Part shown: positions 1 through 64,000 of the stretch, piece after piece
Position numbering within the stretch: position 1 is the stretch's first letter
How the letters are laid out: every line of letters begins with the position of its first letter
NCBI RefSeq assembly: GCF_900113955.1
Contig: NZ_FORH01000001.1
Coordinates: 612,395-676,394 of the forward strand
Source of the DNA: Celeribacter neptunius
GTDB lineage: Bacteria > Pseudomonadota > Alphaproteobacteria > Rhodobacterales > Rhodobacteraceae
DNA: 64,000 nucleotides
Reading direction: 5' to 3'
Program-made: the position numbers and the translations under genes
The notes under the pieces: generated by a model
Databases searched by the model: none
What the model saw: the letters and a program-made list of their open reading frames with translations, nothing else
Told to the model about the DNA's origin: nothing

Positions 1-716
1 GCTATGACGAGGTCAATCTCAATGTCGGCTGTCCCTCGGACCGGGTGCAGTCGGGGGCCTTTGGTGCGGTCCTGATGAAATCGCCGGATCTTGTGGCCGA
101 TTGTGTCGCCGCGATGCAGGAGGCGGCGGGCGAGGTGCCGGTGACGGTGAAATGCCGGATCGGGGTCGATGATCAGGCGCCCTCCGAAGTCCTGCCCGAT
201 TTCCTCTCGAAAATGCAGGCGGCGGGCGTAGCGCGGATCACGGTGCATGCGCGCAAGGCCTGGCTGGACGGGCTGTCTCCCAAGGAAAACCGTGATATCC
301 CGCCTCTGGATTATGATCTGGTGCATGCGATGAAACGGGAGTTTCCCGATCTGCACCTGTCCTTGAACGGCGGCATTCAAAGCCTTGATATGGTGGAAGA
401 AGAACTTTCCCACATGGACGGGGTGATGGTCGGGCGTGCGGCCTATCATCAGCCTTACGACATTCTGGGGCAGGCGGATCAGCGGATCTTTGGCGATCCG
501 CGCGCGGCGCTCAGCCGTCACGAGGTGGCGCTGGCGATGGAGGATTACATCGGCCGCCATCTTGCGGCGGGCGGCAAGCTCGCGCAGGTCACCAAACACA
601 TGCTCGGGCTCTTCGCCGGTCAGCCCGGGGCGCGGCGCTGGAAACGGGTGTTGTCCGAAGGCGCGCATAAGGACGGCGCCGGGTTTGAATTGGTGAAAGA
701 GGCTTTGCCGGGGTAG
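1..716 (+). CDS. dusA: tRNA-dihydrouridine synthase DusA (5' partial)
   Basis: FMN-dependent reduction of uridines in the D-loop of tRNA. The window opens inside the gene; the frame is open from base 3 to the stop at 714-716. The visible part starts at the active-site segment NVGCPSDRVQ with the catalytic Cys, followed by the DusA-characteristic stretch VHARKAWLDGLSPKENR and the phosphate-binding strands of the TIM barrel (LSLNGGI, GVMVGRAAY). The wording of these motifs fits DusA better than DusB or DusC. About 238 residues are visible, so roughly the first 90 residues lie upstream of the window. It runs convergently into the RND pump gene, with a repeat copy between the two stops. Confidence 0.93.
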   Translation, partial: YDEVNLNVGCPSDRVQSGAFGAVLMKSPDLVADCVAAMQEAAGEVPVTVKCRIGVDDQAPSEVLPDFLSKMQAAGVARITVHARKAWLDGLSPKENRDIPPLDYDLVHAMKREFPDLHLSLNGGIQSLDMVEEELSHMDGVMVGRAAYHQPYDILGQADQRIFGDPRAALSRHEVALAMEDYIGRHLAAGGKLAQVTKHMLGLFAGQPGARRWKRVLSEGAHKDGAGFELVKEALPG

Positions 717-731
717 GGGGCTATGAGCCCT

Positions 732-858
732 TACCAGACATTGGTCACGAGGGCGTGCGCCTGACCGCCGGGACGGTCCGGCGCAGGCGCGGCGGCTTCG
801 CCTCGTCCCGCGCCCAAAAGGTCAATGTCCGCTCCGTCCCGCAAAGCGGACAAAGCTG
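732..858 (+). repeat. modular intergenic repeat, copy A
   Basis: This copy fills the gap between the stops of dusA and the RND pump. The 26 bases at 751-776 recur identically at 33097-33122; the 23 bases at 763-785 recur at 14054-14076; and the segment 827-849 recurs with one mismatch at 14126-14148. The middle part (about 781-813) matches 61345-61385 with a few changes. GTCCGC at 827-832 can pair with GCGGAC at 846-851. No convincing coding frame; function unknown. Confidence 0.8.
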
Positions 859-877
859 CGCTTCGGGTCCTTCGCTC

Positions 878-3800
878 TTACTCCGCCGCTTCCTTGCCGC
901 CGCCTTTGGGTGGTCTGCGTTTGAGTTTCTTGATCTTACCGGTTTCCGTCTGTTCCGCTTCCACCTCGACCATGCTCTCGGGCGTGGCAGGGGGCTGTTC
1001 AGCGGGGCGTTCGGGGGCTTTGGGGACCTCGGCTTGTCGCGGTGCAGCGCCTGCGGCCAGCGCGCGCGAAGACACGCGATGCGCATCAAAGCCTTCGGGG
1101 CCACCCCAAGCCGCCTCGCCAACGGGCCAGACGAATTCCGGGTTCCTGGCGCGTTTGGCTTCGCGCATCATCCGGTAATCCTCGGCGGCGCGGCTTTGCG
1201 AGCCGAACAGTGTCGCCAGACGCATGCTCAGGTGATGCACCCCGACCCAGAACCAGACCCGGAGCGCCAGCATGGCCGGGGTGAAAATCAGGGTCAGGAA
1301 GGTGGCAATGCCGAGGCCAAAAACGACGGCGGTGGCGAGATTGGTCCAGAATTGCGCCGTGGGCGCGTTGATCGTATAGCCGCCGTCGATGAAATCCAGA
1401 GACACCGCGAACATCATCGGCGTCAGGCCCGCCATGGTGGTGATCGTGGTCAGGAGCACGGGACGGATGCGGTCCTCGGCGGTGCGCACGATGGCCTCGA
1501 TCCGGGGCATGAAACGCGCGTATTCCTGATAGGTGTCAATCAGAACGATGTTGTTGTTCACCACGATGCCCGCCAAGGCCACGACGCCCGTCCCGGTCAT
1601 GATCATGCCGAAGGTCATGTCCATGACCATCAGACCGATGAGCACGCCGGCGGTCGACATGACCACGGCCAGAAGCACCAGAACCGAATTGTAGAAGCTG
1701 TTGAACTGCGCCAGCAAGATGATGAACATCAGCGCCAGCGCGGCCCCGAAGGCCTTGCCCAGAAAGGCGCCGGTTTCCTTTTGCTCCTCGTCGTCGCCGG
1801 TCCATTCCCAGGAAACGCCCTGGGGCAGGGTGGCGTCCTCTTCGAGCCAGGTTGTGAGCGTCTCGATCCGCTCGGTGGGGGTGATCGTGACCCCGTCTTC
1901 ACGGGTCAACCCGCTGTCCACCGCCGCTTTCACATCGTAATAGCGTTGTTGATCATAGCGCGAGATCGAGGCGAGTTTCTCGACCGGTTTGCGGGTGATG
2001 AAATTCGACAGCGGCACCAGCCCGTCATTGGTGCGGACCTTGAGCGTGTCCAGTGTGGACAGCACCCGGTCCTGTTCCGGCAGGCGGACGCGGATCTCGA
2101 TCTCTTCATCGGACGAGGGCACCCGCATGGTGTCGAGCAAGATGCCGCGGGTCACGAGCTGGATCATGCCGCCGACCGTGGCGACATCGGCGCCAAAGCG
2201 CCCGGCCTTTTCGACGTCGACGTCGATCTGCCAGTCGATGCCCGGCAGCGGGCGTGTGTCCTCGATATCGGCCAACGCCGCAGTCTCGTCGAACTTGGCG
2301 CGCACCATGTCGGTGGCCTGATCGAGCGCGGTCCAATCGTCGCCCTTCAGGCGCAGGTGCACGGGTTTGGCCGAGGCCGGCCCCATCGAGAGGTTCAGAG
2401 TCTCGGTGTAGATGCCGGGGATCTTCGCCAGTTTCTCTTCGATCTGGGCCAGCACATAATCGCCGTCATATTCGGGTCTGACATGGGTGTTCTCGAAGAA
2501 CAGGAAGCCGTCCTCGGTCTCGGTCGGACGATCCTCCCAGGGAATGAGCTCGACCTGGATCTGGCCGATCGTGTCGCGCGGCCCCGAAGAGCCACCGGTA
2601 TTGGCATTGAGCCCGCCTGCGCCAGCAAAGACAAAGGCATTGTCGACCCCGGGCTGGTTGAGGATGACATCTTCGGCCTGCGCGACCAGCGCGTCCTTTT
2701 CCGCCACCGAAAGATTGCCGCGGGCCCGGACGTAGATGATCGCCTGTTCCGGCTCGGTGGCGGCAAAGAATTCCATGCCCTTGTTGTGGCCGCCATAATA
2801 GACGAAGACCCCGCCCACCGCGCCGATCACCGTCAGAATAGCGACAAAGGGCATCACCGGGTTGCCGGCGATGAAATGGGTGAAATGGCCAAACGGGCTG
2901 CGTTTATAGCCGGCATCGACCTTTTTGCGCGGGCGCGGCGTGTGCAGCGCGTTCATGGCGATCGAGGTGGCCGAGCCGCCGAGGAACAAAAGCGCCATGC
3001 CCGGCAGCAGCTTGTTCTGCAAGATCGACATCAGAGCCGCGCCCAGAATTGCCAGCGAGACGGCGGCCAGCGCCAGACGCAGGGCGACAGGCGTATGCGC
3101 CTTGAGCCAGGCGGAGGCGTGATCATAGGCCCGCGCGATGCGCCCGGTCACCCCGCCCATGACCGGCAGGTAGACGAGCGCCACGATCAGCGAGGCGGAG
3201 AGCACGAAAATGATCGTCACCGGCAGCATGCCCATGAACTGCCCGGCCACCCCGGGCCAGAACAGCATCGGCAGGAAGGCGCAGAGCGTGGTGGCGGTCG
3301 ACGACACGATCGGCCAGAACATGCGCTTGGCGGCCTCGACGAATGAGGCCATCGGGCCTTCGCCCTCATCCATCTTGCGGTCAGCATATTCGACCACCAC
3401 GATGGCACCATCGACCAGCATGCCGACGGCGAGGATGAGGCCGAACATGACGATGTTGGAGATGGTGATGTCCATCAGCCCCAGAAGGATGAAGCACAGA
3501 AGGAAAGAGGTCGGGATGGCAAAGCCGACGAGCAGCGACGAACGGATGCCCAGAGCCGCCAGCACCACGATCATCACCAGCGCGATTGCGGTCAGCACCG
3601 AGTTCTCGAGCTGGTTCACCATCGAGGAGACCTGACGCGACTGATCGTTCGAAGTGCCCACCGTGATCGCGTCCTGCAGGGGCTGCGGCCAGCTTTCGTA
3701 TTCGGCCTGCACCTCCTGTTTGACCAGCTCCACCGTGTCGATGATCGGGTAGCCTTTGCGTTTCACCACCTGCAGCGCCACGGTCGAGGTGCCGTTGAAC

Positions 3801-4615
3801 CGCGCGGTGCCGGCCCGATCCTCGAAGGTGAGGCGGATATCGGCGAGATCGCCCAGGGTGACCACCCGGTCGCCATTGACCTTGACGGGAAGTGCCATGA
3901 CATCGCGTTGGTCGCTGAAGGAGGCGGGGATCTTGACCGAAAACGTGCCCTGATCGGTCTGGATCTCGCCCGCCGCGACGAGCTGGTTGTTCATCGTGAC
4001 GACGTTGATCAGCTCGCCCGCCGTGACATTGTAGGATTCGAGCCGCAGCGGATCGATCTCCACCTCGAGCATCTCATCGCGCTGGCCGGCGAGTTGGGCG
4101 TCGAGCACCGGCTCGAGCCCTTCGATCCGGTCCTGCATCTGTTTTGCATATTGCACCAGCGTGCGTTCCGGCACCGGGCCGGTGAGGTTGACGATCAGGA
4201 TCGGAAATTCCGAGAAATTCACCTCGTCGATCGTGTAACCATCGGCGCCGGTGGGGAAATCCGCCTCGACCCGGCCCATGCGGTCGCGCACATCGGCGAT
4301 GGTCTTGGTCTTGTCCCAGCCGAACTCGAATTGCAGCCAGATGCCGCCGTAATTCTCCGACGCCGTGGCCGACATGCTGTCGAGCCCGTCGAGATCGGAC
4401 AGCTCGGTCTCCATCGGCTTGATCAGCAGTTTCTCGGAATCCTCGGCGGAGATGCCGGGGAATTGCACCGAGACATAGAGCCCGGGGATCTCGATATCCG
4501 GTTCGCCCTCTTTCGGCAGGCTGACATAGGCATAGCTGCCGGCGATCAGTGTCAGCGCGATGAAGGCGAGGATCATGCGGGCACGCTGGCCCGCCCAGTC
4601 GACGATGCCGGTCAT
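878..4615 (-). CDS. RND-family efflux pump, inner-membrane permease
   Basis: Proton-driven exporter of the hydrophobe/amphiphile-efflux RND type, working with the membrane fusion protein encoded immediately upstream (ATGA overlap at 4612-4615). At 1245 residues it is longer than AcrB (about 1050). The extra length comes from a hydrophobic insertion near residues 500-555, between the two halves, and from a charged Lys/Glu-rich tail after about residue 1165. TM4 carries GMLVDGAIVVVE near residue 400, so only one of the two AcrB relay aspartates is present. The TM10 region reads VVNNNIVLID near residue 1018, without the AcrB lysine, as in several non-AcrB RND subgroups. Substrate unknown. No outer-membrane channel gene is adjacent. 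Confidence 0.93.
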   Translation of the reverse strand: MTGIVDWAGQRARMILAFIALTLIAGSYAYVSLPKEGEPDIEIPGLYVSVQFPGISAEDSEKLLIKPMETELSDLDGLDSMSATASENYGGIWLQFEFGWDKTKTIADVRDRMGRVEADFPTGADGYTIDEVNFSEFPILIVNLTGPVPERTLVQYAKQMQDRIEGLEPVLDAQLAGQRDEMLEVEIDPLRLESYNVTAGELINVVTMNNQLVAAGEIQTDQGTFSVKIPASFSDQRDVMALPVKVNGDRVVTLGDLADIRLTFEDRAGTARFNGTSTVALQVVKRKGYPIIDTVELVKQEVQAEYESWPQPLQDAITVGTSNDQSRQVSSMVNQLENSVLTAIALVMIVVLAALGIRSSLLVGFAIPTSFLLCFILLGLMDITISNIVMFGLILAVGMLVDGAIVVVEYADRKMDEGEGPMASFVEAAKRMFWPIVSSTATTLCAFLPMLFWPGVAGQFMGMLPVTIIFVLSASLIVALVYLPVMGGVTGRIARAYDHASAWLKAHTPVALRLALAAVSLAILGAALMSILQNKLLPGMALLFLGGSATSIAMNALHTPRPRKKVDAGYKRSPFGHFTHFIAGNPVMPFVAILTVIGAVGGVFVYYGGHNKGMEFFAATEPEQAIIYVRARGNLSVAEKDALVAQAEDVILNQPGVDNAFVFAGAGGLNANTGGSSGPRDTIGQIQVELIPWEDRPTETEDGFLFFENTHVRPEYDGDYVLAQIEEKLAKIPGIYTETLNLSMGPASAKPVHLRLKGDDWTALDQATDMVRAKFDETAALADIEDTRPLPGIDWQIDVDVEKAGRFGADVATVGGMIQLVTRGILLDTMRVPSSDEEIEIRVRLPEQDRVLSTLDTLKVRTNDGLVPLSNFITRKPVEKLASISRYDQQRYYDVKAAVDSGLTREDGVTITPTERIETLTTWLEEDATLPQGVSWEWTGDDEEQKETGAFLGKAFGAALALMFIILLAQFNSFYNSVLVLLAVVMSTAGVLIGLMVMDMTFGMIMTGTGVVALAGIVVNNNIVLIDTYQEYARFMPRIEAIVRTAEDRIRPVLLTTITTMAGLTPMMFAVSLDFIDGGYTINAPTAQFWTNLATAVVFGLGIATFLTLIFTPAMLALRVWFWVGVHHLSMRLATLFGSQSRAAEDYRMMREAKRARNPEFVWPVGEAAWGGPEGFDAHRVSSRALAAGAAPRQAEVPKAPERPAEQPPATPESMVEVEAEQTETGKIKKLKRRPPKGGGKEAAE

Positions 4616-5748
4616 TGCTCGGTCTCCGTGCCTTGCGCGGTTTCGCTGTCGAAATGCGGTTCGATCAACACGCCGGCGCGGACGAATTCCTGCCCGACGG
4701 TGATGATATCGGCCTGATCCGGCAGGCCCGCGACCCAGATGCCGTCTCGGGTGTCGCGCAGCACTTCTACGGGTGCGAAGACCACGCGATTCTCCGGGCC
4801 AACGAGACGCAGGCCGATCTGGCCCTCATCGTTCAGGGTGAGCGACGATTGCGCCACCAGATGCGCCGGTTTGCCCGCCGCCGAGATCGCCAGTTCCACG
4901 GTCTGCCCGTCGCGAATGGCGAAATCCGGGTTGGGGATCTCGACCTCGACGCGGAAGGTGCGGGTGGCCGGATCGGCGGAGCGCGACAGGAAGCTGACCT
5001 GACCGGTCACGGTGTCACCCGACACCAGGCGCGCACCGGTCAGAGCGCCGAGCTTGATCTCGCTAACGTCGGCCTCGGGGGCGTAGACCACCAGCTTGAT
5101 CGGATCGAGCTGAAGCACCGTGGCACAGGCGGCGCCGGCGGACAGGAAGGTGCCGAGCTCGGCCGTGTCGCTTTCCAGCAGCCCGGCGAAAGGCGCCTTG
5201 ATCTGCAGATTCTCGATGTCGCGGGTGATCTGTGCCACTGCGGCGCGAGCACTTTCGAGCCCGGCCTCGGCGGAGAGCACCCGGGTCTCGGACGCATAGC
5301 CGCCGGTCGCGAGTGTGCGGGCGTTCTCGAGCGCCACCCGGGCCTCGGTCTCGGCGGCTTTCGCCTGGGCCAGAGAGGCATCGCGGGTGCCCGGGTCCAA
5401 TTCGCAGAGCGCCTGACCGGCCTCGACCACGGTGCCTTTGCGCAGCGGCGGGTTGATCACCCGGCCGGTGGTCTCGGCGGTGACATTGACGCTGCGGGCG
5501 GCCTCGGTCTCGCCGCGCAGGATCACCGCGCTGTCGAGCTGACGGGCGCTCGAGTGCCGCGCGACCACGGCGACGGGTTTGACCTCATTGGCGATCTTTT
5601 GCGCCGGCGGCAGGTCGAGCGTCACGGCATTGGCCGGTTCGGACGCGTCCTCCGCCGGGTCCGTGCCTGCCAGGCGGTCGCGTTCGAAAATGAACAGGTA
5701 CAGGGCCACGGTGACCAGGAGGGCGATAAGAATGGAAACAATACGCAT
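4612..5748 (-). CDS. RND efflux membrane fusion protein (HlyD/AcrA family)
   Basis: Periplasmic adaptor linking the RND permease to an outer-membrane channel. The 378-residue protein begins with a single hydrophobic segment (residues 4-21) that acts as uncleaved anchor or signal. A barrel-sandwich/lipoyl-type half motif follows (TGRVINPPLRKGTVVEAG), then an Ala/Glu-rich helical hairpin (about residues 125-180), the second lipoyl half (IKAPFAGLLESD) and a beta-barrel domain. It is first in the operon and its stop overlaps the start of the permease gene, so the two are probably translationally coupled. No lipobox is seen at the N-terminus. Confidence 0.93.
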   Translation of the reverse strand: MRIVSILIALLVTVALYLFIFERDRLAGTDPAEDASEPANAVTLDLPPAQKIANEVKPVAVVARHSSARQLDSAVILRGETEAARSVNVTAETTGRVINPPLRKGTVVEAGQALCELDPGTRDASLAQAKAAETEARVALENARTLATGGYASETRVLSAEAGLESARAAVAQITRDIENLQIKAPFAGLLESDTAELGTFLSAGAACATVLQLDPIKLVVYAPEADVSEIKLGALTGARLVSGDTVTGQVSFLSRSADPATRTFRVEVEIPNPDFAIRDGQTVELAISAAGKPAHLVAQSSLTLNDEGQIGLRLVGPENRVVFAPVEVLRDTRDGIWVAGLPDQADIITVGQEFVRAGVLIEPHFDSETAQGTETEQ

Positions 5749-5945
5749 GGCTCTACAGCTCTTTCTGTGGCTCTTTCAGTCCGATCTTGCGACCCGTTCG
5801 GGCCGGTTTGGCAGGGGCCGATCCCGGGGAGGGGCCGGGGGCAGGTCAACAGGTTTGCAACCCTTTCGTATCATGTCTGCGATCCTTTCCCAGATCACAC
5901 TCTGCCGCACGTGAGACTTGGTCTCGGGTCATCACATCCTCGGGA

Positions 5946-5960
5946 GTTAATGTGATTAAC
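5946..5960. promoter_or_regulatory. palindrome GTTAAT-N3-ATTAAC, candidate operator
   Basis: Perfect 6-bp arms around GTG, located 198-212 bp upstream of the membrane fusion gene start and about 290 bp upstream of the YfgM-like gene, within an AT-rich patch. The symmetry suggests a dimeric repressor site. The regulator is not encoded beside it, so the link to efflux control is inference. Confidence 0.45.
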
Positions 5961-5992
5961 ATTGCGGCCAAGATGGGAGCATGTCGCAGGCT

Positions 5993-6006
5993 ACACAAGG
6001 TTGTGT
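5993..6006. promoter_or_regulatory. palindrome ACACAA-GG-TTGTGT, candidate operator
   Basis: Perfect 6-bp arms separated by GG, 33 bp from the GTTAAT palindrome (about 4.5 helical turns centre to centre). It could be an independent binding site or part of one composite operator. The function is inferred only from symmetry and position. Confidence 0.35.
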
Positions 6007-6250
6007 TTCAAAAAAATGAGTGCCGAATTGAGAATTTGTCAGTTTTTCGCGACGAGGGGCGATTTTGTTAACCGCTCGGCCCGGTGAGCTGATCAAATCC
6101 GCACAAAGCGTGGCATGGGCGGCGGGCGGCGCGGCCTGTCGTGGCGACAGAGTCGCGCGGGTCTTGGCAATCCGTCGATGTTCGGGGTAAGAGAGGGCCA
6201 GAGTTTAGAAACCATAAGATCCTGCGCCAGGGCGCGCGGCTGGGGGAACA

Positions 6251-6904
6251 GTGAGCCACAGCGATACGTTTATCGAAGAGGTGACCGAAGAGGTCCGCCG
6301 CGACAAGTTCTTTGCCTTCCTGAAAAAATACGGCTGGATCGGGATCGCCGCCGTTGTCGCGCTGGTCGGCGGGGCGGCCTATAACGAATATGCCAAATCC
6401 CAGGCCCGCGCCCAGGCCGAAGCCACCGGTGATGCGGTGACCGCGGCCCTGGGCGCCGAGACATCTGAGGCCCGGGCCGAGGCGCTGGCCACCGTGCCGG
6501 CCGAGGGCGAGGCCCGTGTGGTGGTGGCGATGCTGCGCGCCGGCGAGCTTTATGACGCAGGCGATATCAAGGGCGCCATGGCGGCGCTGGCGCCGCTCAC
6601 CGCCGATGCCATGCTCGATCCGGTGTTCCGTGATCTGGCGGTGCTCAAGACCGCGATGATCGGCGCCACCGAGATCAAGCCCGAGGACCGGATCAGCCAA
6701 TTGGCTGGCATTGCCAGCCCCGGCGCGCCCTACCGGCTTTTGGCCGAGGAGCAAATCGCCGCAGCTCAGGCGGAAATGGGCGATGTTCAGGCCGCGGTCG
6801 AGGGGCTTCGTGCGATCTCTCAGGATGTTGAGGCCAGTAATGCCTTGCGTCGGCGCGCGGCACAGATGATTGTGGCGCTTGGGGCCGATCCGCTGGCGGA
6901 ATGA
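6251..6904 (+). CDS. YfgM-like membrane-anchored tetratricopeptide protein
   Basis: A 217-residue protein starting at GTG (6251) behind a GGGGGA box. The N-terminal 25 residues are cytoplasmic and charged, one TM helix (about residues 29-46, GWIGIAAVVALVGGAAY) follows, then an Ala-rich helical domain of the TPR_21/DUF2133 type. The family is thought to act as an ancillary factor next to the Sec translocon and BamB, handing secreted proteins to periplasmic chaperones. The order yfgM-bamB-der is widely conserved in proteobacteria and is preserved here (86-bp gap to bamB), which supports the call. Confidence 0.85.
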   Translation: MSHSDTFIEEVTEEVRRDKFFAFLKKYGWIGIAAVVALVGGAAYNEYAKSQARAQAEATGDAVTAALGAETSEARAEALATVPAEGEARVVVAMLRAGELYDAGDIKGAMAALAPLTADAMLDPVFRDLAVLKTAMIGATEIKPEDRISQLAGIASPGAPYRLLAEEQIAAAQAEMGDVQAAVEGLRAISQDVEASNALRRRAAQMIVALGADPLAE

Positions 6905-6989
6905 ATGCGCTGAGCAATCGGGCCGAATAAACTTACGGAGCGATCCGCAGATGCCCTGGAGGGCCGCGACGGATCGATAGGGGAGTGCG

Positions 6990-8360
6990 ATGATGGGTCA
7001 GTCGGGCAAAGCGGGGCGTCCCAGAAACCTCGGGATCACCAAATTCGGTGCCCTCGGGCTTGTGGCCATGCTCGGGCTGACCGCCTGTGGCGCGGCCCGG
7101 GACGAGGTCCTGAGTGGTACACGGGTGGATCTGCGCGAGGGCTCGGTGCTGGGCGCGGCGCAGAGCGAAACGCCCGAGAATCGCACGGTTTCGATTTCCT
7201 TGGGCAAACAGGTCGCACGCAGCGCCTGGACCATGACCGGCGGCGGGCGCACCCATGACGCCGGGCACAATGCCTTTACCGCGGCCACGCCCAGCGTGAT
7301 CTGGAGCGCCAAGATCGGCGAGGGCAAAAGCCGCAAGACCCGGCTCACCGTCGATCCCGTGGCTGCAAACGGGCTCATTGTGGCGATGGATGCCCAGGCA
7401 CGTCTGACCGCCGTTTCCGCCGAGAGCGGCGCGCCCGCCTGGTCCGTCGATCTGACGCCTGCGGGCGAGAAGGCCGGCAAGGTCTTCGGCGGCGCGCTGG
7501 CGATTTCCGGCAAACAGATTTTTGCCACCACCGGCTATGGCGATCTGATCGCGCTCGATCTCGCCTCCGGCACCGAGATCTGGCGTCAGCGGCTCGATGC
7601 GGTCGGTGCCGCCGGGCTGTCGGTCTATGACGGGCTGGCCTATGTGGTCGCCGGCAATGGCCGGGTCTGGGCAGTGAACACCGTTGACGGCCGCGTCAAA
7701 TGGCAGATCACCGGGCCTGAGAGCGTGACCTCGCGCGCCGGCGCCACCTCGCCGGCCATTGGCGATAAATTCGCCGTGCTGCCTTTCTCTTCCGGCGATC
7801 TCTATGGCGTGTTCCGCAAGGGCGGCGTGCGCTATTGGTCGGCTTCGCTGGCCGGTCAGCGCAAGGGCGTGGTCTATGCCAATGTCTCCGACATCACCTC
7901 CGACCCGGTGGTGATCGGCAACCGTTTCTACGTCGGCAACCAGTCCGGGCGCTATGCCGCTTTCGACATGGATACCGGCAGCCGGCTCTGGACCGCCGAT
8001 GAGGGGGCCTACAGCCCGGCTTCGATCGTCGGTGGCTCGGTCTTCATCGTCACCGACCGCAACGAGCTGGTGCGGCTGTCGGCCACGACCGGTGAACGGA
8101 TCTGGGGGCAGCAATTGCCGTATTTCACCACCGACAAGGAGCGCAAGCGCAAGACCGTGTTCGCGCATTACGGTCCGGTGGCGGCGGGCGGCAAGCTCTG
8201 GGTCGCGTCCGACGATGCGGTGCTGCGCGGCTTCGATCCGGCCTCGGGGGCTTTGGTCGCCTCGGTCGCCCTGCCGAAGGGGGCGTCTTCCGATCCGATC
8301 GTGGTGGGCGGGGTGATGTATATCCTGCTCGAGGACGGGTCGCTGGCCGCTTTGCGCTAA
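6990..8360 (+). CDS. bamB: outer membrane assembly lipoprotein BamB (PQQ-like beta-propeller)
   Basis: Lipoprotein subunit of the BAM complex that inserts beta-barrels into the outer membrane. The 456-residue product has a basic N-terminus, a hydrophobic stretch and the lipobox LGLTAC near residue 33. The rest consists of repeated PQQ-type blades with recurring segments such as [31 protein letters not shown] and GSLAALR, as expected for an eight-bladed propeller. Two tandem ATGs (6990, 6993) follow a GGGGAG box, so the exact start is ambiguous by one codon. It lies 65 bp upstream of der. Confidence 0.93.
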
Positions 8361-8425
8361 ATCTCTTTGACGCGCCCCCCCAAACGGGTGTATCGCAGCC
8401 GCTTGAACCAATCCCGGAGCCTGTC

Positions 8426-9943
8426 ATGAGTTTCTCCCTCGCCATCGTCGGTCGCCCCAATGTGGGCAAATCGACCCTGTTCAACCGCCTCGTCGGGCGG
8501 CGTCTGGCGCTGGTCGATGACCAGCCCGGGGTGACGCGTGACCTGCGCGAAGGCGAGGCGAAACTGGGCGATCTGCGGTTCACCGTGATCGACACGGCCG
8601 GGCTCGAGGAGGCCACCGACGAGAGCCTTCAGGGCCGGATGCGGCGGCTGACGGAACGCGCTGTCGATATGGCGGACGTGTGTCTGTTCATGATCGACGG
8701 GCGTGCCGGGGTTCTGCCCGCCGACGAGGTCTTTGCCGATATTCTCAGAAAACGTGCCAAACATGTGATCCTGGCGGCCAACAAGGCCGAGGGGCAGGCG
8801 GGCGAGGGCGGCTACTTTGAAGCCTATGGCCTCGGTCTGGGTGAACCTTTGCGGCTCTCGGCCGAACATGGCGAGGGCATGCCGGATCTCTACGATGCGC
8901 TGAAACCGCTGGCCGAGCAGTTCGATATCCGTTCGGCGCAAGAACAGCCCGAGGTCGATGTCGAGCTGACCGAGGAAGAGCAGGAGCTCGGTGAGGGCGA
9001 AGATATCGGGGGCGCGTCGCGCGAATTCACCTTCGACAAACCGCTGCAGATCGCCGTTGTCGGTCGTCCGAATGCCGGTAAGTCCACCCTGATCAACAAG
9101 CTTCTGGGGGAAGATCGCCTGCTCACTGGCCCCGAAGCCGGGATCACCCGCGATTCGATCTCGGTCACAATGGAATGGAACGGCACGCCGGTGCGCGTGT
9201 TCGATACTGCCGGCATGCGTAAGAAGGCCAAGGTGCAGGAAAAGCTCGAAAAGCTCTCCGTCGCCGACGGGTTGCGCGCGGTGAAATTCGCCGAGGTCGT
9301 GGTGGTGCTTCTGGATGTGTCGATCCCGTTTGAGCAGCAGGACCTGCGCATCGCCGATCTGGCGGAGCGCGAAGGCCGTGCCGTGGTCATTGCCGTGAAC
9401 AAATGGGATGCCGAAACCGACAAGTCGAACAAGGCCAAGGAGCTGCGCGAGGAATTCGCGCGGCTTTTGCCGCAGCTCAGAGGCGCGCAGCTCGTCACCG
9501 TGTCGGCGATGACCGGCAAGAATCTCGACAAGCTGCAGGAAGCCATCCTCAATGCGCATGCGATCTGGAACCGTCGTGTCTCCACCTCGCGGCTGAACAA
9601 CTGGCTGGGTGCCATGACCGAGGCGCACCCGCCGCCCGCTCCGGGCGGTCGCCGGATCAAGCTTCGCTACATGACCCAGGTGAAGGCCCGGCCGCCGCAA
9701 TTCGTGGTGATGTGCTCGCATCCGGACGAGTTGAACGACAGCTATAAACGTTATCTGATCAATGGCTTGCGCGAAGATTTCGACATGCCGGGGACGCCGA
9801 TCCGGCTGTATTTCCGGTCTCAGGCGGATAAGAACCCCTATAAGAACAAGACGAAATCGACGCCGTCGCGGCTCAGGAAACACCTGGGCAAAGACCGCGC
9901 CGATGCGCCGAAGGTCAAGAAACAGCGGCCGCCGAAACGGTAA
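8426..9943 (+). CDS. der: ribosome-associated GTPase Der (EngA)
   Basis: Essential double-GTPase in 50S subunit maturation. The 505-residue protein has two G domains: the first P-loop GRPNVGKST at residues 8-16 with DTAGL, the second GRPNAGKST near residue 213 with [11 protein letters not shown] and NKWD. They are joined by an acidic linker (about residues 175-200, rich in Glu). A C-terminal KH-like domain carries the usual [16 protein letters not shown] segment. The G4 motif of the first domain reads NKAE rather than NKxD, a deviation commonly seen in alphaproteobacterial Der. The C-terminal tail is Lys/Arg-rich. Confidence 0.97.
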
Positions 9944-9990
9944 AACAAACGCTCACGCGTTTGCCATCGGCGGGAGATATCTAGAGACAG

Positions 9991-10020
9991 AAAAAGGGAG
10001 GCGTTGCGCCTCCCTTTTTT
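9991..10020. terminator. bidirectional rho-independent terminator der / xth
   Basis: The stem GGGAGGCG / CGCCTCCC with a short TT-containing loop is flanked by an A-run on the left and a T-run on the right, so it can end transcription of der (rightward) and of exonuclease III (leftward). It sits in the 80-bp gap between the two stops. Confidence 0.9.
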
Positions 10021-10023
10021 ATC

Positions 10024-10854
10024 TTAGAGGTCCAGCTCAACCCAGATCGGCACGTGGTCCGAGGGCTTGTCCTTGGCGCGTGTATAGGCGTCGATCTGGC
10101 AATCGATCAGCCGATCCGCCGCCTGGGGTGACAGTAAAAAGTGGTCGATGCGGATGCCGTCATTCTTCTGGAAGGCCCCGGCCTGATAATCCCAGAACGT
10201 ATAGGTTTCCGGCGCCCTATTGCGCACGCGCAGCGCGTCGGTGAGGCCAAGCGCCGTGAGTTTGCGAAACTTGGCCCGGCTCTCGAGCCGGAACAGCGCG
10301 TCGTCTTTCCACACTTCCGGGCGTTTGGCATCTTCCGCCTGCGGAATGAGGTTGTAATCCCCCGCCATCAGGAAGGGCTGTTCCAGCGCCATCAGCTCGG
10401 AAGCCCGCGCGGTGAGCCGGTCGAACCATTTGAGCTTATAGTCATATTTCGAGCCGGGGAGGGGATTTCCGTCACCGTCGAGATCGACCGGATTGCCATT
10501 CGGCAGGTAAAGACCACAGATGCGGATCGCCTCGCGCGCGCCCACCACGGTGGCTTCGATATAGCGCGCTTCCTCGTCATCGGCACCATCGCGCCCGGCG
10601 CCCGTTGCCCCCGGTAGGCCACGGGTGACATCTTCGAGCGGCAGTTTCGAGAGCAAGGCCACGCCGTTGAAGCTTTTTTGCCCGTGGGTCTCGACGTTGT
10701 AGCCCAGGTCTTCGAAGAGCTCGCGCGGGAAATTCTCGTCCACGGATTTGATTTCCTGAAGGATCGCCACATCCGGCGCGGCCTCTTTCAGCCAATCGGT
10801 GAGCGCGTTGACCCGCGCCTTGATGCCGTTGATGTTGAAACTGGCGATTTTCAT
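10024..10854 (-). CDS. xth: exodeoxyribonuclease III (AP endonuclease)
   Basis: Cleaves abasic sites and degrades duplex DNA 3' to 5' in base excision repair. The start is set at ATG 10854, giving MKIASFNINGIKARV, the standard ExoIII N-terminus; the longer open frame upstream adds residues unlike the family. The product has 276 residues (E. coli about 268). Visible motifs are LQEIK (metal-binding Glu), the GDYNLIPQ segment with catalytic Asp/Asn, and the terminal SDHVP with catalytic Asp-His. It lies 47 bp downstream of the flavoprotein gene on the same strand. Confidence 0.95.
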   Translation of the reverse strand: MKIASFNINGIKARVNALTDWLKEAAPDVAILQEIKSVDENFPRELFEDLGYNVETHGQKSFNGVALLSKLPLEDVTRGLPGATGAGRDGADDEEARYIEATVVGAREAIRICGLYLPNGNPVDLDGDGNPLPGSKYDYKLKWFDRLTARASELMALEQPFLMAGDYNLIPQAEDAKRPEVWKDDALFRLESRAKFRKLTALGLTDALRVRNRAPETYTFWDYQAGAFQKNDGIRIDHFLLSPQAADRLIDCQIDAYTRAKDKPSDHVPIWVELDL

Positions 10855-10901
10855 GGAGTGGCTCCCGGCTGTCTTCGGCGTTTTGCCCCTTTGTAGGGGG
10901 C

Positions 10902-12098
10902 TTAGCCCCGTTCCGCAATCGCCCGTCCGCAGGCCGCGGCCGAGGCCCAGGCCCATTGGAAATTATACCCGCCGAGCCAGCCGGTGACATCGACCACCTC
11001 GCCGATGAAATAGAGGCCGGGAACCGCCTTGGCCTCCATGGTCCTGGAGCTGAGCCCATTGGTGTCGACGCCGCCCAGGGTGACTTCGGCGGTGCGATAG
11101 CCTTCGGAACCGGTGGGTTTCAGCTTCAGCCCGTGGATCTGATCCGCTAATTCTTTCAAAGCCTTGTCGCTCTGATCGGCGAGATTGCCTTTGAGGGCGA
11201 ATTTCTCGGTCAGGGCTGTGGCGAGCTTGCCGGGCAGGAGCGTCGCCAGCGCGGTCTGCATCTGGCGCCGGCCGTTGTCCTGACGCGCCGCTTTCAGGGC
11301 CTCGAACGCGTTCTGAGAGGGCAGAAGATCGAGTGAGATCGCATCGCCCTCGCGCCAATAATTGGAGATTTGCAGAATGGCCGGGCCGGAAAGGCCGCGA
11401 TGGGTGAACAGCAGTGCCTCGTCAAACGAGGTGCCGTTGGCGGTGACCCGCGCCTCCACGGCGGTGCCCGCCAGGGGCGCGATCCAGTCCAGCTCATGCG
11501 GCGCAAAGGTCAGCGGCACCAGACCCGGACGGGTCTCCAGCACGTTCAATCCGAAGTGCGTGGCGATCTGGTAGCCCAGCCCGGTCGCGCCCATTTTCGG
11601 GATCGATTTGCCCCCCGTAGCGACGACGAGGTTGTGGGTTTGCACCGGTGTGCCGTTGAGCAACACGGTGAAATGCGTGCCGTCATGGGAGATCTCGCCC
11701 ACCTCGGTCGCAAGCCGCAGCTCGGCCAGACGGGCCTCTGTGAGCAGCATGTCGATGATGGCGGCGGATTTGCCGTCGCAAAACAGCTGGCCGAGGCCTT
11801 TTTCAGGAGTCTTCTCGTGCCAGGTGATGTCGTGTCGGGCCAGAAGATCGATAAAATCCCATTGCGTGTAGCGCGCCAGCGCCGATTTGGCGAAATGCGG
11901 GTTCTGCGACAGGTAGTTCCCGGCCTCGGCGTAGAGATTGGTGAAATTGCACCGCCCGCCACCGGAAATGCGGACTTTTTCCGCCGGGCGTCTGGCGTGA
12001 TCGACGATCAGGACGCGCTGTCCCGTGGCCGCTGCGAAATGCGCGCAGAACAGCCCGGCAGCCCCGGCGCCCAGAATGATCGTGTCGAATATTTCCAT
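10902..12098 (-). CDS. BaiN/HI0933-family NAD(P)/FAD-dependent flavoprotein
   Basis: A 398-residue flavoprotein of the HI0933/YhiN family. The start is placed at ATG 12098 (MEIFDTIILGAGAAGLF), which begins directly with the Rossmann FAD-binding motif GAGAAG. The family marker KVRISGGGRCNFTN follows near residue 40, then a second dinucleotide-binding element (VVATGGKSIPKMGATG) and the C-terminal FAD segment GLYFIGEVVDVTGWLGGYN. Members include BaiN, which acts in bile acid metabolism in gut bacteria. The physiological role in this organism is unknown. Confidence 0.88.
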   Translation of the reverse strand: MEIFDTIILGAGAAGLFCAHFAAATGQRVLIVDHARRPAEKVRISGGGRCNFTNLYAEAGNYLSQNPHFAKSALARYTQWDFIDLLARHDITWHEKTPEKGLGQLFCDGKSAAIIDMLLTEARLAELRLATEVGEISHDGTHFTVLLNGTPVQTHNLVVATGGKSIPKMGATGLGYQIATHFGLNVLETRPGLVPLTFAPHELDWIAPLAGTAVEARVTANGTSFDEALLFTHRGLSGPAILQISNYWREGDAISLDLLPSQNAFEALKAARQDNGRRQMQTALATLLPGKLATALTEKFALKGNLADQSDKALKELADQIHGLKLKPTGSEGYRTAEVTLGGVDTNGLSSRTMEAKAVPGLYFIGEVVDVTGWLGGYNFQWAWASAAACGRAIAERG

Positions 12099-12205
12099 AG
12101 CGTGGTTTTGCGCAGTCGCGGCCGGATTTGGCAAGGGGCGGCGATGCTTTACTCCGAATTAAGGCGCTGAGGCTACCCTGCGGTGCGCATGCGTGGGGGC
12201 TTGTC

Positions 12206-13285
12206 GTGTCGGTCGTTGCCGTTTGGGATCTTCAGGATGTTACCTTTACCGGTACGCCATTCGCCTCGGGGGCAACGGCGGACGCAAGCGATGTCGGCAC
12301 GACATTCACCATCAACGCCGGTCCACAGCTCGTCGATTTCTCGGATGATGACGGGTTTTTCGAAGACGCGGATTCCTCGCAGGATCTGGTCAGCCCTGTG
12401 ACCCTGGGCGGCACCACCTACACGGCGGGCGATGCGGTCGAGAATGAATATTCCTACATCGTGCGCCCGGTCGGAGGCGCGACCGATGGTTCCGAAGATG
12501 TCACGATCTACGCGTTCGAGGTCTCCGCCGATGTCGTGGGCATGGCCTCCGACGGCTATCTGAAGCCCGGCACAACCTATGAAATCATCGCCAAGGACAG
12601 CGACGACCCGGTGGTGGCCTATTCCGCGATGTTCGTCTGTTTCGTGGCCGGGACGCGGATCGCGACACCGTCCGGCCCGCGCCCGGTCGAAGAGCTCAGA
12701 GTGGGCGATCTGGTCGCGACCCGGGAGGGCGGCGATCAGCCCCTGATCTGGTGCGGGCAGTCCACCGTGCCGGGCGAGGGAGCGCAGGCGGCGATCCGTT
12801 TCGGGCCAAAGGCAGTGGCGGCCCTGGGCGGTGCCCCGTCGCGGGCACCGCTTCTGGTCAGCCCGCAACATCGCATGTTCTGGCCCGATCCCGAGCATGG
12901 CCCGCGGCTGGTGCCGGCCAAGGCCTTTCTCGGTTGGCGGGACGTGCGGGCGGCGCGGCGGCGGCAACAGCACTATGTGCATCTGATGCTGGCGGAACAT
13001 GCGCTGCTCGAAAGCGCTGGCATCTGGTCGGAGAGTTTCAATCCGGGGCCGCAGGCCCTGCGCAGCTTGCCGGCGCGCATGCGGGCTCAGATCCTGTCGC
13101 GCTTTCCGGCTGCGGCGGACAGGCGGGTCTTTCCCGATCTCTATCCGGTTGACCGGGTCGGACCGTTTCGGCGGCGGCTCGGTCTGCCGCCGCTGGCAAA
13201 TCATATGCTGTCCCGTCGGGCAAAAAAGGCCCCGCGCGAGAGGCGGGGCCAGGGGGAGAGAACTTGTGAAACGTCGGGCCGGTGA
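12206..13285 (+). CDS. Hint-domain protein (autoprocessing fold)
   Basis: About 359 residues if started at GTG 12206, which has a GGGGG box 6 bases upstream; the frame extends further 5' (to TTG 12128) but without a ribosome site. Residues 1-140 form an acidic, Gly/Thr/Asp-rich region resembling secreted beta-rich or calcium-binding proteins. A Hint module follows, starting at the nucleophile Cys in FVCFVAGTRIATPSG (near residue 145), with VEELRVGDLVAT and the later SPQHRM block containing His. The C-terminus lacks the intein His-Asn ending. Such proteins are numerous in Rhodobacterales, and autoproteolysis is only presumed. The last codons overlap a terminator that serves the opposite gene. 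Confidence 0.8.
   Translation: MSVVAVWDLQDVTFTGTPFASGATADASDVGTTFTINAGPQLVDFSDDDGFFEDADSSQDLVSPVTLGGTTYTAGDAVENEYSYIVRPVGGATDGSEDVTIYAFEVSADVVGMASDGYLKPGTTYEIIAKDSDDPVVAYSAMFVCFVAGTRIATPSGPRPVEELRVGDLVATREGGDQPLIWCGQSTVPGEGAQAAIRFGPKAVAALGGAPSRAPLLVSPQHRMFWPDPEHGPRLVPAKAFLGWRDVRAARRRQQHYVHLMLAEHALLESAGIWSESFNPGPQALRSLPARMRAQILSRFPAAADRRVFPDLYPVDRVGPFRRRLGLPPLANHMLSRRAKKAPRERRGQGERTCETSGR
13228..13250 (-). terminator. rho-independent terminator for the small exported protein
   Basis: GGCCCCGC / GCGGGGCC with a 7-base loop, followed on the minus strand by a run of six T (A-run at 13222-13227 on the plus strand). It lies inside the last codons of the convergent Hint gene, so the two transcription units overlap at their 3' ends. 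Confidence 0.8.
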
Positions 13286-13297
13286 TCCGGTCGGATC

Positions 13298-13672
13298 TTA
13301 GCCGGCATCCATGGTCTGCATGTGGCGCAGGGTCGAGGTCGCCACCGGCGTGGTCTTGCCGTTTTCGGTCAGCACGATCAGCACTTTGCGCGCCGTGGTC
13401 GGCATGATCTCGACCTTGACATTCTCATTGGCACCGGCGTGGATCGCGGCAGAGCCGAGGAACGCGCCCTGGCTACCCTGCGAGAAGTCGTAGATCGAGA
13501 TCGTGCCAGCGTCGGAAGCGCGCACGAGATCCAGGTCGACGACGGATTTCAAGTCGCTCGCATGGCCGGGGATGATGTAATTATAGTCCATCGTCGCTGC
13601 ATAGGAGGCGCTGCCGGCCGCGACGGCGATCAGGGCGGCGGCGGTGAGGGTTTTCAGCGTTGCAGAAGTCAT
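13298..13672 (-). CDS. small exported protein, function unknown
   Basis: 124 residues with a clear Sec signal peptide (basic start, hydrophobic TLTAAALIAVAAGSA, cleavage probable after SYA near residue 25). The mature part of about 99 residues has no Cys and alternates hydrophobic and polar residues, which suggests a beta-rich fold. I recognise no enzyme motif. It is a single-gene unit with its own terminator, and a long non-coding region lies upstream. A periplasmic location is inferred from the signal peptide. Confidence 0.75.
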   Translation of the reverse strand: MTSATLKTLTAAALIAVAAGSASYAATMDYNYIIPGHASDLKSVVDLDLVRASDAGTISIYDFSQGSQGAFLGSAAIHAGANENVKVEIMPTTARKVLIVLTENGKTTPVATSTLRHMQTMDAG

Positions 13673-14158
13673 TGTCTTGTCCTTTCCAAGGTTGTTTCAA
13701 CATGGCGGAACGGGAAGAACTTCGGGTCCGTCTGTGCCCTTAGACCTGTGGCCCCCGGGGGCGGATTGTAAGGGATTGATTTATCACAAGAACGCGCCCG
13801 ATCCGTGAGGGTGTCGTGCATTTTCGTGAGTGGTGGGGGGATTGCGGCGCTCAGAGGCAGGGAAAGCAGGCGATTATGCGGGGTGTCTGTTCACGACACC
13901 TTGGCAAGTGGGACTTTGAGGTCATGTCGGACATTGGGAGCTGAGGGCGGGCGCCGGACCGTGGGCTGGTGCAGCCCTCCTCAGTGGTCTTCACTTTATC
14001 CTAGTCAAATCCGAAAAAGATCGATGCGTTGTATGGGGATGCCACATGCGCCAGACCGCCGGGACGGTCCGGCGCACGCCCGGGCAACTGCGTTGCTGTT
14101 CCGGGCGGGTGCGCAAATTGCGAACGTCCGCTCCGTCCCGCGAAGCGGCCATTCCGTC
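13673..14158. other. 486-bp intergenic region with inverted repeats and repeat copy B
   Basis: Lies between the exported-protein gene (start at 13672, minus) and the 3' end of erpA. GGTGTCGTG at 13810-13818 can pair with CACGACACC at 13892-13900. A local hairpin GGTGTC (13882-13887) / GACACC (13895-13900) competes for the same right arm. From about 13915 the sequence belongs to the intergenic repeat family. The open frame at 13805-14518 crosses erpA on the other strand and is not credible. Confidence 0.6.
13915..14152 (+). repeat. modular intergenic repeat, copy B
   Basis: Shares 14054-14076 identically with 763-785, 14126-14148 with 827-849 (one mismatch), and 14073-14103 with 33153-33183 (three mismatches). 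The left part, with GGACATTGGGAG near 13927, resembles the GGGGACATTGGG segment at 33079. This copy ends against the stop of erpA; unlike the other copies it is not between two convergent genes. Confidence 0.72.
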
Positions 14159-14491
14159 TTACATCGAAAACGACACGCCACAGCCACAGGCCGACGTGGC
14201 ATTGGGGTTGTCGATCACGAAACGCGCGCCGATCAGCTCCTCGGTGAAATCGATGGTGGCGTTTTCCAGAAACGGCAGCGACACCGGATCGATCACCACC
14301 GTGCCGCCATCGCCCTTCAAGACCACGTCATCATCGGCCACCTGATCCAGGGTGATGTCATATTGAAAGCCGGAGCAGCCGCCGCCCTCGACGGCCACGC
14401 GCAAGACCTTGTCCTCGCCGGTGGTGGCGTTGATCTCGGCCAGCCGCGCAAAGGCGCGGGGGGTGACTTTCGGGGGCAGGGTGAGGGCCAT
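14159..14491 (-). CDS. erpA: iron-sulfur cluster insertion protein ErpA/HesB (A-type carrier)
   Basis: A-type Fe-S carrier that passes clusters to apoproteins. 110 residues, the normal length, with the three family cysteines in GGGCSGFQYD and the C-terminal SACGCGVSF. The sequence VIDPVSLPFLENATIDF is the usual IscA/ErpA core. It stands alone, not in an isc or suf operon, which favours ErpA over IscA or SufA. It is divergent from dgt across a 185-bp AT-rich gap that should contain both promoters. Confidence 0.9.
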   Translation of the reverse strand: MALTLPPKVTPRAFARLAEINATTGEDKVLRVAVEGGGCSGFQYDITLDQVADDDVVLKGDGGTVVIDPVSLPFLENATIDFTEELIGARFVIDNPNATSACGCGVSFSM

Positions 14492-14676
14492 GAGGTCGAT
14501 CCCGGGTGTTCAGGCTGAAAAAACAGCGGTTTATTACGAAAAACCCGACGTCATATGTTTGTCGTGGGGCGCAGGGCACAATATAGTTGTGGAAAGCACA
14601 GGCGACAAGGCGCGCGGCAGAGGCAGTTCGCGCCGCGTCACGGTCGTCGGCCCGAAACAGAACGAGTGACAGGCAG

Positions 14677-15849
14677 ATGTTGAAACCCTATGCAAGCCAG
14701 CCGATGGAGACCCGCGGGCGGCTTTATCCCGAGGAACTGTCGACCTTCCGGTCGCCGTTCCAGCGCGACCGCGACCGGATCATCCACTCCTCGGCTTTCC
14801 GGCGTCTCAAGCACAAGACCCAGGTGTTCGTCGAACATGAGGGCGATTATTACCGCACCCGTCTGACCCATTCGATCGAGGTGGCACAGGTGGCGCGGAC
14901 CCTGGCCGGGGCCTTGGGGCTGAACGAGGGCCTGGCCGAGGCCGTGGCACTGGCCCATGATTTGGGGCATTCGCCCTTTGGTCACACCGGCGAGGATGCG
15001 CTCGAGCTGCTGATGGAACCCTATGGCGGCTTCGATCACAATGCTCAGGCTTTGCGCATCGTCACCAAGCTGGAAAAGCATTACGCCACGTTCGACGGGC
15101 TCAACCTGACCTGGGAAAGCCTCGAGGGCATCGCCAAGCACAACGGGCCCATTGTGGGCCCCAATGCCGACAAGAAGAAACATCCCGAAGGGGCGGAGAT
15201 CCCCTATGCGCTCAAGGAGGTGAACGACCAGTTCGATCTTGAGCTGCACACATTTGCCTCGGCCGAGGCGCAGGTGGCGGCGATTGCCGATGATGTGGCC
15301 TATAACCACCACGATCTGCACGACGGGCTGCGCGCCGGGCTCTTCACCGCCGAGGATCTGATGGAGCTGCCGCTCACCGGACCGGCCTATGAGGAGGTCG
15401 ATCGGCTCTATCCGGGGCTCGAGCGCAACCGCCGCGATCACGAGGCTTTGCGCCGGATCTTCGGCTATATGGTCGAGGATGTGCTGACCATCGCCAGCAA
15501 TCGGTTGGAGAGCGCCATGCCGGAAACGGCGCAGGATATCCGCGACATGGACCGGACGATCATTCGTTTTTCGAAACCGTTCTTCCAGAACCTGAAAGCG
15601 ATTAAATCATTTTTGTTCAAACGGATGTATCGCGCTCCTTCGGTGGTGAAAGAACGCAAGCGGGTGACCGAAATGGTCAATACGCTGTTCCCGCTTTTCA
15701 TGAAAAATCCGGAACTTCTGCCCGAGGAATGGCGCCACGAGGTCGAGCGTGCCGGTTCCGACACGGAACTGGCGCGGATCGTGCTTGATTACGTCGCCGG
15801 GATGACCGACCGTTTTGCCATTCAGGAATTCGAGCGGCTCTGCGGCTAA
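14677..15849 (+). CDS. dgt: deoxyguanosinetriphosphate triphosphohydrolase-like protein (HD superfamily)
   Basis: Hydrolyses dGTP (or other dNTPs) to deoxynucleoside plus triphosphate. Start at ATG 14677 behind AGGCAG; the open frame continues upstream without family similarity. The 390-residue product fits the short type-2 dGTPase group. Metal-binding HD motifs are seen as RLTHSIEVAQV (His near residue 69), LAHDLGHSPFGHTGE (HD near residue 93) and DDVAYNHHD. SSAFRRLKHKTQVF is the conserved N-terminal block. Next gene on the strand is the antiporter, 47 bp on. Confidence 0.93.
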   Translation: MLKPYASQPMETRGRLYPEELSTFRSPFQRDRDRIIHSSAFRRLKHKTQVFVEHEGDYYRTRLTHSIEVAQVARTLAGALGLNEGLAEAVALAHDLGHSPFGHTGEDALELLMEPYGGFDHNAQALRIVTKLEKHYATFDGLNLTWESLEGIAKHNGPIVGPNADKKKHPEGAEIPYALKEVNDQFDLELHTFASAEAQVAAIADDVAYNHHDLHDGLRAGLFTAEDLMELPLTGPAYEEVDRLYPGLERNRRDHEALRRIFGYMVEDVLTIASNRLESAMPETAQDIRDMDRTIIRFSKPFFQNLKAIKSFLFKRMYRAPSVVKERKRVTEMVNTLFPLFMKNPELLPEEWRHEVERAGSDTELARIVLDYVAGMTDRFAIQEFERLCG

Positions 15850-15896
15850 GCGCGCAGCACGAGACGAACCGAAATGCTTTGTAATGAGGAACAGCC

Positions 15897-17825
15897 ATGG
15901 CCACGGAAAATCTGACGGGTTTGGGGGCGGTCGAGGCCTTTGCCCTCGTCGGCGCTCTGGGCGTCGGGGCGCAATGGCTCGCCTGGCGGCTGAAACTGCC
16001 GGCCATCGTGTTGATGCTGGCCGCGGGGCTGATCGTCGGGCCGGGGCTTGGCGTGCTCGATCCCGAACGTGAGTTCGGCGCGCTGGTGCAGCCGCTCATT
16101 TCGCTGGCGGTGGCGGTGATCCTGTTCGAGGGCGGGCTGACGCTCGATCTGCATAAACTCGGCGATGCGCGCCGCGGCGTGACGCGGCTGGTGCTGATCG
16201 GAGCGCCCCTGGGCTGGTTCCTCTCAAGCGCGGCACTGCATTGGGGGGCGGGGCTCGGCTGGGAGGCTTCCGCCGTGTTCGGCGGCATCATGGTGGTCAC
16301 CGGCCCGACCGTGATTGCGCCGCTGCTCCGGCAGGCGAAGCTGCAAAAACGCCCGGCGAACCTGTTGCAATGGGAGGCCATCGTCAACGACCCGGTGGGG
16401 GCGCTGGCCGCCGTGCTGGCCTTTGAATTCGTCCTGGTCGGGCGTGAGGCGGAAAGCTTTGGCTCCGCCATCGGCCAGCTGGCCTTCGGGATCTTTCTCG
16501 CGACCCTGGTCGGCGTGGCCGCGGGGGCTGCGATTTCCTACACGTTCCGCCGGGCCTATGTGCCGGAATATATGAAAGTGCCGGTGCTGTTCGCCACCTT
16601 GCTCGTCACCTTTGCCTTCCCCAACATGATGCTGCACGAAAGCGGGCTTCTGGCGGTCACCGTGATGGGGCTGATCATCGCCAATGCCGACCTGCCGTCT
16701 TTCGAGGAAATGCGCCGGTTCAAGGAACACGCCACGGTGCTCTTGGTCTCCGGCGTCTTCATCCTGCTGGCATCCTCGCTGGATTTCGCCTCGCTGGGCC
16801 ATCTGACCTGGCGTGCGGGGCTTTTCGTGGCGCTGGTCATCCTGGTGGCGCGTCCGCTGACCGTGCTGGTCTCGCTGATCGGCACCGGGCTGCCGCGCAA
16901 TGAAAAGCTCCTGATCGCGCTCACAGGGCCGCGCGGCGTGGTGCTCGTGGCGGTCGCCGGCCTGTTCGGCGAAAGGCTGGCCGCCAACGGGGTCAGCGAT
17001 GGCGCCGTGGTCGGTCCGCTGGCGTTCGTCCTGGTGCTCACCACCGTGGTGCTGCACGGGTTCACGCTGGCGCCGCTGGCGCGGGCGCTGGGACTGGCGG
17101 CCAAGGGCAAGCCGGGGGTGTTGATCCTTGGCGGATCGCGCTTCACCACGGCGCTGGCGGAGGTGCTCAAACGCGAAGAGGTGCCAGTGCTGATCGCCGA
17201 TCCGAACCACGCCCGTCTGGTGCGGCCGCGCGCCGCCGGGCTGAAGGTCTTCTACGGCGATATTCTCGGCGAGGCGGCCGAAGACAGTCTCGAGATCCTG
17301 TCGTTCGAGACGCTGATCGCGGCGACGGAGAACGACGCCTATAACACGCTGGTCGCCACCGATTTCGGGGCGGAGTTCGGCCGTGAACAGGTCTGGCAAC
17401 TGGCGCGGGTGAAGGGCGAACAAGCGCGCCATGCCCTGCCGACCCAGCTCGGCGGGCGCCCCTTTGGCGCGGGCAAGAGCTTTGGCGAGCTTGACGATTT
17501 GATGCGACAGGGCTGGCGCATTGTCGCGACGCCTTTGTCGGAGGATTACACATTCGAGCAATGGAAAGAGGAGCGCCCGGGGGCGCATCTTCTGGGCCGG
17601 ATGAGTGCGGATGGCGTGTTCAAACGGCTTTTGCCCGAGGATGCCGAGCTTCTGTTCCCGGGGCGTGCCGAGGCGGCGCTCAAGGATCTGCCGGAAGACC
17701 AGCGCGAGAGCGCGCGCGAGGCGCTCAAACGCCGCCGCAGCGAATTGAAACTCGCCAATGCGCGGGGCCGGATGGGGCCGGGGGTCAAGCTTGTGGCGCT
17801 GAGCCCGCCGGAACCGGCCAGCTGA
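15897..17825 (+). CDS. CPA-family cation/proton antiporter with C-terminal TrkA-N-like domain
   Basis: 642-residue inner-membrane antiporter (NhaP/Kef-like). About twelve hydrophobic helices fill residues 10-395. The VNDPVGALAAV segment near residue 160 contains the ion-binding Asp of CPA exchangers, and GPTVIAPLLRQAKL precedes it. After residue 400 a Rossmann-type segment (GVLILGGSRFTTALAEVLKR) and VLIADPNHARLVRPR indicate a TrkA-N/RCK nucleotide-binding domain, which suggests gating by nucleotide or redox state. The tail is Arg/Glu-rich. Whether Na+ or K+ is exchanged cannot be read from sequence. Confidence 0.88.
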   Translation: MATENLTGLGAVEAFALVGALGVGAQWLAWRLKLPAIVLMLAAGLIVGPGLGVLDPEREFGALVQPLISLAVAVILFEGGLTLDLHKLGDARRGVTRLVLIGAPLGWFLSSAALHWGAGLGWEASAVFGGIMVVTGPTVIAPLLRQAKLQKRPANLLQWEAIVNDPVGALAAVLAFEFVLVGREAESFGSAIGQLAFGIFLATLVGVAAGAAISYTFRRAYVPEYMKVPVLFATLLVTFAFPNMMLHESGLLAVTVMGLIIANADLPSFEEMRRFKEHATVLLVSGVFILLASSLDFASLGHLTWRAGLFVALVILVARPLTVLVSLIGTGLPRNEKLLIALTGPRGVVLVAVAGLFGERLAANGVSDGAVVGPLAFVLVLTTVVLHGFTLAPLARALGLAAKGKPGVLILGGSRFTTALAEVLKREEVPVLIADPNHARLVRPRAAGLKVFYGDILGEAAEDSLEILSFETLIAATENDAYNTLVATDFGAEFGREQVWQLARVKGEQARHALPTQLGGRPFGAGKSFGELDDLMRQGWRIVATPLSEDYTFEQWKEERPGAHLLGRMSADGVFKRLLPEDAELLFPGRAEAALKDLPEDQRESAREALKRRRSELKLANARGRMGPGVKLVALSPPEPAS

Positions 17826-17917
17826 AACGGGCGCAACGCGGCCCGGGGAGGGGCGAAGCCCGTTGACGTGGGCGGCCCGCGTGATAAACCCGCGCCATCT
17901 GGATAAAGAGAGACGTC

Positions 17918-19636
17918 ATGAACCTGTTCGCCGATATTCGTAGCCTTGTGATCGACAGCCTGAACGCGCTGACTTCTGAGGGTGTGCTGCCCGAAGGGCT
18001 GGAGTTTGCCAATGTCGCGGTGGAGCCGCCGCGCGATCCGCTGCATGGCGATATGGCGACGAATGCCGCGATGGTCCTGGCGAAACCGGCGAAGGCAAAG
18101 CCGCGCGACATTGCCGACAAGCTCTCCGAAAAGCTCGCCGCCGATGCCCGGATCACCAGTGTCGATGTCGCCGGGCCGGGGTTCATCAACCTGCGTCTGA
18201 ATGAAAGCGTCTGGTCGGGTCTGGTCGAGACCGTGCTCTCAACCGAGGGGTACGGGCGCTCAGAGATGGGCGGCAAGAAAAAGGTCAACGTCGAATATGT
18301 CTCCGCCAACCCGACGGGGCCGATGCATGTCGGTCATACCCGGGGTGCGGTCTTTGGTGATGCGCTGGCGTCCCTGCTGGATTTCGCCGGCTATGACGTG
18401 ACCCGCGAATATTACATCAACGATGGCGGGGCGCAGGTCGATGTGCTGGCGCGCTCGGTGTTCGAACGCTACCGCGAGGCCAACGGGCTCAACCCCGAGA
18501 TCGCCGAAGGGCTCTACCCGGGCGACTACCTCGTGCCGGTGGGCGAGGCGCTGAAGGAAAAATACGGCGACACGCTGCTGGACAAGGGCGAGCAATATTG
18601 GCTCAAGGAGGTGCGCGAATTCGCCACCGAGGCGATGATGGCGATGATCCGCGACGATCTGAAGCTTCTGGGCGTCGAGATGGACAAGTTCTTCTCCGAG
18701 AAGTCGCTCTACAACACCGGCCTCATCGAGGCGGCGATCAAGGAGCTCGACGACAAGGGGCTGATCTATCGCGGTGTTCTGGAGCCGCCGAAAGGCAAGA
18801 TGCCCGAGGATTGGGAACCGCGCGAACAGACGCTGTTCCGCTCCACCGCCCATGGCGATGACGTCGACCGTCCGATCCAGAAATCCGATGGCGCCTGGAC
18901 CTATTTCGCCCCCGATATCGCCTATCACTATGACAAGGTGCAGCGCGGTTTCGAGGAGATCATCGACATCTTCGGCGCCGACCACGGTGGCTATGTCAAA
19001 CGGATGAAGGCGGCCGTCTCGGCGCTCTCCGATGGCAAGGTCGATTGCGACATCAAACTCATTCAGCTGGTGAAACTGTTCAAGAACGGCGAGCCGTTCA
19101 AAATGTCGAAACGTGCCGGCACCTTTGTCACCCTGCGCGACGTGGTCGAACAGGCAGGCAAGGACGTGACCCGTTTCATCATGCTGACCCGCAAGAACGA
19201 CGCGCCCTTGGATTTCGATTTCGACAAGGTTCTGGAACAGTCGAAAGACAACCCGGTGTTCTATGTGCAATATGCCCACGCCCGGGTGCATTCGGTGCTG
19301 CGCAAGGCCGCCGAGCAGGGGATCTCGCTCTCGGACACGCCGCGGTTCGACGATCCGGCCGAGATCGCGGTGGCGCGCAAGCTTGCCGATTTCCCGCGTC
19401 AGGTGGAGATCGCCGCCAAGGGCCATGAGCCGCATCGCATCGCCTTCTACCTTTACGAGCTGGCGTCGGATTTCCATGCGCTGTGGAACAAGGGCAATGA
19501 GAACGAAGCCCTGCGTTTCCTGCAGGGTGATGCGGCGTTGTCCTCGGCAAAAATCGCCCTGCCGCGTGCGGTCGCCGTTGTGATTTCCGCCGGTCTTGCT
19601 ATTCTTGGGGTAACCCCGGCCGAGGAAATGCGTTGA
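17918..19636 (+). CDS. argS: arginyl-tRNA synthetase
   Basis: Class I aminoacyl-tRNA synthetase charging tRNA-Arg. 572 residues. Contains the ArgRS N-terminal additional domain, the HIGH-type signature in [16 protein letters not shown] (HVGH near residue 135), the KMSKS-type [13 protein letters not shown] near residue 395 and a helical DALR anticodon-binding C-terminus. ATG 17918 lies after a purine-rich AAAGAGAGA stretch. First gene of the rightward block argS-SPOR-nagZ-scpA-scpB. Confidence 0.97.
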
Positions 19637-19683
19637 GCGTCAAGGCAAAGCTCAATCAGATCCTTTGAAATTGCCGGACCCCC

Positions 19684-19733
19684 GAGAGGGGCCGTAGTCA
19701 AAACGAGGACGTAAGATCCTCATGCGGCCTCTC
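19684..19733. promoter_or_regulatory. nested inverted repeats between argS and the SPOR gene
   Basis: GAGAGG at 19684-19689 pairs with CCTCTC at 19728-19733, enclosing a second stem GAGGA (19705-19709) / TCCTC (19717-19721). This may form a structured leader about 60 nt upstream of the SPOR start codon. There is no T-run, so a terminator is unlikely. Functional role is speculative. Confidence 0.35.
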
Positions 19734-19793
19734 AAGAGCAGTCGATAACCCGCAGAAAACATGCGGGAAATAAACGAGGCGAAAGAGGCAAAT

Positions 19794-21101
19794 ATGGTGC
19801 AGGACGTGGTGAACGGCCCCCAGATGGGCTATGGTCGCGCGCAGGCGCGTGATGAATTTTCTTCCTATGATCATTGGCAGCGCCCGGAGCCGCAAGTGAC
19901 CCGTGCGCAGGCACAGGGCTATGGGCAGACGGGGCATGGCAACGCGGGATTTGCGGCGGAACCCGAGGTGGATCGTCTGTTCGCCCATGAAAATGTGCAT
20001 TTTGAGCAACAGTCTTCTCATCCCGGCTATGCCGCAACGCCCGGCTATCAGGACCCGCGCGGCGAGTCTTATGGCGGTTACGAGACCGGTCCCGCCTATG
20101 TCTATGGCGGTGACGGCTATGAGGCGTCCGATCTGCACGAGGATGACGCCGCACCGGCGCGACCGCATTTGGGGCCGGCGCAATGGGGCGGGGCACTGGT
20201 GTCGCTGGCACTGATCCTCGGGCTCGGCGTCTGGGGTTACAAACTGATGGTGCGCGATGTCTCCGGCGTGCCGGTCATTCGCGCGCTCGAAGGTTCGGCC
20301 CGCATCCTGCCCGAGGACCCGGGCGGGCAATTGGCCATGCATCAGGGGCTCGCGGTCAACTCGGTGACCGCCGATGGCTCCGCCGCGCCGCCGGCAGACC
20401 GCTATGTCCTGGCGCCGGCGACAGCGATGCTGAGCGCCGAAGATCAGCCGGTGAAGGCGATCGAGCCGATGCTGAGCAGCCTTGCGACCAATGCGCCGGC
20501 GCCAGAGGCAACGCCTGTGGCTGCCGACAGCGATGTCGAGCGGCTTGAACTGATCGCCGTGGCCGAGGACCCGCTCGAGCTGAAAGATGCCATGGACGTG
20601 GTGGCGCCGGTCGAAGGGCAGGCCGAGGTTCTGGCCGAGAAGCTTGGCGTGATGCGTTCGCCGATCCCGACGCCGCGCCCGAAGGTCGTGCCGGTGCAAC
20701 TGGCCTCGCTGTCTGCCGATCTCAGCGATGCCGCCCCGGTGCTGACCGATGTCAGCGCACCCGACAGCGGTGCCAGCCTCGACGGTGTGGCCGGCGATAT
20801 CCTGGCCGCGATCGGCGCGTCTTCGGAACTGGCGCCTGCGGATGTGGCCTCGGGCACGCGTCTGGTGCAATTCGGCGCATTTCAGTCCGAAGAGCTGGCG
20901 CGCAGCGAATGGGATCGCCTGACCGGGCGGTTTTCCGAGCTGATGGAGGGCAAGACCCGGGTGATCGAAAGCGCGTCGAGCGGTGGCAAGAGCTTTTATC
21001 GGTTGCGTGCCGTGGGCTTTGCCGATGCCTCTGAGGCCAATCGGTTCTGTGCGGCGCTGACGGCGATGAACGCGGCCTGCGTGCCGACGGTTCAGCGCTA
21101 A
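19794..21101 (+). CDS. SPOR-domain membrane protein
   Basis: 435-residue bitopic protein. Start chosen at ATG 19794, preceded by GAGG with normal spacing; the upstream ATG at 19761 has no ribosome site. Residues 1-130 are cytoplasmic and rich in Gly, Tyr, Gln and His; one TM helix is near 132-152; then comes a long low-complexity periplasmic linker rich in Ala, Pro, Asp. A SPOR domain (about residues 358-433, TRLVQFGAFQSEELARSEWD) should bind denuded peptidoglycan glycan strands at the septum. Its position beside nagZ and scpAB fits a cell-wall or division role. Confidence 0.87.
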   Translation: MVQDVVNGPQMGYGRAQARDEFSSYDHWQRPEPQVTRAQAQGYGQTGHGNAGFAAEPEVDRLFAHENVHFEQQSSHPGYAATPGYQDPRGESYGGYETGPAYVYGGDGYEASDLHEDDAAPARPHLGPAQWGGALVSLALILGLGVWGYKLMVRDVSGVPVIRALEGSARILPEDPGGQLAMHQGLAVNSVTADGSAAPPADRYVLAPATAMLSAEDQPVKAIEPMLSSLATNAPAPEATPVAADSDVERLELIAVAEDPLELKDAMDVVAPVEGQAEVLAEKLGVMRSPIPTPRPKVVPVQLASLSADLSDAAPVLTDVSAPDSGASLDGVAGDILAAIGASSELAPADVASGTRLVQFGAFQSEELARSEWDRLTGRFSELMEGKTRVIESASSGGKSFYRLRAVGFADASEANRFCAALTAMNAACVPTVQR

Positions 21102-21116
21102 GCGGCAGGCCATCAC

Positions 21117-22109
21117 ATGACCGGGCAGGGTGCCTATATCTTTGGCTGTGAAGGCCTCAGCCTTTCGGCGGCGGAAAAGCGCTTTTTCCGCGAGGCCCGG
21201 CCCTGGGGATTTATCCTGTTTGCCCGCAATGTCGACAGCCCGGATCAGCTCCGGGCGCTCAGTGCCGATCTGCGTGAGAGCGTCGGGCGCGACGCGCCCA
21301 TCCTGATCGATCAGGAAGGCGGTCGGGTGCAGCGGCTGCGGGCGCCCCATTGGCGCGAGTTCCTGCCGCCCTTCGATCAGGTGGCGCAGGCCCTGGCGCT
21401 GGGGCGAGACCCGGAGCGCGCCATCTGGCTGCGCGGGCGGCTTCTGGCCGAGGATCTGCACGGGGTCGGCATCGATGTGAATTGCGTGCCCGGTCTCGAC
21501 GTGGCGCGTCGCGACACCCATCCGTTTCTCTACAATCGCTGTTTCTCGGAAGACCCCGCGATGGTTTCCCGCATGGGCCGCGCGCTCACCCGTGGTATGG
21601 CCGCAGGCGGGGTTGCGCCGGTGATGAAACATCTGCCGGGACACGGGCGCGGCACGGTGGACAGTCACAAGGGCCTGCCACGCGTCACCGCGTCTCTGGG
21701 CGAGCTGCAGGCCGACTTTGCACCCTTCAAGGCGCTCAGCGATCTCACGATGGGCATGTCGGCCCATATCGTCATGGAGGCACTGGACCCGGAGCGCCCG
21801 GCGACCCAGAGCCCGGCGGCGATCCGGCTGATCCGCGAGGAGATCGGCTTTCAGGGCTTGCTGATGACCGACGATATTTCCATGGGGGCGTTGGACGGCA
21901 CGGTGCGCGACCGTGGCGAGGCTTCGCTCCGGGCGGGCTGCGATCTGGTGCTGCATTGCAATGGCGATCTGTTCGAGATGGAGGCGCTCGCCGGGCTTGG
22001 CCTGATGGCCGGGGCGGCACAGGCGCGGGCCGATCAGGCGGCGAATGCCCGTCCGGGGTACGAGCCCATTGACATCGACGCGCTCACGGCCGAATTTCTT
22101 GCCTCATAA
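21117..22109 (+). CDS. nagZ: beta-N-acetylhexosaminidase NagZ (GH3)
   Basis: Cytoplasmic glycosidase that removes N-acetylglucosamine from anhydromuropeptides in cell-wall recycling. 330 residues with no signal peptide. The GH3 signature is present as KHLPGHGRGTVDSHKGLP (near residue 170), containing the His-Asp pair characteristic of NagZ, and TDDISMGALDG holds the catalytic nucleophile Asp. Lies 15 bp after the SPOR gene, so very probably co-transcribed with it and with scpAB. Confidence 0.94.
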   Translation: MTGQGAYIFGCEGLSLSAAEKRFFREARPWGFILFARNVDSPDQLRALSADLRESVGRDAPILIDQEGGRVQRLRAPHWREFLPPFDQVAQALALGRDPERAIWLRGRLLAEDLHGVGIDVNCVPGLDVARRDTHPFLYNRCFSEDPAMVSRMGRALTRGMAAGGVAPVMKHLPGHGRGTVDSHKGLPRVTASLGELQADFAPFKALSDLTMGMSAHIVMEALDPERPATQSPAAIRLIREEIGFQGLLMTDDISMGALDGTVRDRGEASLRAGCDLVLHCNGDLFEMEALAGLGLMAGAAQARADQAANARPGYEPIDIDALTAEFLAS

Positions 22110-22150
22110 GCTCGGATAGAGCCCAGCAGGACCGCAAGCGAAAGCCCTTC

Positions 22151-22960
22151 ATGGCCGATCAAGACCAGTTTGACATCAGCGACATTCTCTCGGTCGAGGA
22201 ACGCCTCGCCGCCGAGGCGCTGATCGTCGATGTCGACGGGTTCGAAGGGCCTCTGGATCTGCTGCTGCAATTGTCGCGGACGCAGAAGGTGGATTTGATG
22301 AAAATCTCCGTTCTGCATCTGGCGCAGCAATATCTGCTCTTTGTCGAGAAGGCGAAAGAGTTGCGGATCGAGCTGGCCGCGGATTACCTGGTGATGGCGG
22401 CCTGGCTGGCGTTTCTGAAGTCGCGGTTGCTCCTGCCGCCCGATCCCTCGGACGAGGGGCCTTCGGGCGAGGAACTCGCGGCGCATCTGGCGTTTCAACT
22501 GCAACGTCTCGAGGCGATGCGCGAAGCGGCGGCGAAACTGATGGCCCGCGACCAGAAGGGCCGGGATTTCTTTGTCCGCGGCATTCCCGAAGAGGTGCAG
22601 CGGCGGCGGCAGGTGACCTATACGGCCTCGCTGCTCGATCTGATGCAGGCCTATGCGCGGGTGCGCACCAAGGACGAATTCAGGCCGTTTGTCATGGATC
22701 GCGAGGCGATCCTGTCGATGGAACAGGCGTTGGAGCAGATGCGTTATCTGATCCCCTATGCCGTGGAATGGGCGGATCTGTCGTCCTACCTGCCGGAGGG
22801 CTGGCAGCTTGACCCGAAGAAGCGCCGCTCGGCGACGGCGGCCACTTTCGCGGCCTCGTTGGAGCTGGCGAAACAGGGGCAGATCGAATTGCGTCAGGGC
22901 GGCACATTCGCGCCGATCCAGATCAAGGCAAGACGGAGAGAGAATGGCGGAAGAGCTTGA
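22151..22960 (+). CDS. scpA: segregation and condensation protein A
   Basis: Kleisin subunit of the Smc-ScpAB condensin that organises and segregates chromosomes. 269 residues. The N-terminal kleisin block GFEGPLDLLLQLSRTQKVDL (residues 28-47) is diagnostic, followed by KISVLHLAQQYL and the helical YLVMAAWLAFLKSRLLLP. The 3' end overlaps scpB by 17 bases. Confidence 0.95.
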   Translation: MADQDQFDISDILSVEERLAAEALIVDVDGFEGPLDLLLQLSRTQKVDLMKISVLHLAQQYLLFVEKAKELRIELAADYLVMAAWLAFLKSRLLLPPDPSDEGPSGEELAAHLAFQLQRLEAMREAAAKLMARDQKGRDFFVRGIPEEVQRRRQVTYTASLLDLMQAYARVRTKDEFRPFVMDREAILSMEQALEQMRYLIPYAVEWADLSSYLPEGWQLDPKKRRSATAATFAASLELAKQGQIELRQGGTFAPIQIKARRRENGGRA

Positions 22961-23624
22961 AACCGAAGCCGTAGAGTTGGAGGCGCAGGGGCCGGAGCAG
23001 GAGGAAAGCCTGTTCGAGGCGCCGCCTCTGGCGGAACAGGAACGCATGGTCGAAGCCGTGCTCTTTGCCTCTGCCGCGCCGGTGAGCGTGGCGGATCTGG
23101 CGGCGCGCATGCCGCATGGCTGTGAGCCGAAAGCGGCGCTCGAGCAGCTCGCCAAACGCTATGAGGGCCGCGGCGTCCGTGTGGTGCGCGTCGGCGACAA
23201 TTGGGCCATTCGTACGGCGCCCGATCTCGGTTTTCTGATGCAGAAGGAAACCACCGAGACCCGCAAACTGTCGCGCGCGGCGATCGAGACCCTGGCGATC
23301 GTCTCCTATCACCAGCCCTGCACCCGGGCCGAGATCGAGGAGATCCGCGGCGTCTCGGTGTCGAAAGGCACGATCGATCAGCTGATGGAGCTCGAATGGA
23401 TTCGCTTTGGCCGGCGCCGGATGTCGCCCGGTCGTCCGGTGACCTATGTGGTGACGCCGACCTTCCTCGATCATTTCGGCCTGGAAAGCGCCCGCGATCT
23501 GCCCGGGGTCAAGGAGCTGCGCGCCGCAGGTCTGTTGGAAAGCCGTCCGATGCCGGGGCTCGACGAGGGCATGGGCGAAGACGGCGAAGAGGAACAGGAC
23601 GATCTGTTCGAGGATGAGAGCTGA
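22944..23624 (+). CDS. scpB: segregation and condensation protein B
   Basis: Winged-helix partner of ScpA. ATG 22944, inside the scpA 3' end, with an AGACGGAGAGA stretch as ribosome site; the open frame upstream is only the shadow of scpA. 226 residues: a Glu-rich N-terminus, two winged-helix units (VEAVLFASAAPVSVADLA; LSRAAIETLAIVSYHQP) and the diagnostic IEEIRGVSVSKGTIDQL. The acidic C-terminus is typical of the family in alphaproteobacteria. Confidence 0.95.
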   Translation: MAEELETEAVELEAQGPEQEESLFEAPPLAEQERMVEAVLFASAAPVSVADLAARMPHGCEPKAALEQLAKRYEGRGVRVVRVGDNWAIRTAPDLGFLMQKETTETRKLSRAAIETLAIVSYHQPCTRAEIEEIRGVSVSKGTIDQLMELEWIRFGRRRMSPGRPVTYVVTPTFLDHFGLESARDLPGVKELRAAGLLESRPMPGLDEGMGEDGEEEQDDLFEDES

Positions 23625-23683
23625 GGATGCGGTTGCCCCCGGAGCGGCGACACCCGTGACGAGAGCTGGCGCCGGAGCGCCGG

Positions 23684-23711
23684 AGAGCCGGGTCCGTCCG
23701 GCTCTTTATTT
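23684..23711 (+). terminator. rho-independent terminator after scpB
   Basis: Perfect 8-bp stem AGAGCCGG / CCGGCTCT with a 6-base loop, followed by TTTATTT. It lies 60 bp after the scpB stop and probably ends the argS-scpB transcription block. Confidence 0.8.
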
Positions 23712-23843
23712 GCGTTCCATTGGCTTTTCACACCCGGGCCGTGGAAATGGCGCATTTGAGCACTATCTATCTGTAAAGACGATCCAAAGCTCCACAGGAC
23801 TGAGCACAGCGAAAACTGACGACAGCGAAAAGGTACGAGTGAC

Positions 23844-24077
23844 ATGAATTTGGACAGGCTGATCTCGATGGTCATCAATCGCGTGATCCGCACCCTGGTC
23901 AACAAAGGGGTGAATGCCGGGATCGATGCCGGCACCAATGCCATGGCGAAACGTCGTGGCGGGGCCGAAAGCGAAATGTCCCCCGAGGAACAGGCCCGGA
24001 TGGCGGCGCAGGGCAAGGATGTGGCGAAACGGGCTCGGAAAATGGCCCGCGTCAGCCGTCGCATCGGACGTTTCTGA
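23844..24077 (+). CDS. small basic protein, 77 residues, unknown function
   Basis: MNLDRLISMVINRVIRTLVN opens an amphipathic, largely helical N-terminus, then a Gly/Ala-rich stretch (GVNAGIDAGTNAMAKRRGG) and a strongly basic C-terminus (KRARKMARVSRRIGRF). Not TatA, although tatA often follows scpB in relatives: no TM helix of TatA type is seen. Coding is supported by the GC-rich third positions and by ATG after an AGGTACGAG stretch. It has its own upstream gap and a downstream non-coding stretch. Peripheral membrane or nucleic-acid binding would fit the composition, but this is only a guess. Confidence 0.65.
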   Translation: MNLDRLISMVINRVIRTLVNKGVNAGIDAGTNAMAKRRGGAESEMSPEEQARMAAQGKDVAKRARKMARVSRRIGRF

Positions 24078-24438
24078 ACCGCAGTCGCGCCCTGTCGCGT
24101 GGTGCGAGGCAGGTTTCGAGGCAAGCATAGTTGCGTGAGATCCGCGGAAATCTCTATAGGCATATCTCTAATACATGTTTATTCTGCCGATGCGGACCGT
24201 TAGGCTCCGCCTGAAAGTGTTTAGGGTTCGTTAGAGAGTATTGCCGGGCGAAGGGTTCTTTATTCATGCATGAAGGCGACGGCCTTCCGCGTCTGGCTCA
24301 GGGTCCTGCAGAGACATCCTCTCGCGACAATGGAACCAGACATCACGACAAGTGAAAATTCTGCGACTGACATTTCGTTGTAAATGGGATGCGCCATATC
24401 GTCGATTTGGTTCATCCCTTTCGTAAGAGGAAGGTTCC
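24078..24438. other. 361-bp intergenic region upstream of the diguanylate cyclase
   Basis: AT-richer than its surroundings, so probably the promoter region of the following gene. A small hairpin GAAGGC / GCCTTC lies at about 24272-24287. I see no open frame, repeat copy or tRNA. A good ribosome site (GAGGAAGG, 24427-24434) precedes the GTG start. Confidence 0.5.
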
Positions 24439-25893
24439 GTGTCTGTAGCGATGCAGCCTCCGGATGGTAGAGTACATCAGGCCTATGGCCCAGCCGTCCG
24501 TGTTTTGCGGGTGCAATCCCTGCTTGCGCTTTCGGCGTTGCTTCTGGCGCTAGCGGTCGGTCTGCGAGAGCTGACGGGGCGGCTCCCCGATGTGCTGCTG
24601 GCCAAGGGCAATGGCCCGCATCCCATCAGCGTCATCGCGATTTTGATTTTCAGCGCCGCGCTGTACAGGCCGGGCCTGTTCAAGGCGCAAACCCCTTGGA
24701 GACGGGCGCTTTTTGCCATTGTCTTCGGTATGGCCCTGGTCCGGCTGGTCGAGATTTTCATCCTGCCTGCGGCCTGGTTTTCGGAGATCGCGATGTTGCT
24801 TTATCGCAGTCCGGACAGCGCCGATATGGCCATGGGCGGCAACACTGCCGTGGCGCTTTTGCTGTTGAGTCTGGGGGCCCTGATCCGGCCGGTCTCCTCG
24901 ACCGCGGCCTTTCTGGTCACCGTGCTGGGGCTGGTGCCGGTCAGCTATGCGATCTTCTCCTATGCATTCAATTACGCCGAGGGCTATGGCGCCATGTCGC
25001 CGATCACCCTGGTGATGCTCACGCTGGCCGGAAGCTCGCAATTCTGCGTCTTTGCCAGAACGCAGCTGTTGCGGCCTCTGCTCAGCGCCAGCCCCTGGGG
25101 CCGGATGGCACGGTTGCAGCTGGGCGCGGCAACGGTCGGCATCCTGTTGCTCGGCTTCCTGTTCCACACCCGTTACGAGACCGGGATTTCCGGCGCACTT
25201 CTGTCTTCGGTCTTCTGGATGTCGGTGGTGATTCTCCTGGCAGCCGGGCCGGTTTTCGAGCGTATCGAACGCGAACGCCGTGCCTTGTCACAGGAAATGG
25301 AACGTCAGGCCCGGCATGATCCTCTGACCGGTCTGCTCAATCGCCGGGCGGTGCGGGACTATGTGGCGGCCTGTCAGGAACATGAGGGGGTTCTGAAAGC
25401 CGGGTGCGATCATGTCGGGATCATTCTCGCCGATGTCGATTACTTCAAACGGGTCAATGACAGTGTCGGCCATGCGGTCGGCGATGCCGTGCTGTGCGAA
25501 GTGGCGGAGCAGATGCGCCGCAAATTGCGCCCCTCCGATCTGGTGGCGCGCTGGGGCGGTGAGGAGTTCCTGATCCTCTTGCCGGGCGCGGATCTGGCGC
25601 GGACGATGAGCATGGCCCAGGTGCTGCGCACCGGGGTGGCGTCCCATGTCGCCTGGGACAATGGTGAGGAGCGCGAGGCGATCACCCTGTCGATGGGGGT
25701 GGCGGCCTATGCCCATGGCGGCAGCGCAGGGACGCTGGAACAGGCGATCCAGAGGGCCGATGGCGCGCTCTATGACGCGAAATCCCAGGGCCGTAACCGG
25801 GTGCTCTGTTATGACGACATGGTCGCAACACCGGAGGCAGACGACAGCCTGCTGCCCGAGGGGTTTCCCACCCGGAAGACCATGGTGCACTAG
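24439..25893 (+). CDS. membrane-bound diguanylate cyclase (GGDEF)
   Basis: Synthesises cyclic di-GMP from two GTP. 484 residues from GTG 24439 (ribosome site GAGGAAGG, 5-base spacing). Residues 30-280 contain about seven to eight hydrophobic helices forming a membrane sensor of unrecognised type, followed by a short coiled linker (ERIERERRALSQEMERQ) and a GGDEF domain from about residue 290. The catalytic motif reads GGEEF near residue 373. RPSD lies exactly five residues before it, an RxxD inhibitory I-site, so product feedback is expected. No EAL or HD-GYP domain. The signal sensed is unknown. Confidence 0.93.
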   Translation: MSVAMQPPDGRVHQAYGPAVRVLRVQSLLALSALLLALAVGLRELTGRLPDVLLAKGNGPHPISVIAILIFSAALYRPGLFKAQTPWRRALFAIVFGMALVRLVEIFILPAAWFSEIAMLLYRSPDSADMAMGGNTAVALLLLSLGALIRPVSSTAAFLVTVLGLVPVSYAIFSYAFNYAEGYGAMSPITLVMLTLAGSSQFCVFARTQLLRPLLSASPWGRMARLQLGAATVGILLLGFLFHTRYETGISGALLSSVFWMSVVILLAAGPVFERIERERRALSQEMERQARHDPLTGLLNRRAVRDYVAACQEHEGVLKAGCDHVGIILADVDYFKRVNDSVGHAVGDAVLCEVAEQMRRKLRPSDLVARWGGEEFLILLPGADLARTMSMAQVLRTGVASHVAWDNGEEREAITLSMGVAAYAHGGSAGTLEQAIQRADGALYDAKSQGRNRVLCYDDMVATPEADDSLLPEGFPTRKTMVH

Positions 25894-25895
25894 GG

Positions 25896-25935
25896 GTGCA
25901 TTAGGGGGACATTCGCGGAGGGGCGCAGGCGCGCC
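25896..25935 (-). repeat. probable remnant of the intergenic repeat family
   Basis: In the 53-bp gap between the convergent stops of the diguanylate cyclase and dcd. Read on the minus strand it gives GCGAATGTCCCCC, resembling GTGAATGTCCCCAAAGG at the end of copy E, preceded by a GGCGCGCCTGCGCC stretch. Too short to be certain. Confidence 0.35.
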
Positions 25936-25946
25936 GCCAGCCTCTT

Positions 25947-27017
25947 TCAGCTCTTGAAATGCTTTGACAGTTTCAGACCCTGGCCCTGGTAGTTCGAGGC
26001 CAGATCGGCGCCGTAGAGCCGCTCTGGACGGCTGTCCATCTTCTCATAGACCAGACGGCCGACGATCTGGCCGTGCTCGAGGACAAAGGGCGCCTCGTGA
26101 CAGCGCACTTCCAGGACGCCGCGCGCCCCCGCGCCGCCGGCATCGGCATTGCCGAACCCCGGGTCAAAAAAGCCGGCGTAATGCACCCGGAACTCGCCCA
26201 CCATGGCCAGATAGGGCGCCATTTCGGCGGCATAGTCCGGCGGGATATGCACCGCTTCGCGGCTCACCAGAATATAGAAAGCACCGGGATCGAGGATGAT
26301 CTGTCCGTCTTTGGCGTAGATCGGCTCCCAATATTCCGCTGGGTCGTAATAGCCGATATTGTCGAGATCGATGACGCCGGTGTGCGGCTTGGCGCGATAT
26401 CCGACGAGGTCGCCCTCTGCGGGTTTCAAATCGACCGAGAAGCCGAGCCCCTGATCGATCACCGCCGGGCCGTCGACCAGCGGGCTTTGCATATGCAGGT
26501 TTTCGAGCGCCTCATCCGACAGGACGGCCTGACCGGCGCGGAACCGGATCTGGTTGAGCCGCATGCCGGGGCGCACCAGCACCGAAAACGAGCGCGGGCA
26601 GATCTCGGCATAGAGCGGCCCGGTATAGCCCGGTGCGATCCGGTCGAATTCCGTGCCCTCATCGGTGATCAGCCGGGTCAGAAGATCGAGCCGTCCGGTC
26701 GAGCTCTTGGCATTGGCCACCGCCTGAATGCCCTCGGGCAGCGCCAGGCTCTCCATCAGCGGCACGACATAGACACAGCCCTTCTCGAGCACGGCGCCCT
26801 GGCTCAGATCGATCTGATGCATCTCGAATTCCGAAAGACGGCCGGAGACCGTGCGACCTTCACCCGCCAGAAACGAGGCGCGGACCCGCCAGGCGCGGTT
26901 GCCCAGACGCAGATCGAGCGAGGCGGGCTGAACCTGGGCATCGATCACATCCGGTTGGGCGGTGATCTCGCCGCGCGTCAGCATCCCCCGAATGGCGTGA
27001 TCGGCCAATACACCCAT
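25947..27017 (-). CDS. dcd: dCTP deaminase, long form (DCD family)
   Basis: Deaminates dCTP to dUTP for thymidylate synthesis. About 356 residues, nearly twice the classical Dcd (about 190); this is the long alphaproteobacterial form, which looks like two dUTPase/Dcd-fold halves. The active-site-like block ANAKSSTGRLDLLTRLITD is in the first half and a related PGAFYILVSREAVHIPPDYAA in the second. Start taken at ATG 27017, which stands 7 bases after GGAGG; ATG 27023 is too close to that box. Downstream of tRNA-Pro on the same strand. Confidence 0.9.
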   Translation of the reverse strand: MGVLADHAIRGMLTRGEITAQPDVIDAQVQPASLDLRLGNRAWRVRASFLAGEGRTVSGRLSEFEMHQIDLSQGAVLEKGCVYVVPLMESLALPEGIQAVANAKSSTGRLDLLTRLITDEGTEFDRIAPGYTGPLYAEICPRSFSVLVRPGMRLNQIRFRAGQAVLSDEALENLHMQSPLVDGPAVIDQGLGFSVDLKPAEGDLVGYRAKPHTGVIDLDNIGYYDPAEYWEPIYAKDGQIILDPGAFYILVSREAVHIPPDYAAEMAPYLAMVGEFRVHYAGFFDPGFGNADAGGAGARGVLEVRCHEAPFVLEHGQIVGRLVYEKMDSRPERLYGADLASNYQGQGLKLSKHFKS

Positions 27018-27097
27018 GTTCATCCCTCCAAGCGGATCGCGCGCCGGATTGTGCTCCGGCCTTGCATTGGAAATTCCTGTTGCAGTGGGCTTAACGC

Positions 27098-27135
27098 AAA
27101 ACCGCCCGCAAGCCCAGAGGGTTGCGAGCGGTTTT
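27098..27135 (-). terminator. rho-independent terminator of tRNA-Pro
   Basis: 14-bp stem (27098-27111 with 27122-27135, one G-T pair) with a 10-base loop, the stem ending in a TTTT run on the minus strand. It stands 10 bp after the tRNA 3' end and separates it from dcd. Confidence 0.85.
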
Positions 27136-27144
27136 GGGGTATAA

Positions 27145-27221
27145 TGGTCGGGCTAGCAGGACTTGAACCTGCGACCTTCCGTCCCCCAGACGGACGCGCT
27201 ACCAGACTGCGCTATAGCCCG
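27145..27221 (-). tRNA. tRNA-Pro(GGG)
   Basis: 77 bases with encoded CCA. Acceptor CGGGCTA pairs with TAGCCCG, discriminator A. The D arm contains AGCGCAGTCTGGTAGCGC, and the T arm GCAGGTTCAAGTCCTGC. The anticodon stem TCCGT / ACGGA encloses loop CTGGGGG, giving anticodon GGG. It sits directly downstream of the MerR gene on the same strand. Confidence 0.95.
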
Positions 27222-27303
27222 ACGTGGAACCCTTACATAGTGATTTCCGCGGCGGGGGCAAGCGCTATTTTCGCAAAAACGGCGCGTGCCGAGAGATCGG
27301 TAC

Positions 27304-28704
27304 TCAACCGGCCAGACGTGCTCTGAGCATCTCGCTCCGGCTCAGAAGCCCGGCGATCTCCTCCGGTTCCGCTCCGCTCAGTTTGCGAGCGTTCAGCAGG
27401 CCGAGAACGCCACCTCCGGCGAGGATGGCGGGATCGTTGTCGTCCGGGTCGGGCGGCAGATGCAGAGCTGCGCCGAGAGGGGCTGCGGAAGCGGTTTGCC
27501 CTGCGGCCTCGGCGGCACCGGCAGTCCCACCGGGCATCTGGCGCTCCGTCTCGTCCGGCGCGGGCTTTGTCGTTTCGTCCAGGTCAGACAAGTCGGCCAA
27601 GTCAGCCAGCTCGGTCCGGCTGGTCAATCCGGCCAGCTCGGCTGCCAGATCTGTAGCCGTGTCATGTGGCACCAGTTCCGGGGCGGGCATCTCGTATTCG
27701 GCCAGGGATTCGGCCTCGAGCGCGGATTCCTCTTCGCTCAGCTCCTCGGACGCCGGATGATCCTCCGACCGATCCGCCGGAAGGTCGGCGAAATCAAAGG
27801 CGGTCTGGCCGGGCAGGGTGTCGGCAGCGGTCGAGGAGGGGGCTTTCGGGGCGTCCGGCGTCTCTTCCTGTTCCGCGCGCAGCGCAAACAGGCTTTCGGG
27901 CGCGGGTTCGTTGATCTCATCGGCGGGGACCGGCCCCGTTAGATCAGCCTGTGTCAGATCCGCCTGTGTCAGATCGCTATCGATGTCTGCCGCAGTTTCG
28001 AAGCTCGCCTCGGAACCCGCCTCACTGCCGGCCTCGAACGCCGCTGCGAAATCTTCGGGGGCGGATGTCTCGGCAAGCGTCTCTTCCTCGATCACATGGG
28101 CGGGCGGCTCGAACCCGTGCGGGTTCATCTCTAGCGCGCTGGTGAGGTCCTCGTCGGGGCTGTCCGCTGCCGTGGCGGGTGGTTCCACCGTGTCAGCCAG
28201 GATTTCACCGAGATTCTCGGCTGTGGTCGCTTCCAGCTGCTCTTGCGGAGCGGGGGAAAGCGGGGTTGCCTGCGCGGCGGCGGGGCGTGAAAACGGCACG
28301 ACGGTTTCTTCGGGGGCCTCTGACAGGTCGTCGAAATCGTCCTGGGGCACCATTTCCGCCATCGGCGCAGGCGGGACAGAAGGAATCGGTGCGCTGTCGG
28401 GCGCGGGGGCGACGATCGGCTCGACCCCTTCGATCACCGGCGACAGCGAGGCGACATATCTCACCCCATGTTCGCGCAAGAGTTTCTGCACCCCGCGAAT
28501 GGTCATGCCATCGTCGTGCAGGAGTTTCTTGATCCCGCCCAAAAGCGCCATGTCGGCGGGGCGGTAATAGCGCCGTCCGCCTGCACGTTTGACCGGTTTG
28601 ACTTGAGTAAAGCGGCTCTCCCAAAAGCGCAGCACATGCGCCGGTGTGTCGAGCCAATCGGCAACCTCGCTGATCGTGCGGAAGGCGTCCGGTGATTTAT
28701 TCAT
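27304..28704 (-). CDS. MerR-family transcriptional regulator with long acidic tail
   Basis: 466 residues. Residues 8-78 form a MerR winged-helix DNA-binding domain ([40 protein letters not shown]). There are no MerR-type metal-binding cysteines. The remaining 380 residues are a low-complexity, Glu/Asp/Ala/Pro-rich tail with short tandem repeats (LTQAD twice, encoded by a 15-bp tandem repeat at 27947-27976; GSEA twice). The position after ihfA and before tRNA-Pro is typical of Rhodobacterales. Effector unknown; the tail may be disordered. It may be co-transcribed with ihfA, as the gap is 25 bp. Confidence 0.88.
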
Positions 28705-28729
28705 TTAACATCAAGCCTTTAGCTTTGAG

Positions 28730-29029
28730 TTACGTCTTGTTGCCCGCGGCGACGCGGTCTTTCATCAGATGCGACGGGCGGAAGGTGAGCACGCGACGCG
28801 CCGGAATGGGGGCCTCGTCGCCGGTTTTCGGGTTGCGCCCGACGCGCTCGGATTTGGCGCGCACGGAGAAGGTGCCGAAAGAGGAAATCTTGACGGTTTC
28901 GCCCTCGACCAGCGCATCGGAGATATGCGCAAGCACGCTCTCCACGAGGCTGGCGGATTCATTGCGGCTCAGGCCGACCTCACGAAACACGGATTCGCTG
29001 AGGTCCATACGGGTCAGTGTCTTGCTCAT
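28730..29029 (-). CDS. ihfA: integration host factor subunit alpha
   Basis: DNA-bending heterodimer subunit. Start at ATG 29029 after a GGGGGAG box; the longer frame is not family-like. 99 residues: [21 protein letters not shown], the arm [17 protein letters not shown] with the intercalating Pro region, and the C-terminal [11 protein letters not shown]. The IHF-alpha identity follows from [14 protein letters not shown] and from its location after fabH. Confidence 0.95.
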
Positions 29030-29182
29030 CTTCTCCCCCTTTGGATGGATTGGACCGAGAGTGGCAGTTTGGCAAGCATCCGTCAATATCAATGACTTGG
29101 CGCCAGAAACTCAGATGGGCGTGGGGGCGATTTCTTGCTGCATCGCAGCTCGCTCTGTACGTCGGAATAGATCGTCAGGGGC

Positions 29183-30157
29183 TCACCAGCGAATGACCAC
29201 AGCGCCCCAGGCCAGCCCGCCACCGATCGCCTCGGCGACACAAAGATCGCCCTTCTTGATCTGGCCACGATCGCGGCCGACCGACATGGCCAGGGGGATC
29301 GAGGCGGCGGAGGTGTTGCCGTGATCCTGCACGGTGACCACGACCTGATCCATCGAATGGCCGAGCTTTTTCGCGGTGCCCTCGATGATGCGGATATTGG
29401 CCTGATGCGGCACGATCCAGTCGATGTCGGAATCCTTCAGCCCGGCCTTGGTGATCGCGGCCTCGGCGGTGGAGGCGAGTTTCTGCACCGCCTGACGGAA
29501 CAGCGCATTGCCCTGCATCCTCAGCTTGCCGGCGGTGCCGGTGGTGGAGACCCCGCCATCGACATAAAGCATGTCCTTGTAAGAGCCGTCGGAATTGAGA
29601 TCGACGGCGAGGATGCCGCGATCTTCGGGCGTGCCGGTGCCCTCCTGGGCCTCGAGCACCAGCGCACCGGCGCCATCGCCGAACAGCACGCAGGTGGAAC
29701 GGTCGGTCCAGTCCATGATGCGCGAGAAGGTCTCGGCACCGATCACCAGCACTTTCTTGCACTGGCCGGAGATGATCTGGGCGTTGGCGTTCGACAGCGC
29801 ATAGATGAAGCCGGCGCAGACCGCCTGCACATCGAAGGCAAAGCCGCAGGACATGCCAAGCGCGTTCTGGATCATGGTGGCGACCGAGGGGAAGGTCAGA
29901 TCCGGGGTCGAGGTGGCGACGATCACCGCGTCGATCTCGGAGGCATCGACTCCGGCATCCTTGAGTGCCGCACGCGCGGCCTCGGTGCCCATCATCGACG
30001 TGGTTTCGCCCTCGGCGGCGAAATGGCGCCGCTCGATACCGGAGCGGGTCCGGATCCATTCGTCTGTGGTGTCGAGTGTTTTTTCGAACTCGGCGTTCTC
30101 GACCACACGAGAGGGGAGATAATGTCCCACGCCCGTGACGACTGCTCGGATGGTCAT
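29183..30157 (-). CDS. fabH: beta-ketoacyl-ACP synthase III
   Basis: Condenses acetyl-CoA with malonyl-ACP to start fatty acid synthesis. 324 residues. Catalytic triad visible: Cys in VQAVCAGF (near residue 114), His in WIVPHQANIR, Asn in DHGNTSAAS. The N-terminal GVGHYLPSRVVEN and TDEWIRTRSGIERR blocks are typical. Follows plsX by 21 bp in the conserved rpmF-plsX-fabH order. Confidence 0.96.
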   Translation of the reverse strand: MTIRAVVTGVGHYLPSRVVENAEFEKTLDTTDEWIRTRSGIERRHFAAEGETTSMMGTEAARAALKDAGVDASEIDAVIVATSTPDLTFPSVATMIQNALGMSCGFAFDVQAVCAGFIYALSNANAQIISGQCKKVLVIGAETFSRIMDWTDRSTCVLFGDGAGALVLEAQEGTGTPEDRGILAVDLNSDGSYKDMLYVDGGVSTTGTAGKLRMQGNALFRQAVQKLASTAEAAITKAGLKDSDIDWIVPHQANIRIIEGTAKKLGHSMDQVVVTVQDHGNTSAASIPLAMSVGRDRGQIKKGDLCVAEAIGGGLAWGAVVIRW

Positions 30158-30178
30158 GGCGGCAAGGCCTTTTCTTCT

Positions 30179-31336
30179 TTATGACGTTCCGTCATTTTGC
30201 GACGTGGCGACGGCGGATGCAACCCGTGCCGCCAAACGATCGGTAAAGCCGGAGGCTGCGAGCTCATAGGCCAGTTTCACCGCGGCAGAGACGCCGGTGG
30301 CGTCCGCCGAACCGTGCGATTTCACCACCGTGCCCTTGAGCCCGAGAAAGACACCGCCGTTGACCCGGCGCGGATCGATTCGTTTTTGCAGGCGTTTCAG
30401 AGAGGTCAGGGCGAGCACCGCGGCAATGCGCGACAGCGGCGTCGCCTTGAAGGCTTCCTTGAGAAGATCGCCCACCAGTTTCGCGGTGCCTTCGCCGGTC
30501 TTGAGTGCGATATTGCCGGTGAACCCGTCGGTGACGATCACATCGACCTTGTCGCCGGGAATATCGCCGCCTTCGACGAAGCCCTTGAACTCATAGCCGC
30601 CGATCTCGGTGGCCTGGGTGATCAGCTCATTGGCGTCCTTCAGCTCCTGACGGCCCTTGTGTTCCTCGGTGCCGACATTCAACAGCCCGATCCGCGGGGT
30701 TTCGAGCCGCAAGCCGTTGCGGGCGTAAGAGGCGCCCATCATCGCATATTGCAGGAGATCGCGGGCATCCGCGCGGATATCGGCGCCAACATCCAGCATG
30801 ACATTGAAGCCCTGCGGGTTGCGAGAGGGCCAGAGGCAGGCAATCGCCGGGCGGTTGACGCCATCGAGCTTGCGCAGCCGGATCATCGAGGTGGCCATCA
30901 GCGCGCCGGTATTGCCGCAGGAGACACAGGCCTGGGCCTCGCCGTTCTTCACCGCATCGATGGCCGAGCGCATCGAGGTGTCGGTGCGGCGCATTGCCTG
31001 GCTGGGCTTTTCATCCATGGTGACAACGCCGGCGACGTCGCGAATCTCGACCCGGCCACGCAGCACCTTGCGGCGCGCGACCAGACGGTCGAGCTCGGAG
31101 GCCGGCCCGTGCAGGATGAAGGACAGCGCAGGGTTCTTGGCGGCAGAACGCGAAATACCGGCGACAATGGCCGCCGGTCCACGATCTCCGCCCATGGCAT
31201 CGATGGAAAGCGTGATCTGAACCCCGCTGCGCGCACCCAAGCGGCCCTTGGTCCCGGCCCGTTCGCTGGTTTGATCCTGTCCCGCATTGGCGGGGGCAGT
31301 GTCAGTCGAACGGGTTTCGGACGGGCTCATGCTCAT
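30179..31336 (-). CDS. plsX: phosphate acyltransferase PlsX
   Basis: Makes acyl-phosphate from acyl-ACP for phospholipid synthesis. 385 residues as drawn from ATG 31336, including a Ser/Thr/Gly-rich extension of about 40 residues before the family start (ITLSIDAMGGDRGPAAIV). No strong ribosome site is seen at this or other starts, so the N-terminus may be shorter. Further family blocks: VSCGNTGALMA, RPAIACLWPS, NVGTEEHKGRQELKDA and IVTDGFTGNIALKT. Confidence 0.94.
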   Translation of the reverse strand: MSMSPSETRSTDTAPANAGQDQTSERAGTKGRLGARSGVQITLSIDAMGGDRGPAAIVAGISRSAAKNPALSFILHGPASELDRLVARRKVLRGRVEIRDVAGVVTMDEKPSQAMRRTDTSMRSAIDAVKNGEAQACVSCGNTGALMATSMIRLRKLDGVNRPAIACLWPSRNPQGFNVMLDVGADIRADARDLLQYAMMGASYARNGLRLETPRIGLLNVGTEEHKGRQELKDANELITQATEIGGYEFKGFVEGGDIPGDKVDVIVTDGFTGNIALKTGEGTAKLVGDLLKEAFKATPLSRIAAVLALTSLKRLQKRIDPRRVNGGVFLGLKGTVVKSHGSADATGVSAAVKLAYELAASGFTDRLAARVASAVATSQNDGTS

Positions 31337-31360
31337 CGGAACGGCAAAAGGGGATCAGGC

Positions 31361-31567
31361 TTACGCAGCGTCGTCGTCGAGATCGATCTCGTCGGCCTGA
31401 GCCACGACTTCACGATCGTCATAGTGACCGCAGGCGCCACAGACGTGGTGCGGGCGCTTCAGCTCGCCGCAGTTCGGGCATTCGGCCGGGTTGCCAGCCA
31501 CGAGAGCATCGTGTGCGCGGCGCATGTTCCGCTTGGAGCGGGTGATTTTATTCTGAGGGACAGCCAT
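31361..31567 (-). CDS. rpmF: 50S ribosomal protein L32
   Basis: 68 residues. [20 protein letters not shown] is the universal L32 start. Four cysteines ([15 protein letters not shown]) form the zinc ribbon. The C-terminal extension ([12 protein letters not shown]) is acidic, as in many alphaproteobacteria. Located 24 bp upstream of plsX. It is separated from YceD by an unusually long gap with its own possible promoter. Confidence 0.97.
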
Positions 31568-31898
31568 GTCTCAACCTCGGTATCAGAGGGCTTTGGGACC
31601 GCGAGGGACCCGAAGCCACGGGTGGGCGGGGCCGGGGCCCCTTAACTCATTCGGGCCTCATGCCCGGAAAACTTTGGCGCTTCATAGGCCTTCGCGGGCA
31701 GCGTGTAAACCATGGTTTCTGCCATGAATTATCATCTGCGCCAGAAGCAAAGGCGTTCAGGGAAGCGAGGCCGGGAACATACTCGGATTTGGCAAGCATG
31801 CAAGTGTTTTGTTCGGCCCCTGTTTTTGCAGTGTTTTCACGAGGTTTCCGCATGAATTTCACCGGATTTTCAGGGGGAACTCCCGAGGGAAAGCCGGA
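31568..31898. other. 331-bp gap between YceD and rpmF
   Basis: These two genes are commonly close together; here the gap is long and AT-richer. The frame at 31647-31862 (minus) lacks family features and a ribosome site and I do not call it. A promoter-like element is listed separately. A small hairpin (CGGGC / GCCCG) is near 31651-31665. Confidence 0.5.
31776..31803 (-). promoter_or_regulatory. possible sigma-70-type promoter for rpmF-plsX-fabH
   Basis: On the minus strand TTGCAT (31803-31798) and TATGTT (31781-31776) are spaced by 16 bases, about 210 bp upstream of rpmF. It would allow ribosomal protein and lipid genes to be expressed independently of YceD. Pattern match only. Confidence 0.35.
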
Positions 31899-32462
31899 TT
31901 ACTCCCCGTCTTTCCCGAGCTTGTCGCGCAGCGCTTTCAGGCTGGCAAAGGGTTTCGTGTCCTCATCCGTCATCGCCTGTTTGCCGGATTCGGTGAATTG
32001 CGTGACGCCCAGTTCGGCGCCCTCGGCGCGCGGATAGTCCGGGGCGGCCAGCGCCAGCGCCTCTTCCGCGATACGCGACAGCGACAGCGTGGCGGGCAGC
32101 GGCTCGACCGTGTCGTCCTCGGGCATCTCGATTTCCTGTTCCGGAGTGAAGGCCTCGGTGAAATCGGCGAGATAGCTGCGCGACACCTCGGTGTCGATCC
32201 GGGTGGTCACCGGCGCCAGCGTGGCGACACAGGGTTGCACCACGGTGGCGCCCAGGCTGGCTTCGAGCCGCCAGTCGCGTTTGCCCTCGGGGATGAGCTT
32301 GCCCTCGAATTTCACTTTTCTGAGAGCGGAGAGCCCGAGGCTTGCCGCCATTTCTTCGAGATCCTCGGAACTGGGCACCAGGCGGAAGGGATGGGCATGC
32401 GCATCCGTGAGATCGCGCAATCGCAGCTCGACGCCCCAGCTGTTCAGACCGTCATGTCCCAT
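31899..32462 (-). CDS. YceD/DUF177-family protein
   Basis: 187 residues. Matches the DUF177 layout: an N-terminal beta part, a central Cys-Val-x-Thr-Leu segment (QPCVATLAPV, near residue 78) and an acidic middle (MPEDDTVEPLPA), then the conserved block ISRIAEEALALAAPDYPRAE in slightly varied form. The second Cys of the enterobacterial CxRC motif is missing, as in other alphaproteobacteria. Function is not firmly known; in E. coli and plants the family is linked to rpmF expression and 23S rRNA accumulation. Confidence 0.82.
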   Translation of the reverse strand: MGHDGLNSWGVELRLRDLTDAHAHPFRLVPSSEDLEEMAASLGLSALRKVKFEGKLIPEGKRDWRLEASLGATVVQPCVATLAPVTTRIDTEVSRSYLADFTEAFTPEQEIEMPEDDTVEPLPATLSLSRIAEEALALAAPDYPRAEGAELGVTQFTESGKQAMTDEDTKPFASLKALRDKLGKDGE

Positions 32463-32553
32463 GGTCGATGTCTCCTTGATCGTCGGGCACTGTTTCTATA
32501 AGCCGGATACGAAGCGCCGCGGCGCAAGGCAAGAGGCTAGCAAGAGGGGACAT

Positions 32554-33039
32554 ATGTCCGACCGTGTTTTCCCGCAATGGATTTCCGCAACGATTCTCGG
32601 CATGGCAAAGGCCGTTCTGGCGCTGATCCTGATGTTTTCGCTCACCGCCTGCGTCGCGCAATTCCGCAACCATGGCTATGTGCCCTCGGACGATGAGCTG
32701 GCACAGGTGATCGTCGGGGTCGACAGCAAGGACACCGTGGCCGATGTCATCGGGCAGCCGGGCACCGAGGGGATCCTGGATGAGTCCGGCTGGTATTTCG
32801 TGCGGTCGCAATTCCGCCATCTGGGGGCTCTCGAGCCGAAAGAGGTCGATCGCCAGGTGGTGGCGATTTCCTTCGACAGCCGCGGTGTGGTCTCCAATAT
32901 CGAACGTTTCGGGCTGGAGCAGGGCCGCGTGGTCGTGCTGTCTCGCCGGGTGACGGATTCGGGGATCAAGGGCGTGACTTTCCTCGATCAGCTCTTTGGC
33001 AATCTGGGCAATATCTCGGCAGAGCAGTTGCTGCAGTAA
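32554..33039 (+). CDS. bamE: outer membrane assembly lipoprotein BamE (SmpA/OmlA)
   Basis: Lipoprotein of the BAM complex. Start ATG 32554 behind GAGGGGA; 161 residues. A hydrophobic stretch ends in the lipobox FSLTAC near residue 36, preceded by a longer than usual N-terminus. The SmpA/OmlA fold is shown by GYVPSDDELAQVIVGVDSKDTVADVIGQPG and the following GWYFVRSQFRHLG. Divergent from YceD, a common arrangement in alphaproteobacteria. Confidence 0.9.
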   Translation: MSDRVFPQWISATILGMAKAVLALILMFSLTACVAQFRNHGYVPSDDELAQVIVGVDSKDTVADVIGQPGTEGILDESGWYFVRSQFRHLGALEPKEVDRQVVAISFDSRGVVSNIERFGLEQGRVVVLSRRVTDSGIKGVTFLDQLFGNLGNISAEQLLQ

Positions 33040-33069
33040 GCTGCGACGGGCGCATTGCCGGGGTGGTTT

Positions 33070-33245
33070 GAGTCCATTGGGGACATTGGGATGTAAGGGC
33101 GTGCGCCTGACCGCCGGGACGGGTCATGCCAGAGGCATGCTTTCAGCATGACCGCACGCCCGGGCCACTTCGTGGCTGTTCCGCGCCGATGGCACTTCGT
33201 TCGAATGACGGCTAAGTCCCGCAAAACCGCCATCCGAGATGGCGC
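33070..33245 (+). repeat. modular intergenic repeat, copy D
   Basis: Fills the gap between the convergent stops of bamE and msrB. 33097-33122 is identical to 751-776. The stretch 33153-33183 matches 14073-14103. The right end (about 33216-33245) carries GTCCCGCAAAACCGCCATCCG, similar to the ends of copies A and B. An internal inverted repeat GGTCATGC / GCATGACC at 33122-33129 and 33145-33152 (with GCATGC inside) is specific to this copy. Confidence 0.8.
33228..33244 (-). terminator. hairpin at the end of msrB, possible terminator
   Basis: CGCCATC / GATGGCG with a CGA loop; on the minus strand GGTTTTGC follows, on the plus strand CTCTTT. It could act in both directions. It is at the same time the last module of repeat copy D. 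Confidence 0.55.
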
Positions 33246-33260
33246 TCTTTCGTCCGGAGA

Positions 33261-33671
33261 TTATCCGTCGACCGTGCCCTCATCCGGCAGAAACCGGATC
33301 GACACGCCGTTGATGCAGTAGCGCATGCCGGTGGTCTCGCGCGGCCCGTCGGGGAAGACATGGCCCAAATGCGCGCCGCAATCGTCGCAATGCACCTCGG
33401 TGCGCACCATGCCGAAAGACATATCGCGGGTCTCCGCCACCGGTGCGCCATCCTTGGTGCGGTCGAACGAGGGCCAGCCGCAATGCGATTCGAATTTGTC
33501 ATCCTGCTTGAACAGCTCCGCGCCGCAACAGGCGCAGGTGAAAATGCCGGGCGTTTTCGGGAATCCGGGGTGGGAAAAGGCCCGCTCCGTGCCGGCCTGA
33601 CGGGTGACGCGGAAGGTCTCCGGGTCCAGTTCGGCGCGCCATTCCGCCTCGGTTTTCTCGATTTTCGCCAT
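33261..33671 (-). CDS. msrB: peptide-methionine (R)-S-oxide reductase MsrB
   Basis: Repairs oxidised methionine. 136 residues. Two zinc CxxC pairs (CACC, CDDC), the substrate-binding HCGWPSF and the catalytic Cys in MRYCINGVSIRF. No signal peptide, so cytoplasmic. Single-gene unit, divergent from olsB over about 150 bp. Confidence 0.96.
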   Translation of the reverse strand: MAKIEKTEAEWRAELDPETFRVTRQAGTERAFSHPGFPKTPGIFTCACCGAELFKQDDKFESHCGWPSFDRTKDGAPVAETRDMSFGMVRTEVHCDDCGAHLGHVFPDGPRETTGMRYCINGVSIRFLPDEGTVDG

Positions 33672-33824
33672 GGTATCCTCATCCGCTTTGCTTGCGCAAA
33701 AGATAGGCGAGGCCGGGCCGAAGGCAAGCCGTCAAAAAACCGACATGTCTTGCAGCCATGTTGGGGCGACCCCATAGTCTTTAGAGGACGGTCGATCAAA
33801 GACTGGCGAATAGGAGCTCCGGCG

Positions 33825-34577
33825 ATGTTCAAACTGTTGAAAGGCCGCTACACGGCGCGTTTTGCAGAAAGCCGCGCGGATATCGAGGCGGCACAACGTC
33901 TGCGCTATCTGGCTTTCGTGGCGGGCACCGGCGCGATGGCGCGCGAAGACGGGCTCGAGGCCGATGATTTCGACGCTTTGTGCCGCCATGTGCTCATTGA
34001 AGAGCGCAAGAGCGGCCGTCTGGTCTGCACCTACCGGTTCTTGGATCTCGAGGGCGGAGCACAGATCTCGCAAAGCTATTCGGCGCAGTTCTACGGTCTC
34101 GAGGGGCTTGCCGATTACGAGGGCCGGATGCTCGAGATGGGCCGGTTCTGTATCCACCCGGAGCTGCGCGATCCTGACGTGCTCCGCGTCGCCTGGGGGG
34201 CGATGACCCGCTATGTCGATGAGCAGGAGGTCGATCTGCTGTTCGGCTGTTCCTCCTTTCATGGCACCGAATGGCAGGAGCACGCCGATGCGCTCGCCAT
34301 GCTGAAACATCGCCACCTCGGACCGAAACGGTTTTTGCCCAAGGTCAAGGCGCCGAATGTGTTCAAATATGCCGCCCGTCTGCGCCGCAAGCCGGACGCG
34401 CGCCGCGCCATGCTGAAAATGCCGCCTTTGCTCAAGACCTATCTGATGATGGGCGGCTGGGTGTCGGATCACGCGGTGGTCGACCGCGATCTCAACACCA
34501 TGCATGTGTTCACCGGGGTCGAGATCAAGGCCATCCCGCCGGCGCGCAAGAAGCTGTTGCGGGCGGTGGCGGGATAA
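33825..34577 (+). CDS. olsB: L-ornithine N-alpha-acyltransferase (OlsB-like GNAT)
   Basis: First acylation step of ornithine lipid synthesis, transferring 3-hydroxyacyl from ACP to ornithine. Start ATG 33825 behind AGGAG; 250 residues. The N-terminal block RLRYLAFVAGTGAMAREDGLEADDFD and EMGRFCIHPELRDPDVLRVAW match the hemolysin-like/OlsB acyltransferase family. The middle GCSSFHGTE and C-terminal LLKTYLMMGGWVSDHAVVD also fit. olsA was not found nearby, so the assignment to ornithine rather than another amine rests on family resemblance. Confidence 0.85.
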   Translation: MFKLLKGRYTARFAESRADIEAAQRLRYLAFVAGTGAMAREDGLEADDFDALCRHVLIEERKSGRLVCTYRFLDLEGGAQISQSYSAQFYGLEGLADYEGRMLEMGRFCIHPELRDPDVLRVAWGAMTRYVDEQEVDLLFGCSSFHGTEWQEHADALAMLKHRHLGPKRFLPKVKAPNVFKYAARLRRKPDARRAMLKMPPLLKTYLMMGGWVSDHAVVDRDLNTMHVFTGVEIKAIPPARKKLLRAVAG

Positions 34578-34589
34578 CGGGCCGAAGAG

Positions 34590-34815
34590 CCCTTTGGGGA
34601 CATTCACCTGCTTGGCGCGGAACAAGGCCGAGGGCCGCCGCGCCTGCGCCTGCCCGTCCCGGCGGGGAGGCGCATTGTCCTCCGCGCATAGACCTCAAAT
34701 CATGGATGTAATCTGCGCCATAAAGTGCTCCGCTCAATTGTTTGAGCGCCACCCCACGGGCAGGCTGGTCACAGCTCAGCGACAGAGTGGCCAATGCCCC
34801 CTCCGTCCGCAGATC
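34590..34815 (-). repeat. modular intergenic repeat, copy E (long form)
   Basis: Read on the minus strand, this aligns with 61195-61415 over more than 200 bases, including CCTGCCCGTGGGGTGGCG, TTGAGGTCTAT, GTGCGCCTCCCCGC-like and GGACGGGCAGGCGCAGGCG segments. It occupies the gap between the convergent stops of olsB and hsp20. A 105-residue open frame on the minus strand is an effect of the repeat composition. The corresponding frame in copy F is broken differently, so the element does not look protein-coding. Confidence 0.85.
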
Positions 34816-34861
34816 TGCCGTTCTCAAAGAGGCATCATCCACAATCCCCCCCCCCCGAAAA

Positions 34862-34883
34862 AAAGGCCCCCGAAGGGGCCTTT
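34862..34883 (-). terminator. rho-independent terminator of hsp20
   Basis: Perfect 9-bp stem AAAGGCCCC / GGGGCCTTT with a CGAA tetraloop; on the minus strand the stem is followed by a T-run (A-run 34858-34864 on the plus strand). Confidence 0.9.
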
Positions 34884-34916
34884 GGGAGGTGTTCCGAGCG
34901 GCGTTCGGGCCGCGTG

Positions 34917-35408
34917 TCAGGCGGCGTGTTTGACCTCGATCTTGCGGCTCAAAGTCATCGCCTCTGCCGGTTTCGGCAGGCTGACGGTGAGCACGCCGTC
35001 TTTCATTTCGGCCTTGATGCTGTCCGGGTCGACTTCGAACGGCAGGGTCATCACCCGCCGGAAGCTGCCGGAATAGCGCTCGATCCGATGATAGGCGCGC
35101 TTTTCAGCCTCGCCTTCATCGCCCTCAGAGGCCGTTTCGGTGTTTTTCTCACCTTCGATGGTCAGACGGTTGCCGCTGACCGAGACGGTGATGTCCTTTT
35201 CCGTCATCCCGGGCAGTTCCGCGGTGACGGTGATTGCGCTGTCGGTCTCACTGACGTCGCTGTTCATTGCGAATGCGCGGTCGGTGAGCGACATATCTTC
35301 GCCGAAGTCGTCGAACAGGGTTTCGATCCGGTCGCGCAGCATGGCGAAGGGTGTTTCGGCCTCTTTATGTCCGAGCCAGGACGTGGGAAGCCAGTTTCTC
35401 GATCTCAT
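34917..35408 (-). CDS. Hsp20/alpha-crystallin small heat-shock protein
   Basis: ATP-independent holdase chaperone. 163 residues from ATG 35408 (GGAGG with 7-base spacing; the in-frame TTG at 35414 is less likely). The alpha-crystallin domain spans about residues 48-150, with the typical VTAELPGMTEKDITVSVSGN and the GVLTVSLPK motif near the end. An Asp/Glu/Lys-rich loop (TETASEGDEGEAEKR) lies in its middle. Probably heat-regulated, though I could not recognise a clear RpoH promoter. Confidence 0.93.
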   Translation of the reverse strand: MRSRNWLPTSWLGHKEAETPFAMLRDRIETLFDDFGEDMSLTDRAFAMNSDVSETDSAITVTAELPGMTEKDITVSVSGNRLTIEGEKNTETASEGDEGEAEKRAYHRIERYSGSFRRVMTLPFEVDPDSIKAEMKDGVLTVSLPKPAEAMTLSRKIEVKHAA

Positions 35409-35558
35409 GATCAATCCTCCCGATTGCGGGGCCTGCCGGGCAAAGCCGCAACCGGCCCCAGGTTGCCGATGCGCGCTTTATATCAGGAATGAGATGGACC
35501 TGCCTTGATCTGCCGATGCGCATATTTGCACGGGATCAGCAGGCAGGCGGTGCAGAAC

Positions 35559-36212
35559 TCAGCGTTTCTCGAGCGCCAGCCGCAGTCCCAGAGCGATCAG
35601 GATTGCACCCACGGAGCGCTCCATCCACAGCGCGAGCCGCTGACTGCGCCGCAGGCGCGCGCCGAGCCGGTCGCCCATCAGGATGAGCGGCGGTTCGATG
35701 AAGGCGGCAATGGCGATGATCAGCACCCCGTGCAGGAACAGCTGGGCCGAGATCGGCCCGGCGCCCTCGACCACGAATTGCGGCAGGAAGGCGAGAAAAA
35801 ACAGCGCCACTTTCGGGTTGAGAATATTGGTCAACATGCCGGCCCGAAACACCGACCATGTGCCACGGCGGGGCAGGGGCTGAGCAATGTTGCCATCGGC
35901 CTCTGGAATGAATGCGCCGCCTTTGGAGCGCAGAGCCTCGATGCCGAGCCAGATCAGATAGGCGGCGCCGAGCCATTTCACCGCGGAAAAGGCCAGTGCC
36001 GAGGTCATCAGAATGGCCGAGAGGCCAAGCGCGGCCATCAGCACATGGACGAAGGCCCCCGACCAGATGCCGAACATGGCGACAAAGCCGGCGCGGCGCC
36101 CGCCCTTGAAGGTGTGGCCAAGGATAAAGGCGAAATCCGGTCCCGGCACGAGGTTCAATGCCAGCGCAGCGGAGAGGAAGGTGGTCCAGTGGAGGAAGGA
36201 ATAATCAAACAT
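35559..36212 (-). CDS. LysE/RhtB-family amino-acid exporter
   Basis: 217-residue inner-membrane protein with five to six hydrophobic helices. The family start LALNLVPGPDFAFILG and the central MLTNILNPKVALFFLAFLPQF are diagnostic. The substrate (an amino acid or its derivative) is unknown. A second, distinct LysE-type gene lies at 56672-57307. Confidence 0.88.
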   Translation of the reverse strand: MFDYSFLHWTTFLSAALALNLVPGPDFAFILGHTFKGGRRAGFVAMFGIWSGAFVHVLMAALGLSAILMTSALAFSAVKWLGAAYLIWLGIEALRSKGGAFIPEADGNIAQPLPRRGTWSVFRAGMLTNILNPKVALFFLAFLPQFVVEGAGPISAQLFLHGVLIIAIAAFIEPPLILMGDRLGARLRRSQRLALWMERSVGAILIALGLRLALEKR

Positions 36213-36415
36213 GAGCGCAGGTTAGGGCGATGGCTTGTGCTCGGTCAACGGTGATCTGGAGCGATGGATCACTTGTGACGATCTTCTATAAGGCACCGGT
36301 CGGGGCGGTCAAAAAGGGATAGAAAGCCGCTGCCCAAGATTCTAGGTTGAGGCGAAGGACTGCCAGGGAAGAACTGCCAGAGAAGAACCGCCACGAAGGC
36401 TCACTGAGGTATAAC

Positions 36416-36886
36416 ATGTTTGAAGCACTGACCGCTTTGTTCCGCAAACCCGAAACTTACGAGACTCCTCTGCCCGAGGCGGATGCTCAGCATGCCATGG
36501 GAGCCTTGCTGGTCCGTGCGGCGAAGGCGGATCGGCTGATCCTGTTCGAGGAGCTGCAGGTGATCGACTGGATACTGGCGCAGCGATATGGGCTTGGCCC
36601 GGTGGACGCATCGAAAATGCGTGCGTCCTGTGAGAAGCTCGAAAAGGCCATGCCCGACACCGAGGAAATGAGCCGAATTTTGCGCGATGCGATCAGTTTC
36701 GAGGAGCGAGAGGCGACCTTGAGGGCGCTCTGGCAGGTGGTCTATGCCGACGGGGTCAAGCAAGACGAAGAAGACGTGTTGCTGCACCAGATCGAAGAGG
36801 TGCTGGGCATTTCTCCCGCGCGGGCAAAAGAGGTGCAATCCGAGGTCCAATCGGCGGCCGCGCCGGGGGCGGATGGCGCGCTTTGA
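36416..36886 (+). CDS. TerB-like helical protein
   Basis: 156 residues from ATG 36416 (TGAGGT upstream). All-helical, with the TerB/DjlA N-terminal pattern: HAMGALLVRAAKADRLILFEE, then EEREATLRALWQVVYADGVKQDEEDVLLHQIEEVLGI, where paired acidic residues could bind divalent metal. Members are often annotated as tellurite-resistance TerB, but no other ter gene is present, so a role in tellurite resistance should not be assumed. Located 47 bp upstream of uup. Confidence 0.8.
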   Translation: MFEALTALFRKPETYETPLPEADAQHAMGALLVRAAKADRLILFEELQVIDWILAQRYGLGPVDASKMRASCEKLEKAMPDTEEMSRILRDAISFEEREATLRALWQVVYADGVKQDEEDVLLHQIEEVLGISPARAKEVQSEVQSAAAPGADGAL

Positions 36887-36933
36887 GAGCAGCGATGCTT
36901 GACCTTCGCCGAGGCTGGCTGTAGCGGAGCATT

Positions 36934-38790
36934 ATGGCACGCGCACCCGTATTACAGCTCACCGATATCTCTCTCACCTTTGGCGGCGATCCCGTGTTCG
37001 ACGGGCTGAACCTCGTTGTTCAGGAGGGCGACCGCGTCGCCCTTGTCGGCCGCAACGGCTCTGGCAAATCGACCCTGATGAAAGTCATGGCGGGCCTCGT
37101 CGAACAGGATCGCGGCTCGCGCATCCTCGGCCCCGGCATCACGGTGGGGTATATGGAGCAGGAGCCGGATCTGTCGGGCTTTGCCACGCTGGGCGATTTC
37201 GCCGCCTCTGCGCTTGATCCGAGCGAGAGCTACAAGGTCGACATGGTCGCCGAAGGGCTGAAATTCGACCCGGAAACGCCGGTCGAGACCGCCTCGGGTG
37301 GGGAACGCCGCCGTGCCGCTCTGGCGAAGCTTCTGGCCGAGGCGCCCGGGCTGATGCTGCTGGACGAGCCGACCAACCATTTGGATATCGAGGCGATCGC
37401 CTGGCTCGAGGAAGAGCTGCGCACCACCAAGACGGCCTTTGTGCTGATCTCGCACGACCGGGCGTTCCTCAATCATCTCACCCGCGCGACGCTCTGGATC
37501 GATCGTGGTCAGGTGCGGCGACAGGAAGAGGGCTTCGAGGCCTTCGAGGCCTGGCGCGACAAGGTCTGGGAAGACGAGGACATGCAGCGCCACAAGCTCG
37601 ATCGCAAGATCAAGGCGGAGGCGCGGTGGGCGGTCGAAGGCATTTCGGCCCGGCGCAAGCGCAACATGGGCCGGGTGCGGGCGCTGCAGGACCTGCGATC
37701 CGAGCGCGCCAGTCAGATCCGCCGTCAGGGCACGGCGGCGATGGATCTGGAGGTCTCGGAAAAGTCCGGCAAACGGGTGATCGAGGCGGAGCACATCGCC
37801 AAACGTTTCGAGGACAAGATCATCGTCCGCGATTTCTCGATCAAGGTGGCGCGCGGCGACCGGATCGCTTTCGTCGGCCCGAATGGCGCCGGCAAGACCA
37901 CGCTTTTGAAAATGCTCACCGGCGAGATGGCGCCGGACAGCGGCACGGTGAAGCTTGGCACCAAGCTCGAAATGGCCGTCTTCGATCAGACCCGGTCCAA
38001 TATTCGCGAAGACCTGACGCTCTGGGAGGCGATGACCTCGGACAAGGAGATTTCCGTTTCCGGCAAGGCCGATCAGGTCATGGTGCGTGGTACGCCGAAA
38101 CATGTGGTCGGCTATCTGAAAGAGTTCCTGTTTTCCGAAGCCCAGGCTCGGGCCCCGGTTGCTGCGCTCTCGGGCGGCGAGAAAGCCCGGCTTCTGCTGG
38201 CGAAGATCATGGCAAAACCGTCGAATCTTCTGGTGCTCGACGAACCGACCAACGATCTCGACATCGAGACGCTGGATCTGTTGCAGGAGCTTCTGACCGA
38301 TTTCGAGGGCACGGTGCTTTTGGTGTCGCACGACCGCGATTTCATCGACCGGGTGGCGACCCAGACCGTGGCGATGGAAGGCCGCGGCGAGGCGGTGGCC
38401 TATGCCGGCGGCTGGTCGGATTACCTGTCGCAACGCGGCGCGGCACCGAAGCAGAAACCGCATATGGCGGGGGGTGAAAAAAACAAGGCGAAAGCCACGG
38501 GGCAGGCCCAAGATCAGGCTCAGGAACAAGCCGCGGCGAGGCCGGCGGAAAAGCAAAAATCCGGGCTCTCCTTCACCGAGAAACACCGGCTCGAGGCGCT
38601 ACCGGCCGAGATCGAGCGGCTGGAAGCGGAGATTGCCAAACTCGGGGAGCTTTTGTCGGATCCTGAGCTCTTCACCCGCGAGCCGGTGAAGTTCCAGAAG
38701 GCCACCGAAATGTTGAGCGAACGGCAAAGCGCCCTCGGGGCCGCAGAGGAAGAATGGCTTACGCTGGAAGAGAAGAATTCCGGCGCCTGA
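36934..38790 (+). CDS. uup: ABC-F ATPase Uup
   Basis: Soluble twin-ABC protein acting on ribosomes and affecting transposon excision. 618 residues. First Walker A GRNGSGKST (near residue 38), signature ASGGERRRAAL and DEPTNHLD; second Walker [23 protein letters not shown] and DEPTNDLD. The C-terminal Lys/Gln-rich linker and coiled coil (ALPAEIERLEAEIAKLGELL) is the Uup-type DNA-binding extension, which the other ABC-F protein in this window (58694-60547) has in a different form. Confidence 0.92.
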   Translation: MARAPVLQLTDISLTFGGDPVFDGLNLVVQEGDRVALVGRNGSGKSTLMKVMAGLVEQDRGSRILGPGITVGYMEQEPDLSGFATLGDFAASALDPSESYKVDMVAEGLKFDPETPVETASGGERRRAALAKLLAEAPGLMLLDEPTNHLDIEAIAWLEEELRTTKTAFVLISHDRAFLNHLTRATLWIDRGQVRRQEEGFEAFEAWRDKVWEDEDMQRHKLDRKIKAEARWAVEGISARRKRNMGRVRALQDLRSERASQIRRQGTAAMDLEVSEKSGKRVIEAEHIAKRFEDKIIVRDFSIKVARGDRIAFVGPNGAGKTTLLKMLTGEMAPDSGTVKLGTKLEMAVFDQTRSNIREDLTLWEAMTSDKEISVSGKADQVMVRGTPKHVVGYLKEFLFSEAQARAPVAALSGGEKARLLLAKIMAKPSNLLVLDEPTNDLDIETLDLLQELLTDFEGTVLLVSHDRDFIDRVATQTVAMEGRGEAVAYAGGWSDYLSQRGAAPKQKPHMAGGEKNKAKATGQAQDQAQEQAAARPAEKQKSGLSFTEKHRLEALPAEIERLEAEIAKLGELLSDPELFTREPVKFQKATEMLSERQSALGAAEEEWLTLEEKNSGA

Positions 38791-38799
38791 GGCGCGGAG

Positions 38800-38834
38800 G
38801 CCGACGGAATAAAGTGCGAAAGCCGATGGAATAA
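38800..38834. repeat. imperfect 22-bp direct repeat after uup
   Basis: GCCGACGGAATAA at 38800-38812 recurs as GCCGATGGAATAA at 38822-38834. Just after the uup stop; no stem-loop of terminator type. Probably a local duplication. Confidence 0.5.
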
Positions 38835-39013
38835 GCTGCTTTTTGCCGGTTCGCATTCCGGTCTCGGCGGCTTTTGTCCGAATTATGGTACTTCACGGTT
38901 TCCTCACGCGAGCGTGACCCGTACCCCTCTGTTTTCTTGCAAGATCTCCGCTATCTCTCCGGATGAGATGCCAATCAAGGCATCACCTCTGAACGAGGCA
39001 GATAAGGAGAAGA

Positions 39014-39613
39014 ATGATGAAACGTATCGCAACACCCGTGCTGGCCCTGGCCGCCTTTGCCGTGACCGCCCCGGCCTTTGCCGGTGGCTATTCCGAACCG
39101 GCCGTCGAGCCGGCGGTCGTCAACCCCGCACCGATCGTTCCGGTGGCCGCGGGTGCCGATTGGACCGGCGGTTATGCCGGTGCGACGCTCGGCTATGGCT
39201 GGGGCGATGGTGCGCTCGATAACGCCGACGACATGACCTATGGCCTGTTCGGCGGTTACAATTACGATTTCGGCAATTTCGTCCTCGGTGGCGAACTCGA
39301 GTATCTCGGCTCCGAGCTCGAGACCGGCACCGCCAAGCTCGACGACCTGACCCGTCTGAAGCTGCGTGCCGGCTATGACATGGGCCCGGCGCTCGTCTAT
39401 GGTGTGGTCGGTGCGGCCTATGCCAATGCCGATATCGGCGGCGTGTCCTATGACGACACCGGTTACACCTATGGTATCGGCGTCGATTACGCGCTGAGCG
39501 ACTCGATCAACGTGGGTGCCGAATTGCTGCAGAACGAATTCGACGAATTCGACAACAGCGGTTCCGATCTCTCCGCCACGACCCTGGGCGCTCGCGTTTC
39601 GTTCAAATTCTGA
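39014..39613 (+). CDS. small outer-membrane beta-barrel protein (OmpA-like/porin-type, opacity family)
   Basis: 199 residues with a signal peptide (basic MMKR, hydrophobic core, cleavage after AFA near residue 24). The mature part has a Pro/Val linker and alternating aromatic and Gly strands (DWTGGYAGATLGYGWGDG, YGLFGGYNYDFGNFVLGGE), as in eight-stranded barrels. It ends in the outer-membrane signature VSFKF with a terminal Phe. ATG 39014 and 39017 are both possible behind AAGGAG. A 15-bp duplication crosses the stop. Upstream, GATGCC / GGCATC at 38967-38984 may form a hairpin in the leader. Confidence 0.88.
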   Translation: MMKRIATPVLALAAFAVTAPAFAGGYSEPAVEPAVVNPAPIVPVAAGADWTGGYAGATLGYGWGDGALDNADDMTYGLFGGYNYDFGNFVLGGELEYLGSELETGTAKLDDLTRLKLRAGYDMGPALVYGVVGAAYANADIGGVSYDDTGYTYGIGVDYALSDSINVGAELLQNEFDEFDNSGSDLSATTLGARVSFKF

Positions 39614-39632
39614 TCGGTCAAATTCTGATCGA
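39603..39632 (+). repeat. 15-bp tandem duplication across the stop codon
   Basis: TCAAATTCTGATCGG (39603-39617) is repeated at 39618-39632 with one change. The unit contains the last Lys-Phe codons and the TGA stop, in the same frame, so readthrough would end at an identical Lys-Phe-stop five codons on. Confidence 0.8.
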
Positions 39633-39684
39633 CACGCGCACCAGTTCGCCTCCGGCATGACCGTCGGGGGCCTCTGTCCCCCCA

Positions 39685-39702
39685 GAACGACCCCGGTCGT
39701 TC
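39685..39702. terminator. possible hairpin between the barrel gene and speB
   Basis: GAACGAC / GTCGTTC with a CCCG loop (7-bp perfect stem), in a stretch rich in C/T. There is no real T-run, so a weak terminator or mRNA-stabilising hairpin. Confidence 0.4.
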
Positions 39703-39844
39703 CTCTCCCCCCGCATCTCTGATGTGGGGGGATTGCATTTTCAAACTGCAAACCGGTGCAGCTTTTCTGCAACTCCGGATTGCCATGCAGCCTCAACCGG
39801 TTACAGTGGGCCCATCGGTACGGATGGCGGTGGAGGAGACACCC

Positions 39845-40828
39845 ATGGCGCTCGAAGATGCGAAAACCCAGATCGATCTGGCTTTCACCGGATCGGGCCG
39901 GGGCCTGGCCTATGAGAATGCCTTTGGCGGTGCGCTTTCGGCCTTTCGCCGGCGCTATACCAAGGACCTGACCGGCGTTGATCTGGCGATCACCGGCGTG
40001 CCGTTCGATCAGGCGGTGACCAACCGCCCCGGCACCCGTCTCGGGCCGCGCGCGATCCGCGAAGCCTCGACATTGCAACCTTTCGATGCGCCCTATGGCT
40101 GGGATTACTCGCCCCTCGACGAGATGAACGTGGTGGATTACGGCGATCTGGCCTTTGACTATGCCATGGTGTCCGAATTCCCGGACAGGCTGACCGCGCA
40201 TATCCGCGGGATTCTCAAAGCCGGGGCCGGCAGCCTCGTATTGGGCGGCGATCACTATATCAGCTATCCGGTGCTCAAGGCCCATACCGAGAAATACGGC
40301 CGTCTGAGCCTGATCCATTTCGATGCCCATTCGGACACATGGCAGGATGACGATCTCACCCGGATCGATCACGGCACGATGTTCTACAAGGCGGTGAAAA
40401 CCGGGCTGATCGATCCGAAAACCTCGGTGCAGATCGGTATCCGCACCGACAATCCCGACACTCTGGGGGTCAATATCATCGACGCCCGCACCGTGCACGA
40501 ACGCGGTGCCGCCTGGGTCGCCTCCGAGGTCAAGCGCATCGTCGGTGACCGCAATTGCTACCTGACCTTCGATATCGACTGTCTCGACCCGGCCTTCGCG
40601 CCCGGCACCGGCACGCCGGTCTGGGGCGGATTGGCCTCCTGGCAGGCCGCCGCGATCCTGCGCGATCTGGCGGGGGTCAGGCTGACCGGTGGCGATGTCG
40701 TCGAGGTTTCGCCGCCCTATGACACCAGCGGCGCCACCGCCGTGGCCGGCGCCCATGTGGCGATGGAGCTGATCTGTCTCTACGGCTGGACGCGCCGCGC
40801 CGAGGCCGGCGAAGGGGCAGGGGCCTGA
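39845..40828 (+). CDS. speB: agmatinase / ureohydrolase
   Basis: Mn-dependent hydrolysis of agmatine to putrescine and urea. Start ATG 39845 behind GGAGGAGA; upstream in-frame ATGs have weaker context. 327 residues. The three metal-binding ureohydrolase signatures are present: GGDHYISYP (near residue 134), HFDAHSDTW (near 160) and FDIDCLDPAFAPGTG (near 243). Related enzymes act on guanidinobutyrate or guanidinopropionate, so substrate specificity is not certain. The DUF1499 gene follows after a single base. Confidence 0.88.
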   Translation: MALEDAKTQIDLAFTGSGRGLAYENAFGGALSAFRRRYTKDLTGVDLAITGVPFDQAVTNRPGTRLGPRAIREASTLQPFDAPYGWDYSPLDEMNVVDYGDLAFDYAMVSEFPDRLTAHIRGILKAGAGSLVLGGDHYISYPVLKAHTEKYGRLSLIHFDAHSDTWQDDDLTRIDHGTMFYKAVKTGLIDPKTSVQIGIRTDNPDTLGVNIIDARTVHERGAAWVASEVKRIVGDRNCYLTFDIDCLDPAFAPGTGTPVWGGLASWQAAAILRDLAGVRLTGGDVVEVSPPYDTSGATAVAGAHVAMELICLYGWTRRAEAGEGAGA

Positions 40829-40829
40829 G

Positions 40830-41252
40830 ATGAAAACGGCGCTCTGGATCGCGATCGGCCTGTTTGTTCTGGCGCAGCTCTACGTCCGGCTGGCGCCCAC
40901 GGAGCCGGAACGCTGGCATGTCGATCCTTTCGCCGCCCGCGATCCCGGGGCGAAAGGCGCGAAACGCGTCCTGCCCGTACCGCTCGAACCGGAAGAGGTG
41001 CTGATGCGCATCGCGGCGATTGCCGAAACCGAACCGCGCACCCGACATGTGGCGGGCTCGGTCGAAGAGGGGCGTCTGACCTATCGCACGCGCACCGCCT
41101 TCTGGGGGTTTCCCGATTTCACCACCGTCGCCGCCCGCACGGATGAGAGCGGCGCGCGGGTGGCCTTTCTGGCGCGGGCACGGTTCGGCAAATCCGATCT
41201 CGGGGTGAATGCGCGCCGGGTCACCGCCTGGATCGAGGCGGCCGGGTTCTAG
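40830..41252 (+). CDS. DUF1499 protein
   Basis: 140 residues with an N-terminal hydrophobic segment (residues 4-19), likely a membrane anchor. The DUF1499 body contains the typical [19 protein letters not shown]. Function unknown. ATG starts one base after the speB stop, so the two are translationally coupled. Nothing in the family ties it to polyamine metabolism. Confidence 0.8.
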
Positions 41253-41320
41253 TCATTGTGGCTGTGAAAGGCGATTGCGAAAGCTTGACGGCCTCGCCAA
41301 AGCCGGGCAACAGATCATCC

Positions 41321-42370
41321 ATGATACCCGAAGACAGACTGCACCAGATCCTTCAGCGTTTTGAATTCCTTGAGGCCGCCATGTCGCAAGGCACAGGCGA
41401 TATTGTCGCTTTGGGCCGCGAATATGCCGCTCTGCGGCCGGTGGTGGACCAGATCCGTGCCTATCAGGCTTTGCTCGGCGATCTTGCCGAGGCCGAGGCG
41501 ATGCTTGGCGATCCGGAGATGAAAGCCCTGGCGGAAGAGGAACTGCCGGGGCTCAAAGCCCGGCTGCCCGAGGCGGAAGCGGCGCTGCAAATCGCGCTCC
41601 TGCCGAAAGACGCCGCCGATGACGGCTCCGCCATCATCGAGATCCGTCCGGGCACCGGCGGCGACGAGGCCGGGCTTTTTGCCGGCGATCTCTTGCGCAT
41701 GTATCAGCGCTACGCCGAGGCCAAGGGCTGGACCTTCGAGATCCTCGATCTCTCCGAGGGCGAGCTGGGCGGGATCAAGGAAGTCACCGCTAATATCAAG
41801 GGCGAAGGGGTCTTTGCCCGGATGAAATTCGAGAGCGGTGTGCACCGGGTGCAGCGCGTGCCCGAAACCGAGAGCGGCGGGCGCATCCACACCTCCGCCG
41901 CCACCGTGGCGGTGCTGCCCGAGGCGCAGGATGTGGATATCGAGATCAACCCCAATGACATCCGCATCGACACGATGCGCAGCTCCGGCGCCGGCGGTCA
42001 GCACGTCAACACCACGGATTCGGCGGTGCGGATCACCCATATCCCTTCGGGCATCGTGGTGACCAGTTCCGAGAAATCGCAGCACCGCAACCGCGAGATT
42101 GCGATGAACGTGCTGAAAGCGCGGCTTTACGACGCAGAGCGGCAAAAGCTGCACGATGCGCGTTCGGCGGATCGCAAGTCGCAGGTCGGCTCCGGCGATC
42201 GGTCCGAACGCATCCGCACCTATAATTTCCCGCAAGGCCGGATGACCGATCACCGTATCAACCTGACGCTCTACAAGCTCGATTCCGTGATGGGCGGTGA
42301 CCTGGACGAGGTGATCGATGCGCTGATCTCGGACCATCAGGCGACGCTTCTTGCGGAGATGGGCCAGTGA
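41321..42370 (+). CDS. prfA: peptide chain release factor 1
   Basis: Reads UAA/UAG stop codons and triggers hydrolysis. Start ATG 41321 ([19 protein letters not shown]); ribosome site weak. 349 residues. Contains the PET tripeptide in [14 protein letters not shown] and the catalytic GGQ in [16 protein letters not shown] (near residue 226). Overlaps prmC by 4 bases (GTGA). Confidence 0.97.
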
Positions 42371-43230
42371 CGGGCGGGACGGTTCAGAGCGCCCTGATCG
42401 CCGGAACCAAGCGGCTCAGCGCGGCCGGGATCGAGGGCGCGCCCCGCGATGCGCGACTGCTGATGTCCCATGTGCTGGGGCTCGACCCCGGGCGGCTCAC
42501 GCTGGTGATGCCCGATGCGATCTCCGAGGCCGATGTCAGGGCTTTCGACGTCGCGATCACCCGCCGCGTGGCCCGCGAACCGGTGTCGCATATCCTGGGC
42601 TATCGTGAGTTCTACGGCCGACGGTTCAAGGTGACCGCCGATGTGCTCGACCCGCGCCCCGAGACCGAGGTCCTGATCGCCGAAGCCTTGGCGCGCCCGT
42701 TCAATTCGGTCCTGGATCTCGGCGTCGGGTCGGGGGCTATCCTCTTGACCTTGCTGGCAGAACAGGTTCTGGCCAAGGGGCTGGGCACGGATCTTTCCGA
42801 GGCCGCCCTGAGTGTCGCGCGCGAGAATGCCGAAGGCTTGGGTCTCTCTGGCCGGGCCCGGTTCCAGCAGGCGGATTGGTGGGAGGGGATCGACGGGCAG
42901 TTCGAGCTGATCGTCTCCAACCCGCCCTATATCGCCCGAGACGAGATGGGGGCACTTGCGCCGGAGCTGGGCCATGAGCCGCGCATGGCGCTGACCGATG
43001 AGGCGGACGGGCTCGACGCCTATCGCGCGATTGCCGCCAAGGCCCGGCAATTTCTCGCGCCGCGCGGAAGGCTGATTGTCGAGATCGGCCCGACCCAGGG
43101 CGCGGCGGTCTCCGATCTGTTTCTCGATCAGGGGCTCAAAGCGGTGCGGGTTCTGGCAGATTGGGACGGGCGCGACCGGGTGGTGCGGGCTCAGGCGCCG
43201 AACCCGCATCCGCGCAACGATGGCAAGTGA
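42367..43230 (+). CDS. prmC: release factor glutamine methyltransferase
   Basis: Methylates the Gln of the RF GGQ motif. GTG start overlapping the prfA stop. 287 residues, with the PrmC N-terminal helical domain, [15 protein letters not shown], the SAM-binding [13 protein letters not shown] and the catalytic NPPY ([10 protein letters not shown]). The prfA-prmC pairing confirms the target. Confidence 0.96.
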
Positions 43231-43652
43231 GCGCAGCGCAGATCTGAAAAGGTCCGAGCGCCGTTCAAGTGACGTGACACGCACCGTTTTTGCTCTCAGC
43301 GAATTGGTAATCTTTATGCGTCAGTCTCGTCTGTGGCCGAGGGAGCCGGGCGCGCAATGCGAAATTTTGCTGCGAAATCACATCGCTTTCCCTCAAGATC
43401 GTGCGATTTGGCGCAGCACATGTGCAAAAAGCCCTTGTAATGCCCGGCGCAACATGATTACTGGGAAGGGCGTCAGGCGGGAGGTTGCTCCCCGGCGCAG
43501 TTACCCTGCACAGCTTTGATGTTGAGGGCTCCCAGCACTGGGAGCGCATGGGACAGACAAGCCATATCAAGGACAAGCCGGTCCAAGAATCCGGCAGACA
43601 CAGGCTCGATTTACCGAGACATAGGCGAGACATAGGCTCGAAAGAACAACAT
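43231..43652. other. 422-bp leader region upstream of the DUF4167 gene
   Basis: No credible gene. Contains a hairpin GCCGG / CCGGC at 43577-43595 and a perfect 11-bp tandem repeat GAGACATAGGC (43616-43626 and 43627-43637) ending 15 bases before the start codon; a related CAGACACAGGCTCGA lies at about 43594. The AT-rich part (43365-43460) may be the promoter. Confidence 0.55.
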
Positions 43653-44285
43653 ATGAGATCTTCGAAAAACCGTTCGCGGTCCAAGAACAACCGCAACCGT
43701 TCCGTTGGCAATATCGTCAACCGTGTCTTCGACAGCTCCGGCCCCGAGGGCAAGGTGCGCGGGACACCGCAACAGATCATTGAGAAATACAATCAGCTGG
43801 CCCGCGATGCGCAGCTCGGCAACGACCGTGTCGCCGCCGAGAACTTCCAGCAGCACGCCGAGCATTACCTGCGGCTTCTGGGACAGGCCCAGAAAGAACA
43901 GGAAGCGCAGCGCGAGCAGCAGGAGCGCGAACAGGCCGAGCGCCGCGAACGCCAGGAGGCGGAACGCGCCGAACGGGCCGAGCGTCAGCGCAAACGCGAA
44001 GATCAGCAGCAGAACAACGCAGCGGCGGCGGCTGGCGAAGGCGATCAGCCGGATCTGGTCTTTGTCGAGAACGAGACGCCGGCTGCGGACAACGGGCTGG
44101 TCGAGACCCCCGAGGACGCGCCGAAGCCGAAAAAGCCGCGTGCCCCGCGCAAACCGCGCAAGACCAAGGCCGAGCGTGAGGCGGAAGCCGCGGCCAAGGC
44201 AGCGGAACAGCCGGCCGAGGCGCCTGCGGCTGAAGCCTCTGCGCCCGAGGCTTCCGGTGGCGATGCCCCGGCAGAGGTCGAGTAA
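43653..44285 (+). CDS. DUF4167 RNA-binding-like basic protein
   Basis: 210 residues. The conserved N-terminal domain (about residues 1-75: NRNRSVGNIVNRVFDSSGPE, GTPQQIIEKYNQLARDA and NFQQHAEHYLRL) is diagnostic for DUF4167, confined to alphaproteobacteria. The rest is a highly charged, low-complexity region: a Glu/Arg/Gln coiled stretch, then a Lys/Pro/Arg block and an Ala/Glu/Pro tail, probably disordered. Frequently found downstream of prmC. Function unknown; nucleic-acid binding is suggested by the basic N-terminus. Confidence 0.88.
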   Translation: MRSSKNRSRSKNNRNRSVGNIVNRVFDSSGPEGKVRGTPQQIIEKYNQLARDAQLGNDRVAAENFQQHAEHYLRLLGQAQKEQEAQREQQEREQAERRERQEAERAERAERQRKREDQQQNNAAAAAGEGDQPDLVFVENETPAADNGLVETPEDAPKPKKPRAPRKPRKTKAEREAEAAAKAAEQPAEAPAAEASAPEASGGDAPAEVE

Positions 44286-44350
44286 GACCCAACTCGGAAC
44301 GCAGCCCGGGCAGGCGTCGTGACAGGAGCCAGCCCTGACGTGAATTTCAG

Positions 44351-44378
44351 ACCCCCGGTCTCTTGCGAGGCCGGGGGT
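44351..44378 (+). terminator. strong hairpin after the DUF4167 gene
   Basis: 12-bp stem (44351-44362 with 44367-44378, one G-T pair) and a TTGC loop; a CTTTTT run follows only 13 bases later. Likely the terminator of the DUF4167 unit. Confidence 0.65.
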
Positions 44379-44438
44379 TCTGTCAGGGGGCTTTTTGATC
44401 TTTGGTCTGTATGCGGTTCGCTATGATCGCGACAGGTC

Positions 44439-44939
44439 TTATGCGCTGGGGCGCGCGCCGATCAGCGTGTCGATCAGCAAGGACAGCATTTCGCCGCGAT
44501 TGGTGGTGCCGGATTTACGATAGATCGCATTGAGATGCGCCTTGATCGTGCCCTCGGCATTGCCGCGCAGCTGGGCGATCTCGGCGATTGACATCCCCTT
44601 GACCAGAAAGCCTGCGACATCGCGTTCGGCGGGCGACAGGCGCCAGTCGTCGAAATGGCTTTCGATCACGTCGAAGACGGCGCGCGACGCCTGATCGAGG
44701 CTCTGCTCGAGCCGCTCCTTGCGCCGGATCAGGGTCAGCATGTACCGCAGCTCGAACAGGATGGCGATGATCAGGGTGAGGGCGGCCATCGCTTCGATCA
44801 GCAGATGCGAGGTGGGCTTGCCGCCGGCCTCCTGAAAATCGGCGAAGACATCGGAGAGAAAGAAGACGATGCAAAAGGCCTGGACCGCGACGAGGGCGAT
44901 CAGCGCCGCCGAGCTTTTCGTAGGAATAGGGGGGCGCAT
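44439..44939 (-). CDS. membrane-anchored LuxR-type regulator
   Basis: 166 residues. Two hydrophobic segments (about residues 10-30 and 46-66) are separated by a short loop (FADFQEAGGKPTSH). A charged linker follows, then a LuxR/GerE helix-turn-helix at about 100-160: LSPAERDVAGFLVKGMSIAEIAQ and GTIKAHLNAIYRKSG. No response-regulator receiver or autoinducer-binding domain. A membrane-bound DNA-binding protein is inferred. Follows the cytochrome b561 and PepSY genes on the same strand, 63 bp from the former. Confidence 0.82.
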   Translation of the reverse strand: MRPPIPTKSSAALIALVAVQAFCIVFFLSDVFADFQEAGGKPTSHLLIEAMAALTLIIAILFELRYMLTLIRRKERLEQSLDQASRAVFDVIESHFDDWRLSPAERDVAGFLVKGMSIAEIAQLRGNAEGTIKAHLNAIYRKSGTTNRGEMLSLLIDTLIGARPSA

Positions 44940-45002
44940 GTTGTCCTCTTGCTGCTCGCAGATCTGATCATCCCTGACCGGATCGAAAGATCCGGTGGAA
45001 TG

Positions 45003-45584
45003 CTACTCCGGTAGGTCCTTGTAGCCTGTCACCATCGCGCGGGGAAGATTGACCTTGGTGCGATAGCTCTCAAAGATCACCGCCGCGATATGCAGGACGA
45101 CCGAGACCTCGGCCCAGTCGACCGCGATCTTGTGCACCTCTTCGGGCCATTCGACGCCCCAGAACATATCCGTGGTCATCAGATAACCGGACAGCCCGAT
45201 CACCGAGAGCGTCAGCAGCAGGTTGTAAATCATCAGGGCGCCGAGCGGCGTGTGCCCGACATGGATATGCACCCGGCCGGAGACCATATCGGCACCCTGT
45301 TCCAGCGCGTCCTGCGCCGAGGGCGGAAAGCTCTTGAACCGGGCGTATTGGCCACCGACGAAGCCCCAGAGCAGGCGAAAGCCGACGAGCCCGATGATCG
45401 TGTAGCCGAACACCAGGTGCAAATCGTTCTCGCCATCGACGAAAAGCGCGTTGGCGGCGAAACAGCTCACCAGCGACCAGTGAAACAGGCGCACCAGCGG
45501 GTCCCAGACCCGGGTGCGTTTCCGCGCCGGGGGCCGGACGCTTGTTACGCGGTCGTCCATCGTGCCGTTCATTGCGGTTTTCAT
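45003..45584 (-). CDS. cytochrome b561-type di-heme membrane protein
   Basis: 193 residues with four hydrophobic helices. Heme-ligand histidines are seen in DPLVRLFHWSL, NDLHLVFGY, IHVGHTPLGA and SVVLHIAAV. GRVHIHVGHTPLGALMIYNLL matches the Ni/Fe-hydrogenase-type/b561 superfamily. A good ribosome site (GGAG) precedes ATG 45584; an alternative start is ATG 45560. Likely passes electrons between quinone and a periplasmic partner. Its partner may be the PepSY protein upstream. Confidence 0.88.
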   Translation of the reverse strand: MKTAMNGTMDDRVTSVRPPARKRTRVWDPLVRLFHWSLVSCFAANALFVDGENDLHLVFGYTIIGLVGFRLLWGFVGGQYARFKSFPPSAQDALEQGADMVSGRVHIHVGHTPLGALMIYNLLLTLSVIGLSGYLMTTDMFWGVEWPEEVHKIAVDWAEVSVVLHIAAVIFESYRTKVNLPRAMVTGYKDLPE

Positions 45585-45684
45585 GGCGGATCTCCTTTCT
45601 CCCTCAGACCTGCCGCGCCCGCGATGGCTTGGCGCGTGATGCGCCGGGATGAGTGCAGAGCGCGGCAGGCGGGAAGGTTATGGG

Positions 45685-45930
45685 TCAGTCTTGGACTTTG
45701 ACGATGTTGAACTCGCCATCGAGCAGGACTTCGTATTTGCCGCCGTCTTTCTTGGCATAGGCTTCATAGAGACCGTCTTCGATCTTGATCTTGCCGACCT
45801 CGTAACCGTCTGCGGTGAGCATTTCGGTGATCTGGGCTTTGATCTCGTCATTGAGCGGCAGATCGTTCGACGCGAAAGCGGCGCCGGAGGCAGCGGTGAA
45901 AAGGGCGGTGGCGAAAAGGATAGATTTCAT
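45685..45930 (-). CDS. small periplasmic PepSY-domain protein
   Basis: 81 residues from ATG 45930. Signal peptide MKSILFATALFTAASGAAFA, then a PepSY-like domain of about 60 residues (LNDEIKAQITEMLTADGYEV, KIEDGLYEAYAKKDG, KYEVLLDGEFNIVKV). Small PepSY proteins often travel with b-type cytochromes. First gene of the PepSY-b561-LuxR group; 100 bp to the cytochrome gene. Confidence 0.85.
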   Translation of the reverse strand: MKSILFATALFTAASGAAFASNDLPLNDEIKAQITEMLTADGYEVGKIKIEDGLYEAYAKKDGGKYEVLLDGEFNIVKVQD

Positions 45931-46202
45931 GTCCTGTGATCCTCGTAAGGGAATGGGTTGCGATGCCCGATCTGGCGTGAGTGCCGGGGCAACGAGGACA
46001 CAGGGCATGAGCAAATCGGGTCTGACCACTCAACGGCAGTTGCAGTGGTCCGGCATTCTACAAAGGTTGATGAGGCTAAACCGCAGTCTTAGAGCGGGTT
46101 TTCGCCGGTTTGACCCGGCTCACCAAAAGCTGAATATCGGTGTTTGGCCCGGGCGCAGATTGGGCGCAGATGTTGGGGATGTGGTGAGCGGGGGAGACGA
46201 TT

Positions 46203-46625
46203 TTACCCGTGAATCGCAAACGTGTCGGTCAGCTCATCGCGATGCACGACATGGATCTTGTTGCCCGACGGGTCGCGCAGATAGGCGCCATAGTAATCCG
46301 GCGCGTAATGTGGCCGGGGGCCCGGTGCGCCCTCATCGGTGCCGCCATGGCTGAGACCCGCGGCATGGGCCGTGTCCACAGCCGCGCGCGAGGGGGCGAC
46401 GAACGCCAGCATGACACCATTGCCGGGTTTTGCCTCTGCCTTGTCGAAAGGCTTGTAGACATAGAAGCGCGGGTAGGGCGCCTCGGGCCGCACCCAGCAG
46501 CGCGCCTCCGGTCCGCCATCGGGCACGACCGCGCGCTGTGTCATGCCGATGGCGCCCAGCACCGCGTCGTAAAAAACGGCAGCCTCGTCGAGATCATCGG
46601 CGCCCAGCGTGACATGGGAAAACAT
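46203..46625 (-). CDS. VOC/glyoxalase-family protein
   Basis: 140 residues. Beta-alpha-beta VOC fold with MFSHVTLGADDLDEAAVFYDAVL at the N-terminus and YGAYLRDPSGNKIHVVHR near the C-terminus. The His and Glu of classical glyoxalase I are not all present, so specificity is unknown. The ribosome site AGGGAGAG is present. Directly downstream of rsmA (15 bp), so probably the last gene of the lptF-rsmA block. Confidence 0.85.
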   Translation of the reverse strand: MFSHVTLGADDLDEAAVFYDAVLGAIGMTQRAVVPDGGPEARCWVRPEAPYPRFYVYKPFDKAEAKPGNGVMLAFVAPSRAAVDTAHAAGLSHGGTDEGAPGPRPHYAPDYYGAYLRDPSGNKIHVVHRDELTDTFAIHG

Positions 46626-46640
46626 CGCGGCTCTCCCTGC

Positions 46641-47483
46641 TCAGACCGTCGCCAATTCGCGGGCCAGCGCGCACCAGCCCTCGACCGAGATCTGTTCGGC
46701 GCGATCCGTGGGTTTGATCCCGGCGGCCAGCAGATGATCCTCGATCTCGGGGGCAATGCCCTTGAGCGAGGCGCGGAGCATCTTGCGGCGCTGGTTGAAC
46801 CCGGCGGCGACGATGCGTTCGAGCACTTTGGGATCGGCCTCGAACCGCGGTGCGGGCAGCGCCTCAAAATGCACCACGGCGGAATGGATCTTCGGCGGCG
46901 GGCTGAAGGCCTCGGGCGGCAATTCCATGACGATGCGCGGCGTGGTGCGCCACTGGCTCAGGATCGCCAGACGACCGTATTTCTTGCTGCCCGGTTCGGC
47001 AACGATCCGCTCCGCCACTTCGCGCTGGAACATCAGGGTCAGCGACGACCAATAGGGCGGCCAGGCGTCCGGCGTGAGCCAGCGCACCAGAAGCTCGGTG
47101 CCGACATTATAGGGCAGGTTGGCGACGATGCGCACCGGCGGGGTGAGACGTTCGAGCGGATCGATCTCGAGCGCGTCGGCGTTGAGCACCTCGAGCTTGC
47201 CGGGATAGGTCTCGGAAATCTCGGCCAGCGCCGCCATCGCCCGGCTGTCCTTTTCGACGGCCAAGACCTTGCGCGCGCCCTCGGCCAGAAGCCCGCGGGT
47301 CAGACCGCCCGGGCCGGGGCCGACCTCCAACACGTCGCAGTGCGACAGATCGCCGGCCTGACGGGCAATTTTCGAGGTCAGATTGAGATCCAGAAGAAAG
47401 TTCTGGCCCAGAGATTTCTTCGCCACCAGCCCGTGACGCTCGATCACCTCTCTGAGCGGTGGCAGCCCGTCGACGGTGGCCAT
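46641..47483 (-). CDS. rsmA: 16S rRNA (adenine1518/1519-N6) dimethyltransferase
   Basis: KsgA; dimethylates two adenines of the 3' terminal helix of 16S rRNA in late 30S assembly. 280 residues. [20 protein letters not shown], the SAM site [16 protein letters not shown] and the catalytic NLPYN are all present. Start codon overlaps the pdxA stop by one base. Confidence 0.97.
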
Positions 47484-48490
47484 CAGCCGCGCCCTTTGCG
47501 GGCGGCGGCAATCGCCATGTCGAGCGCCATGCGCAGCGAGGCGATCAGGCTAGAGGGATCGGCCACGCCCTTGCCGGCAATGTCGAACGCCGTGCCGTGA
47601 TCCGGCGAGGTGCGGATGAACGGCAGGCCGAGGGTGACATTGACGCCACCGGAGAAATCGATGGTCTTGATCGGAATGAGCGCCTGATCGTGATAGGCGC
47701 AGAGCGCGACGTCATAATTGGCGCGTGCGCGGGCATGGAACATCGTGTCCGGCGGCATCGGGCCGATGAGATCGAAACCTTCCTTCCTGAGACGTTCGAT
47801 CAGGGGGATCATCCACTCAAGCTCTTCGTTGCCCATGGCACCGCCTTCACCGGCATGCGGGTTCAGCCCGGCGATGGCGATGCTCGGCCGCGACAATCCC
47901 CAATAGCGTTCGAGATCGGCGGCGGTGACGCGGATCGTGGCTTCCAAAAGCTCCGGGTTGAATTGCGCCGGCACGTCCTTGAGCGGGATATGGATGGTGA
48001 CCGGCACCACCCGCAGCTCGGGACAGGCCAGCATCATCACCTCATGCTCGACGCCGCCGAGATGGGCGAGGAATTCGGTATGGCCGGGAAAGGCATAGCC
48101 GGCGCCGTCTTTCAGCACTTTCTTGTTGATCGGCGCGGTGCAGAGCCCGGAGGCCTCGCCGCTTTGCACCAGCGCGACGGCACGGCGGATCACATCGATC
48201 ACGCTCTGGGCATTCTCCAGGCTGGGCTTGCCGGGCCGGACCTCTTCGGGAAAATCGTGACGCAGCACCGGCAGGGCCCAGCGGGAGACTTCCAGCGCCT
48301 CGGCCGGGCTGGAGATTTCCTCGTAGAGCGCATCCTGCGGCAGGTGGCGCGGATCGCCGATCCAGAAAAACGGGATGTCGCCGGTGAGAAGCTTTGCGGC
48401 CTTGACCGCAAGTTCGGGCCCGATCCCGGCCGGTTCACCGCAGCTGAGGGCAATCGGGGCAATCGGGGCGGAAGGATCGGTCTGGCTCAT
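47483..48490 (-). CDS. pdxA: 4-hydroxythreonine-4-phosphate dehydrogenase
   Basis: NAD-dependent step of pyridoxal-5'-phosphate synthesis. ATG 48490 preferred over the in-frame TTG at 48502. 335 residues. The family start [18 protein letters not shown], the metal-binding [25 protein letters not shown] and the C-terminal [14 protein letters not shown] with metal His are all present. Between surA and rsmA, as in E. coli. Confidence 0.96.
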
Positions 48491-48624
48491 GGGATCTCGC
48501 AATGGGCAACGGGGTTATGGGAAACATGCGAACTGGGACCCGCAATCGGGCATCATGTAAAAACAACGTTACGGAAATCACATCCCGGGCCATCTGGCAA
48601 TATGGCGCCGGGGAGGACCTCCGC

Positions 48625-49911
48625 TCAGGGGATCACGATGGTCGCATCGGCGCGCATTTCGGCCAGAAAACTGTCGGCCAGCGCAGAGAGACGCGCCGAT
48701 TGCAGCTGATTGCGGATCTGATCGCGGTCGGCATCGGCCTTGGCGGCGTAAGAGCGGCCGCACATCATCAGGAAGACGAGCGTCTGGCCATCGGCACGGG
48801 TCAGCGCGGTCGAGACCTCGCCCGGGTCGAGCTTCGCCAGCTCCAGCGCCACGTCATTGGGGATCTGGCCGACCGGCAGGGTGTCGATCTGCAACACGCT
48901 TTCGGGCTCTCCCTTGGCGATGCCATAGAGATCGTCGCAGGTGTCGACCTGGGCTTCCACCTCGGCGGCGCGTTTCATCGCTGCTTCCGAGTGACCGCCG
49001 GCGATGTAATAGGCGGCATATTCGATCGCGTCCGCGGGCGGTGTCGGCGTATCGGTTTCGGCCACCGAGCGCAGCTGGAAAATGCCGATGGCATTGCCGG
49101 TGGACAAGGGCGTGGAGATCTCGCCGGGTTTCAAGCCGATGACCGCGGCGCGCAAGGGCGGCGGCAAATCCCCGATCGCGCTCCAGTCCATCCGCCCGGC
49201 CTTGTCGCGCGAGGGCGCCACGGAATATTTCGTGGCGGCGGCGGCAAAGGCGGCGACCGACGGGTTGGCGGCGATCTGTTTGGCGAGCGCTTCGGATTGC
49301 GCCGCTTCCTCGGGGGTGCGGGCCGGCAGGAACAATTCGGACAACAGCACCCTGAGCCCGCCGGAGGGACCGTTTTCCTGCAGGGCGCGGTCGATCTCGG
49401 ATTCCGAGACCTGCGCCTTGGAGGCGAAGCGGCCGCGCACATAGTCGCGCCAAGTCAGCCCGACGCTCAGAAAATCGCGCACGGTCTGCGCCGAGACGCC
49501 GTTTCGCGCCATCAGGGAGAGAAATTGTTCCGGCTGGAGATTGCCGCGGCTGGCAAATTCGGCAATGCCCTGGGCAATCTGTTCATCGGTGATGGCAAAT
49601 CCGATCCGGTCGGCGGCTTCCATTTTCAGCCGGTCTTCGATCAGCGCGTCGAGTGCCGCCTGACGCGAGGTCCCGCCGCCCAATGTGCTCAGAAGCTGCA
49701 TCCGCTGATCGAGCTCGTAACGTGTCACCACCTTGTCGTTCACATAGGCGACCGGCGCAAACATGTTCTGGGCCGCAGCCAGGCCGGGCTGGGCCAGAAG
49801 CGGCAGGGTGAGCATCATCGCGCGCAGCGGTCTGCCCGTGATATTGGCTGTGATGGTCAAGGCCCGTGTCACCGTCGCGGCAAGAAACTTTGCTCCGAAT
49901 TTGCGTGTCAT
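48625..49911 (-). CDS. surA: periplasmic chaperone / peptidyl-prolyl isomerase SurA
   Basis: Escorts outer-membrane proteins, including LptD, to the BAM machinery. ATG 49911 lies 5 bases after GAGGAG. 428 residues. A signal peptide is longer than usual, with cleavage likely after GLAAA near residue 48. The SurA N-domain (VAYVNDKVVTRYELDQRMQLL) is clear. Only one parvulin-like region is recognisable (about residues 180-290), and the rotamase sequence is weakly conserved, so isomerase activity is doubtful. The C-terminus folds back as in the family. Confidence 0.9.
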   Translation of the reverse strand: MTRKFGAKFLAATVTRALTITANITGRPLRAMMLTLPLLAQPGLAAAQNMFAPVAYVNDKVVTRYELDQRMQLLSTLGGGTSRQAALDALIEDRLKMEAADRIGFAITDEQIAQGIAEFASRGNLQPEQFLSLMARNGVSAQTVRDFLSVGLTWRDYVRGRFASKAQVSESEIDRALQENGPSGGLRVLLSELFLPARTPEEAAQSEALAKQIAANPSVAAFAAAATKYSVAPSRDKAGRMDWSAIGDLPPPLRAAVIGLKPGEISTPLSTGNAIGIFQLRSVAETDTPTPPADAIEYAAYYIAGGHSEAAMKRAAEVEAQVDTCDDLYGIAKGEPESVLQIDTLPVGQIPNDVALELAKLDPGEVSTALTRADGQTLVFLMMCGRSYAAKADADRDQIRNQLQSARLSALADSFLAEMRADATIVIP

Positions 49912-50099
49912 GCCCACTCCTCGTTCTGCCTCTGTCAGGCCTCAATTAGGCCGGTTCCTCTCGGACCCGATTGCGATCCCCGTGCCAGCGCATGGCACGC
50001 AGAAATCCTGTTGCCCTCTTTCTAAGAGGTTTCGCGTCGCGGGCCAAGCGGATTGCGGCCCATGATCGGTTGCGATCGGCGACGCCATGCCGGCCCCGG

Positions 50100-52307
50100 C
50101 TACAAGCCGCATGTGCCGGCCGAAGTCTTGCCGGAACCGAAGGCGCCAAAGCCGACGGAAAAGGCAAAGCGTGTTGTCGGGTCGAGCGCCTCGGTGTCCC
50201 AGAACCGCCGGGTCAGGCTGAGCCGCAGACGGGTACATTCGTTCTGAAATTCCAGGCCCAGACCGGCACGCGTGGCTTCGTTCTCGTTGAAATCGTAGAG
50301 ATAGAGCGCGCTCGCGGTCCAATTGCGTGCCAGTTTCACGGTGCCGTCGAAGCCGAATTCATTGAGCGGTGTGTCGCGATCCTCGAGCGCATTGGCGATG
50401 ACGTAACTGTAGGTCGTGCCGATGCTGTAGCGGCTGCGGGCGTAATTGAGACGGGTTTCCCATTTCGTCACCTCGGCATCCGCAGCGATGAGGGCGCGGC
50501 TGTTGAAGGCGAGTCCGTTGTCGAAGCGCATGGCCGCGCCGATCAGCCAGTCGGAGCTCTGGCCGGACAATCCGGAGGCGGTGGAATATTCCGCATGATC
50601 CTCGAGATAGAGTACCCGGCCAAGGCTCAGCGCATAATCCGTGGTCTCGGAAGCATGCGAAAACCGCAGCCCGGCCGCCGCTGTCAGCCCGGTGGTCCGC
50701 CGATCGGCGCCGGGAAACCGCGCCAGCGTCAGAAGATTGCCCTCATCGAACTCGACAAGCTGGGAATCGCTGTTGGGTACCGTGCCGCCGGTGCTGTCGG
50801 ACCAGCCGAGCTGCAGGATCGGCTCGAGCAGTTCTGATGCTCCCGAGGCGGTCACCCGGGTGAGCGGCCAGCTCAGTCGGGTCTCGACCGAGCCGGTGAG
50901 ACGCAGCACCGTGTCGTCATAGGCGGCATAGTGTTGCTGCAGATAGCCGTCGAGCATCAAAGCGGCGGTATTATCGAGCCGCAGCCCCGGGCCGAAGATC
51001 AGATTGCCGCTCCAGCGGGTTTCGGCACCGAGACGCAGCATGTCATAGCCGACGACATCCTCGCGCGAGTCGCGATAGGCGGTCGATCCGGAGAGACCGA
51101 AACTCAGGCGCCCGGGCAGGACGGCCGGATCGAGAAAACGCTCGAAATTGAAACTGCCCAACACCAGCGGCAGCGTGTCTTCGACAGCGATATCGGCGCC
51201 ACGCAGGCTGCGCGAATAGGTCAGTTCCGCATCCAGCGCCTCATCTTGGCGATAGCGCGTCAGGGTGAGTTTCGAGGGCAGGTAATCGCTATCGTAAATG
51301 CCGTAATCGGCGAGATAGGCGATGTCGGAGGCAGCGCGCAGGTCTAGGCCGAAATTCAACCCCTTCGCGATATCCCAGTTGCCCTTGGCAAAGAGATAGG
51401 CGCGTATCCCGCTGCGGGTGTCATCCGAACTGAGCGCCCCATTGAGCTGCAGGGTGCCGTTCGAGAAGGCCTGACGATAGCGCAGGTTGAGCGTCGTGGT
51501 CCTGGTGGCGATATAGGGCGAGATGGTGAGATCGCGATGATCGCCGAGGGTGACGAAATAGGGGATCTCGATCCCGGTGCCCAACGTTGAATCCGTGCGG
51601 ATCTCGGGGATCAGAAAGCCGGTGGCACGTTTCAGGCTTGGGTCCGGCACACGCAGATGCGGCAACCAGAGCACCGGAATATTCGCGATACGCAAATGCG
51701 CATTGGTAAAATAGAGCTGGTGTTCCTGACTGTCGTGGATCACTTCGCGGGCGCGGATTTCCCACAAAGGCACGGGGCGGGCGGCGCAGACCTCGCAGGT
51801 CGAGGCGATGGAGTTCTGTAGCCGCAGATAACGCCCGTCGACCACATCGAGCCGGGCGGCCGCGAGCTGCAATTGCCGGGCGATGACGGCGCGGGCCGAG
51901 ATCAGAAGCCCGTTTTGCAAGGCGGGGTCCAGCTCGGCAGATGAGGCGAGAAGGACGGTGTCGGACCCGGCCTCGGTCAGCCGGATCGGGCCTTCGATGC
52001 TGAGTTGACCCGTGTCCTGATTGTAGATGATCCGGCTGGCCGTGAGTTTTGTCGTGTCGCGCAGCACTTCGATATGGCCTTCGGCGATCAACTGCGTGCC
52101 GTCGAACGTCACGCTGTCGGCCAGAAGCGCCGTTGGCGGGGTGCTGGCCTCCTGAGCTGTGCTCTGGGCATGGGCCGCCGGGACGAATGGCGCCATGAGA
52201 AGCGGCGCACCGACGAGCGGCGCCATGAACAAAGCCGAGCTCAGGGCAAGGGCCCTGAGCCGTCCGGAGCGCGTGCGGCGCGCGGGAGAGGCCGGTGCTT
52301 CAGTCAT
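50100..52307 (-). CDS. lptD: LPS-assembly outer membrane protein LptD
   Basis: Outer-membrane translocon that inserts LPS in the outer leaflet with LptE. Start ATG 52307; the longer frame upstream is a shadow of lptG. 735 residues. Signal region ends near AHAQ (about residue 48), then an OstA/LptA-type beta-jellyroll (ALLADSVTFDGTQLIAEGHI), then a large beta-barrel with many alternating aromatic strands. Cysteines: a CEVC pair near residue 172, one in FQNECTRLRL and one at the C-terminal GTCGL. These could form the inter-domain disulfides known in LptD. LptE is not in the window. Confidence 0.94.
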   Translation of the reverse strand: MTEAPASPARRTRSGRLRALALSSALFMAPLVGAPLLMAPFVPAAHAQSTAQEASTPPTALLADSVTFDGTQLIAEGHIEVLRDTTKLTASRIIYNQDTGQLSIEGPIRLTEAGSDTVLLASSAELDPALQNGLLISARAVIARQLQLAAARLDVVDGRYLRLQNSIASTCEVCAARPVPLWEIRAREVIHDSQEHQLYFTNAHLRIANIPVLWLPHLRVPDPSLKRATGFLIPEIRTDSTLGTGIEIPYFVTLGDHRDLTISPYIATRTTTLNLRYRQAFSNGTLQLNGALSSDDTRSGIRAYLFAKGNWDIAKGLNFGLDLRAASDIAYLADYGIYDSDYLPSKLTLTRYRQDEALDAELTYSRSLRGADIAVEDTLPLVLGSFNFERFLDPAVLPGRLSFGLSGSTAYRDSREDVVGYDMLRLGAETRWSGNLIFGPGLRLDNTAALMLDGYLQQHYAAYDDTVLRLTGSVETRLSWPLTRVTASGASELLEPILQLGWSDSTGGTVPNSDSQLVEFDEGNLLTLARFPGADRRTTGLTAAAGLRFSHASETTDYALSLGRVLYLEDHAEYSTASGLSGQSSDWLIGAAMRFDNGLAFNSRALIAADAEVTKWETRLNYARSRYSIGTTYSYVIANALEDRDTPLNEFGFDGTVKLARNWTASALYLYDFNENEATRAGLGLEFQNECTRLRLSLTRRFWDTEALDPTTRFAFSVGFGAFGSGKTSAGTCGL

Positions 52308-52311
52308 TCCC

Positions 52312-53409
52312 CTATCCATCCTCCAAATGCAACAGAAGGGCAAGCGTGGCGAAACAGACCGCGATCGGGGGCGCCCAGGCCGCAAGCGGGATCGGCAAAA
52401 GCCCGTTTTGCCCCATGACGATGGCAAAGGAGCGCAGGAAGTAAAAGGCGAAGGCCAGGATGATCGCGGTGATCACGAGGGTCGAGGTCCGCCCCAGACG
52501 GGTGTGGCGCATGGTGAAGCCGGCGGCGATCAGCACCATGGCGACAAAGGCAAAGGGCAGGGCCAGCTCGCTTTGCAGCCACATCCGGTAACTGCGCGCC
52601 GAGAAGCCGGCGAATTCCAGCTTTTCGATATAGCCGGACATGTCCCAGATCGAAATCGCCGAAGGGGTGCCGAACCGGTCGCGGATCTCATCCACGGTGA
52701 GCGAGGTCGGCAGCGTCAGCCGGTCGTGTTCCGTGGCCGCGGCCTCCGGGTTGGCGGCGCCTTCGAGAGGCCAGCGCTTGGCCTGTGAGAGCACCCAGTC
52801 GGAGCCTTCGATCCGGGCATCCTGCGCCTCGATGCGATAGAGCGGCAGCCCGTCCGCGGTGAAGCCGATGAAGCTCACATCCTGCAACAGCGAGCCGTCG
52901 AGATTGGAACGCGAGGCGCGGATCAGCATCTGACCCGTCTGTGTCCCCTCGCGCAGCCAGAGACCTTCGTCGGAGACGGAAAATACCTGTCTCTCGCCCT
53001 TCAGAAGCAGGGTCTTCTGTTGGTCATAGGCGCGTTCGGTGGCCGCCGCGAAAGGATTGAGCACGGAGATGCAGAACAGGCCGAAGAGAAAGGCCACGCT
53101 GACCGGTGGCAGTAAAGAGCGCAGGGCCGAGCGCCCGGCGGCACGGGCCACCACCAGTTCCGAACTGCGCGCCAGTCCGAGAAACATCACCAGCGTGGCA
53201 ATCATCACCACGATCGGCAGGATATCGTAAAGCCCGCGCGGCACCCGCAGCAGCGCCATGCGCAGGACCGTCATGCCGCCGGTCTCGATGCCGGAGAAGC
53301 TGCGGATCTGATCGAGGCTCTCGACCATGGCGATGAGGCCTGCAAAGATTGCCAGCACCATGAACAGGGCGCGCAGGAAGCGGCGGGCAAAATAGAGATC
53401 GAGCCTCAT
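52312..53409 (-). CDS. lptG: LPS export ABC transporter permease LptG
   Basis: Inner-membrane half of the LptB2FG extractor. 365 residues. Six TM helices, three at each end, flank a periplasmic beta-jellyroll. The N-terminal block MRLDLYFARRFLRAL and SSELVVARAAGRSA (the coupling-helix region) are typical. Start overlaps the lptF stop (ATGA, 53406-53409). The 4-bp gap to lptD indicates a single transcript for the inner- and outer-membrane steps. Confidence 0.94.
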   Translation of the reverse strand: MRLDLYFARRFLRALFMVLAIFAGLIAMVESLDQIRSFSGIETGGMTVLRMALLRVPRGLYDILPIVVMIATLVMFLGLARSSELVVARAAGRSALRSLLPPVSVAFLFGLFCISVLNPFAAATERAYDQQKTLLLKGERQVFSVSDEGLWLREGTQTGQMLIRASRSNLDGSLLQDVSFIGFTADGLPLYRIEAQDARIEGSDWVLSQAKRWPLEGAANPEAAATEHDRLTLPTSLTVDEIRDRFGTPSAISIWDMSGYIEKLEFAGFSARSYRMWLQSELALPFAFVAMVLIAAGFTMRHTRLGRTSTLVITAIILAFAFYFLRSFAIVMGQNGLLPIPLAAWAPPIAVCFATLALLLHLEDG

Positions 53410-54617
53410 GATGCAGCCCCCGTGTGATCTTTCGTGTCCTCTCCGGCGCCGGTTTTCGTCTGGGCATTGCGCCGGCGGCGCAGCAGCGGCGGCCGGGTCG
53501 AATGCCACAGCAGCAGGCTGGCGAGCACGATGGCGACCAGCGACGACAGGTAACGCAGCGGCCAGAGCTGCGGGTCGCGATCGATCAGCCCTTCGAAGGA
53601 ATTGTCCATCGATTTGACGACGACCAGCAGGAAAATGGCCAGAAGGATCTGGCGCCACAATCCGAAGCGCGAAAACCCGCCGATCAGCAGCGCGGCAAAG
53701 CCGACGAGGCAGATGGCGACGCCTTGCACCGCCTTGTTCATCCGCTGGGTGACCTCGGCGAGCATGCTCAGGGGCGTGATCCCGAGGTCCTGTTGCAGCA
53801 CCGGATCGGCCTTGAGCAGGGTGAAACTGTCGGTGGCGCGCAGGCTGCGTCGCTGATCGGTCTGGTTGCCCAGAAGCCCCTTGAGGCTATAGGCGAAACT
53901 GTCGAACCGGGTGACCGAGAGACGGGTGTCCGCGATGTCGAAGGTCTGGGTCATGCCATCGAACATCAGGAGCATCGGCCCCTCGTCATCTTTGACGATC
54001 AGCGCGCGGCTGGCCATGAAGCTCTGGCGCTGGCCTTCGCTGCGGCTGTTGGAGAGATAGACATCCTCCAACTCGCCGGCCGGGGTGATGTTGCGGACGT
54101 AAAAGGTGATGCCCTTGACCGGATGGACGAATGTGCCCTCGGTCAGCAGCTGGGCGGTGACGTCGCGGGCAATCTCGGCCCGGCGCAGGTCGAGCTCGCG
54201 TTGCGACAGCGGCACGAGGATATGCGCGAGGATGGCCACCATCAGCCCGACAATCAGGCCGAAGACCAGAACCGGACGCGCCAGCCGATAGGGCGAATAG
54301 CCCGCCGCCTGCACCACCACCAGTTCGGATTCGGAGGCCAGCCGGTTGGTGACATAGACTGTCGCGGCAAAGGCGGCGATCGGCAGCATGTTGACCAGGA
54401 TGGTCGGCAGTGAAAGCAGGGTAAGCTGCAAAAACGTCGAGGCCGATTGCCCGTCGCCCATCAGCCAGTCCAAGAGGCTCACCGCCTTGTTGACCCAGAA
54501 CACCAGAGCCAGCACGAGCGAGAAGAATCCGAACAGCATCAGCAATTGCTGAAGCATGTATTTGTCGAATCTTCCCAAACCGCTGATCCTCGAAAATATC
54601 GGGTGACGCACCCTCAT
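53406..54617 (-). CDS. lptF: LPS export ABC transporter permease LptF
   Basis: Partner of LptG. 403 residues as drawn from ATG 54617; a start at the TTG at 54578 (GRFDKYMLQQLL) behind AGGA would match the usual family length better. TM helices at both ends flank the periplasmic domain (about residues 130-290). The coupling region ASESELVVVQAAGYSPYRLA is present. A basic, likely disordered tail (RRRRNAQTKTGAGEDTKD) ends it. Divergent from pepA over 118 bp. Confidence 0.93.
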   Translation of the reverse strand: MRVRHPIFSRISGLGRFDKYMLQQLLMLFGFFSLVLALVFWVNKAVSLLDWLMGDGQSASTFLQLTLLSLPTILVNMLPIAAFAATVYVTNRLASESELVVVQAAGYSPYRLARPVLVFGLIVGLMVAILAHILVPLSQRELDLRRAEIARDVTAQLLTEGTFVHPVKGITFYVRNITPAGELEDVYLSNSRSEGQRQSFMASRALIVKDDEGPMLLMFDGMTQTFDIADTRLSVTRFDSFAYSLKGLLGNQTDQRRSLRATDSFTLLKADPVLQQDLGITPLSMLAEVTQRMNKAVQGVAICLVGFAALLIGGFSRFGLWRQILLAIFLLVVVKSMDNSFEGLIDRDPQLWPLRYLSSLVAIVLASLLLWHSTRPPLLRRRRNAQTKTGAGEDTKDHTGAAS

Positions 54618-54735
54618 GGGTCTCGCGCCGGACCTTATCCTTGCTTGCGCGCGGGAGAAAGGTCCAATCTCGCACTGGTCAGCCCTGTCTTTGGCCGCTA
54701 CCTATGTGGGAAGCTGACAACACAAAGGATTTGCC

Positions 54736-56202
54736 ATGACCGCGCTTGCCAAGATCACCACCTCCGCCATCGAGCTTGATGCGATTGCCGGGGCCCCGGG
54801 CCGGGTGGCCGTGCTGGTCTCGCCGGATGGCAAGCTCTCGGCACCGGCGCGCCGGGTCAATCGCCTGACCAAGGGCGCGTTGCAACGGTTTCTGGACAGC
54901 GCCGCGTTCGAAAAGATGCAGGACGGCGAGGCGAAGAGTTTCGATTTTCCGACCGGTATGGAGGCCGAGGCCGTTCTGGTCCTGAAACTGGCCAATCAGG
55001 CCTCCGCCGAACTGTGCCGTAAGGCCGGTGCGGCGATCGGCGCTGCGCTCACCGAGACGGGTGCGCTGGTCCTGCCGGGCAGTCTCAAACGCGTCGAGGA
55101 ACTGGCGCTCGGGATGATGCTGAAACATTACAGTTTCATCGATCACAAGAGCTCCGAGGAAGAGCGCGTAATCCCCGAGGTGACGCTGGCCGTCAGCAAG
55201 CCCGAGGAGATCGATCTCACCGCCGTGACCGCACTGGCCGAAGGCGTGTTCTTTACCCGCGATCTGGTGACGGAGCCCTCGAATGTGCTGACCACCAGCG
55301 AGTTTGCCAAACGTCTGGTTGAGCTTGAAGAGCTCGGCGTCAAGGTCGAGGTGTTCGAAGAGGATCGCCTCGCCGAGCTGGGCATGGGGCTCCTGCTTTC
55401 GGTCGGTCAGGGCTCGGTCACGCCGACCAAGATGGTGGTGATGCAGTGGTCTGAAGGCGGCGAGGAAGCCCCCGTGGCATTGGTCGGCAAGGGCGTGGTC
55501 TTCGACACCGGTGGTATTTCGATCAAACCGGCCGCCGGCATGGAAGACATGACCATGGACATGGGCGGCGCCGGCGTGGTCTCCGGCGTGATGAAATCCC
55601 TGGCGCTGCGCAAGGCGCCGGTCAATGTCGTGGGCCTCGTCGGTCTCGTTGAGAACATGCCCGACGGACAGGCGACGCGCCCGGGCGATGTCGTCAAATC
55701 GATGAAGGGCGACACGGTCGAGATCATCAACACCGATGCCGAGGGGCGGCTGGTGCTGGCCGATGTGCTCTGGTACGCGCAGGAGACCTTCGCGCCCCGG
55801 GCCATGGTCAACCTTGCCACCCTCACCGGTGCGATCATCATCGGGTTGGGCCATGAGAATGCCGGGGTCTTTTCCAATGACGATACCTTCTGCCACACCT
55901 TCCTGAAAGCCGCCGAGGCCGAGGGCGAGGGCGCCTGGCGCATGCCGATGGGCAAGGCCTATGACGATCAGCTCAAATCCGATGTCGCGGATATGAAAAA
56001 CGTCGGCGGCCGTCCGGCGGGCTCGATCACGGCGGCGCAATTCCTCAAGCGGTTCGTCAAGGACGAGACGCCGTGGATCCATCTCGATATCGCCGGTGTG
56101 GCCTCGGTCAAAACGCCGACGGTACTTGCCCCCAAGGGCGCGACCGGCTGGGGCGTCCTGGCGCTCAACCGGATGATCGACGAGATGAACAAGAAGGACT
56201 AA
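54736..56202 (+). CDS. pepA: leucyl aminopeptidase PepA (M17)
   Basis: Zn/Mn-dependent aminopeptidase, cytosolic, hexameric. 488 residues. The M17 signature NTDAEGRLVLADVL (near residue 332) and the metal-binding VGKGVVFDTGGISIKPAAGM are intact. The N-terminal macro-like domain is less conserved. Located divergent from lptF and upstream of holC, as in gammaproteobacteria. Confidence 0.96.
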   Translation: MTALAKITTSAIELDAIAGAPGRVAVLVSPDGKLSAPARRVNRLTKGALQRFLDSAAFEKMQDGEAKSFDFPTGMEAEAVLVLKLANQASAELCRKAGAAIGAALTETGALVLPGSLKRVEELALGMMLKHYSFIDHKSSEEERVIPEVTLAVSKPEEIDLTAVTALAEGVFFTRDLVTEPSNVLTTSEFAKRLVELEELGVKVEVFEEDRLAELGMGLLLSVGQGSVTPTKMVVMQWSEGGEEAPVALVGKGVVFDTGGISIKPAAGMEDMTMDMGGAGVVSGVMKSLALRKAPVNVVGLVGLVENMPDGQATRPGDVVKSMKGDTVEIINTDAEGRLVLADVLWYAQETFAPRAMVNLATLTGAIIIGLGHENAGVFSNDDTFCHTFLKAAEAEGEGAWRMPMGKAYDDQLKSDVADMKNVGGRPAGSITAAQFLKRFVKDETPWIHLDIAGVASVKTPTVLAPKGATGWGVLALNRMIDEMNKKD

Positions 56203-56208
56203 GGCCCG

Positions 56209-56667
56209 ATGGGCGCCGTCTATTTCTATCACCTGACCCGGGCGCCTCTGGCGGAAACACTGGGCACGCTGGCGGAGAAATCGCTCTCCGCCGGTTGGCG
56301 TGTCGAAGTGCGCGGGCGTTCGGACGAGATGCTCCGCGCGCTCGATCAGGCGCTCTGGCTGCGCGAGGGGTTCCTGCCGCATGGCATGGCCGGCGGGCCG
56401 CATGATGCGGATCAGCCGATCCTGATGACCGCTGGTGTGGGCGGCAACGCCGCGTCCTGCATCATGTCGGTCGGCGGCGCCGAGCTGACCGTGGCGGAGA
56501 TCCAGGCCGCGGATCGTGCCTGTATCCTGTTCGACGGCTATGACGAGGCGGCGGTGCAGCACGCCCGCGTGCAATGGAAAAGCCTGACGGACGGCGGCGC
56601 AGAGGCGCAATACTGGTCCGAGGAAAGCGGCCGCTGGGAGAAGAAGGCAGAAAGCAAGAAAGGATAG
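56209..56667 (+). CDS. holC: DNA polymerase III chi subunit HolC
   Basis: Chi links the clamp loader to SSB. 152 residues. Begins GAVYFYHLTRAPLAETLGTL and has the family patterns LWLREGFLPHGMAGGPHDADQP (divided here) and ILFDGYDEAAVQHAR. Starts 7 bp after the pepA stop, so co-transcribed. Confidence 0.92.
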   Translation: MGAVYFYHLTRAPLAETLGTLAEKSLSAGWRVEVRGRSDEMLRALDQALWLREGFLPHGMAGGPHDADQPILMTAGVGGNAASCIMSVGGAELTVAEIQAADRACILFDGYDEAAVQHARVQWKSLTDGGAEAQYWSEESGRWEKKAESKKG

Positions 56668-56671
56668 ACGC

Positions 56672-57307
56672 ATGAGCTGGGCCGAGATCGTGACATTTGC
56701 CCTTGTGGCCGCGCTTCTGGTGATGTCGCCGGGGCCCAATGGCGTGTTGATCGCCAAGACCGTGCCGACATCGGGCCGGGCGGCGGGCTTTGCCAATGTC
56801 GCGGGGTTTGTCACGGCGTTCTACCTGCACGGGGCGCTGTCGATCCTCGGGCTCTCGGTGATCCTGGTGCAATCGGCGCTGGCCTTCACCGTGGTGAAAC
56901 TCTTGGGCGCAGCATACCTGTTCTGGATCGGGGTGAAAGCGCTCAAGGCGGCCTGGCAGGGTGGGGGCCGCGCGCAGGAGGTTGCCCCCGCCCGGCGCGA
57001 GCGGACACTGCGCCGCGCCTATGTCGAAGGGCTTCTGACCAATGCGCTCAACCCGAAGGTCTCGATGTTCTACCTTGCGGCGTTTCCGCAATTCATCGCC
57101 CCCGGTGAAACCCCGGTTCTGGCGTCTTTCACACTGGTGGTGATCCATTCGCTGATCAACGCGCTGTGGTTCGGGGCAATGGTGATGTTGTTTGACCGGC
57201 TGGCGAAGCGGCTCAGCGGTGGCGGATTTCAGCGCTGGCTCAAAGGCGTCACCGGGGTGATCTTCGTGGGCTTTGCCGCCAGATTGGCAAGCCTGCGGGC
57301 GGTATAA
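56672..57307 (+). CDS. LysE/RhtB-family exporter (second copy)
   Basis: 211 residues, about six hydrophobic helices. VMSPGPNGVLIAKTV at the N-terminus and GLLTNALNPKVSMFYLAAFPQF in the middle define the family. Only 4 bp after holC, so it belongs to the pepA-holC unit. Distinct from the other LysE-type gene at 35559-36212; substrate unknown. Confidence 0.88.
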   Translation: MSWAEIVTFALVAALLVMSPGPNGVLIAKTVPTSGRAAGFANVAGFVTAFYLHGALSILGLSVILVQSALAFTVVKLLGAAYLFWIGVKALKAAWQGGGRAQEVAPARRERTLRRAYVEGLLTNALNPKVSMFYLAAFPQFIAPGETPVLASFTLVVIHSLINALWFGAMVMLFDRLAKRLSGGGFQRWLKGVTGVIFVGFAARLASLRAV

Positions 57308-57355
57308 CGCCGCCTCGCGCTCCCAGGCCGAGGTCCGGGTTGCTCTAGCGCGGCT

Positions 57356-57934
57356 TCACCGTGTCAGCACCAGCTTGTTCTGTTTGATCTCGATGCTCTT
57401 GTAGCGTTGCAGGTAGTCCATGCCCAGAAGCGAGCCGAACAGTTCGCCATCGGTGACATAGGCGCGCACGCCCGTGTCGGTGACGCCTTCGAGCGTCAGC
57501 GCCTTGATCCTGACCGGCGCGGTGCGCACCGTGCCATTGGCGGTCTGGGCGCGGCCCGTGTAGGCGAGATTGTCGATGTCGATGCCGGCCCGTTCGGCGT
57601 CACTCAGGGACAGCACGACATTCGAGGCGCCGGTGTCGACGAGAAATTCCACCGGCACGCCATTCAGATCGGCCGTGACCGAGAAATGCCCGGAGTGATC
57701 GCGATCGACGGTGATCACGCCATTGCCATCGCTGATCTGCGCCGGGGCCAGACGCGGCTTTACATCCTGCCAAAGCCCCACGGCGGCCAGCGCGCCGATG
57801 AAGATCAGCAGCCACAAGACCGCATGGCGCAGCATCTGCCCCATGCGGTTGCGATTGGCGATGACGTAGTAAAAGCCAATCACGCCCAGAAGCAGCGAGA
57901 GATAGAGAATGCGGCCTGTGTCCATTTGATCCAT
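57356..57934 (-). CDS. membrane-anchored retropepsin-like aspartic protease (clan AA)
   Basis: 192 residues from ATG 57934 (or ATG 57925). Two hydrophobic segments near residues 9-26 and 37-57 anchor it. A single aspartic-protease domain follows, with the catalytic motif VEFLVDTGASNVVLS near residue 114 and a second strand ELFGSLLGMDYLQRYKSIE. The organisation matches the bacterial TIGR02281-type family, which must dimerise to be active. Substrates unknown; the protease domain probably faces the periplasm. Confidence 0.87.
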   Translation of the reverse strand: MDQMDTGRILYLSLLLGVIGFYYVIANRNRMGQMLRHAVLWLLIFIGALAAVGLWQDVKPRLAPAQISDGNGVITVDRDHSGHFSVTADLNGVPVEFLVDTGASNVVLSLSDAERAGIDIDNLAYTGRAQTANGTVRTAPVRIKALTLEGVTDTGVRAYVTDGELFGSLLGMDYLQRYKSIEIKQNKLVLTR

Positions 57935-58043
57935 GGGTCTTAGATAGGCATGAAAAATTGTTTTGTCAGCGCGGCAATCTGTTCCTGACGCAAATGTCAG
58001 CAAGAAAGATCGGGGAAAGATCGGGGCAGGGATCAGGCGCGGA

Positions 58044-58667
58044 TCAGGCGAAGAACAGCGCCTTGATACCATCGGCGACGAATTGCACCGAGAGCGCCGC
58101 CAGAAGCATGCCCATGAGACGCGTCACCACATTGATGCCGGTGGCGCCCAAAAGCCGTTCCATCGGCGTGCTCATCACGAAGAAGAACAGCACCACCAGC
58201 AGCACGGCAATCAACACCCCGAGCATCATGAAGACACCGGCGACGCCAGGGGCCTGATCGATCAGGAGGATCATCGAGGTGATCGCCCCGGGACCTGCCA
58301 GAAGCGGCGTGGCCAGCGGAAAGACCGACGGGTCCTCGACCGGCTGATGTTCCGGGTGCTGGGCATGTTCCTCGCGCCGCTTGCTGCGTTTCTCGAACAG
58401 CATCTCGAGCGCGGTCAGGAACAGCAACAAGCCCCCGGCGATGCGGAAAGCCGGCATGGAAATGCCCACGAATGTCAGCACGTGATCGCCAAAGAGGCCG
58501 AACAACGTCAGGATGGCAAAGGCGATGAGCACGGCGCGCAGGCCGACGGCGCGGCGATGTTTCGCGCTCGCCCCCTGGGTCAGGGCCACGAACAGCGGCG
58601 CCAGCCCGATCGGGTCGATGATGACGAAAAGCGTCATGAAAGCGGTGATCAGCACTTGCGGGTCCAT
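58044..58667 (-). CDS. MarC-family integral membrane protein
   Basis: 207 residues, six hydrophobic helices. [20 protein letters not shown] and the conserved [15 protein letters not shown] are diagnostic for MarC/UPF0056. A charged, His-rich loop ([20 protein letters not shown]) lies in the middle. Function unknown; the family was named from the mar locus but does not confer resistance. Lies 26 bp after the ABC-F gene on the same strand. Confidence 0.9.
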
Positions 58668-58693
58668 GCGGGTCTCCTGCGGTCAGCCCGGGT

Positions 58694-60547
58694 TCAGGCC
58701 TGGGCCTGTTCGAGTTTCTCGAGTGCGGTCATCCACAGCGCCTCGGCGCGGTCGATGGCTTCCGAGACCTCGGCATATTTCTTTTGCCAGACCACGGCGG
58801 CTTCCTTGTCCTCGTAAAGCTCGGGGTTGGCGAGCTTGACCTGAAGCTTCTCGCTCATCTCGGTGAGCTTGCCGACGCGTTCTTCGCATTTGCGCACCTC
58901 GCCCCGCAGCGCAAGGATCTCGTCGCGGCTGGCTTTCTTGGGCTTTGCGGCGGCTTTCGCGGTCTTCTTCTCCGGTTTCGGCTTCTCGTCGCCTTGCAGC
59001 AACAGCTTGCGATAGGCGTCGAGATCCTCCTCATAGGGCGCGACCCGGCCATCCTTGACGAGCCACAGCCGGTCGGCCACGAGGCTCAACAGGTGCATGT
59101 CGTGCGAGACCAGAACCACGGCGCCGGTATAGGCGGTGAGCGCCTCGACCAGCGCCTCGCGGCTCTCGATGTCGAGGTGGTTGGTCGGTTCGTCGAGGAT
59201 CAGGAGATGCGGCGCATCGAGGGTTGCGAGCAACAGCGACAGCCGGGCTTTCTGACCGCCGGAGAGCCGTCCGACCTCGGTGTCCGCCTGATCGGCCCCA
59301 AGGCCGAAGCTCGCCAGCTTGGCGCGGAGTTTCGGCGGCAGCATGCCGGGCAGGGCGCTTTGCAGGTGCTGCAAGGGCGTCTCGTTCAGATGCAGCTCAT
59401 CGACCTGGTGCTGGGCGAAAAAGCCGATGCGCAGCTTGTTGTGGCGGGTGATCCGCCCGCCCATCGGCTCGAGCCGGTTCGACAGGAGCTTGGAGAGCGT
59501 CGATTTGCCCTCGCCGTTGCGGCCCAGGAGTGCGATGCGGTCGTCCTGATCGATGCGCAGGTCGAGCCGTTGCAGGATCGCCTTGCCGTCATAGCCGACC
59601 GAGGCGCCTTCCATATTGATGATCGGCGGCGACAGTTCCTCGGGCTCCGGGAAGGTGAAGACCACGCGCGCGGCATCCTCGGGCGCGGTGATCGTCTCCA
59701 TCTTCTCGAGCATCTTGACCCGGGATTGCGCCTGTTTTGCCTTGGAGGCCTTGGCCTTGAACCGGTCGACGAAGCTTTGAAGATGCGCGCGGTGCAGCTC
59801 CTGCTTTTTCGCCGCCGCGGCCTGAACCGCCCGTTTGGCGGCGCGGGTCCTGGCGAACTCGTCATAGCCGCCCGAGTAGAGCGTCAGTTTCTTGCTCTCG
59901 AGATGCAGGATCGCCCCCACGGCGCGATTGAGCAGCGCCCGGTCGTGCGAGATCAGCAGCACCGTGTGCGGGTATTTCGCGAGATAGGTCTCGAGCCACA
60001 AGGCGCCTTCGAGATCGAGATAGTTGGTCGGCTCATCCAAGAGCAGGAAATCCGGCTGCGAGAACAGCACGCCGGCCAGAGCCACGCGCATCCGCCAGCC
60101 GCCCGAGAAGGCCGAACAGGGCATCAAGATCTCGGCGTCGTTGAAGCCGAGCCCCTTGAGAATGGACGACGCCCGCCCCTCGGCCGACCAGGCGTCGATA
60201 TCCGCGAGACGGGTCTGAATTTCGGCGATCCGGTGCGGGTCGGTGGCGTGTTCGGATTCGGCCATCAGCGCGGCGCGTTCCTTGTCTTCGGCCAGAACCG
60301 TGTCGAGAAGCGAGACCTCGTTGCCGGGAACTTCCTGGGCCACACCGCCGATGCGGGCGCGTTTCGGGATCTCGATCGCGCCGGTCTCGAGCACCAATTC
60401 GCCTTTGATGATGCGAAACAGCGTGGTCTTGCCCGCGCCATTGCGGCCCACGATGCCGACCTTGTGGCCGGTGGGAATGGTGACGGAGGCATTCTCGATC
60501 AGAGTGCGGCCATCGACGGAATAGGTGATATCGTGGATCTTAAGCAT
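58694..60547 (-). CDS. ABC-F family ATPase (YheS-like)
   Basis: Soluble twin-ABC protein, expected to act on the ribosome. ATG 60547 ([20 protein letters not shown]) fits the family although no Shine-Dalgarno box is seen; a GTG at 60586 adds 13 residues. 617 residues. Walker [10 protein letters not shown] and GRNGEGKST, signatures [11 protein letters not shown] and [19 protein letters not shown] and DEPTNHLD. The interdomain linker (residues about 240-310) is Lys/Ala/Gln-rich. The C-terminal Lys/Ala hinge and coiled coil differ from Uup. Not a resistance gene by any visible signature. Confidence 0.92.
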
Positions 60548-60688
60548 GGGGGTGACTTGCCTGAGCTTTCGGGCAAGGTCAATCACGGCTTTTCAAACCG
60601 CTTTCCCCATGTTATCCGGCGCGCAATCTTCGGGTGTGGTTCCGTCCCGCCCGTTTTCGCTCACATTTTGACCCAAGAGGCACATCCC

Positions 60689-61111
60689 ATGGCGATCCAG
60701 CGTACCTTCTCCATCATCAAACCCGATGCCACCAAGCGCAACCTGACCGGCAAGATCGTTGCCAAATTCGAAGAGGCCGGCCTGCGCGTCGTAGCAAGCA
60801 AGCGCATCCAGATGACCCTGGCGCAGGCTCAGGCCTTCTACGGTGTGCACAAAGACCGTCCGTTCTTTGGCGAACTCTGTGAATTCATGATCTCCGAGCC
60901 GGTCGTCGTGCAGGTGCTCGAAGGCGAAGACGCCATCGCGAAAAACCGCGAAGTCATGGGCGCCACCAACCCGGCCGACGCTGCCGAAGGCACCATCCGC
61001 AAAGAGTTCGCGCTCTCCGTCGGTGAAAACTCCGTGCACGGCTCCGACGCCCCGGAAACCGCCGCTCAGGAAATCGCCTTCTTCTTCTCCGGCATCGAGC
61101 TGGTCGGCTAA
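60689..61111 (+). CDS. ndk: nucleoside diphosphate kinase
   Basis: Equalises NTP pools. ATG 60689 behind AAGAGG; 140 residues, standard. [19 protein letters not shown] start, and the catalytic His in the motif [14 protein letters not shown] (near residue 117). Single gene with its own terminator, divergent from the ABC-F gene over about 140 bp. Confidence 0.97.
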
Positions 61112-61136
61112 GCCTTTTTAGGTTTAGAGAGATTTG

Positions 61137-61167
61137 AAAGGCCGCTCCTACAGGGGGCGGCCTTTTT
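61137..61167 (+). terminator. rho-independent terminator of ndk
   Basis: 12-bp stem AAAGGCCGCTCC / GGGGCGGCCTTT (one G-T pair) with loop TACAG and a run of five T. Confidence 0.93.
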
Positions 61168-61194
61168 CTATTGTCGGCGAAGGTTCGTTTTGGT

Positions 61195-61415
61195 GGGACG
61201 AAGGGACGTTTGCGATCTTGGCGCTGAGCCGTGACAAGCCTGCCCGTGGGGTGGCGTTCAAAACAATTGAGCGTTTCACTTTATGGTGCCAGATACATCC
61301 ATCATTTGAGGTCTATAGGCGGCCTGAGTGCGCCTCCCCGCAGGGACGGGCAGGCGCAGGCGCGGCGGCTTCGCCTTGTTCCGCGCCGGATGCGTGAATG
61401 CCCCCAAAGGGCTCG
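61195..61415 (+). repeat. modular intergenic repeat, copy F (long form)
   Basis: Collinear with the minus strand of 34590-34815 over more than 200 bases with scattered substitutions and small indels. The right part GGCGCAGGCGCGGCGGCTTCGCC also matches copy A at about 781-804. Frame-shifting differences between copies E and F argue against a conserved protein. It ends next to the stop of the TfoX-domain gene. Confidence 0.85.
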
Positions 61416-61429
61416 AACCGCCCCTCGCG

Positions 61430-61780
61430 CTATCTCTTCAGTCCGGTGCCGATCTCGTTGAGCGTGGCCTCGATGCCAATCGGTGCGGCGCTCTCGTCGG
61501 CGCGTGCGCCTGCGACGATCTTGTCAAATCGATCCCTGAGCGCGTCTTTCTCCTTGCCCTTGCAATCGTTCCAGGGCCGGCCTTGCAACCCCATCACCAA
61601 AGCATAATAGCCGATGAAATGCGGTCGTGATCCGGTGGCCAGAAGCCGGGCATAGGCGGCATCGGCGCCCAGCTCGCGCAAGGCGTCGGCCGAGGCAATG
61701 CCGGCGCGCGCAAAAGACGCGTCCGAGGCCGGGCCAAGGTTGCGGATCGAGGAAACGGGCGGGGGCGAGCTGTCGGTCAT
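61430..61780 (-). CDS. TfoX C-terminal-domain protein
   Basis: 116 residues. The TfoX C-terminal helix-hairpin-helix-like domain is visible (IRNLGPASDASFARAGIASA, LRELGADAAYARLL, LHFIGYYALVMGLQGRPWND in slightly different spelling). The N-terminal TfoX domain is absent, so it is not a complete competence regulator. The C-terminal 25 residues are poorly conserved. Probably a single gene. Confidence 0.85.
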   Translation of the reverse strand: MTDSSPPPVSSIRNLGPASDASFARAGIASADALRELGADAAYARLLATGSRPHFIGYYALVMGLQGRPWNDCKGKEKDALRDRFDKIVAGARADESAAPIGIEATLNEIGTGLKR

Positions 61781-61910
61781 GGGGAGCGTCAGGGACGATA
61801 ATCGGCGAGGATAGTCGGAGAGGCGAAACGAGCCCCGCGACTGTCCCGTGTTCCTCCGCTCTGGTCAAGCAATCAACTGACAGCCTGCCGACGTGATCGC
61901 GGCGCCCGGC

Positions 61911-62072
61911 TCAGAGCGCGGCCCAGTCGGTGAAAATCCGCTTCGGATCGGGATGCGGCGCGACATTGGCGACCTCGTCCATATGGGTCGGGGTGCATTG
62001 CTGCGGCAGCGGCTTTTGCTGCTGTTGCGGCGGGGCCGGTTTCGGGTTTGGATGTGGGACTTGCGGTTTCAT
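61911..62072 (-). CDS. small Pro/Gln-rich protein, 53 residues
   Basis: ATG 62072 follows a good AGGAGGG box (7-base spacing). The product begins MKPQVPHPNPKPAPPQQQQK and ends MDEVANVAPHPDPKRIFTDW plus three residues. The N-terminus is disordered-looking and the C-terminus (about 25 residues) looks like a folded or binding motif. No signal peptide. I do not recognise the family. A ribosome site of this quality before such a short ORF supports real translation. Confidence 0.55.
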   Translation of the reverse strand: MKPQVPHPNPKPAPPQQQQKPLPQQCTPTHMDEVANVAPHPDPKRIFTDWAAL

Positions 62073-62235
62073 CGCATCCCTCCTGTCACTGATCAAATGG
62101 AACGCATGGGCCAAGTCTCGCACAGCCAGCTTTCCATTTTGTCAACGAGGCCGCCGAAGGGCGGTATGGGAGGCGGAGAGAGACCGGGCCGGAGCGTCAA
62201 GGCCGCGCCCCGATCTCTTGAGCGGGAGAGACCGC

Positions 62236-63072
62236 TTACCGCGGCTTCACCACGGTATCGAGCGCATGCAGGGTCGCCAGCAGCGGCGCCAGATCTTCGA
62301 TCCTGAGCATGTTCGGCCCATCAGACGGCGCGTTGTCCGGGTCTTCATGGGTCTCGATGAACAGCCCGGCCACGCCGACCGCGACGGCGGCGCGGGCCAG
62401 AACCGGCACCATGGTCCGGTCACCGCCCGTGGATGTGCCTTGCCCGCCCGGTTGTTGCACCGAATGGGTGGCGTCCATGATCACCGGATAGCCGGTCTCG
62501 GCCATGCGCGGCAGGCCGCGGAAATCGCTCACCAGCGTGTTATAGCCGAAAGAGGTGCCCCGTTCGCAGAGCATGATCTTGTCATTGCCGGTGGAGGCGA
62601 GTTTCGCCGCGACATTGTCCATGTCCCACGGGGCCAGAAACTGGCCTTTCTTGACGTTGATCGCGCGGCCGGTCTCGCCGGCGGCCAGCAAAAGATCGGT
62701 CTGGCGGCAGAGAAAGGCCGGGATCTGCAACACATCCACCGCCTCGGCCGCCATGGCGCAATGGGCGGGTTCATGCACGTCGGTGATCACCGGGCAGCCG
62801 AATTCCTCGCGGATCTTCGACAGGATGGTCAGGCCCTTCTCGGCACCAAGCCCGCGCTTGCCCGAGAGCGAACTGCGGTTGGCCTTGTCATAGGAGCCTT
62901 TGAAGACGAATTGCGTGCCGGTCGCGGCACAGGCCTCGGCGATTTTCTCGGCCAGCATGCGGGCGTGCTCCAGGCTCTCCAATTGGCAGGGGCCGACGAT
63001 CAGGCCGAAAGGTTTGGCGTTGGAGAAAGTCACCGGGGACTTGGCATCAATCGTGACGGTCTTGGCGGTCAT
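62236..63072 (-). CDS. kdsA: 3-deoxy-8-phosphooctulonate synthase
   Basis: Makes Kdo-8-phosphate from arabinose-5-phosphate and PEP for the LPS inner core. ATG 63072 after AAGGA; 278 residues. [38 protein letters not shown] (substrate loop), [24 protein letters not shown] and [14 protein letters not shown] are all intact. The Cys in GPCQLES is the one that binds metal in metal-dependent forms. The long upstream frame is not real. Confidence 0.97.
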
Positions 63073-63200
63073 CTCGAAATCCTTGTTCGCGAGCTGTTGC
63101 GGCGAGCTATCCCATGAAGCGGTGCCCCGAGGCAAGGGGCAGGGGGAGACTTGCGGGCGAGGGGGCGGAAGTTGGGGGGACGTTTGGGCCGCGCGCCACT

Positions 63201-63260
63201 GTGTGCCACCGTGAGTCATCGTGCGCCACCGTGCGTGACTGTGCGCCACCGCGTGGTGCC
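63201..63260. repeat. 20-bp tandem repeat, three units
   Basis: Units at 63201-63220, 63221-63240 and 63241-63260 follow the pattern GTGYGCCACCGTGMGTSAYY; the third is degenerate in its second half. There is a further 10-bp half-period (GTGCGCCACC / GTGCGTGACT). Contiguous, with no spacers, so not CRISPR. It lies about 130 bp upstream of kdsA. Confidence 0.8.
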
Positions 63261-63265
63261 CTGAT

Positions 63266-63311
63266 CGCATAGGAGGTCTGCCATCTATGCATGGTTGGCA
63301 GGACCTATGCG
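63266..63311. repeat. long imperfect inverted repeat
   Basis: CGCATAGG (63266-63273) and TGCCA (63279-63283) pair with TGGCA (63296-63300) and CCTATGCG (63304-63311); the unpaired bases between the two helices are AGGTC and GGA. Directly next to the tandem repeat. No T-run. Confidence 0.65.
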
Positions 63312-63448
63312 AAAAGCGCATGGCGGGCTTCGCGACTTGGCGCTCCTCATTTGGCGCTAACAGGCGCATATAGGGGGCAACAGGGATGATCAAAGCGCTG
63401 TGATTGAGCTTCCGATCATCCGCAAAGACCTTGGAAAGGAGCCACGTC

Positions 63449-63676
63449 ATGGCCACGTTCAACCAACATCTCGCCGCCCGCCCGTCGCTTTTCGATGGCC
63501 TCAATGCCCGGTTCAATGCGCTGCGCTCCGCTGTGCAGCATGGGCTGGCCCAGCGCGCCGAAGCCAACCGCGTTTTCGCCGAACTGGCGGTGATGACGGA
63601 TGCCGAACTCAGCGATATCGGCATTTCCCGCAACTCGATCCGCGACATCGCCCGCGAAGCCGGCCGTATGGTCTGA
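63449..63676 (+). CDS. DUF1127 small protein
   Basis: 75 residues; ATG 63449 behind AAAGGA. The DUF1127 pattern is clear in the C-terminal half ([34 protein letters not shown]), preceded by a basic helix. Small DUF1127 proteins are common in alphaproteobacteria; some are arginine-rich RNA-binding regulators linked to phosphate and sRNA turnover, but the role here is unknown. Own terminator downstream. Confidence 0.88.
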
Positions 63677-63770
63677 TCGACACGATATTCGGGATCTCGG
63701 GGGGCTCTCCTCCTCCCTGTTCTCCGCGATCCTTTCCGGTGTCCTTTCTCCTCCCTCGTGGACGCCATGT

Positions 63771-63810
63771 AAAACCTCCACACGGTCACCCGTTCCGTGT
63801 GGAGGTTTTT
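63771..63810 (+). terminator. rho-independent terminator of the DUF1127 gene
   Basis: 15-bp perfect stem AAAACCTCCACACGG / CCGTGTGGAGGTTTT with a 9-base loop, ending in TTTTT. The A-run on the left allows leftward function as well. Confidence 0.93.
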
Positions 63811-63904
63811 CTTGTCAGGACTTCCGGTGGCTGGGGCATTGGCGTTTCCCCCCTTTTCCCTAGGTCGTGCCTGCTGTTATAAGATGGGCCGAAAGGGATC
63901 CTCG

Positions 63905-64000
63905 ATGAGCACCAAGAAATCTTCCGGCCGCGGCCAGCGCGATCTGCGCGTGAAAGTGAAATCGGCGCGTGGCCGCAAGCTGAGTTCCACCCTCTGGCTG
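63905..64000 (+). CDS. rlmE: 23S rRNA (uridine2552-2'-O)-methyltransferase RlmE (3' partial)
   Basis: First 32 codons only, cut by the window end. [20 protein letters not shown] and SSTLWL match the conserved N-terminus of the FtsJ/RlmE family in alphaproteobacteria, which methylates U2552 in 23S rRNA during late 50S assembly. Confidence 0.85.

Follow-up and report, generated by a model that had tools for sequence, protein, structure and literature searches.

A structured intergenic repeat of Celeribacter neptunius and other Rhodobacteraceae, probably a REPIN-like mobile element

The sections of the literature drawn on here describe REP, REPIN and BIME repeats, with their RAYT, as inverted pairs of palindromes around a spacer that form a long single-strand hairpin and have solo derivatives; they occur in many intergenic copies, prefer convergent and tandem gaps, and carry G-T pairs in their stems (PMC3733652, PMC8049555). 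The palindrome pair with its spacer, the single-strand hairpin, the solo derivatives, the intergenic location in convergent and tandem gaps, and the G-T pairs all recur in a repeat that we describe from Celeribacter neptunius. The repeat differs from REP/REPIN in its length of about 170 nt, in a TTTAT in its tip, in an extra 3' hairpin with three-way pairing, and in that the C. neptunius genome contains no RAYT. The REP tag GTAG occurs at one of 60 left ends; with both flanks and both strands of 80 C. neptunius copies counted, it is present in 12. The tag CGTC is also at one of 60 left ends and, by the same count, in 59 of the 80 copies, but this motif is common in GC-rich ends.

The repeat resembles MITEs in being short, gene-free and present in many copies, and its ends in C. 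neptunius show a weak inverted symmetry, but it has a structured core common to several genera, and its ends are unrecognised in most other genera. Rhizobium intergenic mosaic elements (RIME) are mosaic, palindromic, intergenic and alphaproteobacterial, a likeness to our repeat by description alone and to elements of another bacterial order. Like intrinsic terminators, the repeat has GC-rich hairpins at gene 3' ends; unlike them, it has a long-range rod, and in the sequences read the 3' hairpin (H2) is not followed by a T run (UUGUU or UUGAUU lies inside H2, and the core is likewise without a T run behind it).

The window, a 64,000 nt stretch of the C. neptunius genome, contains five related copies (Table 1), all outside genes and at the places given by the original prediction, which had been made from the sequence alone. 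The block shared by A and D, thought to be 26 identical bases, is 27 bases long (750-776 and 33096-33122). The sequence common to A and B, GACCGCCGGGACGGTCCGGCGCA, is at 763-785 and 14054-14076, as predicted, and the likeness of B and D, put at about 31 bases with three mismatches, extends to 39 nt at 85%. Copies E and F do match along their length, although the prediction did not state that E is inverted relative to F (and to A, B and D).

Table 1. Features of the repeat in the window, with the genes on either side of each copy.
Feature	Position	Strand	Description	Neighbours	Gene arrangement
Copy A	732..858	+	Apparently spacer-deleted, left end fused to right half; R2 match 741-814	dusA> A <RND permease	convergent
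Copy B	13915..14152	+	Full length; R2 match 13935-14107	Called minus-strand ORF on one side, erpA (also minus) on the other	
Copy D	33070..33245	+	Apparently spacer-deleted, nested hairpin inside	BamE> D <MsrB	convergent
Nested 30-nt hairpin in copy D	33123..33152	-			
Copy E	34590..34815	-	Full length, in the opposite orientation to F; R2 match 34614-34782	OlsB> E <Hsp20	convergent
Copy F	61195..61415	+	Full length; R2 match 61221-61387	Ndk> F <TfoX_C	convergent
Copy F rod left arm, GCCTGCCCG	61238..61246	+	Paired with 61347-61355		
Copy F rod-tip CTTTAT	61279..61284	+	TTTAT nearly invariant in the alignment		
Copy F rod right arm, CGGGCAGGC	61347..61355	+			
Copy F 3' hairpin H2 (GGCGCGG ... 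CCGCGCC)	61359..61387	+	Segments Y and X'		

Two covariance models were used: R1, for the core, from 30 copies, and R2, for the full length, from 60 copies, among them types like B, E and F. Under R2, copies E, B, F and A score 132.8, 126.6, 116.7 and 60.1 bits, and the strongest match in the window outside the copies scores 13.7 bits. Copy D scores only 11.7 bits because it carries the nested hairpin; it is recognisable from the bases identical to A and from that hairpin, whose pattern has one match in the window and none in 100 shuffles. On comparison of their sequences, A and D look like copies from which the spacer was deleted, with the left arm fused to the right arm, which would explain the bases common to both.

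The genome has about 100 copies in total, which is a fair estimate from 81 R1 copies and 19 found through the nested hairpin. The R1 search gave at least 99 matches at E ≤ 1 and at least 81 at E < 0.001 among the best 150 of 8,714 candidates. A few weak R1 matches are opposite-strand echoes of copies. BLAST with F as the query gave at least 44 matches (best 40 of 94 candidates). The nested 30-nt hairpin has 31 matches in the genome, with none for a reversed-pattern control; 19 of these sites are outside the 81 R1 copies, and by eye element sequence flanks the hairpin at those 19 sites and at two more. Tens of copies had been expected; the observation of at least five in the window was correct and understated the extent of the repeat. 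Counts per genome, here and below, are lower bounds, and absence of a match is not proof of absence.

The element was also predicted to be a mosaic, and it is: the hairpin is nested in both orientations, some copies appear spacer-deleted, and the ends vary between copies. An enlarged core is found in 13 of 80 sequenced copies, nearly all by way of the nested hairpin. A motif test recognised 70 of 80 copies as full length. Among the 10 that it did not, C7:224978 appears full length by eye.

The core of about 170 nt forms a long-range rod, in which the left half pairs with the right half, followed by a 3' hairpin. The rod tip is about 75 nt and contains a nearly invariant TTTAT, mostly as CTTTAT. 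RNAalifold selected the long-range pairing of both halves and the 3' hairpin from 112 copies. For covariation, we aligned 60 copies (19 from C. neptunius, 35 from fifteen other genomes, and 6 from named plasmids). Paired cells make up 95.2% of the rod and 3' hairpin, against 81.6% when shuffled, and two-sided changes occur at 21 of 27 pairs, the compensatory changes that the prediction had called for. The covariation score is 0.323, compared with 0.095 for shuffled alignments and at most 0.055 for slid controls; such counts are raised by relatedness among the rows, yet every slid control fails. Our first model, two local hairpins, was rejected: it scores 0.193 against 0.323 for the rod and fails where the models differ. 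Column 24 pairs with column 150, as in the rod, in 58 of 60 copies and with column 36, as in the local model, in 18; column 133 pairs with column 36 (rod) in 57 and with column 150 (local) in 12. The unit is thus one long-range rod, a point beyond the original prediction, as is the spread of the family over many genera.

In 87 well-paired rows, from an alignment fitted to the model, the stems contain 47 G.U and 16 A.C cells (17 versus 3 column pairs). In an alignment not fitted to the model the excess is reduced to 26 G.U versus 19 A.C, with 11 of the A.C cells in one column pair. This pattern of stem sequences favours selection on one single strand, RNA or ssDNA alike.

Three segments, X, Y and X', all covary. 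X and Y form an outward extension of the rod, in 72 to 83% of copies depending on the pair, and in the 3' hairpin the partner of Y is X'. In 56 ungapped rows, which have 15 different Y sequences, Y:X' is intact in 56 and X:Y in 44; among 37 distinct triples they hold in 37 and 28, respectively, and none of 2,000 shuffles is as high for either helix. X:Y is lost in many C. neptunius copies. From the covariation, Y may pair with X at the rod base or with X' as either of two exclusive states, or there may be a single helix, in a unit that is tandem or circular and in which X and X' would be the same segment. In genome G177 units recur in tandem every 171-174 nt, and Pacificitalea manganoxidans has three spaced copies in one convergent gap.

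The repeat is found across one family. R1 matched 17 of 61 genomes, all from that family, and R2 (E ≤ 1e-4) matched at least 91 of 150 Rhodobacteraceae genomes, one per genus, in a scan that scored up to 18 candidates per genome under stricter filters than in C. neptunius. Fourteen family genomes used later have at least 18 R2 matches each. In a class-wide draw, where up to 19 candidates per genome were scored, again under stricter filters, at least 3 of 144 genomes were matched, C. neptunius and two others of the same family. R1 had no match at E ≤ 0.01 in 80 ndk loci from named genomes. Named copies are present on plasmids of Pacificitalea and Salipiger, and among the plasmid records listed these copies are under no annotated feature. 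Carriage by phage was considered and rejected, as phage records had no match and viral contigs had none for two patterns; a third pattern found one viral contig with a full copy, in an apparent gene-transfer-agent cluster. The prediction had recognised no named family. In agreement, Rfam 15 gave one tRNA match and nothing else in the window at gathering scores and no match at E ≤ 1 in six copy-bearing loci, and a literature search, with subscription journals mostly outside its coverage, found no described counterpart.

Genes were called with a codon-usage caller written for the analysis, which misses short genes and scores F as tandem; C17:113688 was left out of the gene-context counts. No called gene overlaps any of 80 C. 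neptunius cores by more than 20 bp, as expected for a repeat confined to intergenic DNA. These 80 copies are between 46 convergent, 32 tandem and 2 divergent gene pairs, and 70 copies of other genomes include 31 in convergent, 30 in tandem and 6 in divergent pairs, with 2 overlapping called genes and 1 at an edge. Convergent and divergent pairs are equal in number on a circular replicon, so the skew in placement is strong.

Precise empty sites in relatives had been anticipated. Most of the orthologous sites that we compared do have no copy, but no junction could be placed to the base. At site D, all 12 relatives compared (leaving out L161 of G014, where the locus ends short) are without the element and have a 53-128 bp gap with, by eye, an intrinsic terminator that C. 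neptunius does not have. The loci of 13 relatives gave no R1 match at E ≤ 0.01, with two matches at 0.42 and 0.71. At site E a relative, G003, shows just a terminator in a gap of about 43 bp. At site F, C. halophilus and C. baekdonensis keep ndk, a similar terminator and the TfoX gene, with no F. Ten further sites were compared in twelve relatives, and the element is absent in 79 of 80 orthologous stretches. The exception, L372 of G001, is at the site of C7:255579; the two copies are of different type, and by eye 8 of 11 other relatives have 3 bp between convergent stop codons at this site. The C17:179185 copy is common to L080 and L087 at one site. Copies shared between species in this way point to an old part of the family, which could be retained for a host function.

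A host function is the basis of one alternative, in which the repeat is an RNA element that acts in cis at mRNA 3' ends (a factor-dependent terminator, insulator or 3' stabiliser) that spread because it is useful. Placement at gene ends and the G.U excess are consistent with this, as are the terminator of the relatives at site D, which C. neptunius does not have, and the 33 of 46 element-bearing convergent gaps with no canonical terminator outside the element (the control, 4 of 12 element-free gaps, is a small and short-gapped sample). However, a strand bias in tandem gaps is absent, with 19 copies in the same and 13 in the opposite orientation to the genes in C. neptunius and 14 and 16 in other genomes, and E and F adjoin terminators that are kept. 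At the ten further sites, which were preselected as having no terminator seen in C. neptunius, a terminator is present in 13 of 80 stretches and the element in 1, so relatives manage without either. The same 13 of 80 led us to reject terminator replacement, suggested by site D and by the 33 of 46 gaps, as a general rule. We regard the cis-acting RNA as unlikely.

It seems quite unlikely that the repeat is a MITE mobilised by a DDE transposase through recognition of degenerate inverted ends. The C. neptunius copies have similar inverted left and right profiles around GGGGACATTGG (71 left, 70 right), an anchor motif preselected by the analyst, and this symmetry extends weakly for about 16 nt outward; against this, in most copies from other genera the ends were not recognised by eye, though the core is common to them, and the flanks at the ten sites show no clear target duplication. 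It is also highly improbable that the copies no longer move and are ancient relics that recombination and gene conversion have spread. Relics could account for mosaic copies and for relatives that differ in copy type at a shared site (L133 and L140 versus L136 and L086), but they are expected to lose pairing, yet the stems remain paired across genera, and relatives are empty at most compared sites.

At about 170 nt, the repeat is probably a non-autonomous mobile element that resembles REPINs. Mobility is suggested by the roughly 100 dispersed copies, their absence from most of the compared sites in relatives, the different types at one site, the tandem arrays and the nested insert. The old copies shared between species, the reduced G.U excess in the unfitted alignment, and junctions with neither a clear target duplication nor a base-precise empty site count against this reading. 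RAYT (Y1_Tnp, PF01797) has no match in the C. neptunius genome, is present in 8 of 37 relatives, and Y1_Tnp occurs in 3 of 14 high-copy versus 1 of 14 no-hit genomes. Reverse transcriptase (RVT_1, PF00078) likewise has no match in C. neptunius and is found in 3 of 14 high-copy versus 7 of 14 no-hit genomes. Both were rejected as the mobiliser, as neither is found in C. neptunius nor follows the repeat among the genomes compared, though a RAYT may once have been present in C. neptunius and since been lost. We therefore file the repeat as one that would work like a REPIN, outside the RAYT-linked class.

In the proposed mechanism, two imperfect palindromes, inverted around a spacer, would pair into the rod, and the 3' hairpin would form after it. 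The single-stranded fold of one strand, as RNA or ssDNA, would be the form recognised, and a candidate enzyme would copy it in trans. Insertions would persist mainly between gene 3' ends, perhaps because genes and promoters are unbroken there or because that is the target.

The sober reading is that this is a new variant of the REP/REPIN kind. It is rather doubtful that it belongs to a new type of structured and mobile nucleic acid, one whose ends are redundant (X = X'), with Y pairing with either, single-strand copying (as RNA, circular or ssDNA), a mobiliser that is neither RAYT nor reverse transcriptase, and maintenance across Rhodobacteraceae. At least 91 of the 150 genera sampled, from a bacterial family that is abundant, carry this structured repeat, which has no Rfam match in the scanned sequences. 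Because X, Y and X' covary, a direct test of whether the molecule switches structure or has a circular form is within reach. REPs have left open how non-coding DNA that keeps its fold can persist and spread when the usual transposase is missing, and this family lends itself to a comparative study of that question.

The viral-contig record L413 contains a full-length copy of the element, with a terminase gene on one side and a portal gene on the other. Capsid, tail, DUF2460 and Gp84-like genes cluster around it, an arrangement that resembles a gene transfer agent operon. In the window, a run of 11 C adjoins both copy E, a full-length element, and the Hsp20-side terminator.

Coordinates of the L413 copy and of features near copy E
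Feature	Location	Strand	Remarks
Full-length element copy	L413:8515-8685	(-)	127 bits; IMG/VR contig
11-C run	window 34846-34856		
Hsp20-side terminator	window 34858 onward		

Four species (loci L064, L066, L067 and L071) have in common an extra hairpin module (GGAGTGGAAATAATCC...) 5′ of the element, which is another variable end of it. The copy at G000:C17:183079 (apparently the C. neptunius genome itself) has an unrelated long hairpin in place of the left part. At a single orthologous gap the element type differs between species (loci L133 and L140 versus L136 and L086), as if the element had been replaced or converted.
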